Shown piece by piece: positions 1 through 64,000 of a stretch of DNA of 64,000 bases. Made by a program: the position numbers and the translations under genes. The stretch lies in contig OY987268.1 in assembly GCA_963920665.1 (NCBI GenBank), forward strand, positions 21,392,501 through 21,456,500. The letters are read 5' to 3'. The number at the start of each line of letters is the position of its first letter. Positions within the stretch are counted from its first letter, which is position 1. The notes beneath the pieces are model-generated. The model was not told the origin of the DNA and did no database searches. It saw nothing but the letters and a program-made list of their open reading frames with translations. This DNA is from Straminergon stramineum (lineage: Eukaryota > Streptophyta > Bryopsida > Hypnales > Calliergonaceae).

Positions 1-3000
1 GTAAAGAAGAAATTAGGGGAAGGAAAGAAAAAGAAAGTGAATGAAAGGAAAATAATGGATTGTAACCAATAAAATGCTTCCAAATGCATGATGTATGTAA
101 AGAAGTATTTCTTACTTTGAATTGCATTGGCATGATGGCCTTAGAGGGGGAAGTAGTAGAAGGAAGAAGGAAGACACATGGACATATGAATGAGGGCATA
201 TGTATGTGTAGCTTCCATTAGTGGGGAGTAATTGAGCCAATGGTAAAATCAGAAGTTCAAGTGGAATGATGTGCATGAAAATGCAAATACAATTGAAGAC
301 ATGACTACATAATCTACTTCCATTGCTAGAGAGTACTTAAGCCAATGGAATGCTTGGAAAAACATAGGCAATTAAATATGTGCAAGTGCATATATACTCA
401 AGGATATGTGAACATGGCGTCTCTGAGTCTAGTTGTACTACAAGAGAAAGTGGTGTTGTAAATGAGTTTTTAAGTATAGTCCTAGACGTAAGACTATAAG
501 TTATGACCTCTAAGGAGATTTTCAATAAAAATTTACTAGAAATACATATGTTTTTAGTAAAATTTTATTGAAAATCTCCTAAAAGGTCATTACTTATAAT
601 CTTGTGTTTAGGACTATACTTATTAACATGTGTTCATTTTACAAGTTTTAATATGTGGTACAAGAAAAAATAAAATCAACTTTTTGATTTTCAAGTCCGA
701 GATGACCCTAAACTATTGGATGATGGTGGAAAGGTATCCAAACCGAATGGCGTGGTTGTGTGGATGGTTTACAGGTACAACTTTTGTGGTTCAATACCTA
801 GCTGTGGCAGGTTAGTTTATCTAGCGTGAAATCAACCTTTCTCCCTAACAACACCCCTCACAGTGTGTTCTTCAACACATTTGTGTAAAAAAAAACTTTT
901 TGATTTTATTTATTTCCAAATTTTCTAGAATTTGATCATAAAGATGTTTCTTTTTCTTCTCTTTGGCTATTTTTATCTCATCTATTTCTTTTGAGATTCT
1001 TTTAAAAGAGTCTAAAGTATATTTCTTTGTGAGAAGAGCAACTCCCACTTGAAAAAAATCCATAGTGGGCTACAATTCCGTACCCTACATTTTTTTAATC
1101 TAATAATAATAATATTGATCCTATTTTAGGCTTGGTGTAGTAGTAGTAATCTTAAAGATAAAATTCTCCACCTCTTTGTAATATTCTATATGGATATTTT
1201 GTAAATAAAAAGAAGTAAGTCAAAGTTTAGGATTTATTGAAGAAATTATTGTGATTATAAAAAATAAAAAATATATATATTATTTAAACCATATTTACAA
1301 ATGCTAAAGTTTTTATCAACAAAATTTTTTATATTAAACACTTAATATCAATGTTGAAATTTGAAAATATAAAACAATTCAAATTTAAAAAATAAGGGAA
1401 ATTACCTTTGGTAAACCACATAATGAATCCCATATTAGTATCACTGAGATCTTCATGTGGTAATATCCAATAATTTTTATTGGTACCCAAGTGCAAAAAT
1501 GGAGTATCTTCAATTTGGCCATATTTTTTTGGAATTGTTGGAGGATATAGATTTTCTAATGATTGTATCTAAGATGTGAATTTAGGTTGTAAAATCTTGT
1601 AAACAACTCTCCAAGATTGAAAATTTTTTTTACCAATGGTTTGATGTTGTGATTTTTCCTGTTTGATTGTGCATATCTATAAACTTTGATGTTAAATAAA
1701 TAATTATATTAAATTATTGTATTGATACTAATTGTGATAAATATCAAGCTTAAATAACATGTTATGAATATAATTATTTTAATAAAACTTGAAATGAACA
1801 ATAGAATTACATTTATCTAAAATAAAATGAATTTTTTTGTAGTATACAAAATAGATTACAATGTAATTGAGGTGGAAACTATTTACATGGCTAACTTGTC
1901 AATGAAAGTATCAAGCCACCAACTAATCATGATCATGTCTCCACTACTCTTCTCTTCTCCTCATTCAAAATATCCTCCATGCTTGTAAGTATATTCTAAG
2001 AGATCATAATATTCTTGACACTTTTGACTTCAAAAAAACTATCAATATATATACCTAATATTTTCTCTCCTATAAGAACACATGATTTAAATACTTTTGT
2101 CATTTTAGATATATCAAATTTACAATTTTGATTGTTTAAATTAGACATTTAATAGCTTTGTTCACAACTCTAGGAATTGATATTCCTAGTGTTTCTAACT
2201 TTTGTATATCATTGTGAATACTATTATTAATATTATTGAAAGTGATTTGTTTTTTTACATTAATTTTTTTCTCTTAAAGCAACTTCTAAAATATATTTGT
2301 GTCTTTTACCCCCAATATGAGCTTTCCATTTCTCTTTAGAATTAAAAAAATTTATTACAAGGGGAAAAGATGTGTGTATTTGAAGACATTTTATTTATTA
2401 TATAAAACTAGAATTGTAAAAATGCCAAAGATTTAAGAAAAAATAGTAAATAAATACAAAGCTATGTTCTAGAAGGCATAAATGAATAGAAAATAAATTA
2501 CTATATGTCAAATTTATATGAAGTTTTTTGAGGTATTTCAAAGTGAAAGAACTTTGCTACATGTAATTCACTTCACTTTTATTTGACTTAACTTCTTTCA
2601 AAAAAATGAAACTAAAACAAAATCTAAAAGCAAAAGTTTTTTGTATCAACTACTACATTCTTTTTTAAATTCTATTTTTTTATTTTCTAAAATTAATAAA
2701 TTATAGATATTTTTGTATTATTATATTGGGCAAAAGTATACCAAAAGATGAAGAATGTTGTGCTTTGTTAGTCCTTGATTGATGTTGTAATTGTGTGGTA
2801 GACAAATGAGATTAGGGTCAATTTGTCCAATAAGGATACTTGAAAAAAGCATATTGAAGTGCAGAGATTCAATTACCATGTTGGTCACTAGCTTGAAGAT
2901 AGCAATGTGTGTGTTTCTTGAGAAATCCTATCAAAACCCACCTTTCTCTTATTGGCCTCCATTTTTGTTTGTTTTGACCAAAATAGGAGATTCAACAAAA

Positions 3001-4497
3001 TACTCCTTGTGAATTTCTTTAAACATCACTTCATGCCCATCAATTTGTTTTGGTTTAATCATTTTTTTTCAAGTTGTGGAGCTTGTTACAATTTAAATTA
3101 GTTATCACAAAGTTTGTCTTCACATTGAATTTTTGTTGTAATAGTGGTTGTCATAGTATCCATTTGTTACTATGCTCTTCCAAGATGGAATTTCATATTC
3201 TTGTATATTGGTCTTGTTTAAATCTTAGTTCCACAACCATGTCTAGAAATTTGATCTTTAAGCATGTCCAAATGTCCAATATTAAGTCCTTTTATTTGGA
3301 TCTGAGTCGGCTCGTCCAAATTTCATTATGGTGATCCTTTGGAAGGTATCCGAACAAGAAAGTCCCTTTTATCCAAACTCTAATAGGTCAATTCCAATTT
3401 GACAAACTTGTCTGGAATTTGTGTTGGTTCTAGGGGTCTAGATGAGAATGATGGACACTTTCCATCATACCACAAATTCGCCTTGTATAATTAGTATGAA
3501 GGATGTATTATTGTAGTGGGTGCCCATTTGGATGGTAGTTCTTTTAAGATCTGAATGTTATTGCGATTAACCACTCTTGCTTGGTGTATGTGCCAACTAC
3601 ATTTTTTCACATCTTTCAAAGCAATACACGATCAATTGAAGGTCTCTTTTGTATGTTTCTATAGATTGCATCTATACTTTGTCAAATGACTACAAGAATT
3701 CAACACATGTTATTGGGCCACTTTGACACATCAAGAAATAGTGGAAATTATCATTAGGTTCAATAACATATGTTCATTGAAGTTCCATATTAGTCAAGGG
3801 TAATCAACTTGTACTTGTTGCTATCTTAGTCTTTGTTGTAAGTTGGTGTCTACTAGTGTAGTGATGGGACCAACTTCTTGCTAAGGCATACATCATACAT
3901 ACCAAAGAGTAGTGATTTGTGGCAAAGTGTGTTGTGTTCTACTTGTAAAGGCCAAATATTGCATGACTTAGCTTGTATAAAAGGAGAGTGAGCATTGTGG
4001 TGTTCAACTATTGTTACTTATGACATGGAAGTTGATTTCAGCATTGAAAAGCTATTGGAATGGAGGTGGTTTGAAATGATGGAGGCGGGTACAATGAAGG
4101 CAAGTGATCCAAAGAAGGTAATTTAATTGGAATATGAGAAGGCATTAGCCCAAACCCTTCTTGAGAATGCATTGCCAAAAATAATGTTGTTCATCTTACA
4201 TCAACATATGTCTCATTGGCAAGATCAACAATGTAAGCTAGCATTAAGGATCTGCAAGTTGATGAGATACTTAGTTTCATTGACTTTGCAAAAAATGACT
4301 CATTGAAGGGACAATATGTGAGGTTGTGAGTGATTTTAATTCTTCTCTTGAGGTAGAACATATACAACAAGTTCTAATGATTTCTTGATGAAATTATCCT
4401 ACGATTGTCTAGCGTTGTTCAATTGTGCCTTCCAAACAACAGACAACCTTGTCTATTTTCCTAGTTTTTGAAATACTTAAATCTTAGGGGGGTTAGT
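1..4497. other. gene-free AT-rich intergenic DNA
   Basis: No reading frame here has recognisable protein content. The longest open stretches are short and of low complexity. Apart from the foldback MITE at 473-620, I see only AT-rich sequence with scattered homopolymer runs. A stretch near 4020-4320 on the plus strand reads weakly like decayed coding sequence, but it has stops and I cannot assign it. Confidence 0.7.
473..620. mobile_element. foldback MITE, possible TA target duplication
   Basis: A 148-bp near-palindrome. The left arm begins AGTATAGTCCTA and the right arm ends in its complement. The arms pair over about 65 bp, including a GGAGATTTTCAATA segment, around a short AT-rich centre. 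TA flanks both ends (471-472 and 621-622), as for Tc1/mariner-type MITEs. There is no coding content. The family is inferred from the TA only. Confidence 0.6.
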
Positions 4498-5390
4498 TGT
4501 GAGCGCCAAATTACCCACCCTTGGTAATTCGCGAACACAACCAAGTTCTGGGTTTCAACTAAGTGACTCCTACTTTTGGGTGTGTAAGTGTGGTCCACTG
4601 TGCCTTCCAAGCAATGGGTCTTTTTACTAAGTGCCTAAGTGACCCCCAATTGCAAAATTCGCTTAAACTACTTCCAATGTTTTGGGTTAACCGAATGGAA
4701 GGCCCGCTAGATGATTTGGGTAGGACCCAACCCAAGGCAGAACTATCTTAAGAACACTCTAGTTCATCTTGTGCCATTTCTAAAAATATAAGACTCGACC
4801 TTATCCGACCTTCTTAGCTGAAGTTATGGTTGGATGAAGTTTGACCGCTACTCAGTTCTTCGAACTTCATCCATCAATTACACCTAGCTCCCCAATTCAG
4901 AAAGATCCGAAATTTTGGGGGATGGTTCACAAGGATTTCCTCTACCCAGATCTGGAATTGGACCCTGATCGGGGATTTCTACTAAATTTTCATCCAAGCC
5001 TTATCCAAACTTTATCTACTAATTACTCCTAACTTACAACTCGGAATTGACTTTTTCCTTTGGCCTTGGACCCTAGGTGGTAGCCTCCTTCTAATGTGGT
5101 TGATTCCGTATCTAACCCGGAGTTTAGCTATTCTTCATCCAACTTGATCCTAAACTTCGTTCGGCAATAACTTCCTCACTTTAACTCCAAATTGGATAAG
5201 CCTTAGGGTTTTGGAAAGCTACGGACCTCCTCTATGGGTTTCTACCCTAATAAATGACTTGACCTATGGTCTCGAGGGCCTGACCAAAGGACGACCCTGG
5301 GTCCAAGCTACCAATTTCTAATTAGAGCCCTAGGGGAAGTTTGGGGAGGGTTAACCCCTAAAGGTATTTGACTATGTTTTCACCAAAAAT
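4498..5390 (+). repeat. LTR-type repeat, family X, copy 1
   Basis: Begins TGTGAGCGCCAAATTACC and contains no gene. The same sequence, diverged, recurs at 45070-46200 in the same orientation and at 53320-54314 inverted. Shared landmarks are GTGCCTTCCAAGCAATGG and repeated TGAAGTTTGA / AACTTCATCC segments. The TGTGAG start is typical of plant LTRs, but I found no paired LTR, primer site or polyprotein. The right boundary is approximate. It runs on towards the family Y copy at 6270-9288, and the two may belong to one element. Confidence 0.55.
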
Positions 5391-6269
5391 GCTCCAAAAT
5401 TGTCATCTCTAGTACAAGTACCAAATTTTAGAAAAAATAAATTTTTGGACAAATGTAACTGTAGGATCTTGTAGTAATCTAGTTTGGGAAGATGTGGAAC
5501 AAATTTCAGAAATTTTCACCATTTGCATTGCAAGATATTAGCATTTGAAGTGACAAAAAGCCATTTTTTGGCCCTGCAAAAATTTGGGCAAATGCACTCC
5601 ACAAGGTTAGATCATTATGAAAAAATGTCCAAAATGGTTGTAACTCTTTGGATTCATTCTTCAAGTCATGTTGTCTACATGCTTGAAATTTTTTATATCA
5701 TTTGGAATTGTACAACATATAGGAAAAAAATAGTAAATTGAAGGAAATAGAGAATGATTTAAAATACTAAATTGTTAATAATTTATTCATGGAATTGAAA
5801 AATTCCAATACCAATGGTTAAATTGTTGTAATAAACAATCTACACCTCATGTTTTTATTTTTTTCCAAAAATATTAAAAATTGAATAAAATAAAGGTCTT
5901 CAAAGTTTATTTTAGAGTAGAGATTCCATTACTACCCACAAACTACCTACAACTAAAACTCTTCATAACTTTCATCTCATAAATCAAAATGGAATGATTC
6001 AAAGCTTTCCGTATATGTAAAAATTAGAAAAATCAATCTTAAATTTTTATTTTAAGAAAAAGTGATTTTTAAAGAAGTTTTTTTTGCTACCTGGGTTGCC
6101 TGTTGGGCAATGAAAACAACATATCATACAATAACTTTTTAACCATGTATTCAAAAGTTATGAAAATTATTAGATCTTAAAGCTACTCCTCAGGCATATA
6201 TTGTGTGAAAATTTCAAAGAAAAAAAATAAAAATTCCATCTATAGTGAGCTACCCGAAATCACTATGTT
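5391..6269. other. AT-rich DNA between repeat copies, no gene
   Basis: No supported coding region. The stretch is AT-rich and lies between two repeat segments. It may be the inner part of one long LTR element, but I see no diagnostic motif in it. Confidence 0.5.
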
Positions 6270-9200
6270 GCCAAAAAACACTGTTTGGTCCTTTAGGGGT
6301 GAACTCATACCTTGGAACTTGAGTTGCTATTCACGCCCACCAGAAGCTCTACATCCTCTGCCATGAACTCCCGTGCCGTGAGATAACGAACCACCGTTCT
6401 AATCATAAAATAAATTGATACAAGGATTTAATTGTTGATTTTCTCTCCTACTTCTTTCCTCCTCCCTCCTTTTCTTTCCTCCCATACTTGAAGGTGGCTC
6501 AACTAACCCCCGACTTCCCTACTAAGCTAATTTTAAGCACGCGTCATTCCCTTTTCCGAGTTGAGCTATCTCTTACGTCCTACGCTTAATCTCGGGGTGA
6601 TTACCTACTTCTAATCTAAGGCCTAAGTAAGTCGTGGGGATTTCCCTTCCTATCTTATCCACTTCTACTCTTCACCTTTAAATGGTCCTTCCCTTTGTCG
6701 TTTCTCCTTATTCTTCAGGCCTTACACCATTCTTGCTCCTTCCTTCTTTGTTCATCTTTTTCTACTGTGGTGAGGTTTTGTAAGAGACGGGGAGTTAGAT
6801 TCCCCGCCCCAAGTCTATATTAAAGTGGTAAGGACCTCGAGTGGTATCTCTTCTTTCCTTCCTTGGCTTGATTTTGGAACCCCAATCCTCTCTTAATTCT
6901 GGCCCAGCCCTTCCTATGCCCCTTCCTTAACTCCGTCCATTTCTCCCCGTTGGTTGCTGCCAATACTTGGTCCGGTTGGCTATTGGTAGTACGCGGCCTG
7001 CTGGTTTCTAGTTGTTGGGTGCTAGGTGCTGGGACGTGCCTGATTCTTGTGCTGATTTCTAAGGCTTTGAGTTGGGCACTAGGGCTTGCTTAATTCTTAT
7101 GCTAATTTCGAAGGCTTTACAGGAGAAGACCAGGGCCAATAAGGGGGGACCTTGGCTTGTCGGGCCGAGGCTCCTACCCTATCCTCCCCTAGCCATCCTA
7201 CTTACTCTTCTCGACTTCTAATTCCTAGTTTTCCTTTTTGGAAGCTAAACCTTGGTTTGTTCCTAACATGTTTTGGGAACTAAACCTTCTGGGGCAGAGG
7301 GCCACGTGGTCCTACGGTCTTCCTGTGAGGTGGTTTTAATGCACTGCCAAGACTTTGAATCCCTCGGGGGTCCAAAGCTTCGCTATCATCCCTCTTTTTA
7401 ACACATTGCCGAGACTTTTTTTACCTCTAGAGGGTTCAAAGCTTCGCCGCACTTTCCGTTTCTAACCCGCTGCTAAGACTTTTCACCCCTAAGGGATTCA
7501 AAGCTTCATTGTATGGGCATGATCCACTACCTTCACACCCTCGTTTCTCTCAACAAGGAATGACACGTCACCGATTAGGGACAAGGACACAAGATAAAGA
7601 AATTGCCTCGGACACTCAAAGGCTAGCGCCATGAGTTAATAACATCAAGGACTTGCACTAAAGGCCCCCCCAAAGTGGCATCACCAGTCATATGGGGGGT
7701 TGCCCTAGGGTTAATACAATGACAAGACAAAGAGGGTGGCCGATAGGAACCCACCAAAGTAAACGTACACAAGCTCTAATAACAAAGTAAGGTAAACAAA
7801 CTTCCAAGCTCGAGCTTGGAAGGGTTAGTGCCGTGCTGAATCAAAAAGAGAAGGCAAGGGACCTACAAAAGACCTTGCAAGCTCCAAAAACAACAACAAT
7901 GGCTAAAAGTGTCCAAAAAACATTGTTGCAAGGTTTGTGGCTAAAATGCCACAATTCCACTGTCAATTGGACCCAACGGACCCAATTACACAAAAAGGGG
8001 GTTGTGAGAGAGGAGAAGGGGTGTCCTTTTATACTCTTTCCTGGGCACCCACCTCTCCTTGTTCATCTAAGTTAACCTTATCTCCTTGGATTTCCATCCA
8101 AAACTTAAGGTTTTCATCTTATGTTGGCCCACTAAGCTAACTTTTGGAGATTAAGTCTGAATTGCAAACAAATTGCGCCACTGGCTTCAGAAGGCCATTT
8201 TCAGTCCAAGAGAACCCCCTCCCCCTTCTCTGTCTTCAAAATCACAACGAAACCTAGTGCCACTTAATGCCAAAAACCGGAAAAAATCCCAACTTTTGGG
8301 GGTTGACTTTTCTAGCCAAAGTAACTATCCTAGGCTCCTAAGTAGGTATGGGGGAGTGAGAAAAGACCTATCTTGAGTTGCATTCCACTTTCATATGCTC
8401 CCGCTCCGCCGGTCAAACCCGCCGTGGACTTTAATTTCTGTTAATTGTTGGGGAATGTTGCAAGTTCGGATACTTCTGACTACCGGAATGTTGTGAAACT
8501 TCTCGAGGAATCTTATTAACATAAATGAAGCTATGATAATTTTTAGTGGGATTTTACCGCCACCTGGGAAATTTCTAGGAATTTTTCATCGCAAATTTGG
8601 GTAGTTTGACTATCCGGAAAGACATCTTCTGACTATTAGAAAATTCCGAAACTTTTCATGGAACCTCCCATGGGATCCCACGACACGTGTGTAGGCTCAT
8701 ATTTTTATTCTACACATCGGCCTAGGGGGGAAAATTCCACCCCCTCGTTTAATTATTAACGGCCAAGGAATCTTCCACATCGGGGGGAATCTTGGCAAAC
8801 CGACTTCACCGTTGGTTCCCGGGCATGGGTTTGACCCCAAAACACACTCCTTGGACCTTAGATTCCTCCATAGTCCCACCTAGGTATTTTCGACATCTGC
8901 AAGCCTACAATTTGGGGTTCTGCTATTTCGTCGGTGGAATGGGGAAACTAGAACCTATCTTCAGGAACTGACTCCTATGCCTCACCAGGGTTCCCTAAAC
9001 CAAATCTAGCTTAGAGATGTCTGTCCCATGTGGGATTTTGAGCTTGATACGCCCACTACTCATAATTGGCCCATTTGCCATGATTAGTTGGGTTCTAACC
9101 TATTTACAATTTGTGGTTGGGTCATTCTAGCTACAACATACTCAAACTAGACCAAATACTATATTGGAATGTGACATTTTTATTTTGGTTCTACACTCTT

Positions 9201-9288
9201 TTTAGGATTTTTTATATAATAAAGTGCAATTAAAATGACAAAATACAAAAAAAAGAGTGAGCCCTTGGTGATGAATTGGAGGCTCACA
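6270..9288 (-). repeat. LTR-type repeat, family Y, copy A (holds the unoccupied hAT site)
   Basis: On the minus strand this starts TGTGAGCCTCCAATTC at 9288. It aligns with the repeat starting at 20344 and with 54320-56298. A TATA box (TATAAAAGG, complement of 8025-8033) sits in the same context as in copy B. At 7330-7510 are three degenerate copies of a roughly 65-bp unit containing AAGCTTCG. At 6361-6368 (minus strand GTTCATGG) is the uninterrupted version of the site into which the 21-kb hAT element inserted in copy B. No polyprotein gene is present, so it resembles a long solo LTR or a non-autonomous element. Confidence 0.65.
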
Positions 9289-10037
9289 TAGAGTTGTACC
9301 TTGGCTCAAGGTTCCTTTTGCTAGGTGTCCGAGACTTTCCTTCAACATGTCCCTCACCGCCATGTCACCCTCGCAGAGTTGGATGAATGCTTAGATGAAT
9401 TTTGTAGGTTGGATGTGAATACACTTGGTAGGTCTGACTCCCCATTTTTTCCTTCCTTTTCTTTCCCTTCCTTCCTTCTACCCCTATCCTTGTTCGATGT
9501 GAAACAAGGTAATTGGCTGGCCACCTACTTCTAAAGCCCTAACCTGAGTAATTAATGACCACTCGCCTACTTCATTGTACTAAACCCACTAACCTAAACC
9601 TCAAAGATTAATGACTACTACCTACTACTACCACTACCTCCTAATCAATGTCCATATCCATCAAGCTACTTCTAATGGGTGGAGACACCTCCTAGTATTC
9701 CTATTAAGTCCTTTCCTTCCTCCTCCTCCTTCACTTGTGTTGTTGTGTAGGAAGATGGTTTGAGGGAGAGAACGAGTTGTAAGGTTGTTTTCCTATGACT
9801 ACTTCCCCCTATGCTTCTATCGTGGCTTGGTTCTACTATGCTTCTTCCTCTATTGCTTTTCTATTCTATCCTACCTCCTAACCTCCACGTTCCTTCTACT
9901 TCCCTCTATTCCATCCTACTTCCTAACTTCTATTTTTTCCTATTCTATCCTACTTTCTAACCTCTATTTTTCCTCTACTTCCCCTTTTTTTCTATCCTAT
10001 CCCCTACTTCTAATTTTGTGCTCAAATAGCAAGAAAA
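9289..10037. repeat. pyrimidine-rich gene-free stretch with degenerate tandem repeat
   Basis: No gene is supported. From about 9430 onward the plus strand is strongly C/T-rich. Between 9830 and 10010 a unit of roughly 50 bp built of CTATCCTACTTCCTAACCTC and T-rich spacers repeats several times. The Copia element follows directly. Confidence 0.5.
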
Positions 10038-10283
10038 TGTTGAAGAACATGTACATACTAGTATAGATAGTGTACATTCAGCTCTAGGAGTAGCATTAGA
10101 CTCTTAGTTAGACTTAGAGTCCATTGGGTATTGCTTGTAGTCAAAGGCAGCCCAACGTTGTTAGTTATCCCACATGGTTTGTGGATAACTAGTGAAAGGC
10201 TTTTAGCTTATGTTCAGCCCACTTATGGGCCTTGGTATCTTCTACCATCTAAGTAAAGCCTTTCTCCCATTCAAAACTCAATA
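10038..10283 (+). repeat. 5' LTR of the Copia element
   Basis: Starts TGTTGAAGAACATG and, judged by the target duplication, ends CTCAATA, so the terminus is TG...TA rather than the usual TG...CA. It matches the 3' LTR along its full length with 6 substitutions, mostly transitions. Confidence 0.93.
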
Positions 10284-10296
10284 GGTTATGGGCCCA
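10284..10296 (+). promoter_or_regulatory. primer-binding site matching the anticodon region of initiator tRNA-Met
   Basis: GGTTATGGGCCCA directly follows the 5' LTR. It is complementary to the anticodon-loop region of plant initiator tRNA-Met (UGGGCCCAUAACC, recalled from memory), not to the tRNA 3' end. Priming from an internal cleaved half-tRNA is established for Drosophila copia and yeast Ty5. Use of it here is inferred from the match. Confidence 0.75.
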
Positions 10297-11252
10297 TGCA
10301 CTTGGCATTGCGCATGAGGGAGAGATTCAAGTCATTTGGAGAAGATCTTGGAGCTTGGAAGAGCATACTGAATTTGGGCTCTTTTTCACCTACAAACTAT
10401 ATGGTGTGAGTAAATTTTCCAAAAAAAGAAAAAAAGGCTTTGAAGTGCATTTTTGTTTTGAGCTTTTGATGGCTGGTTTGTGAGGTTTTGAGTCCATTCT
10501 AAGTGTGAGTTTGCTCATGGTAGTAATCAAACCTAGTTAGGGCTGGTTGCATGCTCCTAGTTTGAGTTTGTGCTTAGAAGTGTACATTGGCAGTCCATTG
10601 GGGCTGATTGTGTACTTGGGTGCATTGGTGATTGTAACAATTGCAATTTAGTGAGAGTCCTTTGTGAGGCTTGAAAGCATTTTTGGGTTGCATAAGGCGT
10701 TTGCCATGCATTGAGGGCTAAGTGGTACCTTTGTGAGTGAGTGAGACGAATTTGTGAACCCAAGAGGGCTGGTTTGTGCCCTTGTGAGTGTGTGAGACCT
10801 AATAGTGGACATTGTGAATTCAAGAGGGTTGATTTGTGTCATTGGGAGGGAGCAACATCCAATTAGGGTTCTTGAGTGGCTTGGTGAACTAAGTAGGGAT
10901 GTTGGAGGCCATTCTTGTCCATGAGGTGCTCATTGTGAGTGGGAGCTTCCATCTAGGGCTAATTGGAAGTCTTGAGATCCTTGTAGTGTGGAGTATCTAC
11001 TTTGTGAGGAGAATTGTGAGTTTACTTGTGGTTTTGAAGTAGCACCAGCCCATGACGAGCATGTGGTGGTTGTGAGCTTCATTAGGGTCTGAATTGGTGT
11101 TGAGAGAAAGTGTTGTGCTTGTGAAGAGTGGTTTGGCGTTCTTAGGGTTGCAAAGTCCTTGTAAGGATTGATTAGTGCCATTTCAGCCCAATTCGCCCCA
11201 AGAGTGTTTGGAGACCTTTTGGGTGTTGCCAACAAGTGGAAGGTGCTTCAAC
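10297..11252 (+). other. untranslated leader of the Copia element
   Basis: About 960 bp between primer site and gag start. It is rich in GTG/TTG and contains degenerate repeats of phrases such as GGGCTGGTTTGTG (10.5-10.9 kb). No open frame with recognisable content is present. Confidence 0.6.
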
Positions 11253-14200
11253 ATGGCATCAAGTGGAGGAGAAGGCATGCACATCATTGACAAGTTCAAC
11301 GGGGAGAACTTTGGCATGTGGAAGTTCAAGATGGAGATGATTCTTGCAGAGAAGGATTTGTGGGAGGTGGTGGATGGGAGTGAGGAGCCTCCAAGTGAAG
11401 ATGTTGATCCAAAGACCAAGAAGGCGTTTGCGAGGAAGGAGAAGAAGGCCTTTGCTCTCATTGCCATCAACCTTGTGGACTGGCAGATTGCACACATCCG
11501 ACATTGCAAGGGACGAGCCTAAGCATGGACCACCCTTTGCAACATCCATGAGACCAAGAGCTTCTTCAACATTTGTTTTCTTCGGTGCAAGTTCTTCACC
11601 AGCAAGATGCAAGAGGAGGATGACATATTGGATCATTTCAACAAGATCAAGGCTCTTGTGGATGAGCTAGCTTGCTTGGAGGCCCCCGTTACGGATGGAG
11701 ATGTGGTGATGACCTTGTTGGAGAGCTTGCCACCGTCTTATGAGTTCTTCATCACCGCCTTGGAGACAAGGCCCACCAAGGAGCTGACCATGGAGTTTGT
11801 AACCACACGCTTGATGTATGAGATGACCAAGCGCAAGGAGAATGAGGCCCAAGGGGAGGGATTAGCCCTTGTCTCAAGACATGGCAAGGGAGGCAACACC
11901 AAGGCGTTCAAGGAGACAAGGATGTGCTTCAATTGTGGCAAATTAGGCCACATTGCTAAGCATTGCAAGGGAAGCCAAGCCAAAGACAAGGGGAGTGTAC
12001 ACCAAGCTTGCCAAGTGGAGGAAGAGGAGGACTTTGCCTTTGCCACCTATGGAGGAAGGGAGAAGGCCAACATGTTCACTTGGATTGTGGACTCGGGGGC
12101 CACTCAACACATGACCAACCATTGAGATGCCTTCCACACCTATCAGCCCATTTTGGAGAAGAGGATTCATTTGGGAGACAATGGCATGGTGGAGGCCCTT
12201 GGCATGGGGGAGATCCTTGTGGAGGTGTAAGTGGAGGGGAGGACCAAGAGGATTCAAATCCAAAAGGCCCTCCATGTCCTCAAGTTGCATGCCAACTTGA
12301 TTTCGGTGAGCTAATTGTCTTTGGGAGGTTTGAAAGTGCATTTCAACATGGTGGGGTGTGTGGTGAGGGCACCTAGTGGCGTTTTAATTGCATCACCCCC
12401 TTGTGAGGGCAACTTGTACCACCTCCATTTCACCAAGGTGAATGGCACTTCCATAGCTTGTGTGGCCCAAGGATCAACTCATGAAGACCTTGTGGGGCTT
12501 TGGCATAGGAGGCTTGGGCACTTGAATGTGAAGAGCATGAAGAGCCTACAACACATTGTAAAGGGGCTGAACCTCTCTTCTTACAAGCATGATTGGAGTT
12601 CTATGGTGTGCAAGGGGTGCATTGAGGGGAAACAAGCAAGGCAGCCCTTCCCCAAGGATGGGGCAACGAGGGCGATCAAGCCCTTGGAGCTTGTGCATTC
12701 AGATGTGTGCGGGCCGATGAAGACCACATCCATAGGAGGAGCAAGGTATTTTGTGACCTTCATTAATGATTTCTCACACAAGATTTCGGTGTACATGCTG
12801 AAGTGCAAGAGTGAGGTGTTTGGGCGTTTTGAGACTTAGAAGGCCCTTGTGGAGGCCCAATCCGAGTGCAAGGTGAAGGTGTTGCGGTCGGATAATGGAG
12901 GAGAGTATGTGTCCAAGGCCTTGGAGGCCTTTTTGAAGGCCCATGGCATTGAGCACCACACTTCAGCACCTTATACTCCTCAACAAAATGGTGTAGTGGA
13001 GCGTGCGAATCGTACCATTGTGGAGATGGCAAGAGCCATGATTCATGGCCAAGGATTGAAGTATGAGCTTTGGGGTGAGGCGGTGTCCAATGCGGTGTAT
13101 ACAAGGAACTGGTGCCCCACACAAGCCTTGACAAGTAAGACTCCCCAAGAAGCTTGGAGTGGAATTAGGTCTCATGTGTCTCACATGCACACCTTTGGGT
13201 GCATTGCCTATGCCTTAGTACCAAGTGCCAAGAGGACCAAGTTGGATGCTAAGGGCATCAAGTGTCTTTTCCTTGGTTATTGTGAGGGAACCAAGGCTTA
13301 TAGGATGATGTGTGTGGAGACCAAGGCCATCATCAAGTGTCGTGATGTGACCTTCTTGGAGGATGAAGGAGCTAATCCCAAGCTCTTGGAGATGAGCCCA
13401 AGTGGGAGTAGTGGAGGACCAGCCCAAATGGTGGGCACAACTCCAAGAGTGCACATAGAAGAGGAAGGAGATGAAGAGGAGGAAGATGAAGACTTGGTGG
13501 AGCCCAAGAAGAAGGTGGCTACACCCCAAGTGAAGAGACCAGCAACCCGTTTTCTAAGCACTTCACCAAGAGTGCAAGAGCATGATCAGCCCTTGGAAGA
13601 GCAAGAGGAGCCCCGTTATCCAACAAGGACCCGCAAGCCCCTTGGAGATTGGTGGCTGAATCACATTCTTCCCCCACAACATGAAGAACAAGCCAATGTG
13701 GCTTTCCTTGGAGATCCATCCACACTTGGAGAGGTGCTGCGTTGTGAAGATGCAAGCAAGTGGGAGTTGGCCATGCGAGAGGAGTACAAGGCCCTCATTG
13801 CCAAGGGGACATGGGAACTTGCAGCCCTTCCTCCCAAGAGATCAAGTGTGGGTTGCAAGTGGGTTTTCTCCACCAAGAGGGATGCTTTGGGGCAGATTGT
13901 GAGGTACAAGGCAGTGCTGGTTGCTAGGGGGTTCTCCCAAGTGGAAGGGGTGGACTTCAATGAGACATTTGCCCCCGTTGCCAAGTTTAGCACCATTCAG
14001 TGCATTGTGGCTCTTGGGGCAGCCATGGACTTGGAGATGCATCAAATGGATGTCAAGACGGTTTTTCTCAACCCCAAGCTAGAGGAGGTCATCTACATGG
14101 ATTAGCCCCAAGGCTTTGTGCAAAAAGGTCAAGAGCATTTCAAATGCAAGTTGAAGAAGGCCCTCCCCAAGCTGAAGCAATTCGGGAGAGCATGGTATAG

Positions 14201-15359
14201 AGATATTGATGCCATATTTGCAAGGAAGGGCTTCGAAAGAGGCCATGTTGATCACTCTTTGTACACCATACAAAGTGGTGAGCATTTGGTGATTGTGATT
14301 CTCTATGTGGATGATCTAATCCTCCTTGCAAGTGACATGACCAAGATGCTTGAAGTGAAGGCTATGCTCCACAAGGAGTATGAGATGATGGATCTTAGAG
14401 AGTTGAGCTATTGCCTTGGAGTGGAATTCAAGAGGGATAGGGCTGCCCGCACCATCACCATGAGCCAATACAAGTACCTTGAAGATATCTTGAAGTGGTT
14501 CAACATGGAGGAGTGCAAAGCCATAGGTACACCCCTTGACACTCATGAGAAGTTGCCCAAGCTCACGGATGAAGACTTCAAGGAGGTGAGGGCTTAAATG
14601 CAAGGTGTACCTTATAAGGTAGCCGTGGGTTGTTTGATGTATGCCATGGTAGCCACAAGGCCTGATTTGGCCTTCCTAGTGAGTGTTGTGAGCCAACACA
14701 TGTCTAAGTATGGCCCCAAGCATTGGGCAGCGGTGAAGAGGGTGATGAGGTACCTTCAAGGCACACTTGGATTGGAGTTGCAACTAGGAGGTGCCCATGT
14801 GAGCTTGCATGGGTATTGTGATGCGGATTGGGCTGGTGATGAGGGGGATAGAAGATCCACCACTGGCTATGTGTTCAAGCTTAGAGTGGGTGCCATTTCA
14901 TGGAATTCCAAGAGGCAACCCACCATAGCTCTTTCTACAACAGAGGTGGAGTACATGGCCATGAGCCAATGCACCAAGGAGGCCATTTGGCTAAGGCAGC
15001 TCTTGGCTAATGTTTGCCTTGTGTGAGAGGGGAGCACACGCATTTTGTGTGACAACCAAGGGGCCATTGCTTTGGCCAAGGATCCCACCCACCACTCTCG
15101 GACCAAGCACATTGATGTGCAACACCATTTCATTCATGAACGAGTGGAGGCTAAGGTGATTGAATTCAAGTATGTGCCTACTCAAGCTATGGTTGATGAT
15201 GTGCTGACCAAGGCTCTTGGGAAGCCCCAACACTACAACTTGATTGAGAAGATGGGCCTTCGAGCCTTTGACCACTCTCAAAGTGGGAGTGTTGAAGAAC
15301 ATGTACATACTAGTGTAGATAGTGTACATTCAGCTCTAGGAGTAGTATTAGACTCTTAG
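11253..15359 (+). pseudogene. Copia gag-pol polyprotein, one frame with eight in-frame stops
   Basis: A single frame runs from the ATG at 11253 to the TAG at 15357, just inside the 3' LTR. In order it shows gag; a CCHC zinc knuckle (CFNCGKLGHIAKHC, near 11926); a protease active site (DSGATQHM, near 12097); the GAG-pre-integrase HRRLGH motif; the integrase core (SDNGGEY and NGVVERANR); reverse transcriptase (YVDD at 14304-14315); and RNase H (DADWAGD, STTEVEYMA). In-frame stops lie at 11520, 12123, 12228, 12312, 12837, 14103, 14595 and 15024. The frame continues unshifted across every stop. Several stops sit where a conserved residue is expected, for instance a TAG at 14103 in the reverse-transcriptase motif YMD-Q-P. 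All eight can arise by one C-to-T or G-to-A change. Confidence 0.93.
15281..15289 (+). promoter_or_regulatory. polypurine tract of the Copia element
   Basis: AAGTGGGAG abuts the TG of the 3' LTR. This is the usual place and composition of the plus-strand primer in Copia elements. Confidence 0.8.
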
Positions 15360-15535
15360 TTAGACTTAGAGTCCATTGGGTATTGCTTGTAGTCAAAGGC
15401 AGTCCAAGGTTATTAGTTATCCCACATGGTTTGTGGATAACTAGTGAAAGGCTTTTAGCTTATGTTCAGCCCACTCATGGGCCTTGGTATCTTCTACCAT
15501 CTAAGTAAAGCCTTTCTCCCATTCAAAACTCAATA
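15290..15535 (+). repeat. 3' LTR of the Copia element
   Basis: Same 246-bp length and ends as the 5' LTR, and followed by the GAAAA target duplication at 15536-15540. The polyprotein frame runs about 70 bp into it. Confidence 0.93.
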
Positions 15536-15540
15536 GAAAA

Positions 15541-16075
15541 AACCAAAAAAAAGACGAGGAAGATGACTCAAGGTGGTTCATCCTCGTCACGTGGTCGCCT
15601 TCGAGTATTTGGTTACTGAAATGATTATATTGCTTCACTTGGTAATTGTGGCATAACTTGTAATTATGAATCCTCCGTGGGCTTTTGTATTCACTCCTCC
15701 ATAGGCAATAATAAAGGAAATTGAAATGGTTCTTCTAATTCGGATTTAGCTGAAGGCTGAGATATGGATTCTTCCAGGGGCTCTGATATTGGTGCTACCA
15801 CGTTCTCTAAGGGCTTTGATTCTCGCATTGTTGTGGTTTCTAATGCTCGCGATGTTAGGTTCTCTATTGAAAAAATAGGCTCCTCTTGGAGCAATGATGA
15901 AGATATTGATTGCTTTATAATTTCTACTCTAAACTACTCCTATTTGATTGTCTTGTAACGAATTTGATTGTAAATTGTTGATTGAAAGATTGAATGTCAA
16001 CTCCTCTAGAATTGTTCTTGTTTCCTATTCTAAAATAATTAAAAGAAGAGGGCCTACGTCCTTGTCTAAGTAGAC
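15541..16075. other. no clear gene
   Basis: A minus-strand open stretch (15691-15894) encodes a Glu/Ser/Pro-rich peptide. In style it resembles the linker segments of the decayed retroelement at 19008-20340. I cannot assign it with confidence, and nothing else is apparent. Confidence 0.4.
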
Positions 16076-16440
16076 GCTTAGGCTAAAATGATAAAGGTTT
16101 TACAACTTGGATTCAACTAAGGGCATTGATCTTTGGCACTTCTGGCTCCGCTAGAGGCACAAAACTTAGCCATACCAGGCTAACGTAGTGAATACTAAAC
16201 AAGTGTCTAGGTTAAAATGATAGAAAGAAAATTACGACTTGGATTCAATTGGGGGCATTGATTTTTGACACTGTCGACACCGTCAAGGGCACAGACTTGG
16301 CTATACGACGCTCACGTCGTGAAATAAAAGAGATAATAAAAGATCATGATAAGGTTCTCCAGGGGCATTGATACGGGCACTACCAGCACCATCGGGGCAC
16401 AAAACTTGGCTCTACTAGATCTGGTCAAGCAATTTATCAA
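16076..16440 (+). repeat. three-copy tandem repeat, about 130-bp unit
   Basis: Three diverged units share GGGGCATTGAT, then GGCAC, then GGCACARAACTTGGC, then a TA-rich spacer ending near CTAGGTTAAAATGATA. Unit starts lie near 16076, 16205 and 16335. There is no coding content. Confidence 0.6.
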
Positions 16441-16849
16441 ACTAACTAACTAAAAGAGAATGTAAAAAATGCAATCCCAGATGTCGCCATAGGTAACTAC
16501 TGGAACCATAATGGGCCAAGGGGCTTGTATAACTAACCTAAGAAATTGAAAGCCAAAGTGAGAACTGAGGAACTATGTGAAGCTATGCTTCTCAATATAG
16601 ACCATCCTAATGCTAAAAGCTTGTGATGGCTAGATTGAAGGTGGATAAAATCTACCTTGGTCCATGCCATACTTTGATCTGCAACACAATCAACTACTAG
16701 TGTCAGAACAAGAGTTTCCCCATGCCTTTATACTAGCTTCGGAACAACAAAACAATGAAACAACGAAACAACGAATGTAGCTAGCTGTAAGGCTAATGAA
16801 CCATGGATTAGATGCATTGAATGTGACAAGCTTGCGTGATCAAAGTTAG

Positions 16850-17720
16850 TGGTTAGTAGGAGTTGGATTAGCATTGCTACACCAATGCCTATTATTTTAC
16901 ATTGCTTTAGTCAATGGTGGGCATGATTTAGGCAACTTCATTATGAAGATTGACATTCTAATTTTGCTTCAGGGAATTAGGCAGCTTCACTTGAAGACTT
17001 CCTTCTAAAGCTAACTTGAAGGAATTGAATGGCTTCACAATGAAGTTTGGCATCTAAATCAAACGTATTATAATTAAAAGTCGCAACTATAGCTACTATA
17101 AAAGACATAAACTTGAGTAAGTAGATGATGGATTAACATCGGTGCTCCAATGTCAATTCTTTTATATTATTCTAACCAATGATAAAATTAATCTAGGTAG
17201 TTCCACATAAAAGACGGAAATCCCAATTTATCCTTAGAGAATTAAGTGGCTTCACTTGAAGACTTCCATTTTGATTTATCCTAAGGGAATTAGGCAGGAT
17301 GATTATGAAAATTAGCCTCTAGATGATTGGCATCATAACTAAAAGTTGTAACCAAAACTACATACCATGAATGTGAAAAGTGAAATTGTGAAAATAAAAT
17401 GGTGCACCAAAATTTGGACAATTGATTTGAAAAGAGATCTTACCTTAAGAGAAATGTTGACACACCAAACATGTAGTTAATTGATAGTTAGTAGGTGATG
17501 AATCAACATCGCCACTCCAATGCCCTTTTTTTACACTGGTTCATAGAATCATGAACAAATATTCAGTAGTTTCATATCTTTTAAGACTGACACCTGAACG
17601 TTAGCCTTAGGAAATTAGGCAGCTTCATTGTGAAGACTTATGTCTAAGAATTAGCCGGAGGGAATTGGGTAGCTTCACTATAAAGACTAATTTCCTAATA
17701 GCTTGCACATTCTTTGCTGA
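16850..17720 (+). repeat. degenerate long-period tandem repeats
   Basis: At least three diverged units (near 16852, 17116 and 17484) share a GGATTAACATCG-like segment, a CTCCAATGCC-like segment, and repeated GGAATTAGGCAGCTTCA motifs. Periods are about 265-370 bp. Weaker echoes continue to about 18700. No gene is seen. Confidence 0.5.
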
Positions 17721-19007
17721 AGGTTGCAACCAAAGCTACATCCCAAAATATGAAAAAAAACTAATAGACACACCAAAATAATTTAAAATTTAAAATTATG
17801 AAAATCAAAATTGAAAAGTAAGATGCACCAAAAATAATAAAATTTTGAAAAGTAAGATGCACCAACAATTGAATGCAATTAAAGAAAGTTGGAATAGAAT
17901 TGGTTGAAATGTACCTTGGAATGGTTTGAAGTTGAATGACAGAAGTAACTAATGAAATGAAATTGAAAAATGAAATTGAAAAACTTAAATTTTTTATGTA
18001 GCAGTTCTTATCTTGTTTCATAGGATATTCTTAGTTTAGAGTATGGTGAGCACTAAGAAACTTTTAGTTTTACGTGATTTCTAGCAATAGGAGGTAGGAC
18101 TTAGATAACTTCTTTGCAAAGCTACGTCTTTTTCAAATATTATATCCGACTTTGCTTTGAAAATTGCAACCATGGATTGATTTGAATTGTTTTAAGATCC
18201 TACCAAGATTGGAGTATACCATTTTTTGATGTTTTTCATTTTTCATTTTTAGCAAACACTGAAAACTGAAATATTTAGGATTTTAATTATTTTCTAATAT
18301 TTTATTTTTAAGGATCTTCTAATTTTTTTGTTTGAAGGCATATATAGCTTTTACATGACCTCTAAAACTAGTAGAAAAATTGAATATTTGTTTTATTCTA
18401 GATAATTTGTCAAAGCATTTGAAAATTCACATCCATCTCATTCTTTCATATAACTAGTGAAAGTTCACAACCAAAAAAAAATTCATTGTTTTAAGATTCA
18501 TGGAAAACCATAAGAAAATAATTCAAACTTAAGAATTAAAAAGTTTAGATTGCTAATTGTCCCTTCAACAATTCATAATTTGGAAGTGCTAATAGGAATG
18601 ACAACTAGGTTCATTGGGTGACGGTTGGCATATAGGGTTATTGCCTAAAGCTTTTTACTTTTATGTGACTCTACTAATAGTGGGCAAGAATTTAACATTC
18701 TATTCTATCCAAAGGATTGCCCGACTCTACTAGTCTAAGTTCACAACCATCGATCTAAACTTTATCAAAGAAAGAAAGTAATCCCTCTATTTTTGTATTT
18801 TTAATATTTTTATGTTTAAATTTTAAAAATTAAAAGAAAATTGCAAAAGATAAGGAACGAATTTGATGGAAGTACATACCTTTTTAATGGCTCGTTGTCA
18901 ATTGTTGCTTGGCTAGCTGGTATTCTTCCAGAATGATTTTGGTTTCTCCGACTCCAATTGATGAAGTGACATTCTTTAAAGTTGTTGATAAATTTTAAGG
19001 GCATTAG
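17721..19007. other. gene-free AT-rich DNA
   Basis: No supported coding region. It contains weak, decayed echoes of the preceding tandem repeats (for example near 18050 and 18620) and A/T-rich low-complexity sequence. Confidence 0.6.
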
Positions 19008-20343
19008 TTATTCCATATGAAAAACTTCAAATACCATATTTCCAATCTTTGGATGACTACATGTTGAATCTTCTATTCCTTGGATGCCCTTCACATTCTC
19101 CAAATTCTTCGGCCTATCTTTGTGTTGTTCGTGAATTTCTATTAGCAATTCAGATGAATGGATGGTTTCCAAGGGAAGTTTATGAGAACTTCCAAGCTCT
19201 AGGATGTCAGAATGCACGTCTAAATGTAGGTGAGGTTGTCTTATAGCTCTTTTCTCCTCAACTAATGTAGAGACCAACAATGGTGGTCTTACCATCAATG
19301 CAATTGATAAGTCTATATGTCGTTATTCCTAAATATGTTAGGCAATGGACTTAGACACTATAAGGTAGCTAAATGACTTTGTTGCATTTTATGAATGCCA
19401 TCTCGTCATGTAAAAGTTCCAATACAAAATATGCAAGAAGATTTTTGAATCAAATCATTAAATTGGCGTAAATGCAAAGGAATTGCAATGGAGGATATTA
19501 CCAAGGTCTTACTAGTTGATTGTTGTCGTTGTAGTGGCATCTTGATATTTGGAGGTCTAGTGGACTCAATGTTTTCTTCGACAATTGTATCTTCTATTGG
19601 AATTTGTAGGCTTGGCTGCTGCAATCCTTTGTTAGATGGTTCTTTTCGGGTTCCAATGTGGAATTATTGTGCTCCTCTTTTGATAGGAAATTGTTCAAAT
19701 CCAACAATTCAAGAGATATGTTGGATTTCTTGTTAGAAACATCCTTTGATACTACTTGATTGGTAGTGATTTCTTCCAAAAGAACTATAGGTTCTTCCAT
19801 GGAAGTCAATGGTTCATCATGAATGTGAGGAATCTCCTCATGAGGGTCGGTGGTTTCTCCCTCAATGTAAACAAATGCCTCATCACTAAAATAAAGATGT
19901 TCTTGAAGTCACTTAGCAAAAGTCCTATCATCCTCATAGTCATACAACTCCTGACCAATGCATTTAATAGGTTCTAAATCAATAGATGCTTCTGCCCTAC
20001 TCAAGTGGCGGATTGGTAATTTGTGCTTCCCATCAAGTCTTAGCAATGGACCTTGGGACACGATTGCTACCATACTTCTTACTTCTTTGGGTCTATAGAT
20101 AAATGTGGGTTGCTTCTCCACCCAATTTACGATTCCACCACATTGGCGGAGAAATCCACAGCCCAAAAGAAGTGGATAGCCTTCATTGGCTTCTTCTTTC
20201 AACTTGATAACTTCAAAGGTAACTATATAATCAACCCCTCCTGTCTAAATGCAAAGATTTTTAATCAGACCTAGAGTTTTTACCGAACTTTGATCTGTAT
20301 ATTTAAGAGTAACAAAAGATGGGTGAGTTACTTGCAAACCAAG
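19008..20343 (-). pseudogene. decayed LTR-retroelement fragment with retropepsin-like region
   Basis: Minus-strand frames interrupted by stops and frame changes. The best part (19909-20330) reads as the C-terminal half of a retropepsin domain: a YPLLLGCGFLRQCGG segment followed by IVNWVEKQPTF. This resembles the hydrophobic-Leu-Gly-x-x-hydrophobic-Leu-Arg turn of Gypsy-type proteases. Downstream frames (19594-19809, 19406-19624, 19008-19298) are low-complexity, Glu/Ser-rich linker-like sequence. It is cut off at 20344, where the family Y repeat begins, so it looks like the older host of that insertion. I see no reverse transcriptase. Confidence 0.6.
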
Positions 20344-23300
20344 TGTGAGCCCCTAATTCGTCACCAGGGACTCACTTTTTTTTTGTATTTTGTTATTTTA
20401 AGTGTAGTTTTATATACAAAAAGCCCCCAAAAGAATGTAGAACCAAAATAAGTGTGTCACATACCAATATAGTATTTGGTCTATAATTAGAATATTATAA
20501 CTAGAATACCCCAAACCACGAGTTGTACATAGGTTAAAATCCAACTAATCATGGTAAATTAGTGGATTATGTGTTATAGGCACACTAGGCTGAAAACTCC
20601 ACATAGGAGAGACATCTCTAGACTAGACATCTCTAGACTAATATTGGTTGAAGGCACTTTACTGAGGCATTTATCTCCATTCTTAGAGATAGGTTCTAGT
20701 TTCCCCATTCCATTGATGAAATAGTAGAAACTTGATTATTAGCTTGCAGGTGTTAAAAATACCAAAACAGGACCGTGGAGGAATCTATGGTCAAATGAAG
20801 GTGACTTCAGGTTAAAATCATGCCTAGGGAACAATAGTGAAGTTAGTTTGCCAAGATTTCTTCTAGTGTGAAAGATTCCCTAACCATCGATAATTAAACT
20901 AGAGGTGGATTTTTTCCCCCTAGGCCAATGTGTAGAGTAAAAATATGAGCTTACACATGGGTTGTGGGATTCCATGAGAGGTCCCACAAAAAATTTCGGA
21001 ATTTTTTGATAGTTAGAAGATGCCTTTCCGGATAGTCAACTACCCAAACCTACAATGAGAAATTCCTAAAAATGACCCAGGTGGTGATAAAATATCAATA
21101 AAAATTAAAATAACTTCTTTTATGTTAATAAGCCGCCTCAATAAGTTTCAAGACATTCCGACAATTAGAGGTCCCCGAACCTGCAAGATTCCTTGAAAAC
21201 CGGTAGAATTTAAAGTTCATGATGGAGTTGACTAGAGGAGTAGGAGCATACAGAAGCGGAATGAGGTCAAAGATAGGTCTTTTCTTTCTCCCCCTTAACT
21301 ACTTAAGAGCTTAGGCTAGTTACTTTTGCCAAAAAAGTCAAATTCCAAAAATTGGATTTTTACTTGATTTAGGCGTTAAGTTGGTGGCTTGGTGCTAGGT
21401 TTCGTTGAGATTTTGGAGTTAGGAAAAAGGGTTGGGGATTCATATTGATAAAAAATGGCCTTATGAAGCCAATGGTGCAATCCATTTATTATTTGGAGTT
21501 AATCTCCAAAAGTTAGGTTTACAAACCATTGTAGGATGAAAACTCTTGAGGATGAGGATGAAAATCCGAAGTGATAGGGTAACCTTAGATGAATGAGAGG
21601 GAGGGGTGCCCGAAAAAGAGTATAAAAGGGAAACCCTTATCCTCTCTCACCACCCCCATTTGTTGTATTTGGGTCTGTTGGGTCTAATTTATGTTGGAAT
21701 TGTGGCATTTTTAGCCACAAACCTTGGAACAGTGTTTTGGGGGCACTTCTTGACCATTGTTGCTTTTTGTCAGGCTTGTGAGGTCTTTGTGGGTCCTTTG
21801 CACCTTGAGCTCTTTTTGTACTAACTCTACCAAGCCTTTGATGCTTGAAAGTCCATTTTTATCGTGTTGTTAAAGGGTCCTAGTTTCGTGTATCCTTTGA
21901 GGGGTTCTTTGGTCCCCTCCGTGTCTTATCTTTGTATTAACCCTAGAATAACCCCCCATATGACCTGGCGATGCCTCTTTGGGGGGCCTATAGATCGAGT
22001 TTGTCATTGTGCAAACCCCATGTACTTAACCGTTGGATTCAAGTGTCTTTTTTGTCTACAATACCAATGTGGTGGTCTCTAGAGGGAGCCGAGAGAGTAT
22101 AAGAGTTGGTGGATCCCATCGTAACGACAAAGCTTTGAATCCCCTAGGAATTAAGGAGTCTTAGTGGTGTGTTAAATGTGGAACCCACGGCGAAGCTTTG
22201 AACCTCCTAGGGGTCAAAGAGTCTTAGTAGTGTATTAAAGCCACCCTATAATTAACCTTCAATCCCCGTGGTCTTTTTTCATACAAAGTTTAGTTTCCAA
22301 AACATGTTGGGAACAAAACAAAGTTTAGGCCCTAAAAAATAGGAGTTCGAGGTCTAGACAAGCATAAGGAGTGAATAGTGAAAAGTAGAGGAAAGGCCTT
22401 CACTCCCACAAACCTAACCACAGAAACCACTAACCATAGATATTGTTCCTCCTAGTCCCCCATAGAAGTCTAACATGGAGGCCGCCATAGAAAGAGAGAG
22501 TCCGAATAAATCAAACTAGCACGCAGCAACCCCAGCCCAACAACCCGAGACCAACCTCCAACACCCTAATACCCTGATCAAAATCCATGGTCGGGTATCC
22601 GCTAGGGCAGGCAAGGCCACACATCGAGTACCAGACATCGGGCATTGTGCGTGGGGGTGGGGTTCAATAATTGCAGTTAGGGGGGGTTGGGCTCAGTAAT
22701 TAGATTTAGGGAGAGCTGGGCTTAGTAATTGGATTTAGGGGGGGTCAATATTGTTAGGGAGAGGAGAAGGTTCAGTAATTGTAGTCAAAGAGGATTGAGC
22801 TCAATAATTGGATTTAGGAGTGCAAAGTTCAATAATTGCGGTCAAGGGGGGTTGGACTTAGTAATTGAATTTAGGGGGACATAGTTCAGTAATTGCAATA
22901 AAGGGGAAGGGTTCAATAATTGGGTTTAGGGAGGGATTCAATACTGCCAGAAAGAAGGGGAGGGCTCAGTAGTTGCGGTAAGGGAAGAAAGGCTTAGTAT
23001 AGATAGAGGTAGGGGTTGGGATTAGGGAGGATTGAAGAGTGTTGGGACATGGGCTAGGGTAAGGGAAGGTCTAGCAAGGTCCAGGGGTTCAAGGAAGAAG
23101 GAAGTAACAAAAAAAAGCACGATCCTTGCAATAAAGCACACATTGGAGGGGAGAATCTAACTCCCTGTCTCCCACAAAAACCACCAAGGCAAAGAGGACA
23201 AGCAAAGAAGGAGGAGTAAAGGTGGCAGAAGTGAAGAGAATGATGGATTGATAAGGAGAGACTATTTGATGGGAGAGATGGGAGTAGATAGGATAGGAAA

Positions 23301-23590
23301 GGAATCCCCAAATCTCATTGGAGCCCTTGGATTAAAATTAGGTGATTATCGCGAGATTAGATGTTAGATATAGGACGTAAGATGTAGTTCAACCTAGTAG
23401 GACACCATGATACGTCCTTAGTTAGCTTTGTAGGTAGAAACAAAGGTAGTTGGTCCACCATCGGACGTAAGAGGAATAGTGTAGAAGGAAAAGAAGAAAG
23501 ACAGAAAAAAATAGGACAAGCCAATGAACAAAACTTTGTATTAACTTATTCTATTATTAAAATAGCGATTTGTTGCATCATATCAAGGGA
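20344..23590 (+). repeat. LTR-type repeat, family Y, copy B, left part
   Basis: Starts TGTGAGCCCCTAATTCG inside the retropepsin-like fragment. It aligns in inverted orientation with 6270-9288 and with 54320-56298. It carries a TATA box (TATAAAA, 21621-21627), AAGCTTTGAA-containing short repeats near 22120-22240, and a minisatellite at 22660-23000. It is interrupted after 23590 by the 21.3-kb hAT element and resumes at 44950. No protein gene is present; its nature as a long LTR is inferred from the TGTGAG start and TATA box. Confidence 0.7.
22660..23000 (+). repeat. minisatellite inside family Y copy B
   Basis: Repeats of TCAGTAATTG followed by a G-rich segment and then GGATTTAGGGGG, about 35-40 bp per unit, many times with substitutions. 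It is low complexity and non-coding, and absent in this form from copy A. Confidence 0.7.
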
Positions 23591-23598
23591 GTTCATGG
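23591..23598 (+). repeat. left target-site duplication of the giant hAT element
   Basis: GTTCATGG, repeated exactly at 44942-44949. Eight base pairs is the established duplication length for hAT transposons. The same octamer is single-copy at the matching site of copy A (6361-6368, complement). Confidence 0.92.
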
Positions 23599-23609
23599 CA
23601 TGGTTGTTC
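23599..23609 (+). repeat. left terminal inverted repeat of the hAT element
   Basis: CATGGTTGTTC, matching the complement of the right end at 10 of 11 positions. The next 80 bp, with ACAACTCGACA and CGTCCAACACGTC, is conserved in the deletion derivative at 52693-53314. Confidence 0.88.
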
Positions 23610-23784
23610 CGGCGGACAGTTCGACAACTCGACAAACACGACGTCCAACACGTCAAGTAGACCCTCTTGTCCGTCTAATAGAGTCAAACTTACCTTTGAC
23701 TTTTAAAAAAAATTTTACCCTGCCCGTGAGGCCACCTGGATGCCATGTGGTAGACACGTGTCTTCCACGTAGCATCCTAAAGGG

Positions 23785-24247
23785 GCGCATGCGGGTGTGG
23801 GCGACCTCGGGTTTGGGCGACCACGGGTGTGGGCGACCACGGGTAGGGCGACTTCGGGTTCAGGCTGGTGGGCGACCGCGGGTGTCGAGTACGTGGCAAG
23901 CTACGAAGCAAAGACACGAAGTAAGAACCCAAAGAGAAGTAACGCCCCACAATTACCCGCGGTCGCCCCCAAAGACCCGCAGTCGCCTCCCAAGGGACCC
24001 GCACGCGCCCCAAAGACCTGCAGTCGCCCTCCAAAAGACCCGCACACGCCCTTGTACCCGAGGTCGCCCCTCCCAGGACCCGCACGCGCCCCTGGACCCG
24101 CAGTCGCCTCCTCGAACCCGAATGCGCCCTACCAGACCCATAGTCGCTCCCCGAGATCCGTGCGCGCCCCCTGGAGACCACGGGTTCAACCGGTGGTCGC
24201 CCACCCGCACGCGCCCCATGACCAACTCTCACCCGCGCTCGCCCCAT
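23785..24247. promoter_or_regulatory. subterminal and upstream 14-mer array, left end / RING gene
   Basis: Dense copies of a motif close to ACCCGCRGTCGCCC, with the variant ACCCGCACGCGCCC. The first part (23785-23885) is in reverse orientation and the longer second part (23945-24245) is forward, pointing to the RING gene. The array starts 186 bp from the left end of the element. It is followed by a TATTTATCC segment at about 24249 that may be the core promoter of the RING gene. Its role as transposase-binding and promoter array is inferred. Confidence 0.75.
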
Positions 24248-24440
24248 CTATTTATCCACTTGCCCAAGACCTTTTGGGCACCTTTCATTGAGGCTTCTTG
24301 TCTTGTATCCTTTAGTGGCTACATGCGTGAACCTTGACTATTTACTATTTATTACATTCATCCACCCTTCTTACCTTAGTAGTTGTGGACCACCTAAACT
24401 CCCAAAAGAGTTTTTTGAGCCTTGGACACGACAATCATTG

Positions 24441-26933
24441 ATGGCCACTGGAGTTAACAATGCCAGGGCATTGCCTATCTCCGCAGCTGCACAGACCGCC
24501 GGGGCATTACGGAAGGCTGCCAAAGACAAACATCGCAAGCGTAGGGGCACTATTCATCGGAAGCGATTGCACGTGCTCAATAGTGAAGCCCACCTTGCTT
24601 TTAAGGGTTGGAATGAAGAACCAGAGCCTTGGACAATACAGACCTATGAAGACTACATCGAGTGGTGCCACATCGGCAAGTTCTTTCCTTTATGGCATCA
24701 TCATTATAATCGGCACACCAATAAGGCCAACTTGAAGTACTGTGAGAATCCAGCATTCCTTCAAAGATGCATTGAATTGTGGCAAGTCCTCTACAAAACT
24801 GCCTTTGTAGATAGGAACGAGGTCCCCCTCTTCCTTGCTAGAGGAGCATATGCTGAGGTCGCTCTAAACAAGGAGGTTGATTGGAGCACAATCAAGGGAA
24901 GTACGTATGTCACTCGTCCAGAGAGTGGTTTCATCCCAAAAGGAGTTTTAGCTTTTCCTGAGGGGGGACTCGGTCCTATTCGAAGTGCATACAAAACGCA
25001 AACCCTTGCCACTAAGGTTGACACTGAGGAGTCTGAAGAAGATGATGACTCTGATGGTACGCGCGTCCATAGGGTCATACGAATCGTGGAGCAATCTGTT
25101 TGCCCCAATGAGGTTCAAAATGAAGTTGTAGAAGGATCCGCGACATCCACGGGACAACGACCAAGGCAACCATCTAGAGTACGGCGTTCAACAATACGAG
25201 TGGGACCCGCATCGATTCCAACTATAGTTCCTAACCCATCACTGCCAACACAGCGCACAAATGACGTCTTCGACTTTGGGCCCGATGAGGACACGGCTAT
25301 GGAAGAAACTAATCGTGTTCCCATTTCTCCATCAACAATGGGCTCAAGCCATGACATTATGACTTTGGCAAAAGCTCTGGACCTCCTCAAGACCAAAGAT
25401 GTTGAAATTTCTTCACTACAGAATGAAATGAGGAAATTGCGATGTGAGTGTGAACAAAAAAGTACACTCATCTCTCAACAAACTACAGAACTGCAACGCC
25501 TCCGTAAGAAAGACCCTGACACTTTCACTTTGTCGGATATGGATGACGCCTTTGTTGAGCAGAACCTCCAAAATGTGGACAAGGTTGTGGGGGACCTTAC
25601 CAACCATATCCTTCAGCGTTCTCCTCTTGCCAAGCGTACTAAACACTCCCCCATCATTCCAAATACACTTCCTACTATTGTCACAAGATATACTACCAAT
25701 GACACAATTGACCTCAATGGGACCCAAGATTCTCTTTTGTTTCCTGTGGTTCCATCAATTATTCAATTGGAGAAAGACCATGGACTTCAAGAAGAAAATA
25801 AGATGCTTCGAAGAAAGTTGGCTGAGTTGACTACCACATACTACCATTGGAAGGTCGCCTGCATTCTCTCCGTGGATAGATCCCAACAAGTTGCGAAGGA
25901 GCTAGAGAAAGTTTCTAGAAACTTTGTTGCAAATGCTCCTAAACGTGAGAATGGACTGACGTCATGGGCATTGTTGGAGGACATGTTTCCCAATAACATG
26001 TGCATGGTGGAATTGCCACAAAAGGAGGTCATAGATTGGAGCAGAAATGGTTGGGACCACCAAAACCAAATGTCTAGCCACATAGAAGAGAAGAAACGAA
26101 TGCTATTGTGGCCCAAGCCTGCACCTTTTGTTTTGGACCATACCAAATGCCCCATATGTCTTGAACAATTTGGCCCCGAATGGGGTTGGGCACTAGGATC
26201 TTGTGCGCATGTATACCACCCCCAATGTCTCATCACACAATGCTTGATTAGACGACGTTGTGTGATTTGTTCAGCACCATTCCATGATCGCCTATATACC
26301 ATGTTCAACTTGACGACCTACATGCCTCCTTCTTGGGAACACACACGTGATACTATGGCTGACACAACCTTGTGGGGCCGAGATTTGGTTTGGAGTTGGC
26401 GAGAAGGACAACATGATCAAGAAAAAGGACCTGCTAGCTCGCAATTGAATTGGGAAACAGACCCAGACGAAATTGCCAGAGTTGCACCAAGGCTCATGGG
26501 AAAGGGGCCACAAAACGAAGGGAGGAGGGCATTCTTCTTCCAATGCCTTGGTGGATATTCGGACAAGACCTCCTCAACCTTCAAGTGGGGTCCTCATCCG
26601 CAACGACACCGTTGGAATTTAGAAGGAGAAAGGGTGGCTAATCAAGATGATAGTGCCTCCCTAGAAGACTTGACTAGTATGGCTTACCTGGACTCTATGT
26701 ACGGACCATATTACCAAAGTCAAGCACTTGACTACTTGTTGGAAGCACATTCTCCGCAAACAACAAGGACCCTCCAAGCTCTACAGGACTCCAACGTGTT
26801 GCAATCAATTTTGAAGGCAGACGGACTAGCTTCACAAACCCGTGCAAAGCGAAAGCTAGGAGTTGGGGAAGCATCGACCTATGAAGAAGGTGAAGGAAGT
26901 GGCTCTCAAAACAACCCAAATGTAATTGACTAG
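24441..26933 (+). CDS. RING-H2 zinc-finger protein with WCHI-type N-terminal domain (hAT cargo)
   Basis: Intact intronless frame of 830 residues. I chose the ATG at 24441 because the homologous domain of the sibling genes starts shortly after it; the frame stays open upstream to 24288. Residues 31-152 form a domain shared with the genes at 29643 and 37382: basic RKRRGTIHRKR, GW at 56-57, WCHI at 75-78, FFP at 81-83, VDW near 147. The middle has Glu/Gln-rich coiled-coil-like segments. Residues 570-610 form a C3H2C3 RING-H2 finger (C570, C573, C588, H590, H593, C596, C607, C610). RING-H2 fingers usually act in E3 ubiquitin ligases, so protein ubiquitination is the likely role; the substrate is unknown. 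The intact frame contrasts with the damaged neighbours. Confidence 0.85.
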   Translation: MATGVNNARALPISAAAQTAGALRKAAKDKHRKRRGTIHRKRLHVLNSEAHLAFKGWNEEPEPWTIQTYEDYIEWCHIGKFFPLWHHHYNRHTNKANLKYCENPAFLQRCIELWQVLYKTAFVDRNEVPLFLARGAYAEVALNKEVDWSTIKGSTYVTRPESGFIPKGVLAFPEGGLGPIRSAYKTQTLATKVDTEESEEDDDSDGTRVHRVIRIVEQSVCPNEVQNEVVEGSATSTGQRPRQPSRVRRSTIRVGPASIPTIVPNPSLPTQRTNDVFDFGPDEDTAMEETNRVPISPSTMGSSHDIMTLAKALDLLKTKDVEISSLQNEMRKLRCECEQKSTLISQQTTELQRLRKKDPDTFTLSDMDDAFVEQNLQNVDKVVGDLTNHILQRSPLAKRTKHSPIIPNTLPTIVTRYTTNDTIDLNGTQDSLLFPVVPSIIQLEKDHGLQEENKMLRRKLAELTTTYYHWKVACILSVDRSQQVAKELEKVSRNFVANAPKRENGLTSWALLEDMFPNNMCMVELPQKEVIDWSRNGWDHQNQMSSHIEEKKRMLLWPKPAPFVLDHTKCPICLEQFGPEWGWALGSCAHVYHPQCLITQCLIRRRCVICSAPFHDRLYTMFNLTTYMPPSWEHTRDTMADTTLWGRDLVWSWREGQHDQEKGPASSQLNWETDPDEIARVAPRLMGKGPQNEGRRAFFFQCLGGYSDKTSSTFKWGPHPQRHRWNLEGERVANQDDSASLEDLTSMAYLDSMYGPYYQSQALDYLLEAHSPQTTRTLQALQDSNVLQSILKADGLASQTRAKRKLGVGEASTYEEGEGSGSQNNPNVID

Positions 26934-28182
26934 ACATTTGTAGGAATCATGCAATTTAGCCTTACCTCCCATCATAATAGATGACAAGGGTTAGGTTTTA
27001 GTTACACTATGTTTCTAGTTGTTTTGGCAAGTACGATGGAGTGGTTTAGGGTTTGCTTCTTTCATTCCACTTCTACGACTTCCTAGCATACCTATGTACG
27101 GCAATTCCATATGGCATTGATTTTTATTTAATACTACCTTTTTTTCCTCTCTACCAAAGCACCAATTTCTGAAATCATGTCGAGAATGATCTTTTCGAGT
27201 TCTTCCAAAAATAGTTTGTATGAATCAAATCAACAAAGCTCCTAAAGTTTAACTTTTCAAATTAATTTCACTTGCATTGAGAAGAAAACTAGGTCACTAC
27301 TCACTAGAGTGGAGCATCATTGTCCAATTGGATATTTCCTTTCATATTCTTTAAAATCGTGAGGTTCTAATTATACGAAGCTTTTCCTCTAAGCTTTCAA
27401 GATACTTGGCCAAAGAAGGAATAAAAGGGGTTCAAATACAACATGCCCCTTTTCGTGGATGTTGACTTGTTGACTTCACATTACCATACCTTCAAATGGT
27501 TCACCCTGTCCTTGGAGGTCAAAATTCAAATTCATAAAAAACATCAGTAGGCCAACTTACATATAAAACCTACCTAATTCCTCAATATCCATTGTAATTT
27601 TCTTCAAATTACGCTAAAGCTAGAATTCTAAAAAATCCTATATACAAGGAGGAACAATGCAGCAAATCACCTGAGATAAATAAGCTCAATAAATTTCCTC
27701 GATTAATATGGTATTTGGGGCATAATTGGTTTTTCGTTCTCCACTATTCATATGAAAATCATTAATACAAGTTGTACTGTAGATTTCATGACGACATTCT
27801 CACAAAATAGTGAAAATACTATGTCAACTTTTACAGTCAAGAATCAAGAACTTCCCATCAATCCCATGTTCCTATTCGATTGTAATTATGTGCAAGAATC
27901 CCATTCCATTCATCATACCATCACCTTCTCCCAAAACATGAGAGAGACATATTCATCCATAGAGAAAAGTTGTAAGATCCCAAAATGGTGTGGCATTTTC
28001 TCCCTTCCATGCACACCACTAGTGTGCCCACACCAATTTAACTATTCTAGTACACACATTGCTTCAAGACACCTTATACATTGTTTTATCTCAAAACATT
28101 GCATTTCTTTATAACACTAGGATAGGCAAAATACAAAATAATCATGATGAAAGTATTTATCCTCATTGTATTCCTAGGTATT
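26934..28182. other. gene-free spacer inside the hAT element
   Basis: AT-rich sequence between the convergent ends of the RING gene and the minus-strand pseudogene. No coding, array or repeat signal is seen. It presumably contains the transcript ends of both genes. Confidence 0.6.
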
Positions 28183-29643
28183 TTATTTTGTGTTGAGGTA
28201 GTCCTTCAAAATGGGCTCCGGACCCATTTGCTGTAATTCTGCATCAGACTTCCCTATGCTAGCTCTATTCCACTTATACCAATCCGAAAAAAAACGACTT
28301 TCTGCCCTCAAAGCTTCCAACTCCAATACCATCAATGGTAATCTTTGCTCATGGAACTTCACCAACTTCTCAAGCGTTGCTACTTCTCCAACAACACTAC
28401 CATATGTTGAGGAAGAAGCCAAAAGCTCTACTTTTGGAACGTGCTGGACGGCAACCTCGTAATATTCTTTCTTCTTCTCTATTATTTGAAGTTCTAGGCT
28501 TCGCCTTTCATTCTCTGCCTGTTGACGTTTGCGGACAAGGGTTCGAGTTTTGATTCCCATATCAAATAATGGTCCATTTTATGCACCTTCCCACTCTTCA
28601 TTTCCTTCAAATAAAATTCGCGATTTCTTTTGAAGGAATGGAAGCCCTTGTCATTCTCTTCGATGACGTTCGTTATGGCCTTCAACCGTTGCTTCAACAC
28701 CTCTACGAAAGTGGGATTCATTTCTTGCTCCTTCAAAGTTTTCAAATTGCTCGTTCTTTGCACACAATGCTAATTTTGCACTTTCTATTTTGGCAAGCAA
28801 CATTGCCTCTTCATTTTCTGAATCGCTTCCTCCACCACTCCCGTCACCCTCTCGCAAAACGGGGTCCACTCTCCTAGCCACCCCATCATCCATGCCTTCT
28901 TCATCCGTATCTTGTACTATGATCGGCTCTTGAGCTGATTGTCCACTTTGGTCGACTCCCACATCCACAGCTAGCCTAGATTCTTGTATGGCAACCTCCT
29001 CCTCATCGCTATGGAAAGAATGTCCATCATATTCATGGGTGTGTAGATCAGAGCTAGAAGTCTCTGACCAAACCACGCTTTCATCGCGAACAAAATGACT
29101 TCCCACGCTTCACCTTGGATAACATCTTCTTTACATCCACAGGTTCATCTGGTGGTAAAATTTTTGCAGTCTCTAGAATGATCGCAATAGGGACCTCCTT
29201 CAATGTTGACCAATCCACCTCCTTCTTTAACACATATTCAGATACACCATTCTCACAAGAAAGAAACAAAAATTGTTGTTTCGGTAAGTTGAGTCCTCCA
29301 AATACAAGTGCTTCCACACCTCACAACATCTAAGTATGAAGCCCTCATCCTTGGAGTATGCAAGATTTACTTTGTTTTGCTTCAAATGCTCTTTGTGTCG
29401 ACACAAGGGAAATAATTTGCTGATGTGGCACCAATCCACGTAATTTGCAAACGGTTTGTAACTCCAAGGCTCAGGTTCATTTTTCCAACCTTTAAATGCC
29501 TTAATCTTTGGATGGATCAAAATGGCCACACGCTTCTTGTGAATTTTACCGGACCGTTTCCGACCTTGTCGCGGATGAGCTTCATCTCTTGTCGTGTAAG
29601 GCGTTGATTGTGCAGGCGTCAATGGTGGGGGCTCATTCTCCAT
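28183..29643 (-). pseudogene. WCHI-domain coiled-coil gene, broken by several frameshifts (hAT cargo)
   Basis: Starts at the ATG at 29643. Residues 27-110 match the domain of the RING protein and of the gene at 37382: basic GRKRSGKIHKKR, GW, WCHI at 71-74, KLFP, NLAY, EVW. The frame then shifts near 29265, 29100, 28750 and 28555. Pieces in the shifted frames continue the expected order: a KKEVDW segment, an acidic Ser/Glu-rich stretch, then Glu/Lys-rich coiled-coil sequence ending at 28183. By gene order it parallels the gene at 37382, and the two are likely an ancient duplicate pair. No catalytic domain is seen. Four indels make it a pseudogene, unless they are assembly errors. An array of the 14-mer lies upstream at 29975-30280. 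Confidence 0.75.
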
Positions 29644-29879
29644 AGTGCTCAATCTATACGATCAATTCTACTCGGATACTATGCCAAATATACCAAGCCT
29701 AAAACCGTGGTTGTCCAAACTTAAATCTATTACCTCGTGGTAATTCACATTTACAAATACATCAACATGAGCATTTACAATCACAATCAAGTTTCAAACA
29801 ATTCGATGTGATTTACAATCAATGGATGGAAAGTGACATGAGGAGACATAGAATATCCTCCTCACAACACCCACCTCCC

Positions 29880-29935
29880 CTCTCAAGCCTGCAATTAGCC
29901 ACTTCCAGGTGGATAAAAGACAAGGCGCAAAAGGG
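29880..29935 (-). promoter_or_regulatory. core-promoter-like block, gene at 29643
   Basis: On the minus strand it reads GCGCCTTGTC, TTTTATCCACC, then GAAGTGGCTAATTGC. The same block precedes the kinase gene (32232-32280) and the gene at 37382 (37224-37274). It lies between the 14-mer array and the start codon, about 240 bp upstream here. It contains a CCAC...GTGG inverted repeat. Confidence 0.65.
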
Positions 29936-29974
29936 AAAGATGGAAGATTGCAGGTTTAGGGTCTGATTTTGTAC

Positions 29975-30280
29975 CCTCAGTCGCCTCAGGGCGAGCACGG
30001 CTCTGGATGGGGCGCGTGCGGGTCCAAGGGGGGGGGGGGGGGGGGCGCATGCGGGTCGGCAAGGCGACCGTGGGTCCAGGACCACCGCCAACGACCGCGG
30101 CTGATGGCGATTGCGGGTCTGGGGGCGACTGCGGGTACGGTGGGGCGACAATGGGTCTAGCGCGACCGCGGGTGAGGGGAACGCACATTGGGGGCGCATG
30201 CGGGTCTGGACGACCGCGAGTCTGGTGCAACCGCGACTGGGAGCGCGTGTGGGTTTGGGGGCGACCACGGGTCCCAAACC
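29975..30280 (-). promoter_or_regulatory. 14-mer array upstream of the gene at 29643
   Basis: Copies of the reverse-strand motif GGGCGACCGCGGGT and its variant GGGGCGCATGCGGGT, oriented like the minus-strand gene they precede. It includes an 18-base G run at 30028-30045. It is far richer in CpG than the surrounding DNA. Confidence 0.75.
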
Positions 30281-30554
30281 CCCGACCGCAAAGGCACATA
30301 CCTTCACTGAATAGTGAAATTAGATTGCCTTAACAATTAGATTGACTTACCCCCAAATGAACCATGCAAAGAATTCATATTCAAACCCAAATGCATGCAA
30401 GTAGGTGATGTGTCTGTACAATACTCAATATTTTGGGTCCAAACATGCACTTCACATTAAAAATAGTTTATACACCTGCATTGCTTTTCCAAAATGAGAT
30501 GCTCATAAGGTGGCCAACGTTACTATTCCCACTAGAAAACTATTACATCAAATC

Positions 30555-32144
30555 CTATGAGAGGACAGAGTCCCGAAAGACGAATTCGGGTGGTTTCATG
30601 AACCATGGTTTACCCATGAGGAGGTCCACCACTTGCGCACATGTTGGTCTTTTGTTAACATCAACATCAACTAGTTCACGTAACTTCATGGCAAAATACC
30701 TTGATGACTCATGATTTCTAAATAAGTCCTTGTCGTATTCAACCATGTGTTCTATGTTCATGCGTTGGGTCAACTTTCCAATGGAATAAGAGTTGGACTT
30801 CACCGAATATTTGTAGGTCGCTTTCATCACATCTAAACTCGTATCTGAACCCTCTGGCCCAAACAAATAGAACAGCTCTGGAGCTGCCCACCAACGGCCC
30901 GTCCTCTCAGCATCAAGTTTTTCCTGTTTTTCATATCCAAAATGCGAGGGAGCTCCTTCTTGAATACGACTTGCAATTCCCCAATCACAAATCCCAATGT
31001 TGATCTCTTCGTCCGAGAAGGGGGGATAATGCAACAATATGTTCACAGGTGACAAGTCATTGTGCAGCACCCCAGTATTGTGCACGAGACTTGTCACATA
31101 AACCAGGGCCCACGCCAACTTCGCCTTGTGTCTTCGAAAGAGGCTAATTTCTTTTTGTTGCTGGCCTGTAAGTTGCTTGACCAACTTGATTTCATGCCAT
31201 TCCGCATGTGGCACCACCTTCTCATTCAAATGAAGCAACTCTTTGAAATTACCACCATTCCACCACAAAGTGTATGCTTCCATTGTTTGGTCATGGACAG
31301 CTAGGAATTTAATAATGGCCGGATGATTCAATGGGCATACCAAAGCCTCCACTGACCGTTCCACCCTCGCATCGCGTTTGTTCCTTTGCTTTGACAATTT
31401 CCCCGCGAAATGTACATGCGCTGGGATCATGGACATCCCTTCAATGCGTACCTTGCGCACCTTTGCATATCCTCCTTGACGGTCAAATCCAGTAAGTGGG
31501 ACCACCTTGGCCTCTGAGTAGACCCACATGATACATGAACCACTATCTCTTGTAAATGCAACCTTCAATGCATCTATCTGCCACCCCATACCCCTAGCTT
31601 CAGACCTTGACAATCTTTTTGCTGCAATTTGCCACCAATCCATCTTCTCACGGAACTCCTGGGCCCTATCCGTTTCTCCAAATCCAGGCACTATAGGTCG
31701 CAACTCAAGCATCAACTTCTTGGTGTTGAATATACCAGTTTGTAGGCAATTGCCAATCCATGTTTGCCATTGGTTGAAATACACTTCATCCACATCTGCA
31801 TAGTCCGAAGATTCCTTGCATTTCCTTGTAATAAATTCCTCCAACTCATCCTTCAAGGATTGGATGCCTGCCTCTTTATTTCTCAAGTATTTCCTCTCCA
31901 AATATTGTACATTTTTTTCCTCATACCATTGGAGACAAGCCTCATGCGTATAGGTCGTATATCGTGTTGGAGGATAGGTAGGGTCCTTATCGTGTGCTGT
32001 CTTGGACTTCTTTGTCTTGGATGGTCTGGCACCCCCAATTACCTCCTTGGTAGTTATATCTACAACAAATGCTGCAGGATTATCAAGGTCCTTCTCCCAA
32101 GCCGATATCCGACCCGTACTACTTCCTTCCTTTGAAGTAGACAT
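30555..32144 (-). CDS. protein-kinase-like protein with HND / DWG motifs (hAT cargo)
   Basis: Intact intronless frame of 529 residues from the ATG at 32144. The frame stays open upstream, but this ATG gives a polar start and sits about 90 bp from the promoter-like block. Residues 1-210 are a charged region I do not recognise. Residues 215-520 look like a protein kinase fold: a glycine loop near 219-230 (GFDRQGGYAKVR), a possible ATP-site lysine at 249 (AGK), catalytic loop HNDLSPVNILL at 361-371, DWG at 387-389 where DFG is usual, and APE at 421-423. The catalytic Asp363, Asn368 and Asp387 are present, so activity is possible. HRD is changed to HND, which removes the usual Arg linked to activation-loop phosphorylation. 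The C-terminal KRPTCAQVVDLL segment fits kinase subdomain XI. Confidence 0.85.
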   Translation of the reverse strand: MSTSKEGSSTGRISAWEKDLDNPAAFVVDITTKEVIGGARPSKTKKSKTAHDKDPTYPPTRYTTYTHEACLQWYEEKNVQYLERKYLRNKEAGIQSLKDELEEFITRKCKESSDYADVDEVYFNQWQTWIGNCLQTGIFNTKKLMLELRPIVPGFGETDRAQEFREKMDWWQIAAKRLSRSEARGMGWQIDALKVAFTRDSGSCIMWVYSEAKVVPLTGFDRQGGYAKVRKVRIEGMSMIPAHVHFAGKLSKQRNKRDARVERSVEALVCPLNHPAIIKFLAVHDQTMEAYTLWWNGGNFKELLHLNEKVVPHAEWHEIKLVKQLTGQQQKEISLFRRHKAKLAWALVYVTSLVHNTGVLHNDLSPVNILLHYPPFSDEEINIGICDWGIASRIQEGAPSHFGYEKQEKLDAERTGRWWAAPELFYLFGPEGSDTSLDVMKATYKYSVKSNSYSIGKLTQRMNIEHMVEYDKDLFRNHESSRYFAMKLRELVDVDVNKRPTCAQVVDLLMGKPWFMKPPEFVFRDSVLS

Positions 32145-32231
32145 GGTCCTCTTTTGAAAAACGAGGCGTTCTTGACTTGAACTTGGAGAGAAAAATGGGC
32201 AAAAACTTCCCCTTCTGAAATCACCTTGGCC

Positions 32232-32280
32232 CACGAGCACGCATTCAGCCACTTCAAGGTGGATGAAAGCCAATGCGCAA
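32232..32280 (-). promoter_or_regulatory. core-promoter-like block, kinase gene
   Basis: On the minus strand it reads GCGCATTGGC, TTTCATCCACC, TTGAAGTGGCTGAATGC, TCGTGGG. It is nearly identical to the block at 37224-37274 upstream of another cargo gene and similar to the one at 29880-29935. It lies about 90 bp before the kinase start codon. Confidence 0.68.
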
Positions 32281-32284
32281 GACC

Positions 32285-32535
32285 AAGAATGGCGACCGCG
32301 GGTCTGGGCGACCGCTTAAGTACCCGAGGTTGCCTTGGGGCGCGTGCGGGTCTGGCACATGCGAAACGGGCGACCGCGGGTATGGGGCGACCACGGGTAT
32401 GGAGGCGACCGCAGGAGGGGGGACTGTGGGTTGGGGCGACCGCGGGAGGGGGCGGCTGCGGGTTCCAGAGGTCCTCGGGGATGGAGGCGACCGTTCGCGT
32501 AGGGGCGACTGCTGGTCCTGGGCGACCACAGGTAC
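32285..32535 (-). promoter_or_regulatory. 14-mer array upstream of the kinase gene
   Basis: Repeated GGGCGACCGCGGGT-type motifs in the orientation of the kinase gene, with variants CGACCACGGGT and CGACTGCTGGT that look like CpG decay. A CGGGTACTTAAGCGG segment close to the gene resembles CGGGTATTTAAGGGG upstream of the gene at 37382 and may include the TATA-like element. Confidence 0.75.
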
Positions 32536-33611
32536 AAAAAGGATGGACCATCCTAAATAATAGCTAAAAGAAACCTTCATATGGGGTAGAAACATTGGCA
32601 TTACAACTTCCCACTTCTATTTCGCTTGCTTTCGAATAAAATCATAAGACCACTATGATATGGTCTAGAATGTGGAATTAGATTTTGACTTGTTTCTTTA
32701 TGGTTCCAAATATATGTCTACAATGTTCACAAAGAAAAAAAAGGAATGGGCCAAAACGGAAAAAGGGAATCAGAAATATATAAGTACGGGACATGATTGA
32801 CTTCTATTGAAACAAAAAGGGAGAACTTGAAATACTTACATTCTACCTTTGCATAATGATATTATAGAGGTTACTTTAGAAGTGTCCAAAGTCTTTTTCT
32901 AATTTCTTCAAGTTTGCTCTACAATGAACATGAATTCGGCTTTTTTACACAACCCTAAACCCTTTTGGGGTGGAAGAGGTCATAAATGCAAACATACATG
33001 TTGCAGAGCACATTGAAATGAACAATAAATGAAGCATATGCACATCAAGTAAAAAGATTGTTATCCTTGATGAAGACATTGTTCAAACCATCAAGGGTGT
33101 TTGAATGCTATCATTTCTTTTTTTTGCATGCCAATCCTTCAAAATTGGTCACCCACAAAATACAAGAAATTTCTAAATGGACAAATGGGACACCTTCGAA
33201 ATCATCCTTCTTAGACGTTGTAAATTGTTAAGTTACAAATTATAGATGCGGTCTTCAGAAGTAAACTTTCCAAGGAGGACCACCCCTTCTTACACTACAA
33301 AATTTACAAGATGATGAGATGCTCTTCTATCCTATATAGAGAGTTTCTATCATTTATGGACTCAAAATTAGCCACCCCATCATTTAAAGATGAAGAACCG
33401 TCACATGCAAATCCTTATACAATGTACATTTTCTTTGGCTAAGTATTCTATGGAGGACATTCAATATGTTCTTGTAAAGGCTATCCAAGGTTTACTTCAA
33501 CTTTTCTATACAAAAAAATAATCTCTCTCCAAAGAGACAAAACGTCAAGTTTGGTCACTCCGATAGGTGAGCAAGAAACATCATTTGATTCCCAAGGTTT
33601 CGGAGATGTGC

Positions 33612-33724
33612 TATGAGGGTTGAGACGGTTAGTATTGAATTTCGTACGGAAATGTATGAGGTGCAAGGTTGCACCACATACATTTCCATCCGAAATTCAA
33701 TACTGATTTCTTATAACTCTCATG
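33612..33724. repeat. near-perfect inverted repeat with almost no loop
   Basis: Two arms of about 55 bp meet at GGTGCAAGGTTGCACC. The pairing includes AGTATTGAATTTCG and GGAAATGTATG with few mismatches. It could be a small foldback MITE or the source of a hairpin transcript. No target duplication is obvious. Confidence 0.6.
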
Positions 33725-33786
33725 GACCATCCCCTAGACCTTGTGAATCAAATCACCTTCCCTCCCACATACCATAGGGAACTAGC

Positions 33787-33950
33787 TTGACGTCTTTTTT
33801 TTTCTTTTTTGTCGGTTGGCTACAAGAACCAAACCAAATTGATCTCATTGGGGATCGAACCCGAGACCTCCACAAGAATAATGACTTCGAGGAAGCCAAA
33901 ACCTTCCATGCATCACCTGAAGATGCCTTGAAGACCCCAAGGTCCTAATG
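33787..33950 (-). mobile_element. possible tRNA-derived SINE
   Basis: On the minus strand a GGGTTCGATCCCC segment (near 33850-33864) matches the tRNA B-box consensus GGTTCGANNCC. About 50 bp further 3' the strand ends in an A-rich tract (complement of the T run at 33798-33808). A B-box plus an A-rich tail suggests a SINE. I could not place a convincing A-box or target duplication. Confidence 0.4.
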
Positions 33951-34019
33951 AAGTGACTTGTTCTTGGATGTTAAAAGTTGAACTCGTTATACTTATTAAA
34001 ACTTCTTTGGATTGGAAGG

Positions 34020-35035
34020 CACGCCCTCACCCACGGTCGCCCCCCAATCCACGAAATTGGGCTCGAAACCACCAGGACCTAAAGTCGCCCCCACCCGCGC
34101 TCGCCCATGACCTGAAGTCGCCCCCCACCCGCGGTCGCCCCCCCCCCCATCCACCAAATTAGGCTCGAACCACCAAAACAAAAGCCCGCGCCCCCACCCG
34201 TAGTCGCCCAAGACCTGAAGTTGCCCCCCACCCGCGGTCGCCCCCCCTCCTCCACCAAATTAGTCTGGAAACCACCAAAACAGAAGACCGCGCTCCCACC
34301 CGCAGTCGCCCAGGACCTGAAGTCGCCCCCAAGCCGCGGTCGCCCCCCCCCCTCCACCAAATTAGTCTGGAAACCACCAAAACAGAAGATCGCGCCCCCA
34401 CCCGCGGTCACCCAGGACCTGAAGTCGCCCCCAAGCCGCGGTCGCCCCTCCATCCACCAAATTGGGCTCGAAACCACCAGGACCCCCACCCGCGGTCGCC
34501 CAGGACCTGAACTCGCGCCCCCACCCGTAGTCGCACCCCATTCCACCAAACTGCCCTCGACAACCACCAGGACTTGAAGCCGCCCCAACCCGCAGTCGCC
34601 CAAGACCTGAAGTCGCCCCCCCACCCGAGGTCGCCCCCAATCCACCAAATTGGCCTCGAAACCACCAGGACTTAAAGTCGCCCCCACCCGCGGTCGTACA
34701 GGACCTGAACTCGCCCCCCACCCGCAGTCGCCCTCAATCCACCAAATTGGCCTCGAAACCACCAGGACCTGAAGTCGCCCCTACCCGCGGTCGCTCGAGA
34801 TCTGAACTCGCCCCCCACCTACAGTCGCACCCCATTCCACCAAATTGGGCTCAACAACAACAAGCCAGAAATCCAACCCCCACCCGCACTCACCCAAAAC
34901 CTGAACTCGCCCCCCACCTGCAGTCGCCCCATTCCACCGAATTGGGCTCAACAACAGCAAGCGAGAAGACCAAGCGCCTACCCGCGGTCGCCCAGGACCT
35001 GAAGTCGCCCCCCACCAGCAATCGCCTCTATCTTA
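34020..35035 (+). repeat. long 14-mer array organised as about ten 100-bp tandem units
   Basis: Each unit carries a CCACCAAATTGGGCTCGAAA segment, then CCACCAGGACCTGAAGTCGCC, then ACCCGCGGTCGCC. Unit spacing is about 95-104 bp (for example CCACCAAAT near 34151, 34252, 34356, 34455). Open frames on both strands are repeats translated, not genes. It is the largest array in the element and the only one with no gene directly downstream, so it may be the remnant control region of a lost gene. Confidence 0.8.
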
Positions 35036-35232
35036 AAGTCACGCCAGTCGAGAAACCACCGTAGCAGAAGATGTGAGCCATCTCCAACACTAATGAAGTC
35101 AGACTTAATTGCGTGCTTCATTGACTACAACAGACCTGTCCTTCAATATTGGTAGCGAGTTAATACTACAAAATCAGTCTATAAATACAGAATTATAGTA
35201 AGACTAATTAGAAAAATTGAAGAGGGTTTTCC

Positions 35233-35268
35233 AAACCCTAAACCCTAACCCTATACCCTAAACCCTAT
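35233..35268 (+). repeat. interstitial telomere-like CCCTAAA tract
   Basis: About five units of AAACCCTA/AACCCTA with one variant TATACCCT. This is the plant telomere motif and also matches the telo-box of plant promoters. A very similar tract is at 46968-46995. Confidence 0.7.
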
Positions 35269-35544
35269 AGAAAAACCATGGACCTTTTCCATATATGCCA
35301 CCCCAAAAGTAATGTACTTCTATTTTTTAGGGTGGATAAAATGATAAACATATGTGATTTGCTTTTCATTATATGTCATAAAAAAGTTTGAACTCCTAAA
35401 CCTTGCACTTGTAAGATATAAACCATTGAAGGTGTCATTTCCAAACTTTTTAATCTTCAATAAATTCAATATTCATTCACCCCTTCAAATGTGTTTTAAA
35501 TCCCCTTGATGTATCAAGAGGAGGACCCTATTCAAATTCCTATG
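35269..35544. other. gene-free spacer inside the hAT element
   Basis: AT-rich, with no coding or repeat signal that I can see. Confidence 0.5.
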
Positions 35545-36700
35545 TTTAAAGATGGAAAATGAAATGACGAGGAGAAGGGCTTTCCCAAGTCTCCATTTTT
35601 AAAAAACACTTCCTATGTAGATCAAAAGATTTTTTCTTCATGCATCTCATGGTGTTAGTATTTTTTTTGTACATCGTTTCCCCCCAAAGGGAATGTCTCC
35701 TCCAAATGTACTCCCTCTAAAAATTAAAATAGGAAATGGTCATGTTGAATTTTACATGAGCACGAAGAAAAAAAAATTGTGAAGGAGAAGAGCTTCCCCA
35801 AGCCTCCATTTTTAAAAACCATTTCTTATGGAGATCAAAAGATTTTTTCTTCATGCATCTCATGGTGTTAGTATTTTTTTTGTACATCATTTATTCATTT
35901 CCCCCAAAGAGAAGGTCTCCTCCAAATGTACTCCCTCTAAAAATTAAAATAGGAAATGGCCATGTTGAATTTTACATGAGCACGAAGAAAAAAAAATTGT
36001 GAAGGAGAAGAGCTTCCCCAAGCCTCCATTTTTAAAAACCATTTCTTATGAAGATCAAAAGATTTTTTCTTCATGCATCTCATGGTGTTAGTATTTTTTT
36101 TGTACATCGTTTCCCCCCAAAGGGAATGTCTCCTCCAAATGTACTCCCTCTAAAAATTAAAATAGGAAATGGCCATGTTGAATTTTACATGAGCACGAAG
36201 AAAAAAAAATTGTGAAGGAGAAGAGCTTCCCCAAGCCTCCATTTTTAAAAACCATTTCTTATGGAGATCAAAAGATTTTTTCTTCATGCATCTCATGGTG
36301 TTAGTATTTTTTTTGTACATCATTTATTCATTTCCCCCAAAGAGAAGGTCTCCTCCAAATGTACTCCCTCTAAAAATTAAAATAGGAAATGGTCATGTTG
36401 AATTTTACATGAGCATGCGGAAAAAGAAAATGTCAAGGAGAAGAGCTTTCCCAAGTCTCCATTTTTTAAAACCACTTTTGATGTAGATCAAAAGATTTTT
36501 TCTTCATGCATCCCACAGTTTCAGTATTTTATTTGTATATCGTTTCCCCCCACAAGGAAAGGTCTCCTTTTAATGTACTCCCTCCAAAAATGAAAGTAGG
36601 AAATGGTTACGTTGAATTTTACATGACCACATGGATGGATGAAGAAGAAATAAAATGTTAGGAAGAAGGGCTTTTCCAACTCTCCACTTCGTCAACTAAT
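35545..36700 (+). repeat. satellite-like tandem repeat with a dimeric 213 / 220-bp period
   Basis: Five units start (at ATCAAAAGATTTTTTCTTC) at 35621, 35834, 36054, 36267 and 36487, so spacing alternates 213, 220, 213, 220. Units 1 and 3 carry GTTTCCCCCCAAAGGGAA and units 2 and 4 carry ATTTATTCATTTCCCCC, which is a two-unit higher-order repeat of 433 bp. Unit 5 is more diverged. No gene is present. Confidence 0.88.
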
Positions 36701-36869
36701 TCTCTTTCTTTATTACTTAATTAACTTTTGATCACTTTGTCTTGAATGCCTCATTCTTAGAATTTTCTGGAGTTAATCCTCAGAAAAGGGGGGAGCGGTA
36801 CTTGAAAAGTTTGAACACCTTCCCTCCAATTTGTTAGGGCGGAAACTCAAACTCATGTTTTTTGGCACC

Positions 36870-37180
36870 CCTGACCTATGGACGCCCCTGACCCGAGGTC
36901 GCCCCTGACCCACGGTCGCCCCTGACCCGAGGTCGCCCCATACGCAGCCGCTCCCATCATCATGAACTAGGGAAGACCTTTTGGAATCTGAGACCCGCAG
37001 TCGCCCAAGAAATGACCTGTGGTCGCCCTATATGCAGCCGCCCCCTATACCCGAGGTCTCCTTCCAGAAACTGTAATTTTTCCTAAATGGCAGTTTCTGA
37101 ACAGTGGGACCCAGACCCGCGGTCGCCCAAGACCCGCACGCGCCCTCTTCCCGCACGCGCCCTAGGCGACTTCGGGTATT
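36870..37180 (+). promoter_or_regulatory. 14-mer array upstream of the gene at 37382
   Basis: Forward-oriented ACCCGAGGTCGCCCC, ACCCGCGGTCGCCC and CCCGCACGCGCCC copies, matching the direction of the gene. The array ends in GGCGACTTCGGG followed by TATTTAA (37177-37183), a probable TATA-like element. Confidence 0.75.
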
Positions 37181-37223
37181 TAAGGGGATACTGGATTCCC
37201 AAGTCGTCACTTCCTTCGTCGCA

Positions 37224-37274
37224 CCGCGCCTTTCATCCGCCTTAAAGCGTCTGAATGCCGGTTCGTGGGTTGGA
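37224..37274 (+). promoter_or_regulatory. core-promoter-like block, gene at 37382
   Basis: CGCGCC, TTTCATCCGCC, TTAAAGCGTCTGAATGCC, then TCGTGGG. It matches the block upstream of the kinase gene almost base for base, although the genes themselves are unrelated there. It lies about 110 bp before the start codon. Confidence 0.68.
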
Positions 37275-37381
37275 AGTTTGGGCATCTACACGTGTTGTGG
37301 CTTCCACGTTTACGAGTTCATTTCTTCGGTTATATTATCAACAAAAGTCTAGTTCTCTTTACGCTAGAGTGACACGACAAG

Positions 37382-38941
37382 ATGACGAAGAAGAAAGGAG
37401 ATCGCCATAGCAGGCAACAACGTGCCCTTCTTGACCCAGCGGCTAAGGCATATCGGGGATGGTGTCATGTAAATTCCGATTGGACCTTGACGACTTGCAA
37501 GTTATTTGTGGATTGGTGCCATATCGACAAGCTCTTCCCTTACCATCGACACATTCACCATGTGAAGCAAAACCAAGAAAATCTTTATTATTGCAAGGAT
37601 GATGCATTTGTCCAGAGATGTATTGAAGTGTACTGAGCATTGTACGGAAAGCGAAAAATTCCACGGAGCGAAGTCTCAATGGGCATATGCCAAATGGTAT
37701 ATGCAGAGTTACAATTGGGGAAAACGGTAGATTGGATGACCTTCAAGACATCCAAGAATGTCACGCTTCCAGACACAAAAGACATTCCCAGAGCGGGTCC
37801 TTCAAATAATCCTCAGGATGGGCTAGGGCCCAAAAAGAACATTATAGAAGGAGTGGCAGATGAGGATTATGTTTGGTCAACGTCAACTGGAGAATCGGAC
37901 TCCGATGAAGAGCCATTGCCTGAACCTAGGGACAGGATGGAAGATACATCAATGGAAGAAAACTTAGCATTGGTGGTATCAGAAGAAGGCAACATGCAAC
38001 GGACCACACCAACGGATGGAGAACCTTTTATGTCTGTGGAACCGATAGGCGTCCGTCCTCCTGAAGATGACGAAGTGTTCCATTACGTGCAAGCTCGCTT
38101 GCAAGAAATTAATGAAGATAGGTTGGATGGGGAGAGTGAAGCCGAAGAAGAGATTCCTTTGACCTTGATGAATTTGCCTTCCATGGAAGGATTGCATGAA
38201 ATGGAACAAGAACATCAAGGTGTACTTGGAGAAGACAATAAACGGCGGATGAAAGAATCCTATAAAGTGGAGTTGGAGATGCTTTTAAAGGATCTTGAAG
38301 AAAAAGAAAGGGAGTGTGAGATCATCGAGAAGCGAAGCGCACAAGATATTCAGGTTGAGGATGTGGGCACCCTCAAAGAACTAATTCAAGCTGAACAAAC
38401 TCGTTTGGCAGCCCAACAAAGAGAAATGGAACAACTGGAACAATTTTACCTCAAGTTCAATAAGGGAGAAGATGGAGGTTCTAGTTCAAATGTCAATCCT
38501 GTTATGGATGAACGACTTCAAACAATAATGGGAAAATGTAGGATGGAAGAAAACAACCTTGCCATTGAAAAAGGAGGTGTGGAAAAGGCAAGATCGACAT
38601 TGAACCGCTTGAAGGAGATGAAGGATGCAGATCCTATTGACCGGTCGTTGCAATCGGATTCATTGTCTGTGGATGTTGAAGATTCATCATCCACTACGGA
38701 AATAGAGAAGTTGAAGATGAAGTTAGCGTTTGTGAAAAGATTGGAACAGAAGTTGGAGGAAAAGATGTCGTGGCCGAAGGCACACATCAGGTTCATGTCA
38801 TTGTTCAAGAAGTGGTGGATCCAAAATAAGATGTGGAACCATGACCTGACTCTTTTGAAGAGGGAAGAGAGAGTGGCAAGAGCCCAAATAGAATTGGAAA
38901 AGAAGAAAAGGGAAGAACAAGGGGAAATGGATGGAGTATAA
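37382..38941 (+). pseudogene. WCHI-domain coiled-coil protein gene with one in-frame TGA (hAT cargo)
   Basis: A single frame of 519 codons from the ATG at 37382, interrupted only by TGA at 37634-37636. The stop sits where the sibling proteins have the Trp of an E-[LV]-W segment, so TGG to TGA is the likely change. Residues 8-120 carry the shared domain: GW at 26-27, WCHI at 45-48, KLFP at 50-53, NLYY, RC-IEV, then VDW. The rest is acidic and then strongly coiled-coil (Glu/Lys/Gln-rich, 250-433 after the stop). No catalytic motif is present. It may be a structural or DNA/protein-binding partner of the element's other products. Translation could also begin downstream of the stop, but that would lose most of the domain. 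Confidence 0.78.
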
Positions 38942-39819
38942 ATTAGGTGGCTCTTGTTTCTTTTATGACTATGTACTTCTTCCAAGATATATGAAGAAAA
39001 AGGCTTTGTCCTTATTTTTGCTGAAATACAAGAATGTTTATTTTTATTTTTTGTGTATGAAAATGTGATTGCATTTGGATCCAAACATTTGAATTTTTGA
39101 CAAATTTTGATGATTTGAAGTTATGTGAATGTTAATTTCTTGTTAAATTTGTGTAGTGTTTTAAAAAAGAAAAGAATTCTAGTAACTTTGAGTCTACACA
39201 AAGAACCCTCAATAAATTTAAGCTGCATCATCCATGAGAGTTTCAATATAAGTTTATATGGTTGCATTTTTCAGTATTTTAACATATGGTTTGAACATAT
39301 TGTAAATGACAACATTCCCATGCCCTTCACCTCGTGAATGTATGGATTCTTCTTGAGATTTATAATTTGGGAAAAAACATCCTAAAAAGGTACTCAAAAG
39401 AATACTTTTGGAATTGATAGAGAAATGGAAGTTATACATTTTGAGTTGTGGATTCCATGTATATGGTTTGATCAACCAATGTTGTCCCCCATTTTTCTTT
39501 TTAATTTGAAAGAGAAAGTTCTTAATTTTTTCCACATTTGAATACAAGCTAATTCTATTTATTTTTTATTAAGTTTGTTGGAATGGATTTGAAATGAGTT
39601 TCCCTTCATGTGGTTGTTTAAAAAAAAAATTGCATTCTTTAAGTCTATGACCATACTCCCAAAAATCTTTTTTGAAGTATCTATAAATACCACGTGAAAC
39701 CCTTGGATAGTGTTTAGGGTTTAATAAAATCTCTATCTAAACTAGGATGACTTTCATCTAGAAACTCAGTGATGGAATGCTAACGGGATAACAAAAATGG
39801 CCTTGGGTCCTAAAGCGTA
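38942..39819. other. gene-free spacer inside the hAT element
   Basis: AT-rich, with no supported coding region. It presumably holds the 3' end of the gene at 37382 and the distal promoter of the transposase. Confidence 0.6.
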
Positions 39820-40165
39820 AGCGCGGTCGCCCTTCAAGTACCCGAAGTCGCCTCTTGAGACCCGCGGTCGCCCCTTCTACCCGCAGTCGCCCCCCCTGGA
39901 CCCGCAGTTGCCCCCCCTTCCACCCGCAGTCGCCCCCCCTTCCACCCGCACTCGCCCCCCTTACCCGCAGTCGCCTCTTTTTCGACCCACAGTTGCCCCC
40001 CTTGGACCCGCAGTCGCCTCTTTTTCGACCCGCAGTCGCCTCCCTTGGACCCGCAGTCGCCCTTTGATCTGCATGCGCGCCCCTAGTGCAAACCGTCGAC
40101 CCGCAGTCACCTACGGGGCGAGTGCGCCTGTTACGATGTCGCCCGTTTCCTGCACCCATTCTGGC
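39820..40165 (+). promoter_or_regulatory. 14-mer array upstream of the transposase gene
   Basis: About a dozen forward copies of ACCCGCAGTCGCCCC-like motifs, in the direction of the transposase. The first 30 bp contain, reversed, the same GGCGACTTCGGGTACTT block seen upstream of other cargo genes. A TATA box (TATAAA, 40203-40208) follows, 226 bp before the start codon. Confidence 0.78.
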
Positions 40166-40433
40166 TCTCAGGGGGCGACTTGCGGTGCTAGCAGGACGGC
40201 AGTATAAAGCTGAAGGCCCGGACTGTGGTTTTCACCTTACTTCAGGGATGAACTCTTGCCTTGAATCTTCGAAAGAGGCTTCTTGCGGATGTTTGGTTCT
40301 TTGGAGGGCAACGACTTGGTTTGTGTGGTTTAAAAGACCGTTCAAAGCAAGTGGCTTTGCCATTCTTTTTTCTAAATCAAGGCTTTGATTCATATGATAA
40401 TATTGTTTGAAGAACTCATAGGCGAGGAACAAT

Positions 40434-43400
40434 ATGGCTAGTCGGGGTGAGGGGAGGAGGACTACCATTAACGATACAAGGAGAGCCACGAAGGAGTGGG
40501 ACCCTTGGTTGGTTGTAGACATTGATCGTCAATTTGTGGGAAACACACGAACATGTGTTTTCTGTGGGTGGACCTCCGTATTTGTACGAAAGCGGGCATT
40601 TTGTCACTTTGGATTTGGCGGCAGGACTGCATCGGAGCGATGTAAGAAAATCCCATGGGCAGTATTGCAAAAGTTCAGGACTTGTGGTGGGGTTGTTCCA
40701 AAGGAAATGAGCTTTGAACAAATGCATGAGGAGGTTCCAGAATTTGATGTTGTAGACGAGACTGTGGTTGAGCCTATGTTGGAGGGGGATAGGGAGAGGT
40801 CAGAGGAGCCTAGTGCTACGAATGAACCAATGCTCCCTAGTACAGATTCAGGAGATTCCACTCCTCAAACAATTTTGAGAAGGAGGAATAACCCTTCCAT
40901 TTCTAGGCAAACTAGCATGGATGAGGCATTACAAAGTAGCACGAGAGCAAAGTTAGATACCATGTGGGCTTCCTTTTTTTATGAGGCTAGCATCGCGTTC
41001 AATGTTGCGCGCCATCCTGCCTTTGTGAAAGCAGTGAAAGAGACAGCGGCATCAGGACTACAATACCAACCGCCCTCATACAATGCTTTGCGTACAAGAA
41101 TGATAGAGCCAAAGAAAGAAAGTGTTTCTAAAATGGTCACTGAGCGGACAAAGCATTCTATCGAAGTTTATGGAGCGACTATTTGTTCAGATGGTTGGTC
41201 TGATACTAATAGCCGTCCATTACTAAATTTAATGCTCGTGTGTCTTGTAGGGGATGTGTTTCTTGGATCGGTGGACACCATGGGGGAGAAGAAGGACATT
41301 GCGTACACAACCAATATGATGGCGCAATACATAGAAGAAGTTGGCCCCCAAAACATTGTCCAACTATGTATGGACAATGCTGCTGTCATGACGGGGACTT
41401 TGAAGGCATTACAAGAGAAATATCCTCACATGTATACCCAAGGATGCGTAGCACACATTTTGGACTTGCTTTTGGAAGACTGGGCAAAGGATGTCAAGGT
41501 GATGAGAATAGTACGACGTTGTACGCAGATAGTAAAATACATCAAGAGGTACCATTCCACATTGGCTCTCTTCCGAAAGTACTCCCCAGACAAGGCATTG
41601 CGAATGCCTTCTCAAACACGCTTTGCAGTGAACTTCCTCATGATATCACGTGTGGTGGAGTGCAAGTCAGCATTGATGCGAGTGATAATGGATGAGACAT
41701 ATGTGCAATTTTAGGCTAGTTTGGAACGTCGCCAAAATGGAGATGTATTGAGTGCGCGAGCCCGTATAGCGCGGAATGACATTCATGCAGAATCTTTTTG
41801 GGTGGAGTGTGAGAATTTTTTGCACATGGTGGAGCCCGTCATTATTGCTCTCCGAGTGTTTGATGGGAAAGCCCCGGCAATGCCTAAGGCTTGGTTGGTT
41901 ATGAAGACTCTTCAAGAGCACGTGTGGAGCTTGAGAAACAAACCTTTTTTTCTGAATGATGAAACTGCAACAAAGTTTGAGACGCAATTCGAGGCTCGTT
42001 GGAAATTGATGCTCACAGACCTACACTATGCAAGGGCACTCTTAAATCCTTTCTTGATTGAAGTAGGAACCCTTCGTAACGACGGTGTGGCCAAAAGAGC
42101 CTTAAATCGGGTGCTTCGAAAAATGAGCGAGTCATTGGGATTATCATACATAGAGGCATTGCAGGAGCTCACGCAGTTCGAAGAGAAGACAGGTCCTTTT
42201 GACCCCTTAGAAGAGGCTCCTGATATTACACAATGTAAACTAATGCCTCATCAATGGTGGAATCTTGTGGGTGCTAATGTTCTCCCAAAAATTGCAATGA
42301 GAGTTCTATCTTTGACGTGCTCAGCATCATCATGTGAAAGGAATTGGAGCATGTATTCGTTTGTGCACAATAAAGTGCGAAATCGCCTAACCACATCCAA
42401 GGCGGAAGCATTGGTGTATATCTACACCAACAATAAACTTGAACGTGAGAAACGTGGACGCAATCCTACAGTGTTCTACGAAAAGTACCTTATGGATGGA
42501 AATACCTCGGAAGAGAATGAGGAGCCATTAGGTACAGGATCATCAGGGGATGGCGACCCAGTTAGAAGGGCTCGAGCTAATGAGAACATTAGGCTAGTAG
42601 AAGAGCATCTACGTGGAAATATTTGGACAGAACTGATTTGTAGTGAAAAGAATCCTCCACGGAGACACAACTATGGAAATACATTTACAGCTGAGAATAA
42701 TATGTACTACTTTGAGGAGGAGGAGATTCAACGTGCACCGCGAAGGCCCCCGCAACCCTACATCTCTGCTAGGGATAGGAATGTACCTCCTCCAATAAAT
42801 TCATCACCAACTCGGGCAAGTAGTCCCGACAACCCCAATGAAGGCATACATAGTCCAATGCCCATAAGAGCTGAGGAAGCAAGATCTCCAAATGTCGTAG
42901 ATCAAGGTTCTACAAGGGTAATGAACCTACGAAGTGCTGCTCGAGTTGCTGAGGTAAATGAAAGGCAAGAGGAGGCAACACCGCCAACACACGTTGAAGA
43001 TGTTGTGCTTACAAGCGTTCCACTTTCTCCATTACGAAGCCCCTTAAGAACAGAAAATGTGGAATATGATTCAGACTTGCCCTTGCAAGCTGTTATGAAC
43101 CGAAATCGTACGGTGCCCTTAAGTAGAGGAGGAAACGCAAACAATGCTAGGGCGACTAGGTCTATACCAACCCGTGCGACTAGGCCGCCCTTGCATAATA
43201 GTCCTCTTAGGACAGTTGATAATGAAGGCCATGCTTCAGCTCCGCAACCCACTCAACCCTCCTCTATTTCTGGCCCTGGAGAATCATCCTTGCTCATGCG
43301 TGAAGGCACAAGAGGACAGAAAAAGCGATTGAGGAAGATGCAAGAGAGGCTACAAAGAAATCCCAAACGACAGAACCATGTTGTCCAAAGATTCATCATG

Positions 43401-43712
43401 GGTGAAGCCAATTTGAATCGAAACATCGGACAATCCAGTAGAGGCGGACAACATCCTGCATCCAACCTTGATGGAACAAGAGATGCATTGAGGTTGACTA
43501 AATGATTGGTGCAAACTAGCGGCGATGGCGTCGTGGATACTGAAGTGCGGAACGTGAACTCAGAGGTAGAACATGAAGTGCAAAATGAACAAGTACGAAG
43601 GGAGGATGACGAGAATGATAACCGTGATGATAATTATAGGGGGGAGGAGTCGGATGATGATTCTGACCCTGACGCTGATGAGGTGCCTAGTGATTACACA
43701 TTTTCACCGTAA
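40434..43712 (+). pseudogene. BED-finger hAT transposase with two in-frame stops
   Basis: One frame of about 1,092 codons from the ATG at 40434 to the stop at 43710, broken by TAG at 41712 and TGA at 43503. The N-terminus has a BED-type zinc finger (C41, C44, H58, C70). Then comes a DUF659/RNase-H-like region with CSDGWSD (Asp253) and MDNAAV (Asp314), two likely catalytic acidic residues of hAT transposases. After the first stop the frame continues with the helical insertion and the hAT dimerisation domain (SCERNWS, RNRLTTSKAEALVYI). The tail is Pro/Arg-rich and ends acidic after the second stop. hAT transposases cut the element out and insert it, giving 8-bp duplications. The stops fit CAG-to-TAG and CGA-to-TGA changes. 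It is longer than typical family members. Confidence 0.9.
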
Positions 43713-44577
43713 CTTTATAAATATAGATTTAGAGGTAGTGAAGTGGTAATGTAATGCTTTTGCATAATTTTGGTGTGTTGAAGTTTTCTAGCTTAAGTTC
43801 ATAGGCAAATAGCCTATAGATGAGTTTTGTGTAGTATCTACTTTAGTATGAAAGCATGATAGTGTTAGAATTACAAAGTTTTGTTCAATGTCTTTAGTGT
43901 GGACTTCTACAAGTATAGACATGGAGATCTTAACAAAGTTCATGGAAGTACAATTGAAGTAGAAGTTCATTTATAAGATTGGGTCACTACTCTATTAGTG
44001 TGTACAACTTATAAATACAATAATACTAATTATCCTTACTTTTTTCTTGTTTTTGTATCTATTTTTGGTGTAATTATTATATCCAATTGCGATATTGGCT
44101 TCTACACTTCAATAGGAGTAGAAAATTTGAATTAGAAATTCCCAACCATATGTAATAAAAACATGTAGAACTTGGAGGCTCCTATGAATGAGTGAATGAC
44201 CACAGAATGTGAAATACTTAATTTAAGGCTTAGGAGAATGCAATGGCACATGGAAACTGAAGGATCCTAAATCGTGAGCAAGATTGAAATGGTTGTTATA
44301 TCCATGTTTGCAATTGCAACGGCACACGAGGTTGCTCTTAACCTTTAACGGATGGACTAGTGAGTATGAAAATCATCTCCAATGGAACTCTGTAATGTGA
44401 TGTACTTGCCTTTCCCCTCACAAAAATACTCATTTCCGGTATGAGGACTCAGTAAGATCTCTCTTTTGGGAATTGGGACCCAATTTTCAAAGATGGACAA
44501 TTGCATTTATGTCGTATATTAGAAGTTCTTATCATCCATGGAACAAAAGAAATTCCTTGCGTATGGGATAAAGCGAA
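43713..44577. other. gene-free spacer near the right end of the hAT element
   Basis: No coding signal; AT-rich. It probably contains the 3' end of the transposase transcript. Confidence 0.6.
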
Positions 44578-44732
44578 GATCGCCCTTTCCCTTACACCCG
44601 CGGTCGCCTTTACACCCTCAGTCGCCCTGAGTTGGACCCGCAGTTGCCCTGGATTTAGGACCCGCAGTCGCCCTCATTCTGGTACCCGCGGTCGCTCCAC
44701 CTTACCCGCACGCGCCCCACCCGCAGTCGCCT
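44578..44732 (+). promoter_or_regulatory. subterminal 14-mer array, right end
   Basis: Seven or so forward copies of ACCCGCGGTCGCC-type motifs ending about 208 bp from the right terminus, mirroring the left array at about 186 bp from the left terminus. No gene lies downstream, which favours a role at the transposon end. hAT elements such as maize Ac are known to carry subterminal transposase-binding motifs; binding here is inferred. Confidence 0.75.
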
Positions 44733-44930
44733 ATGGTGACGTAGTCAAAGCTTTTCACGTCACTGTTGACAACCCGCCACGTAAGATAAAAAATTTGGCT
44801 GCCCTGCCCGAAAATCCTAAACCCTAATTTCGCGCTCGTCAAATTTGTCTCGTATATGCGACACTCGTCTTATACGACATGCGACATCAGACGAACAACT
44901 CGACACCCAAACCCAAAAACACGTTCGACA

Positions 44931-44941
44931 GAACAACCCTG
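44931..44941 (-). repeat. right terminal inverted repeat of the hAT element
   Basis: Reads CAGGGTTGTTC on the minus strand and pairs with the left end with one mismatch. The 100 bp inside it, including CGTCTTATACGACATG and ACGAACAACTCGACA, is conserved in the deletion derivative at 52693-53314. Confidence 0.9.
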
Positions 44942-44949
44942 GTTCATGG
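44942..44949 (+). repeat. right target-site duplication of the giant hAT element
   Basis: GTTCATGG, identical to 23591-23598. Confidence 0.92.
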
Positions 44950-45069
44950 AGGAGGAGGAAGGGCTCCTAGTGGACACGGTCAACGACTTGAGTTTTGAGG
45001 TTTGAGACAACCCATCCCTAACTTTCCCAATCTTCCTCACTAGCCATTATTAACTTTGGTTGAGGCCCA
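44950..45069 (+). repeat. LTR-type repeat, family Y, copy B, right part
   Basis: The sequence after the duplication (AGGAGGAGGAAGGGCTCC, then AACGACTTGAG) continues the alignment with copy A immediately after its single GTTCATGG. This shows that the hAT element split one repeat copy. Confidence 0.65.
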
Positions 45070-46200
45070 CTGTGAGTGTTTTAAACTCCACCCTTCAAGT
45101 TAAAATATGCACATGGGTTTTAATGGCTGGTTAAATCAATTTCCTTAGGGTGTTTTTGATCTAAATTCAATTTGTGCCTTCCAAGCAATGGACACTTTGT
45201 TCTTAAATATCCAAATTGAACTTAAATCATGTAAATTCTAATTTTTTTAAACTATAGTTAACTAAATCAAATACCTAAAAGATGAATTCAAACTAAAATT
45301 AATCTAACCTAACTTATAGAATATAATTTGCCCTTTCCAAAATGATAAAGCAAGTTAAATTCTAACTTCCCTAGTAAAAGAAATGAACGAATGAAATATT
45401 GATCCCTAAACTACATCACAACCTTCATCCATGAATTAAAAATAATAAAACTAATCAAAATAAATCTAGATTTTAGGGTTGAGGTTTTTAATTATGTTAG
45501 TTACCTAATTCTAAGACTAAACCTAATTTGACCAATAATCAAGGAATTTCATCCAAATTAAGATCAAACTTCATCCAACCTTTTCTCACTTAAAATTAAA
45601 GTATTTTTTAAATGAAAATAGGTTCTTGAATCTTTAAAAGATTCTCTAATTGATTCCTAATTTAAATGATTCCTTAAAGATTCCTTAGAAATTCTTTTTA
45701 ATTATCTTCTATTCTAATTTAAATCAAACTTTCTATCCGAAAATTATGGTTTTCTAGGGTTTTATGTTGTTTTTTAAAATGAAAATCAAAAATTACCTTC
45801 CAAACAAGGTAAGACAAGAAAACCTAAATTCCTAATGAAAAGTTATTAATGAATGAAATTTGTTTTAGAAGTCTAACAAATTAAATTTCATTCATTAATA
45901 ACTCTTAGTTTAATGAATGATTATAATTTCTAATTAATTTTAAATTTTAAATTCTCCCAAAATTTTAAGATTCCCTTGTTTGATTATTTTGGATGGAAAT
46001 ATTAATTTTTCATCCAAATTTCAAATAAGGTTTATCTAATTGTGATTGGTTAAATTTTGGATTATTTTCTAAATTAAAATTTAATTGGAATTTTTAAATG
46101 CTAATTTTCTTTTCTAATTTTCCTAAAGTTTTCAACGGTTTATTCTATCAAGTGAAATTTTAATCAAATTGAAATTAAAAAAAAAAAATATGAAGAATTT
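45070..46200 (+). repeat. LTR-type repeat, family X, copy 2
   Basis: Starts TGTGAGTGTTTTAAACTCC and aligns with 4498-5390, including GTGCCTTCCAAGCAATGG (about 45174) and ACTTCATCCAA segments. It is AT-rich and without genes. The right boundary is approximate. Confidence 0.55.
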
Positions 46201-46553
46201 TAACATACCTTTCCCATGAAGTGGTCGATCGTACCATCCTCGAGGATCATGAGATGAATGGTTTTGTAGTGACCCGCTCCATTAAGGTTGATGAAAGTGA
46301 GTGTCCCAAGCAAAATCACATCCAAAAATTGGACGTCCGGACGTCCGTACTCCGCAGACGCTTCGTCTCCGGTGGGTAAAAAATGCCGTCCGCAAATTTA
46401 CCCTGGGTAAATGCGGTCAGGTGGTCGGGCGGACAGCAGGTCAGGCGGACGATAGATGGGCGGTCGGGCGGATGGGTAATCAGTTGCAGGACGCTCCCTA
46501 TGTAGTCACAGCAACTTTTAGTTACAATTTACGAATTTGTTTTTTGGAATTTT

Positions 46554-46618
46554 GGGGCGTGTAATATACCGTTGGAAAGGTCTTGGAAATACCTTTCCAA
46601 TGGTATATCACACGCCCC
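46554..46618. repeat. 65-bp palindrome, copy 1
   Basis: GGGGCGTGT at one end and its complement at the other, with CCTTTCCAA / TTGGAAAGG inner arms and a 9-bp centre. Its flanks are inverted relative to copies 2-6: the AAAGAAGCATGATGCTTC side comes after it. Confidence 0.85.
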
Positions 46619-46967
46619 CAAACACCAAAATCTCCAATTGGAAATGCCGAAAGAAGCATGATGCTTCAAAAAGTGAGTGTCCGCCCGTCCGCCCTCCCAT
46701 CCGCCACGAGTCTTTTCCATCCACTTAGTCCGACCGCCATTGCCAACTGCCCCGACCTTCGAAGCCAAAGTAACGCCGTCCGCCTCCTTGTCTAACGTAC
46801 TTCACCTTTGTCCGCCGGCAATTTTATTACATTTAATCCTAAAAAGTGCAGAACTGTAGCTTCATTTCGAAAAAAACACTCTTTAATGTGACAAGTATCC
46901 AATGCAATATTAATGTAAGAAAAGGATAATTCCAGGTTTTCCACCCCACATTTAAACATGCTTTTCA

Positions 46968-46995
46968 AACCCTATACCCTAAACCCTAAACCCTA
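46968..46995 (+). repeat. interstitial telomere-like CCCTAAA tract
   Basis: AAACCCTATACCCTAAACCC and one more unit, with nearly the same composition and the same TATACCCT variant as the tract at 35233-35268. Confidence 0.7.
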
Positions 46996-48350
46996 CAAAA
47001 AAAATCTGAATTGTAGAACCCTCAATTGTACATATTAACTTATAACATTGCATGAGTTTTCAAAAGTAGTGGTGCGATGTGTGAAATATGTTTTATTTTT
47101 TAATATTTGAAGTTTAGAATGCAATCATGACGATGTGATTTATATATAGATCTTACTATCTTTGTCATTTAGGTTTCAATTGTTCTTAAGATTTACTTTA
47201 TTATAGGCTACTACACAAATGTGGATCATTGGATTATAACCTAGAGTATTTCTTCAATTTTTGTTGTAGAATGCATTGATAGTGCAAAACACCAACGTAA
47301 ATATCCTAAAAGAATTTATATTATCTCATTATTCTATTACAACATTTATGGGATGATGCTCAAAATGATTTAAGTACTTTAATGTAATTTTATGTGATAT
47401 GATGTGGACTACATTAAAGTAAGCATTTATACAATAAAAATGAAATGGAGGTTCTTATCATACATGCTTATACTTATGTATACATGTGTGCACCCTAAAT
47501 TGTAAACCATCAATAAATTTATCACAACCCTAAAATATTAGAGCTTAGGTAGTGTAAAATGTGATTGACCTTCAAATATGATGAGCTTTCAAAATTCAAA
47601 TACAACAATTGAGATAAGTAGGTCATACTCCAATGATTACGAGTCCAATTCATCTCAAGACTTTTTTGCAAATGATTTTACGAGAAGTTTCATAATATTA
47701 TATCTTGTAGATTATAAATTTACAATATTGATTTAATTGCTTATGTAGTTGTGTAGGCCTAGGATTTTTTTAAATCTTGAACCCCCAAAGTCCTAAGCCT
47801 TTTTTTTCTATCGAATATCATTCAAAATTGCCATTTCTATTGTGAAGAGCAAAAACTTTATAAATTAACTTTATATCCAACCATAGGAATTTGTACTAGA
47901 TTAGTATAAAAATGTATGGGAGTAATGTTATCATCTTGATAACATTAAGTACATACATTCCATGATATTTGTATTTAAAGTAAGAAAAAAAATCTTTTCT
48001 TTTGTCTTGCTATACTTGATTCTTGGGCTTTTCATTTTCTTCACTTTAAATTTTGGCACTAATGATTTTAATTTTATAATATTTTCTATTGAAGAATCTA
48101 GCTAATAAGCGAAGAATCTTGGATAAAAATTCAAAAATAAATCATTTCATTGAGATCATATTTCACAAGAGTCTTCTATAAGAGTGTAGGGCCTTTGAGA
48201 CTTTAGGAATTAATTACTTTCCTTCAAAGGCATAGAAATCAATTTGAAATTGAAACCAATTAAATTGTTACAATTTTGACTTTGAATATTTTTTGCTATT
48301 AGCCAAAAAGTATTGTTGATATGGCAAACTTGTAAAAAACCACCAATGTA
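46996..48350. other. AT-rich core of the non-coding element
   Basis: No gene, array or repeat signal that I can support. It is mostly A/T-rich single-copy-looking sequence. Confidence 0.55.
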
Positions 48351-49110
48351 AAACTAAATTCCTTTTAATTACACATCCATTTGAATTCTTTGTTTACAAA
48401 TCAAATGATTTTCCAAAGAAGAGGCTATTTGGTGACACTTTTCATAGTTGTATTGATTTAGTGCCTCACTATATAACATATTAAAGAGATAATTTCTATA
48501 GCTTTCTTCATTCACCATGCATTGCATGCTCTACCCGTCCACTCATCCGCCTACCTCTACAAAGTTAAAAACACCTCTCCCTCTCACCCTCTCCCTTGTC
48601 CGCCCATCCGCTGTGGGCCGACCTCCACCAAATTGAAAACACTTCACTCTCGCGCCCAACTCTTGCTCCCGCCTTCCTCCCCATCCGCTTGTCCGCTCAT
48701 CCGCCTTGGGCCAACCTCCTCCAAATTGAAAACCCTTGGCCCCTTGCACTCGCCTCTCCCTCCCGCCTTCTTCCCCATCCGCATGTCCACCTGTCCACCC
48801 ATCTACCCATTCGCCACTCCACCTTCAGTTGAATTCCACCAGCTTGAAAACACATCACCCTTGGCCCCTTGTGCCCACCTTTCCCTCCTGCCTTTCCTCC
48901 TCGTTCACCGTCTGCTCGTCCGCATTCGCCATTTGCCCGTCTGCTTGTCCGCCTAGCGAACAAGAAGGCGAACAATAAGGCGGACGCTCATTTTGTGAAG
49001 CAACAAACTTCTTTTGGCATTTCTGATTGGAGATTTTGGTGTTTGGGGGCGTGTGATATACCATTGGAAAGGTATTTCCAAGACCTTTCCAACGATATAT
49101 TACATGCCCC
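48351..49110 (+). repeat. direct duplication, unit 1
   Basis: Begins AAACTAAATTCCTTTTAATT. It carries an AT-rich 190-bp start, then four GTCCGCC/ATCCGCC-rich blocks separated by CCAAATTGAAAAC-like phrases, and ends with palindrome copy 2. It repeats at 49409-50100 with high similarity and some length change in the arrays. Confidence 0.85.
49046..49110. repeat. 65-bp palindrome, copy 2
   Basis: Same 65-bp structure as the other copies, with inner arms CCATTGGAAAGG and CCTTTCCAACGA. Confidence 0.88.
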
Positions 49111-49333
49111 AAAATTCCTAAAAACGAATTCAAAAATTGCAACTGAAAGTTCCTGCAACTACATAGTGAGCATCCACCTTGGTGTTTGCCCATACGCCCG
49201 TACGCCAAGCGGACAGGAGGGGGGCGGACAGGAGGGCGGACGGCTAGGCAGACGGGCAAACACCAAGGCGGACACTCACTTTTTGAAGCAACAAACTTCA
49301 TTTGGCATTTTCGATTGGAAATTTTGGTTTTGA

Positions 49334-49398
49334 GGGGCGTGTAATATACCATTGGAAAGGTATTTCTAAGACCTTTCCAACAGTATATTTCACGCCCC
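49334..49398. repeat. 65-bp palindrome, copy 3
   Basis: Same length and ends. It lies 288 bp after copy 2; a GTCCGCC-type array in both orientations fills the interval. Confidence 0.88.
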
Positions 49399-49408
49399 AA
49401 AATTCTAA

Positions 49409-50100
49409 AAACTAAATTCCTTTTAATTACACATCCATTTGCATTCCTTGTTTACAAATCAAATGATTTTCCAACGAAGAGGCTATTTGGTGACACTTTT
49501 TATAGTTATATTGATTTAGTGCCTCACTATATAACATATTAAAGACATAATTTCTATAGCTTTCTTCATTCACCATACATTGCATGCTCTACCCGTCCAC
49601 TCATCCGCCTACCTCTACAAAGTTAAAAACACCTCTCCCTTTCACCCTCTCTCTTGTCCGCCTGTCCGCCATGGGCCGACCTCCACCAAATTGAAAACAC
49701 TTCACTCTCGCGCCCAACTCTTGCTCCCGCCTTCCTCCCCATCCGCCCGTCCGCTAGTCAGCTCGTCCGCCTATTTGCCCGTCCGCCGTCCACCCTAGGA
49801 AAATTCCACCAAATTGAAAATACATCACCCTTGGCCCCTTGCGCCCGCCTCTCCCTCTTGCCTTCTTCCCTATCCACTGTCCGCCCATCCGCATTCACCG
49901 TCCGCCTATCCACATTTGCCATTTGCTCGTCCGCCCGTCCGCCTAGCGAACAAGAGGGCGAACACCAAGGCGGACACTCACTTTTTGAAGCAATAAACTT
50001 CTTTTGACATTTCTGATTGGAGATTTTTTAGTTTGGGGGCGTGTGATATACCATTGGAAAGGTATTTCCAAGACCTTTCCAATGGTATGTTACACGCCCC
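49409..50100 (+). repeat. direct duplication, unit 2
   Basis: Second copy of 48351-49110. The AT-rich start is almost identical. The arrays are shorter, and it ends with palindrome copy 4. Confidence 0.85.
50036..50100. repeat. 65-bp palindrome, copy 4
   Basis: The most symmetric copy: 28-bp arms with only a few mismatches around the centre ATTTCCAAG. Confidence 0.9.
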
Positions 50101-50302
50101 AAAATTCTAAAATACGAATTCGAAAATTGCAAGTGAAAGTTGCTACGACTATAGAGTGAGCGTCCGCCTAGCTAATCGCCTGTCCGCCAAACAAACAGGG
50201 GGGGGCGGATGGGAGGGCGGACAGGCGGACACCAAGGCGGACACCCATGTTTTGAAGCAACAAACTTCTTTTGACATTTCCGATTGGAGATTTCTGATTT
50301 TT

Positions 50303-50367
50303 GGGGCGTGTGATATATCATTGGAAAGGTATTTCCAAGACCTTTCCAACGATATATTACACACCCC
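50303..50367. repeat. 65-bp palindrome, copy 5
   Basis: Same structure; starts 267 bp after copy 4 with a GTCCGCC-type array between. Confidence 0.88.
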
Positions 50368-50597
50368 AAAATTCCAAAAAACGAATTCGGAAATTGCAAC
50401 TGAAAGTTGCTGCGACTACATAGTGAGCGTCCGCCTAGCTGATCGCCCGTCCGCCCATCCGCCAAGCGGACGGGAGGGGGGCAGATGGGAGGGCGGACAG
50501 CTAGGCGGATGAGCGGACACCAAGGCGAACGCCCACGTTTTGATTTTTGAAGCAACAAACTTCTTTTAGCATTTTCGATTGGAGATTTTGGTTTTGG

Positions 50598-50662
50598 GGG
50601 GCGTGTAATATACCATTGGAAAGGTATTTCCAAGACCTTTCCAACGGTATATTACATGCCCC
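50598..50662. repeat. 65-bp palindrome, copy 6
   Basis: Same structure; starts 295 bp after copy 5. Downstream the sequence changes to CGGACGG / GCAGACG repeats up to the right end of the element. Confidence 0.88.
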
Positions 50663-50990
50663 AAAAAATTAAAAAAAATTCGAAAATTGCAAGTGAAAGT
50701 TGTTGCGACTACATAGTGAGCGTCTACCCATTCGCTCGGCGGACGGAGTGGGCGGACAGGCTCTAGAATTCGCGGACGGGGTCGCGGACGAAATGGCAGA
50801 CGAGCTACAAAAATCGCAGACGAGATGGCGGACGGGCTACAAAAACCGCAGACGGCGGTGCGGATAGGGTCACGGACAGGAAATTACCTAGAGTAAAAAC
50901 CAAATTTTCCGAATGTCACAAGACGTCCGAGGGGGTTGTGGACACGGACGCCAGACGTCCGAATGTTGGCGGCTGCGTCAGGACGCCCTG

Positions 50991-51899
50991 TCATCCCTGC
51001 GCTCCATCCTCTATTTTGCTTATTAATTGTTAGATTCTTCTTCTTCCTTTCGTCTCCCTACTTCTAAATCTTCCTCACTTGTTTGTTGTTTGTGTTTTGT
51101 TGTTCAAGTTAGAGAGAAACAATATTGTTAAGTGCTATAATTTGGAAGTTTAGTTTTGCTTGTTTAGCTTCTAGACAAGCTCCTTGTCCAACTCTCTTAG
51201 AGGCTCCCTGTCCAGCTCTCCAACGAGCTCCTGTCTAACTTCCACTATCGTGCCACGTAGCAGGGCGTGATGGATTGGCACCTCGACTTCATTCGTCACC
51301 TCGTTTGTCGCCTTGTCCTTGTTCCTGATGTTTCGTTGCTCGAGTTCTAACTTCCTTGTTGATTCTGATTTTGATATTGGGACTCTCTACTCTGGTTCTT
51401 GTTTTGGATTTTGGTATCCTGTTTATGGTCTCCTTTCCTGAAATTTTGGGACTTCCATGTATTTTGGCCAATGAACTAATTTTTTCGATTAAAGACTTAA
51501 TTAATTTCCTAACCAAAATAATCAATTTTTCGGGATTTTTGAGGGGAATCTCTTAACTCTTTAAATTCTAAAATAACAATCTAATTTTGGGAAATTTGGG
51601 GAAATAAGTCTAAACTAATCAACTAAGTATTCTAAGCTAAAAAATCTCTTTCCAGGATAATTTTAATGACTCTAACTAAGGGGAAACTAATCTAAATTTT
51701 GAGTTTTTTCTAAATACTACGGTTTTATCAAGAATTGAAACTAAGAACTTTGATGAATTTTCTCTCATTTTTCTCATGAAATCAAATGTTCCTAATTACT
51801 ACACCTACAAAGCATTTTTCCAAGCATGAAAATAAGAAAATTTCTCTAATACTTGGGACTACTTTTTAAAATGTCAATTTCAAATATCCCAAAGTTAAA
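50991..51899. other. no gene; pyrimidine-rich then AT-rich sequence
   Basis: A C/T-rich stretch (51030-51090) and a short region with several GAGCTC/AGCTCC phrases (51160-51240) precede AT-rich DNA. It may be the inner part of the family Y fragment that follows, but the alignment is too weak to claim. Confidence 0.45.
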
Positions 51900-52692
51900 G
51901 CTTCGCCGTGCAGGGGCAACCCCAATTACACACGATGTCAATGGTCTAAGAACACTATTTTGAAAATTCAATCTTTAAAGGAGGTACACATGATAGTATT
52001 TAAACTAAACATTAAAGACTAATTTCTCAAAATTTCAAAATATCCAAAATTTAATCACTAAAGGAGGTACGCATGACAACGTTTAAACCAAACTTTAGTG
52101 ATTAAAGTCCCAATTTCCGTTATACAACGAATCTTGGGCAAAGGTTGGTTTAATAAACTTTTGGCAAAGTCAAGCTTCGCCGTCTTAAACCTATTAATAC
52201 CAAATTCTGTTGTAATGAGCACAAATTGTTAGTATTCAAGCAATCTTAAATGAAATTAGAGTTTGGAGGTCTATCCCTTCCAAAACTCTCACAATTCAAA
52301 GAAAATGGAGGCTTAGCCTCGAGAAATCAAAGAAATCAAATAGAAATCACTTTGAAGGAACCCTCTTGTCCTTCAAAGTGTGCAAATCAAGAATTAGAAT
52401 GAAAATCAGGTCGGATCTTGACCTGGATTAGTACTCCGACCACGCCAGTCACACAAGAGAAATAAAATCAAAAGTTGGTTATAAAAATGAGGGTATCGAC
52501 AACCTTAAGGGAAAGGCCTTTTATACTTGTCCTAGGCCCCTCCTCGGTAAGTTGTTAGTGGAAAAACATTTACTTTTGATCTCAAGATATTTCCTAAACT
52601 ACCCTAACGTACTTCCAAAACAATCTTTGTTTAATGGAAAAATTCTCTAGAATTCTCTCCATTTAGCTAATAAATCTTGGCTAAATCAAATC
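51900..52692 (-). repeat. LTR-type repeat, family Y, fragment D
   Basis: Shares with the other copies AAGCTTCGCCG-containing repeats (51898, 52172) and the promoter context CCTTTTATACTTGTCCTAGG (TATA box on the minus strand, 52517-52525). It is cut at 52693 by a MITE. It is diverged and partial. Confidence 0.5.
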
Positions 52693-53314
52693 CAAGGTTG
52701 TTCTATCGAACGCATTTTGGGGTTCGGGTGTTGAGTTGTTCGTCTGATGTCGCGTATCGTATAAGACGAGTATCACATACACTAGACAATTTTGTTGCAT
52801 AAGGCCTTATCCTAGCAGTAGAGACAATTTAAAATCTCCCTTTATTTATGATTCATAATTTAGAATGTAATAAGTGATTATTAAATTGAGACACTTCAAT
52901 AAAATGAAACTCAAATATGTCAAGATTGGAAATAGAAAGAGCTTTATTTGAAAGTCAACCTTAAAGTTGACTTTATTAGACAGACAAGGGGGTCTACTAG
53001 ACGTGTTGGACGTTGTGTTCATCATGTTGTCGAGTTGTTTGGCTGAACAATCAATAGTGCTAGTATGTGAGCCCAAGAATGCGAGCTTGTGAGCATGGAG
53101 CCTACATTATAGGTACCTATAATATAGATACCACATACTATAGAAGGTGTATGTATCATAAACACCTATAATATGGGTATTTGTAACATATATACCCTAT
53201 AATCATAGACGATTTCTATAGTATATACACCTGTAACATAGGTGTATAGTATTGTAGGCTCATAGGCTCACACTCCTATACTCACATAATAGCACCCCTC
53301 ATTGAACAACTATG
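52693..53314 (-). mobile_element. deletion-derivative MITE of the giant hAT family
   Basis: The left edge reads CAAGGTTGTTC and the next 110 bp match the right end of the 21-kb element (CGTCTTATACG and TCGTCTGATGTCGC). The other side matches its left end (minus strand: ACAACGTCCAACACGTC, then TAGACC, then CTTGTCTGTCTAATA). Only about 150 bp of AT-rich sequence lies between. The terminal bases at the right are split by a second MITE, after which AACAACTATG at 53305-53314 completes the terminus. No clear target duplication remains, so it is old. Confidence 0.82.
53054..53304. mobile_element. second MITE nested in the end of the hAT-derived MITE
   Basis: The arms are inverted: left GTGCTAGTATGTGAGCCC, right (complement) GGTGCTATTATGTGAG. 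Inner complementary parts include GAGCCTACA / TGTAGGCTC. AACAATCA before and AACAACTA after resemble a decayed 8-bp duplication, suggesting a hAT-type MITE. Exact ends are uncertain by a few bases. Confidence 0.6.
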
Positions 53315-53319
53315 GAAAC

Positions 53320-54314
53320 AAGGAAGTTATCGCTAGATGAAGATTAGGATTTAATTTGGATGAAAAGTAGTTAGACATAGAAATTGGTATAAAGTTGAGG
53401 AGATTAAGAAGGGGCCATTAATTAAGGTCCAAAGGTGAAGGAAAAAATCAATTCCAAATTATAGATTAGGAGAAATTAGTGGATGAAGTTTTCAGCTCCA
53501 ACTAGTGGTCAAACTTCATCCATTGAGAACTTTTAGTGGGAGTATTGGATTAGCAAGTGCCAATCTAGAGAGCTAATATTAAGGGCTACGAGAAAAAAAT
53601 ATGAACTCACCACAAAATAGTAATTAGGCCAAGGCTAACTTGAACCTTGAACACTAAGGGAAGTCAATCACAAGGCTAGGAGGTAGAAGTTGAGCGAGGA
53701 ATTTAGGACTCTAGCCTTGTAGAAGAAGTTTAGTAGAGCCCATAGGATCCTCCCAATTAGGGAAAATCATGAAAAAACCCAAAAGATAATGAAGGATGAA
53801 GTCTAGACTAGGGTTGGATGAGAAATCCATAAAAATTTTCACTTAGGACCGAACTCCAGATTTAGGTAGGGATAAGATTCTTGAACCACTCCTAGAAATT
53901 TTGAATAATTTTGAATTAGGGAACTACACTTAATTGATGGATGAAGTTTGAGGAATCGAGAAGTGGTTAAACTTCATCTGCTCATAACTTGGGCTAGGAA
54001 GTTTGGATAGGGTCGAATTTTAGGTTTTTAGAAATGGAAAGGAATGCCTTAGAGGTATCTAAATTTCGTTTCTCCCTGACGTCAGTTCTATCCAAAAACC
54101 ACAACAGCCTCATCCATTTGGCCTGCCAAGGACATTGGAAGTAGATCAACTGATTCTTGCATATTTGGATCACATTTAGGCATTTAGACAAAGTTCTGCT
54201 TCTTGAAAGGCACAATGGACCACGCTAAGACACCCAAAAGTAGGATTCACTTAGTCAAAACCCAAAACTTGGTTATACTCGCGATTTACCAAAGGTAGGT
54301 AGACTGGCGCTCAC
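53320..54314 (-). repeat. LTR-type repeat, family X, copy 3
   Basis: On the minus strand it starts TGTGAGCGCCAGTCTACC and matches 4498-5390 (GGTAAATCGCGAGTATAACC, TTTTGGGTGTC, ATTGTGCCTTTC, and TGAAGTTTGA phrases). It has no gene. Confidence 0.6.
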
Positions 54315-56298
54315 AATGAGCACTGGATAAATTTAAAGCTCCGCCGTTGATTTGGATTTAACACAAAATCTAAGACTAAGAGGTACCTTGGGGTTCAAAG
54401 CTTCGCTGTTGGTAGGACTTTAACACACAATCTAAGACTCTTTAAGACCTAGGGAGTACAAAGTTTCGTCATCTCGGCAGGCCTTATAATACCATGTGCA
54501 AAGCTAAGACAAGATTAGTTGACTATGGGGACTTAGGACATCCTCAAAGACTTGTGACATGTGTTAGTATGTATGGCAATGGTTAGTACTAGACTTAAAA
54601 CAATCGAAAGGCTTTCCAAAGTGGCATTACTAAGATATGGTGGAGGGATGGCTCTAGGGTTAGTACAAAGGACTAGTAGACACCCACAAAACCTCCAAAG
54701 ACATGACAAAATCCAAAAGAAGAAGGCAACAACATCCTCTCCAAAGTTAGTAGAGTTAAGTGCTCAAAACTTGAATAAACTTGAAACAAACAACCAAAAG
54801 AAGATGCAAGACTTAGAAATAACAAAACAGGAAGAAACAAGGTGCAAAGGGACCCCAAGACCTCTACAAACTTGCAAAAGACTAGCTAAAAGACCAAAAA
54901 GACAAGAAAACAAGCACCGCCAAGGTTTTTTGGCTCAACACCAAAAATTCCAACACAAATTGGACCCAAATACAAAATGGGGGGGTTTTGAGAGGTAAAG
55001 AATAGACTTTTAAAGGCGGCTGAGCACCCCATCTCCTCTCAAAGTTACAAGTTGGGGACTCCTTTTCTAACATGGGAATCCTAAAACCCTAGATCTTTAC
55101 TAGATTTTCACCTATACCTAGAGCGTTGACTTCCTAGCTCTTATATTGGTTTGACTTCTAATTTTTAGAAATTAACTCCAATTTGCAAATGGATTGCTCC
55201 ATTGGCTCCGAAAGGCCTTTAGTACTTTGAAAAAAAACTCCTCCTCTTTTTCCTCTACAAAAAAACCATCGAACCTCAGTATCAACTTCAGTAAAAAAAT
55301 AGATGAAAATCTAACCCTTTTGGAGGTCACCTTTTCTTAGGAAGGTGATTGGCTAGGGTGGTTTGGAAGGTCCAAGGGGGTAAGAAAGGATCCTTTTTTT
55401 TATTTCCTTTCAACTTCATGAGCTCCCAGGATGTCGGTCAACTCCTTGCAAATATTGCCATGTTGTTTAAATTAAAGGGAAGCTCTTGGTTCGGATACCT
55501 CCTACTATCAGAATGTCTCGAAATTTGTCCGAGAGTGTTATTAATATAAAAGAACATATTCTAATTTTTAGTGAGATTTTAACGGCCTCTAGAAAATTTC
55601 TAGGAATTTTCTATCCTAGGTTTCAGCGATTGATCATCCGAAAAGAATATTTTTGCAAGTTAGAAAATTTTGAAACTTTTTGTGAGACCTCTCATGGAAT
55701 TCCACACTCATCATGCAAGATCTTCTTCTTACTTTGCACATGTAAGAATGGGAAGGATAAATCTCACCCTCTACTAAGCACTTGGGAAATAGGGAATCTT
55801 TTGTATATAAGGAAATCTTGGCAATTAGACTTCAATTTCAATCCTCTGGCATATTCCAAACTCTATCATCATCTATAGGTTATAGATTCCTCTACATGCT
55901 CATTTTGATATCGTAATCCTTACAATGGTGACAATTAGAGCTTCTATAGTTATGATGGTGGAATGGAGAAATGGAGACCTAACCTAGTGATCTTACAAGA
56001 CTTCTCTTAGCTTAATTTAGCTTGATTGGATCCTGGCTTAGTAGGTTTGGCTATTTGGACCAACATCATTCAGACCTCCTAACTTCTAGCATTTTGGATT
56101 CTAACCTATGTATAAGTGGGCATCTGAGGTGTTTCTAGACCTATAATCCTATTTGGGACCATATACCTATTTTGGTATGTCACAATCTATTTTGGTCTTA
56201 CGCTCTTTTTGGGTCTTTTTACATCAAATTGCCTCCGAAATTGCAAAATTTGAAAAAAAAAGAACTATGAGTTCCAAGTGATGAATTGGGAGCTCATA
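54315..56298 (-). repeat. LTR-type repeat, family Y, copy C (truncated)
   Basis: On the minus strand it starts near 56298 with GAGCTCCCAATTCATCAC, like the other copies. It includes CCTATTTTGGTATGTCACA-type sequence, a degenerate promoter region near 55010, and AAGCTTCGCTG-type repeats at 54340-54470. It ends against family X copy 3. It is shorter than copies A and B by about 1 kb. Open frames at 54561-54998 are non-coding repeat sequence also present in copy A. Confidence 0.6.
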
Positions 56299-59200
56299 GA
56301 GTTGCAAGCCCATTTCAATGACTTCAAAGATGAGTAGGTTATGGCATCTCTTCCATTGGTCTTCACACTTGATATGTTAAGACTCTTCTAGCAAGCTCAA
56401 AATTTACAAATAGGATGGACAAGGCCTAGTAAAGGCTTGCTTAATTCATCATAATAAAAATCTTCTAAGAATATCCTTACCAAGCAAACCCTTAGGAAGT
56501 TCTAGTGCATTCTAGGCTTAGCCAAGCATTCCACCGTGAGCACATCATCTCAATAAAATAACACAAGTTCTTCAAATTGAGTATCCATTCTACCAAGTTT
56601 GAGGGTCTCTCAACATTTTGAGTGCACCCAAAACCTAGCTCTTAATTAATTAGGAGATTTGAGAATTCTAACTCTTTCTAGTTCATCATGATTCTAGAAC
56701 ATGTATGTTTTTTGGAAGGTAAAAATTCTAATGCAAATCTATAGTGATCTTGAAGAATGCATATAGAATTTTTCCATTCTTTACATGTCTTATTACAATG
56801 CAATAAAAGAAGATGTATTGATGACTATGCCCTTGAAGCTATTTTTGATATCTGGGTAAATTGTCTTTTCCATGTACTCCGAGGAGCTCCAAACAAAAAT
56901 TTTGCATCAATAGGCAATGTCTAGATCAAACTCTATTATAGTAGTCATTCAATATCAACATTATATTACATTTAGAGTAGAATGAAACTTGCTAAAGTTC
57001 CACACCATTCTTTTGAAATACAGAGGTCTAACTTATTCTAGTGGATAGGAATCAAAAGTCAATATCTTCATGAGACAAATTGCCGAACACATATGGACTG
57101 ATCAAACTTACAAAAACAAGTAAACGCTAGAAAGATTGACTTCTAATGCCTTCAAAGCCATTTTGGGTATTTTGGTAGATTGTCTCTCTAATACATCCGA
57201 AGGCAAGACACTAAATCCTCCATTCATAGGTGGGCCTAGCCGCCCAGTTGATATGGTACACAGGTTAGACTATGGTGCCCGGTCATGCCTCCGCTCCCAT
57301 TGTGACCTAAACAAACTCCGACTTGACAAAGGCCTAGTCATCCATCTACAGATGTTAAACCTTAACAAGATGTCCAACACCCCCTTCAAGAGGACGTGTT
57401 AATGAAAAGTGAATGTTTTGCACATTGTTGTGTATTGCAATAGAATAAAAGTTTAATATTTTACTCTTAGATTGGATAATTGACTGCTTTAGGGTTTACG
57501 ACAATTCATGGCAACAATTTAAGGACTTATATTAGTTCTGCAACTTGTAGAAACACACCATTGGAAGCAAGTGTTATTTATTTATTTAAAATTTGCATCA
57601 TTTTCCATGTACAATACAATTTAGATTGCTCAATTGCATTAGGATTTTAAAGTGGTAGTTTAGGGTTGGGGGAGGTTCTCCTTGCACTTCATGTAGTCTC
57701 AATTGTTTTTGAAGCAGCTAAGCTTTTGAGTCACTTGTGGAGATTGCAATGAGGTTTAGGGCAATGTTGATTGCACCTCTTTACTCATGTGGTTACATCT
57801 TCGTGAATAAAGCCGCTTCATTGTTTATAGCTTTATGCAATAGTATGTATTCTATATCTTCCACATGCTTCACAAAATAGGGATCAAACTATATTGCTTG
57901 GCTGGTTAGGAAAGTTGAGCTACAAGGCTCTTTCAACTTGTTCATCAAAGACTTTCTCCTTCATACTGTACTTCATTTTTGGGTTGTGGAGTGCTCAATA
58001 GACATAATTGACACTTGTGAATCACTTGAATTTGAAAAATAGCACATTACTTAGACAATAGTGGTATAGGCTTCGAATTTTATATTTCCTATAGGACATA
58101 TCTTCTCGTGCCATTTGTATAGCATGCCTACTATATGTATTTGGAAATGGTATGCATTGTCTTTTCTTGTACTCTTGTCCTTTGTCAGTTGGTAGTATGT
58201 TCATCGGTTACGGATGGGACATGCTACAATTGTTTGAACTATCTACACCCCAATTTGAATTATGTCTCTTGCATTGCATTGGAAAATCAAATATCACCAC
58301 CATTTTGTGCCCAAAGACCAATCCAATGTCATAGTGCACGACATCTAAGCCCTCCTTGACTCCACCATCAAAAAAAAAGACAAACTCCCTCACAAATTAG
58401 AAATGAACTTTGAGGTAAGAAAATGGTTCCAAAGAACAACATCTTGCCCACTACGAAGAGAACTCAAGGAAAACTAATACGAATAGGAAAAAAGCAAACA
58501 AGAAGGTCAATCAAATGCGATTGCCTCTGCTACTTCTATGCACACCATAAAGCTCCTAAACCCTAAATTGAAACAATAGACCACAAAGATGAGGACAATG
58601 AAGTCGGCAGAGGAAGTGGATCAACATCAAGCAATAGATGTACCCTAGAAGGCTACAACAAAAACAAACACCATGAACTCTAATCAAGAAACAATGAGCT
58701 GTAAACACCTACACAATGAACTAAATAACCTTACTAAACCAAAAAAGCATGTGGAAGAGGCACAAACAAGGTGCATAGATGAAAGAAGAGCAACAACAAC
58801 AACAACAAAAGAAATATTAAAGCAATCAATTGTCGAAGATGTGTTTCTACAAGTCGTAGTTCAAATATAAGCCCTAAAATCATTGCCATGAACCACCGAA
58901 AATCCTAAAGTAGTCTGATGTCCAATCTAAAAGCAAATTAATTTATCCTTATTCTATAGCATTACGTAGTAACATCTAGGCCACATTCACTTTGTTTCTC
59001 TTTGAGAAGTCCTGTTGAAGGGGGGCATAGGACATCCTATCGGGGTTTAATGTCTACAGATGAACGACTAGGCCTCTATCAACTCATGCTCTATCAAGGT
59101 CACAAAGGAAGCAGGGGCATGGGCGGGCACCATGGTCCAACCCCCGCACCACATTAGCTAGGCCCACCTTCGAATGGAGGATTTAGCGCCCTCCCAACTA

Positions 59201-59472
59201 AAGACTAGCTTCTCAGAGAAAATTTTGCATCACTGGGCAGATTGCACTACTCACTACTAACACAACCAAAAACTTCAACTAAAAATAGGCCGGCTTGGCA
59301 ACAACAATGATTACCACCATCCCTACTAAAAGCTCAAACTATCATTGGGTTCCGCACAAAAATAGCACAAGAAACAAAGAAGTGACTAAAACAACAAGCC
59401 CCTAAGCAAAATGGATCAGAATGTAGCAAAACCTCTTGGACAAACCGAATGTACAGGAGCTACAGGAGTTAA
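56299..59472. other. gene-free DNA with an inverted repeat pair
   Basis: No supported gene. 57200-57400 and 59010-59195 are diverged inverted copies of one sequence (landmarks CTAGGCC, CGGGCACCAT, GCTAGGCCCACCTTC, GGACATC). They are separated by about 1.6 kb of AT-rich DNA. This could be a decayed foldback element or two insertions of one repeat. Confidence 0.55.
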
Positions 59473-59707
59473 GGCTGGGGTGGATTGACCCCCTTGCTCA
59501 TCCCCCCAAGTCATTCTAGGGGTGCACGTAAAAAAAAGACCCCCTATTTCGTGCTTCATTAATTTATCTTCTCTACCTCTCCTAGCAAATTTGGGGTCTC
59601 TCATTGCAAATATGAATTCAAAATTTTAAAATTTTATCATGTGTGAAAAATAAAAAATTTCAGGGTATTTACTTGGGGACGAGCGAGGGGGTCAATCCAC
59701 CCCGGCC
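59473..59707. mobile_element. Mutator-type MITE with 9-bp target duplication
   Basis: A 235-bp element with about 38-bp terminal inverted repeats, starting GGCTGGGGTGGATTGACCCC and ending in the complement of GGCCGGGGTGGATTGACCCC. A perfect 9-bp duplication AGGAGTTAA flanks it (59464-59472, 59708-59716). Nine-base duplications are the hallmark of Mutator-like elements. No coding capacity. Confidence 0.88.
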
Positions 59708-59716
59708 AGGAGTTAA

Positions 59717-61157
59717 CAATTGTGAATCACCAGAGATTCGAACCTGACTTTCGACCTTCGGAAAAAGCTTGATAGAATTTGCGAGTTTTGCTTAGTGCGT
59801 CAACATTGTCAGAGGTTTCGCAAATCCAAGAGAGCCATAGACACTATTAGGCTGCGACGAACCGAGGATTGCCAACTGCACACTGCACAGCATTGGATTG
59901 ATAGTTTAAGCACAGGCTTGCTAAGCCTGGTTACAGACGATTGAGTAGCATTTCTGCTAGACTTGTGGTGGCCATAATTGTAAGACACACAAACTGATTC
60001 GTGTAGTAGACCGTAACCTCGCATTTATCGCAGATTCTAAAGAGCACTCGTAGCTTGTGCACGAAAAAATGCCCATGAATGCCAAATACACCAGAGCCAG
60101 GTGGACCAACTGCTAACGAATACGAACATCTAATTTACTCTAGCTCGATTTTCAGGAAAGTACTAGAACAAACTGCCTCTCTAGTAGCTTCTGCCAATCC
60201 AAAGTCTCCTCCCTTCGATCCCCAGAGCCAATCGCATTACATTTCAATTGGTTTGACACCGCAAGTCCACAACTTCAATGAAACAAACACAATTACATTT
60301 ACATAGAAAGCACCAGCGTGGTAAGTCTCGTTGACCACATATCCACGAAGATCATCATGTTACGCGGAGATTACGCTATTCGATGTCTTACACTCGAACA
60401 CCAGAACTTCAGGTGTCGACTGCCAAACTCATCGTCACGATAGACACAGGTGCAAACAAGAGAGGCAATGATAAATGAAAACTGGAACAAAGTAATTCAC
60501 CAGGTATTTCATCGTACGAACGAGTATTCAGTCAACAAATATGTAACCAAACAAGCAACGGCACTGACAGATATCCATTCACAATGTACAAACGAATACT
60601 TCCCGAGATGACTATTGACAAAATAAATCCTCCGTTTATATGTAGCGCTAATTACAAGAACAACCTACAAGCACCAACCAAGGCTGCATAAAGACAACCC
60701 ATGTGCACGGCATGACACAAGCCTGGAACACAGCATCCATCACAAGTTCGGAGCTCCAATCATGAAAAAGGGCCAGCCTGCAGCTGCTTCTCAACAGAAA
60801 CACTAGGAACCCAAAGGCGCAAACAACGACCTCTAGCACATCCAAACACAGGATGGGGATCGCACGCTCACGGACGTGTCAACAATAGGTCGGAATCCTG
60901 CCACCAAAAGAGCACGTCAGGATGCTCCAAGTCACCCACTGCAAACAACCGACAAGGAAAAGCAGGAGCAAGGGATCCCCGTGTCATCAGGACGAATGGG
61001 CTGTCCACTGGGCCGTCTGTCATCGAACTACGGGAAGCTAACGAATAGTCTGGCTCTAAAAGTAACCACCAGAGAGGGATACTAATTCTCTATCTAAGCC
61101 ACAGATACCACGGGGAGGGCCTATCTCCGGGTGCACTTTATACTTGCATCCACCCAT
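59717..61157. other. downstream flank of the calmodulin gene
   Basis: Base composition is more balanced than in the repeat regions. No coding frame is convincing. The part close to 61157 should include the 3' untranslated region of the calmodulin gene. I could not pinpoint a polyadenylation signal with confidence. Confidence 0.5.
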
Positions 61158-62790
<1,633 letters not shown>

Positions 62791-64000
62791 TTTGGCTTCT
62801 ATTTTTGTTTTCATTCTTTTTCAAAAGCGATCTCAGTGAAGCTATCTACATCCGTCGATATGGATGAAACATACAAAATGTGGATGAAAACACAGATATT
62901 CGTTCACAAGTGTGTAAATTATCCACGATTGAGTGATATTTTCTCTAGATTTTGTAGCAATTGAACAATTCCATTTGTTGAACATAAGAAAATCTATTGT
63001 CAAAATATTCCCTCAAAAAAGTATGGTATAGCTTTTGAGCAATAAATTCACCCTCAAAGAACCTCCATAGATTTGTTGTTGCTTCTTTTTGAATCAAGGT
63101 ACATTTCAAAATTTTCCAATGTAGACACATATGATATGTGGATTCAATTATTGCATCTAACATTAATTCTATATATGAGAATCAAATCCAACACAAAGTT
63201 TTGAAAATGAATTTCCATGTCAAATGTTGATATATCTTTGTCACACTAGAAACACACCATGAAGATATGTGCTGCATTTTCAGAAATTTTATTTTGGCAC
63301 TTTCTTTCTTTATGTTGCTTTTGTTAAATCCTTCAACAACCATCAACAAAATACTTAGTAGCATAGTTTGGAAGTGTCAACAATTCCTAATTTTTGGAAT
63401 AAGGATGTATACTTGATAATATTGTAGGTGCATTTTAAAGGCACATTCCAACAAAACTTACATATTGAATTTGGAAAAGAAATGCTCTTGCAATCTATGT
63501 TCCATACAAAGACAAAGGATTTTTTTTAAAAAGTTTTCAATACTTTTTGAGAAGGAATATGCTTGAAAACAATTAAAGTGGTGAAGTTTTATGGAAAATG
63601 CTACAAGATTGTTTATTACCTTCATTTAAAATCAATCTAACTACCAAAGTTACCAAAAAAGTAGAAAGTTCAACCTATAATTGCCGTAATTATCACAAAT
63701 TCATTTATAAATACAAAAATAAACATAGTTAAGTACATAAAAGAGATCGTATAGTATTATTTTACTAGAAGTAATAGTACATTTCATAGATATGGAAATA
63801 TTGTGTGTGTCCAAGATTGTGCACAAAAAGCAAGGAATGATTCAACTCCTAAATAAGGAGATGTTCAATTTTGAACAATATGTCGTGTAATTATAGATCA
63901 CCATATACAACACATTGTATAGCCACAACTATTAATCAAAACATCAATCAAAACCAACAAAAGAAAGTGTCAAAAATACCCTTTGAAGTGTAGATTCTTA
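62791..64000. other. gene-free AT-rich DNA
   Basis: No supported coding, RNA or repeat feature. Composition returns to the AT-rich background beyond the calmodulin promoter. Confidence 0.65.

What the first reader, a model, noticed from the sequence alone, without database searches (positions are those of the whole stretch)
23599..44941. A 21.3-kb hAT transposon carrying a kinase, a RING-H2 protein and novel-domain genes
Directly seen: 11-bp inverted ends (CATGGTTGTTC / CAGGGTTGTTC), a perfect 8-bp duplication GTTCATGG, and a BED/hAT transposase frame inside. Known: hAT elements make 8-bp duplications and are usually a few kilobases long. Inference: the four non-transposase genes are resident cargo of one giant element, not chance neighbours, because all share one upstream motif array that also marks both ends. 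Regulatory cargo (kinase plus probable ubiquitin ligase) would be new for this superfamily as far as I know.
Basis: partly seen in the sequence, partly recalled or inferred. Interest (0 to 1): 0.97.

Follow-up and report, generated by a model that had tools for sequence, protein, structure and literature searches.

The report
Giant five-gene hAT jumping element
This 21,343-base stretch is one copy of a giant 'jumping gene' of the hAT type that carries four other genes beside its own mobility gene, sits at dozens of places in what is likely a plant genome and keeps its genes in the same order in each of the eleven other gene-bearing copies read; the extra genes likely help the element control or protect itself.

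Summary
The ends (CATGGTTGTTC / CAGGGTTGTTC) and the duplication GTTCATGG are exact and unique in the window. The same genome (G000, 326 Mb) holds 251 left ends with up to 3 mismatches. Of the 40 best right ends, 21 pair with a listed left end (0.16 expected), 18 of them 12.2-25.7 kb apart. Of 12 other copies read in full, 8 have perfect, different 8-bp duplications, one has 7 of 8, three none; the 11 gene-bearing ones keep the order A(+, RING), B(-), C(-, kinase), D(+), E(+, transposase); 6 of 11 hold all five (one with a partial kinase), 4 lack the kinase. Arrays of ACCCGCRGTCGCC mark both ends and stand upstream of all five genes in the window. A, B and D share an uncharacterised domain. 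Kinase and RING proteins have near-full-length relatives down to 31% and 37% identity. Each gene-bearing copy read is partly broken, this one included. That the extra genes are a regulatory or anti-silencing set is inferred, not shown.

The parts
23591..23598 (.). 8-bp target-site duplication, left copy (GTTCATGG)
44942..44949 (.). 8-bp target-site duplication, right copy (GTTCATGG)
23599..23609 (+). left terminal inverted repeat CATGGTTGTTC
   Evidence: 251 matches of the first 33 bases in the genome, up to 3 mismatches
44931..44941 (-). right terminal inverted repeat CAGGGTTGTTC
   Evidence: the last 200 bases match 40 scored places at 97-100%
23784..24243 (.). left subterminal motif array, also upstream of gene A (20 matrix sites, both orientations)
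24441..26933 (+). gene A, 830 aa, open: novel N-terminal domain, coiled coil, RING-H2, conserved C-terminal region
   Evidence: 54 scored genome copies
28183..29643 (-). gene B, frame-broken here; N-terminal domain shared with A and D; open over 487 aa in two other copies
29973..30271 (-). motif array upstream of B
30555..32141 (-). gene C, 528-aa protein kinase with its own N-terminal helical region, open
   Evidence: 82 scored genome copies
32291..32533 (-). motif array upstream of C
34029..35026 (+). internal motif array, about 102-bp tandem unit, no gene directly behind it
   Evidence: a plus-strand array between B/C and D in 9 of 10 gene-bearing copies
35562..36630 (+). 220-bp tandem repeat array, no long open frame
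36891..37177 (+). motif array upstream of D
37382..38941 (+). gene D, 519 codons with one in-frame stop here, open in four other copies; N-terminal domain of A/B, then charged, helix-like sequence
39819..40129 (+). motif array upstream of the transposase gene
40434..43505 (+). gene E, hAT transposase (DUF659 + hAT dimerisation); one in-frame stop; a C-terminal tail as in relatives continues in another frame to about 43712
   Evidence: 45 scored genome copies, 4 of 45 without a stop
44596..44731 (+). right subterminal motif array (7 sites)
52693..53314 (-). short gene-less derivative with both ends of the same family, its left TIR split by a small insert

Best explanation
This is one of many copies of a giant hAT-superfamily DNA transposon, about 20-26 kb where all five genes are present, that carries a transposase gene plus four resident genes, likely moves by cut-and-paste and likely uses the extra genes to keep itself expressed against host silencing. 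Shown: inverted ends, 8-bp duplications, a hAT transposase, a constant gene order in independent insertions, motif arrays upstream of the genes and at both ends, a shared domain in A, B and D, and wide conservation of the kinase and RING proteins. Inferred: the motif array is a binding platform shared by the ends and the promoters, read by the transposase or by the A/B/D N-terminal domain, so that one protein both activates the element's genes and marks its ends. Inferred further: the kinase and the RING protein act on host or element proteins of the silencing machinery, by phosphorylation and ubiquitination, in a role like that of VANC proteins of VANDAL elements. Predicted from decay: present copies are largely silenced, and some copies move or moved with proteins supplied by others.
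For: Ends and duplication. Copies: 251 left ends, reversed-pattern control 0; 21 of 40 right ends pair, control mean 0.16, max 2. Full reading of 12 other copies: 8 perfect duplications, gene order kept in 11 of 11 gene-bearing ones. Linkage of cargo to ends and of A to C and E. Arrays of 3 or more sites in the 11 copies: both ends 11 of 11; before A 10 of 10, D 9 of 9, E 9 of 9, C 5 of 6 (the sixth lacks the start of the gene), B 6 of 9. Leaders of B, C, D homologous, 0 of 300 shuffles for each pair; A/B/D N-terminal domain, tblastn 4e-31 and 2e-24. Wide conservation: 53 kinase relatives, 27 of them over at least 90% of the query, and 9 gene-A relatives; K248, D362, N367, D386 invariant in the 27 aligned. 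Selection: N/S 277/102 private against 38/36 shared for A+C+D, Fisher p 0.0003. Methylation-like decay: 548 of 759 private changes are C>T or G>A.
Against: No activity, expression, methylation or binding data. CpG depletion in array sequence outside the motif equals that of other element non-coding DNA (0.53 and 0.52), so no footprint of protection from methylation. Kinase absent from 4 of 11 gene-bearing copies, D from one, E from one. B has no array of 3 sites in 3 of 9 copies. Leader homology is weak or absent for A and E (A-C 1 of 300, B-E 2 of 300 shuffles as high, the other pairs with A or E 19-70 of 300). The N/S shift is not significant for A (p 0.17) or E (0.20) alone; recurrent C>T changes may enter the shared class. 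Three of 12 copies show no duplication. No copy outside this genome could be seen with the genes together.
Confidence: 0.72

Rival explanations
1. The element is real, but the four extra genes are passive passengers (captured host genes, Pack-MULE-like) without a role for the element.
For: Kinase missing from 4 of 11 gene-bearing copies; each of the 11 gene-bearing copies read, and the window copy, has at least one broken gene.
Against: Near-full-length relatives to 31% (kinase) and 37% (gene A) identity, with kinase residues kept; open copies persist (25 of 82 kinase, 16 of 54 gene A without a stop); shared changes poorer in replacements; the genes carry the same kind of array; no host donor was seen among the best 82 kinase matches, all 90-100% identical, though only the best of 794 candidates are scored.
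Confidence: 0.17
2. The arrays are only transposase-binding sites; their place before each gene lets the transposase autoregulate, and cargo has an unrelated role (for instance host signalling or movement between cells or hosts).
For: Both ends carry arrays from about 186-210 bp inward in mirrored orientation; transposases of hAT elements bind subterminal repeats (recalled).
Against: A, B and D are three diverged proteins with one shared domain that fit a regulator family at least as well; not tested.
Confidence: 0.3
3. A hAT that captured part of a DNA virus (Teratorn-like).
For: Kinase, RING and coiled-coil genes with a common promoter motif are frequent in large DNA viruses (recalled).
Against: No relative of kinase or gene A in the IMG/VR scans made and no paired motif there; no polymerase, capsid or packaging domain reported by Pfam in the eight frames scanned; viral fold matches listed are kinases or unnamed, at 12-19% identity.
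Confidence: 0.04
4. Chance neighbours or misassembly: several small elements and host genes between two unrelated ends.
For: Several arrays could mark nested elements; inverted copies with the same stops exist elsewhere in this assembly; raw reads were not available.
Against: Same order at independent sites with different duplications; no other end pair of equal quality in the window.
Confidence: 0.01

Closest known systems
hAT superfamily (Ac, Tam3, Tol2)
   Same: 8-bp duplications, short CA...TG inverted ends, hAT dimerisation transposase, subterminal repeats (the last recalled)
   Different: Tol1 and Tol2 are 4.4 and 4.7 kb and described with a transposase (PMC10175614, passages); this copy is 21.3 kb with five genes
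Fungal hAT7 and IS3EU elements with TET/JBP dioxygenase (PMC12730594, passages)
   Same: DNA transposons, some of them hAT, with a gene that may counter methylation; the TET-bearing IS3EU families also carry an alpha-kinase gene
   Different: 7-bp duplications in hAT7; fungi; different genes; no array before every gene is described in the passages seen
VANDAL elements with VANC (PMC5735166, passages)
   Same: short motif in dense same-orientation tandem arrays in non-coding parts of the element, changing in number by tandem repeat formation; extra genes beside the transposase
   Different: Mutator-like (PMC13317346, passages); VANC binding and methylation loss are shown by experiment there; no domain in common was reported by Pfam here
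Histone H3-carrying hAT of Pseudocercospora fijiensis (PMC6710886, abstract)
   Same: hAT that multiplied a non-transposase gene to hundreds of copies
   Different: one captured host gene, its copies inactivated, not a set of genes kept open in several copies
Starships and Teratorn (PMC6431247, PMC10175614, passages)
   Same: giant multi-gene cargo transposons
   Different: DUF3435 recombinase, or piggyBac plus herpesvirus; Starships about 5 copies at most in a genome, against dozens of cargo copies here
ToxhAT, now ToxTA (PMC12506042, passages)
   Same: 14-kb cargo element once filed as hAT
   Different: 2-bp TA duplication and 74-bp ends; refiled by its authors as Tc1/Mariner-like

Membership tests
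hAT superfamily | 8-bp target-site duplication | tested here: met
   window and 8 of 12 other copies perfect, 1 of 12 seven of eight, 3 of 12 none
hAT superfamily | short inverted ends with CA...TG | tested here: met
   CATGGTTGTTC / CAGGGTTGTTC in the 12 other copies, apart from one changed base in each of two
hAT superfamily | transposase with hAT C-terminal dimerisation domain | tested here: met
   PF05699 30.5 bits over cut-off 21.4; DUF659 119 bits over 34.7
hAT superfamily | catalytic D-D-E | tested here: met
   D253 (nearly invariant), D314 and E635 (invariant) in 14 aligned; assignment of these as the triad is recalled
hAT superfamily | BED zinc finger | tested here: inconclusive
   Cys/His pattern visible, no Pfam BED match at E up to 1
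hAT superfamily | dispersed copies at different sites | tested here: met
VANDAL/VANC-type anti-silencing element | Mutator transposase | tested here: not met
   hAT domains instead
VANDAL/VANC-type anti-silencing element | dense same-orientation motif arrays in non-coding parts | tested here: met
   1 site in coding sequence, the rest of the 107 element sites outside it; the left-end array is mixed in orientation
VANDAL/VANC-type anti-silencing element | encoded protein binds the motif and removes methylation | not testable with these tools
   needs binding and methylation data
Starship | DUF3435 tyrosine recombinase | tested here: not met
   no such Pfam match in the eight frames scanned
protein kinase (gene C) | kinase fold and catalytic residues | tested here: met
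   Pkinase 49.9 bits over cut-off 31.7; residues invariant; model pLDDT 83.7 matches kinases; HND and DWG in place of HRD and DFG
RING-H2 ubiquitin ligase (gene A) | RING domain | tested here: met
   7 of 10 members match RING models, the window protein below the curated cut-off; profile matches RING finger protein 24 at 2e-7; ligase activity untested

The most novel reading that the evidence does not exclude
A plant lineage of giant hAT transposons runs its own regulon: one motif array unites both ends and five promoters, and a home-grown protein family (A, B, D) together with a kinase and a ubiquitin ligase forms a transposon-encoded counter-silencing system, the hAT equivalent of VANDAL/VANC but with signalling enzymes, maintained over long evolution and spread to some 250 ends in one genome.
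Probability: 0.4. Interest if true: 0.9.

Novelty: new variant of a known kind. Interest (0 to 1): 0.8.

Why it matters
hAT elements are usually a few kilobases long (recalled; Tol1 and Tol2); here a hAT of about 20 kb moves five genes as a unit, and the copies compared differ by about 2%. It shows that this superfamily can keep a resident multi-gene programme, and it offers an unusually testable case of how a transposon may coordinate its ends, its promoters and possibly host silencing through one short motif. The kinase and RING families had no relative from a named organism in the searches made.

Tried and rejected
Linking cargo and transposase in metagenomes by equal contig lengths in the three protein lists: no shared length seen, so no information. 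Nested or composite elements: looser searches for end pairs with exact 8-bp duplications gave only weaker pairs besides this one. CpG footprint of unmethylated arrays: whole arrays look undepleted (0.91-1.06), but outside the motif they equal the rest, so rejected as evidence. Gene A fold: mean pLDDT 44.9, not searched further. Viral origin: nothing specific. GTDB scan with the kinase profile: two short stretches in bacterial records only. Rfam: no match at gathering scores. ToxhAT as a precedent: dropped, its duplication is TA. Copy c5: its right end may belong to another or nested copy, since it has no duplication and a transposase match lies about 2.3 kb beyond that end. Organism: not named by any search; 'plant' rests on Copia-like and calmodulin frames, read as plant-like from recall; the only transposase hits from a named eukaryote are Chara braunii at 23-25%.

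Literature limits: novelty rests on searches of one open-access library; the giant-transposon review PMC6431247 holds no whole-word 'hAT' in its main text. Subscription papers, preprints and Repbase were not searched.

Full report
What was claimed and what is there. The inverted ends and the 8-bp duplication are exactly as stated. Among all pairs of places in the window 0.2-40 kb apart, this is the only one with an exact 8-bp duplication, CA...TG ends and at least 10 of 11 inverted bases; 3 of 100 Markov-resampled windows have one such pair.

Anatomy. Five genes lie inside: A 24441-26933 (+, 830 aa, open), B 28183-29643 (-, broken frames), C 30555-32141 (-, 528 aa, open, protein kinase), D 37382-38941 (+, one in-frame stop), E 40434-43505 (+, hAT transposase with DUF659 and hAT dimerisation domains, one in-frame stop and a lost C-terminal tail). 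A, B and D share an N-terminal domain of about 130-155 residues at about 38% identity (tblastn with A: 4e-31 for D and 2e-24 for B), so part of the cargo is a gene family made inside the element or brought in repeatedly. The RING of A scores below the curated cut-off in the window copy, but 7 of 10 family members match RING models.

The motif. ACCCGCRGTCGCC and close variants: 107 of 110 matrix sites lie inside the element, 1 of them in coding sequence. Within 1.2 kb upstream of the five start codons A to E there are 20, 13, 11, 10 and 14 sites, of which 13, 12, 10, 9 and 13 point with the gene; the farthest of the 13 for B is the one inside the end of gene C. The left array is mixed: its outer part mirrors the right array, its inner part points with gene A. 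The leaders between array and start codon are homologous among B, C and D (0 of 300 shuffles for each of the three pairs); A-C is reached by 1 of 300 and B-E by 2 of 300 shuffles, the other five pairs by 19-70.

Copies in the same genome. The window lies in G000, 326,016,511 bases in 59 contigs. The last 200 bases match 40 scored places at 97-100% (856 candidates), the first 200 bases another 40 over 198-200 bases at 97-100% (790 candidates; 28 further short matches in that list are an internal inverted repeat of the same ends). The first 33 bases occur 251 times with up to 3 mismatches, the reversed control 0 times. Using the 109 left ends that the listings showed, 21 of 40 right ends have a partner on the same strand within 30 kb; 18 of the 21, the window's among them, are 12.2-25.7 kb long, three are 0.8, 3.4 and 3.9 kb. 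Left ends shifted at random give 0.16 on average and at most 2; opposite-strand ends give 1. Ten right-end loci, the window's among them, have ten different outer 8-mers.

Perfect duplications, different from each other and from the window's: ATACTGGT, GACTTACT, ATGGTTGG, CTTGATGT, CATATTTA, AATGAATG, CATGGGAT, GTAATGAA (8 of 12). One has 7 of 8; three (c3, c5, c7) have 3 of 8, that is none. One copy of 3.4 kb holds no gene match but keeps arrays. In the other 11, A is found in 11 (in two pieces in 2), some of B in 11 (its N-terminal part in 10), C in 7 (split or partial in 3), D in 10 (partial in 1), E in 10 (in two pieces in 3); 6 of 11 have all five, one of these with a partial kinase. Order and strands are never violated. 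In c5 the transposase lies beyond the paired right end, so that pairing is doubtful.

Arrays in the copies (clusters of at least 3 sites, 11 copies): both ends 11 of 11; before A 10 of 10 (the left-end array), D 9 of 9, E 9 of 9, C 5 of 6 (the sixth has lost the start of the gene), B 6 of 9. So three copies have B's N-terminal part without its array. Array length varies: 6-17 sites at ten right ends.

Linkage genome-wide. Of the 54 best gene-A matches (1722 candidates), 44 lie 769-948 bp inside a listed left end (control 0.02) and 22 have a listed kinase on the opposite strand downstream, 19 of them 3.5-3.7 kb away (control 0.11). Of the 82 best kinase matches (794 candidates), 38 lie 6-13 kb from a listed left end in element orientation (control 0.12; 0 for flipped strands). 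Of 45 best transposase matches (1071 candidates), 29 have a listed gene A 12.5-23.5 kb upstream on the same strand (control 0.28). Unlinked ones cannot be called free-standing, because the lists are cut.

Age and decay. Pairwise difference among the copies compared is 2.2% on average for A (11 sequences) and 2.4% for E (9). Of 759 private changes in the five genes, 548 are C>T or G>A, in CpG 229, CHG 137 and CHH 182 contexts, as expected of methylated, silenced copies (inference). Without a stop: 25 of 82 kinase, 16 of 54 gene A and 4 of 45 transposase copies. So open copies of these genes exist, while the window copy has three damaged genes.

Selection on the cargo. For A, C and D together, replacement/silent counts are 277/102 among private and 38/36 among shared changes (Fisher p 0.0003); singly C p 0.025, D p 0.008, A p 0.17; E p 0.20. 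B was left out because its frame is broken in the window reference; stop changes were counted apart. Transversions alone give 99/18 and 5/5 over A, C, D and E. The shared class can be polluted by repeated C>T changes, so this is support, not proof. Wider conservation is stronger: the kinase has 53 relatives, from 63% identity downward, 27 of them over at least 90% of the query (one at 31% over 99%), with the catalytic lysine and aspartates invariant in the 27 sequences aligned; gene A has 9, one at 98% and others at 37-66%, three of them over at least 94%; the transposase has 45, the best at 54-58%, the only ones from a named eukaryote being Chara braunii at 23-25%.

How it likely works. Cut-and-paste transposition by E at the TIRs is expected from the family. 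The shared array suggests one binding protein for ends and promoters. Whether this is E or an A/B/D protein is open. A coherent picture is an element-encoded regulon in which sequence-specific proteins sit on arrays, keep promoters on and mark ends, while a kinase and a RING protein change the state of host or element proteins. VANDAL elements provide the working model: VANC binds a short motif that lies in dense same-orientation tandem arrays in non-coding parts and causes loss of methylation (PMC5735166, passages). The array sequence here shows no CpG footprint of such protection beyond the motif itself. The kinase appears dispensable in cis, since 4 of 11 copies lack it, though they may have lost it after insertion.

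Against known kinds. It meets the hAT features tested except that a BED finger stays undecided. It is laid out like VANDAL but is not one. Extra genes in hAT are known from fungi (TET/JBP in hAT7, PMC12730594, passages; histone H3, PMC6710886, abstract), so a hAT with a regulatory passenger is not new in itself. What I found no report of, in searches, is a plant hAT of about 20 kb with a constant five-gene set under one motif array. I therefore file it as a new variant of a known kind.

Noticed in passing
window 52693-53314 (-): Short gene-less derivative with both ends of the same family (79% and 86% identical); its left TIR is split by a roughly 245-bp insert with TTGTTCA on both sides; no clear outer 8-bp duplication.
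   Followed up: partly
window 48595-50854: Another tandem array system with GTCCGCC/GGCGGAC motifs and a 267-bp repeat unit, similar in style but with a different motif; may mark another element family.
   Followed up: no
window 22653-22988: Tandem 28-29-bp repeats with AGTAATTG about 0.6 kb left of the element.
   Followed up: no
window 33631-33704: Hairpin of two 36-bp arms, 92% complementary, inside the element.
   Followed up: no
window 11523-15026: Copia-like retrotransposon frames (named from recall) with strong CpG depletion, observed/expected 0.19.
   Followed up: partly
window 61158-61736 (-): Calmodulin-like exon, recognised from recall.
   Followed up: no
G000 C11:16645929 and 16654695; C11:2156158 and 2170227; C3:28133103 and 28146367; C10:19316789 and 19338277: Pairs of cargo genes in opposite orientation about 9-21 kb apart with the same identity and the same kinds and numbers of premature stops: inverted duplications of copies or assembly artefacts.
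   Followed up: no
P0066: A transposase relative of this family sits in a public MAG labelled Bacilli bacterium, probably eukaryotic contamination.
   Followed up: no
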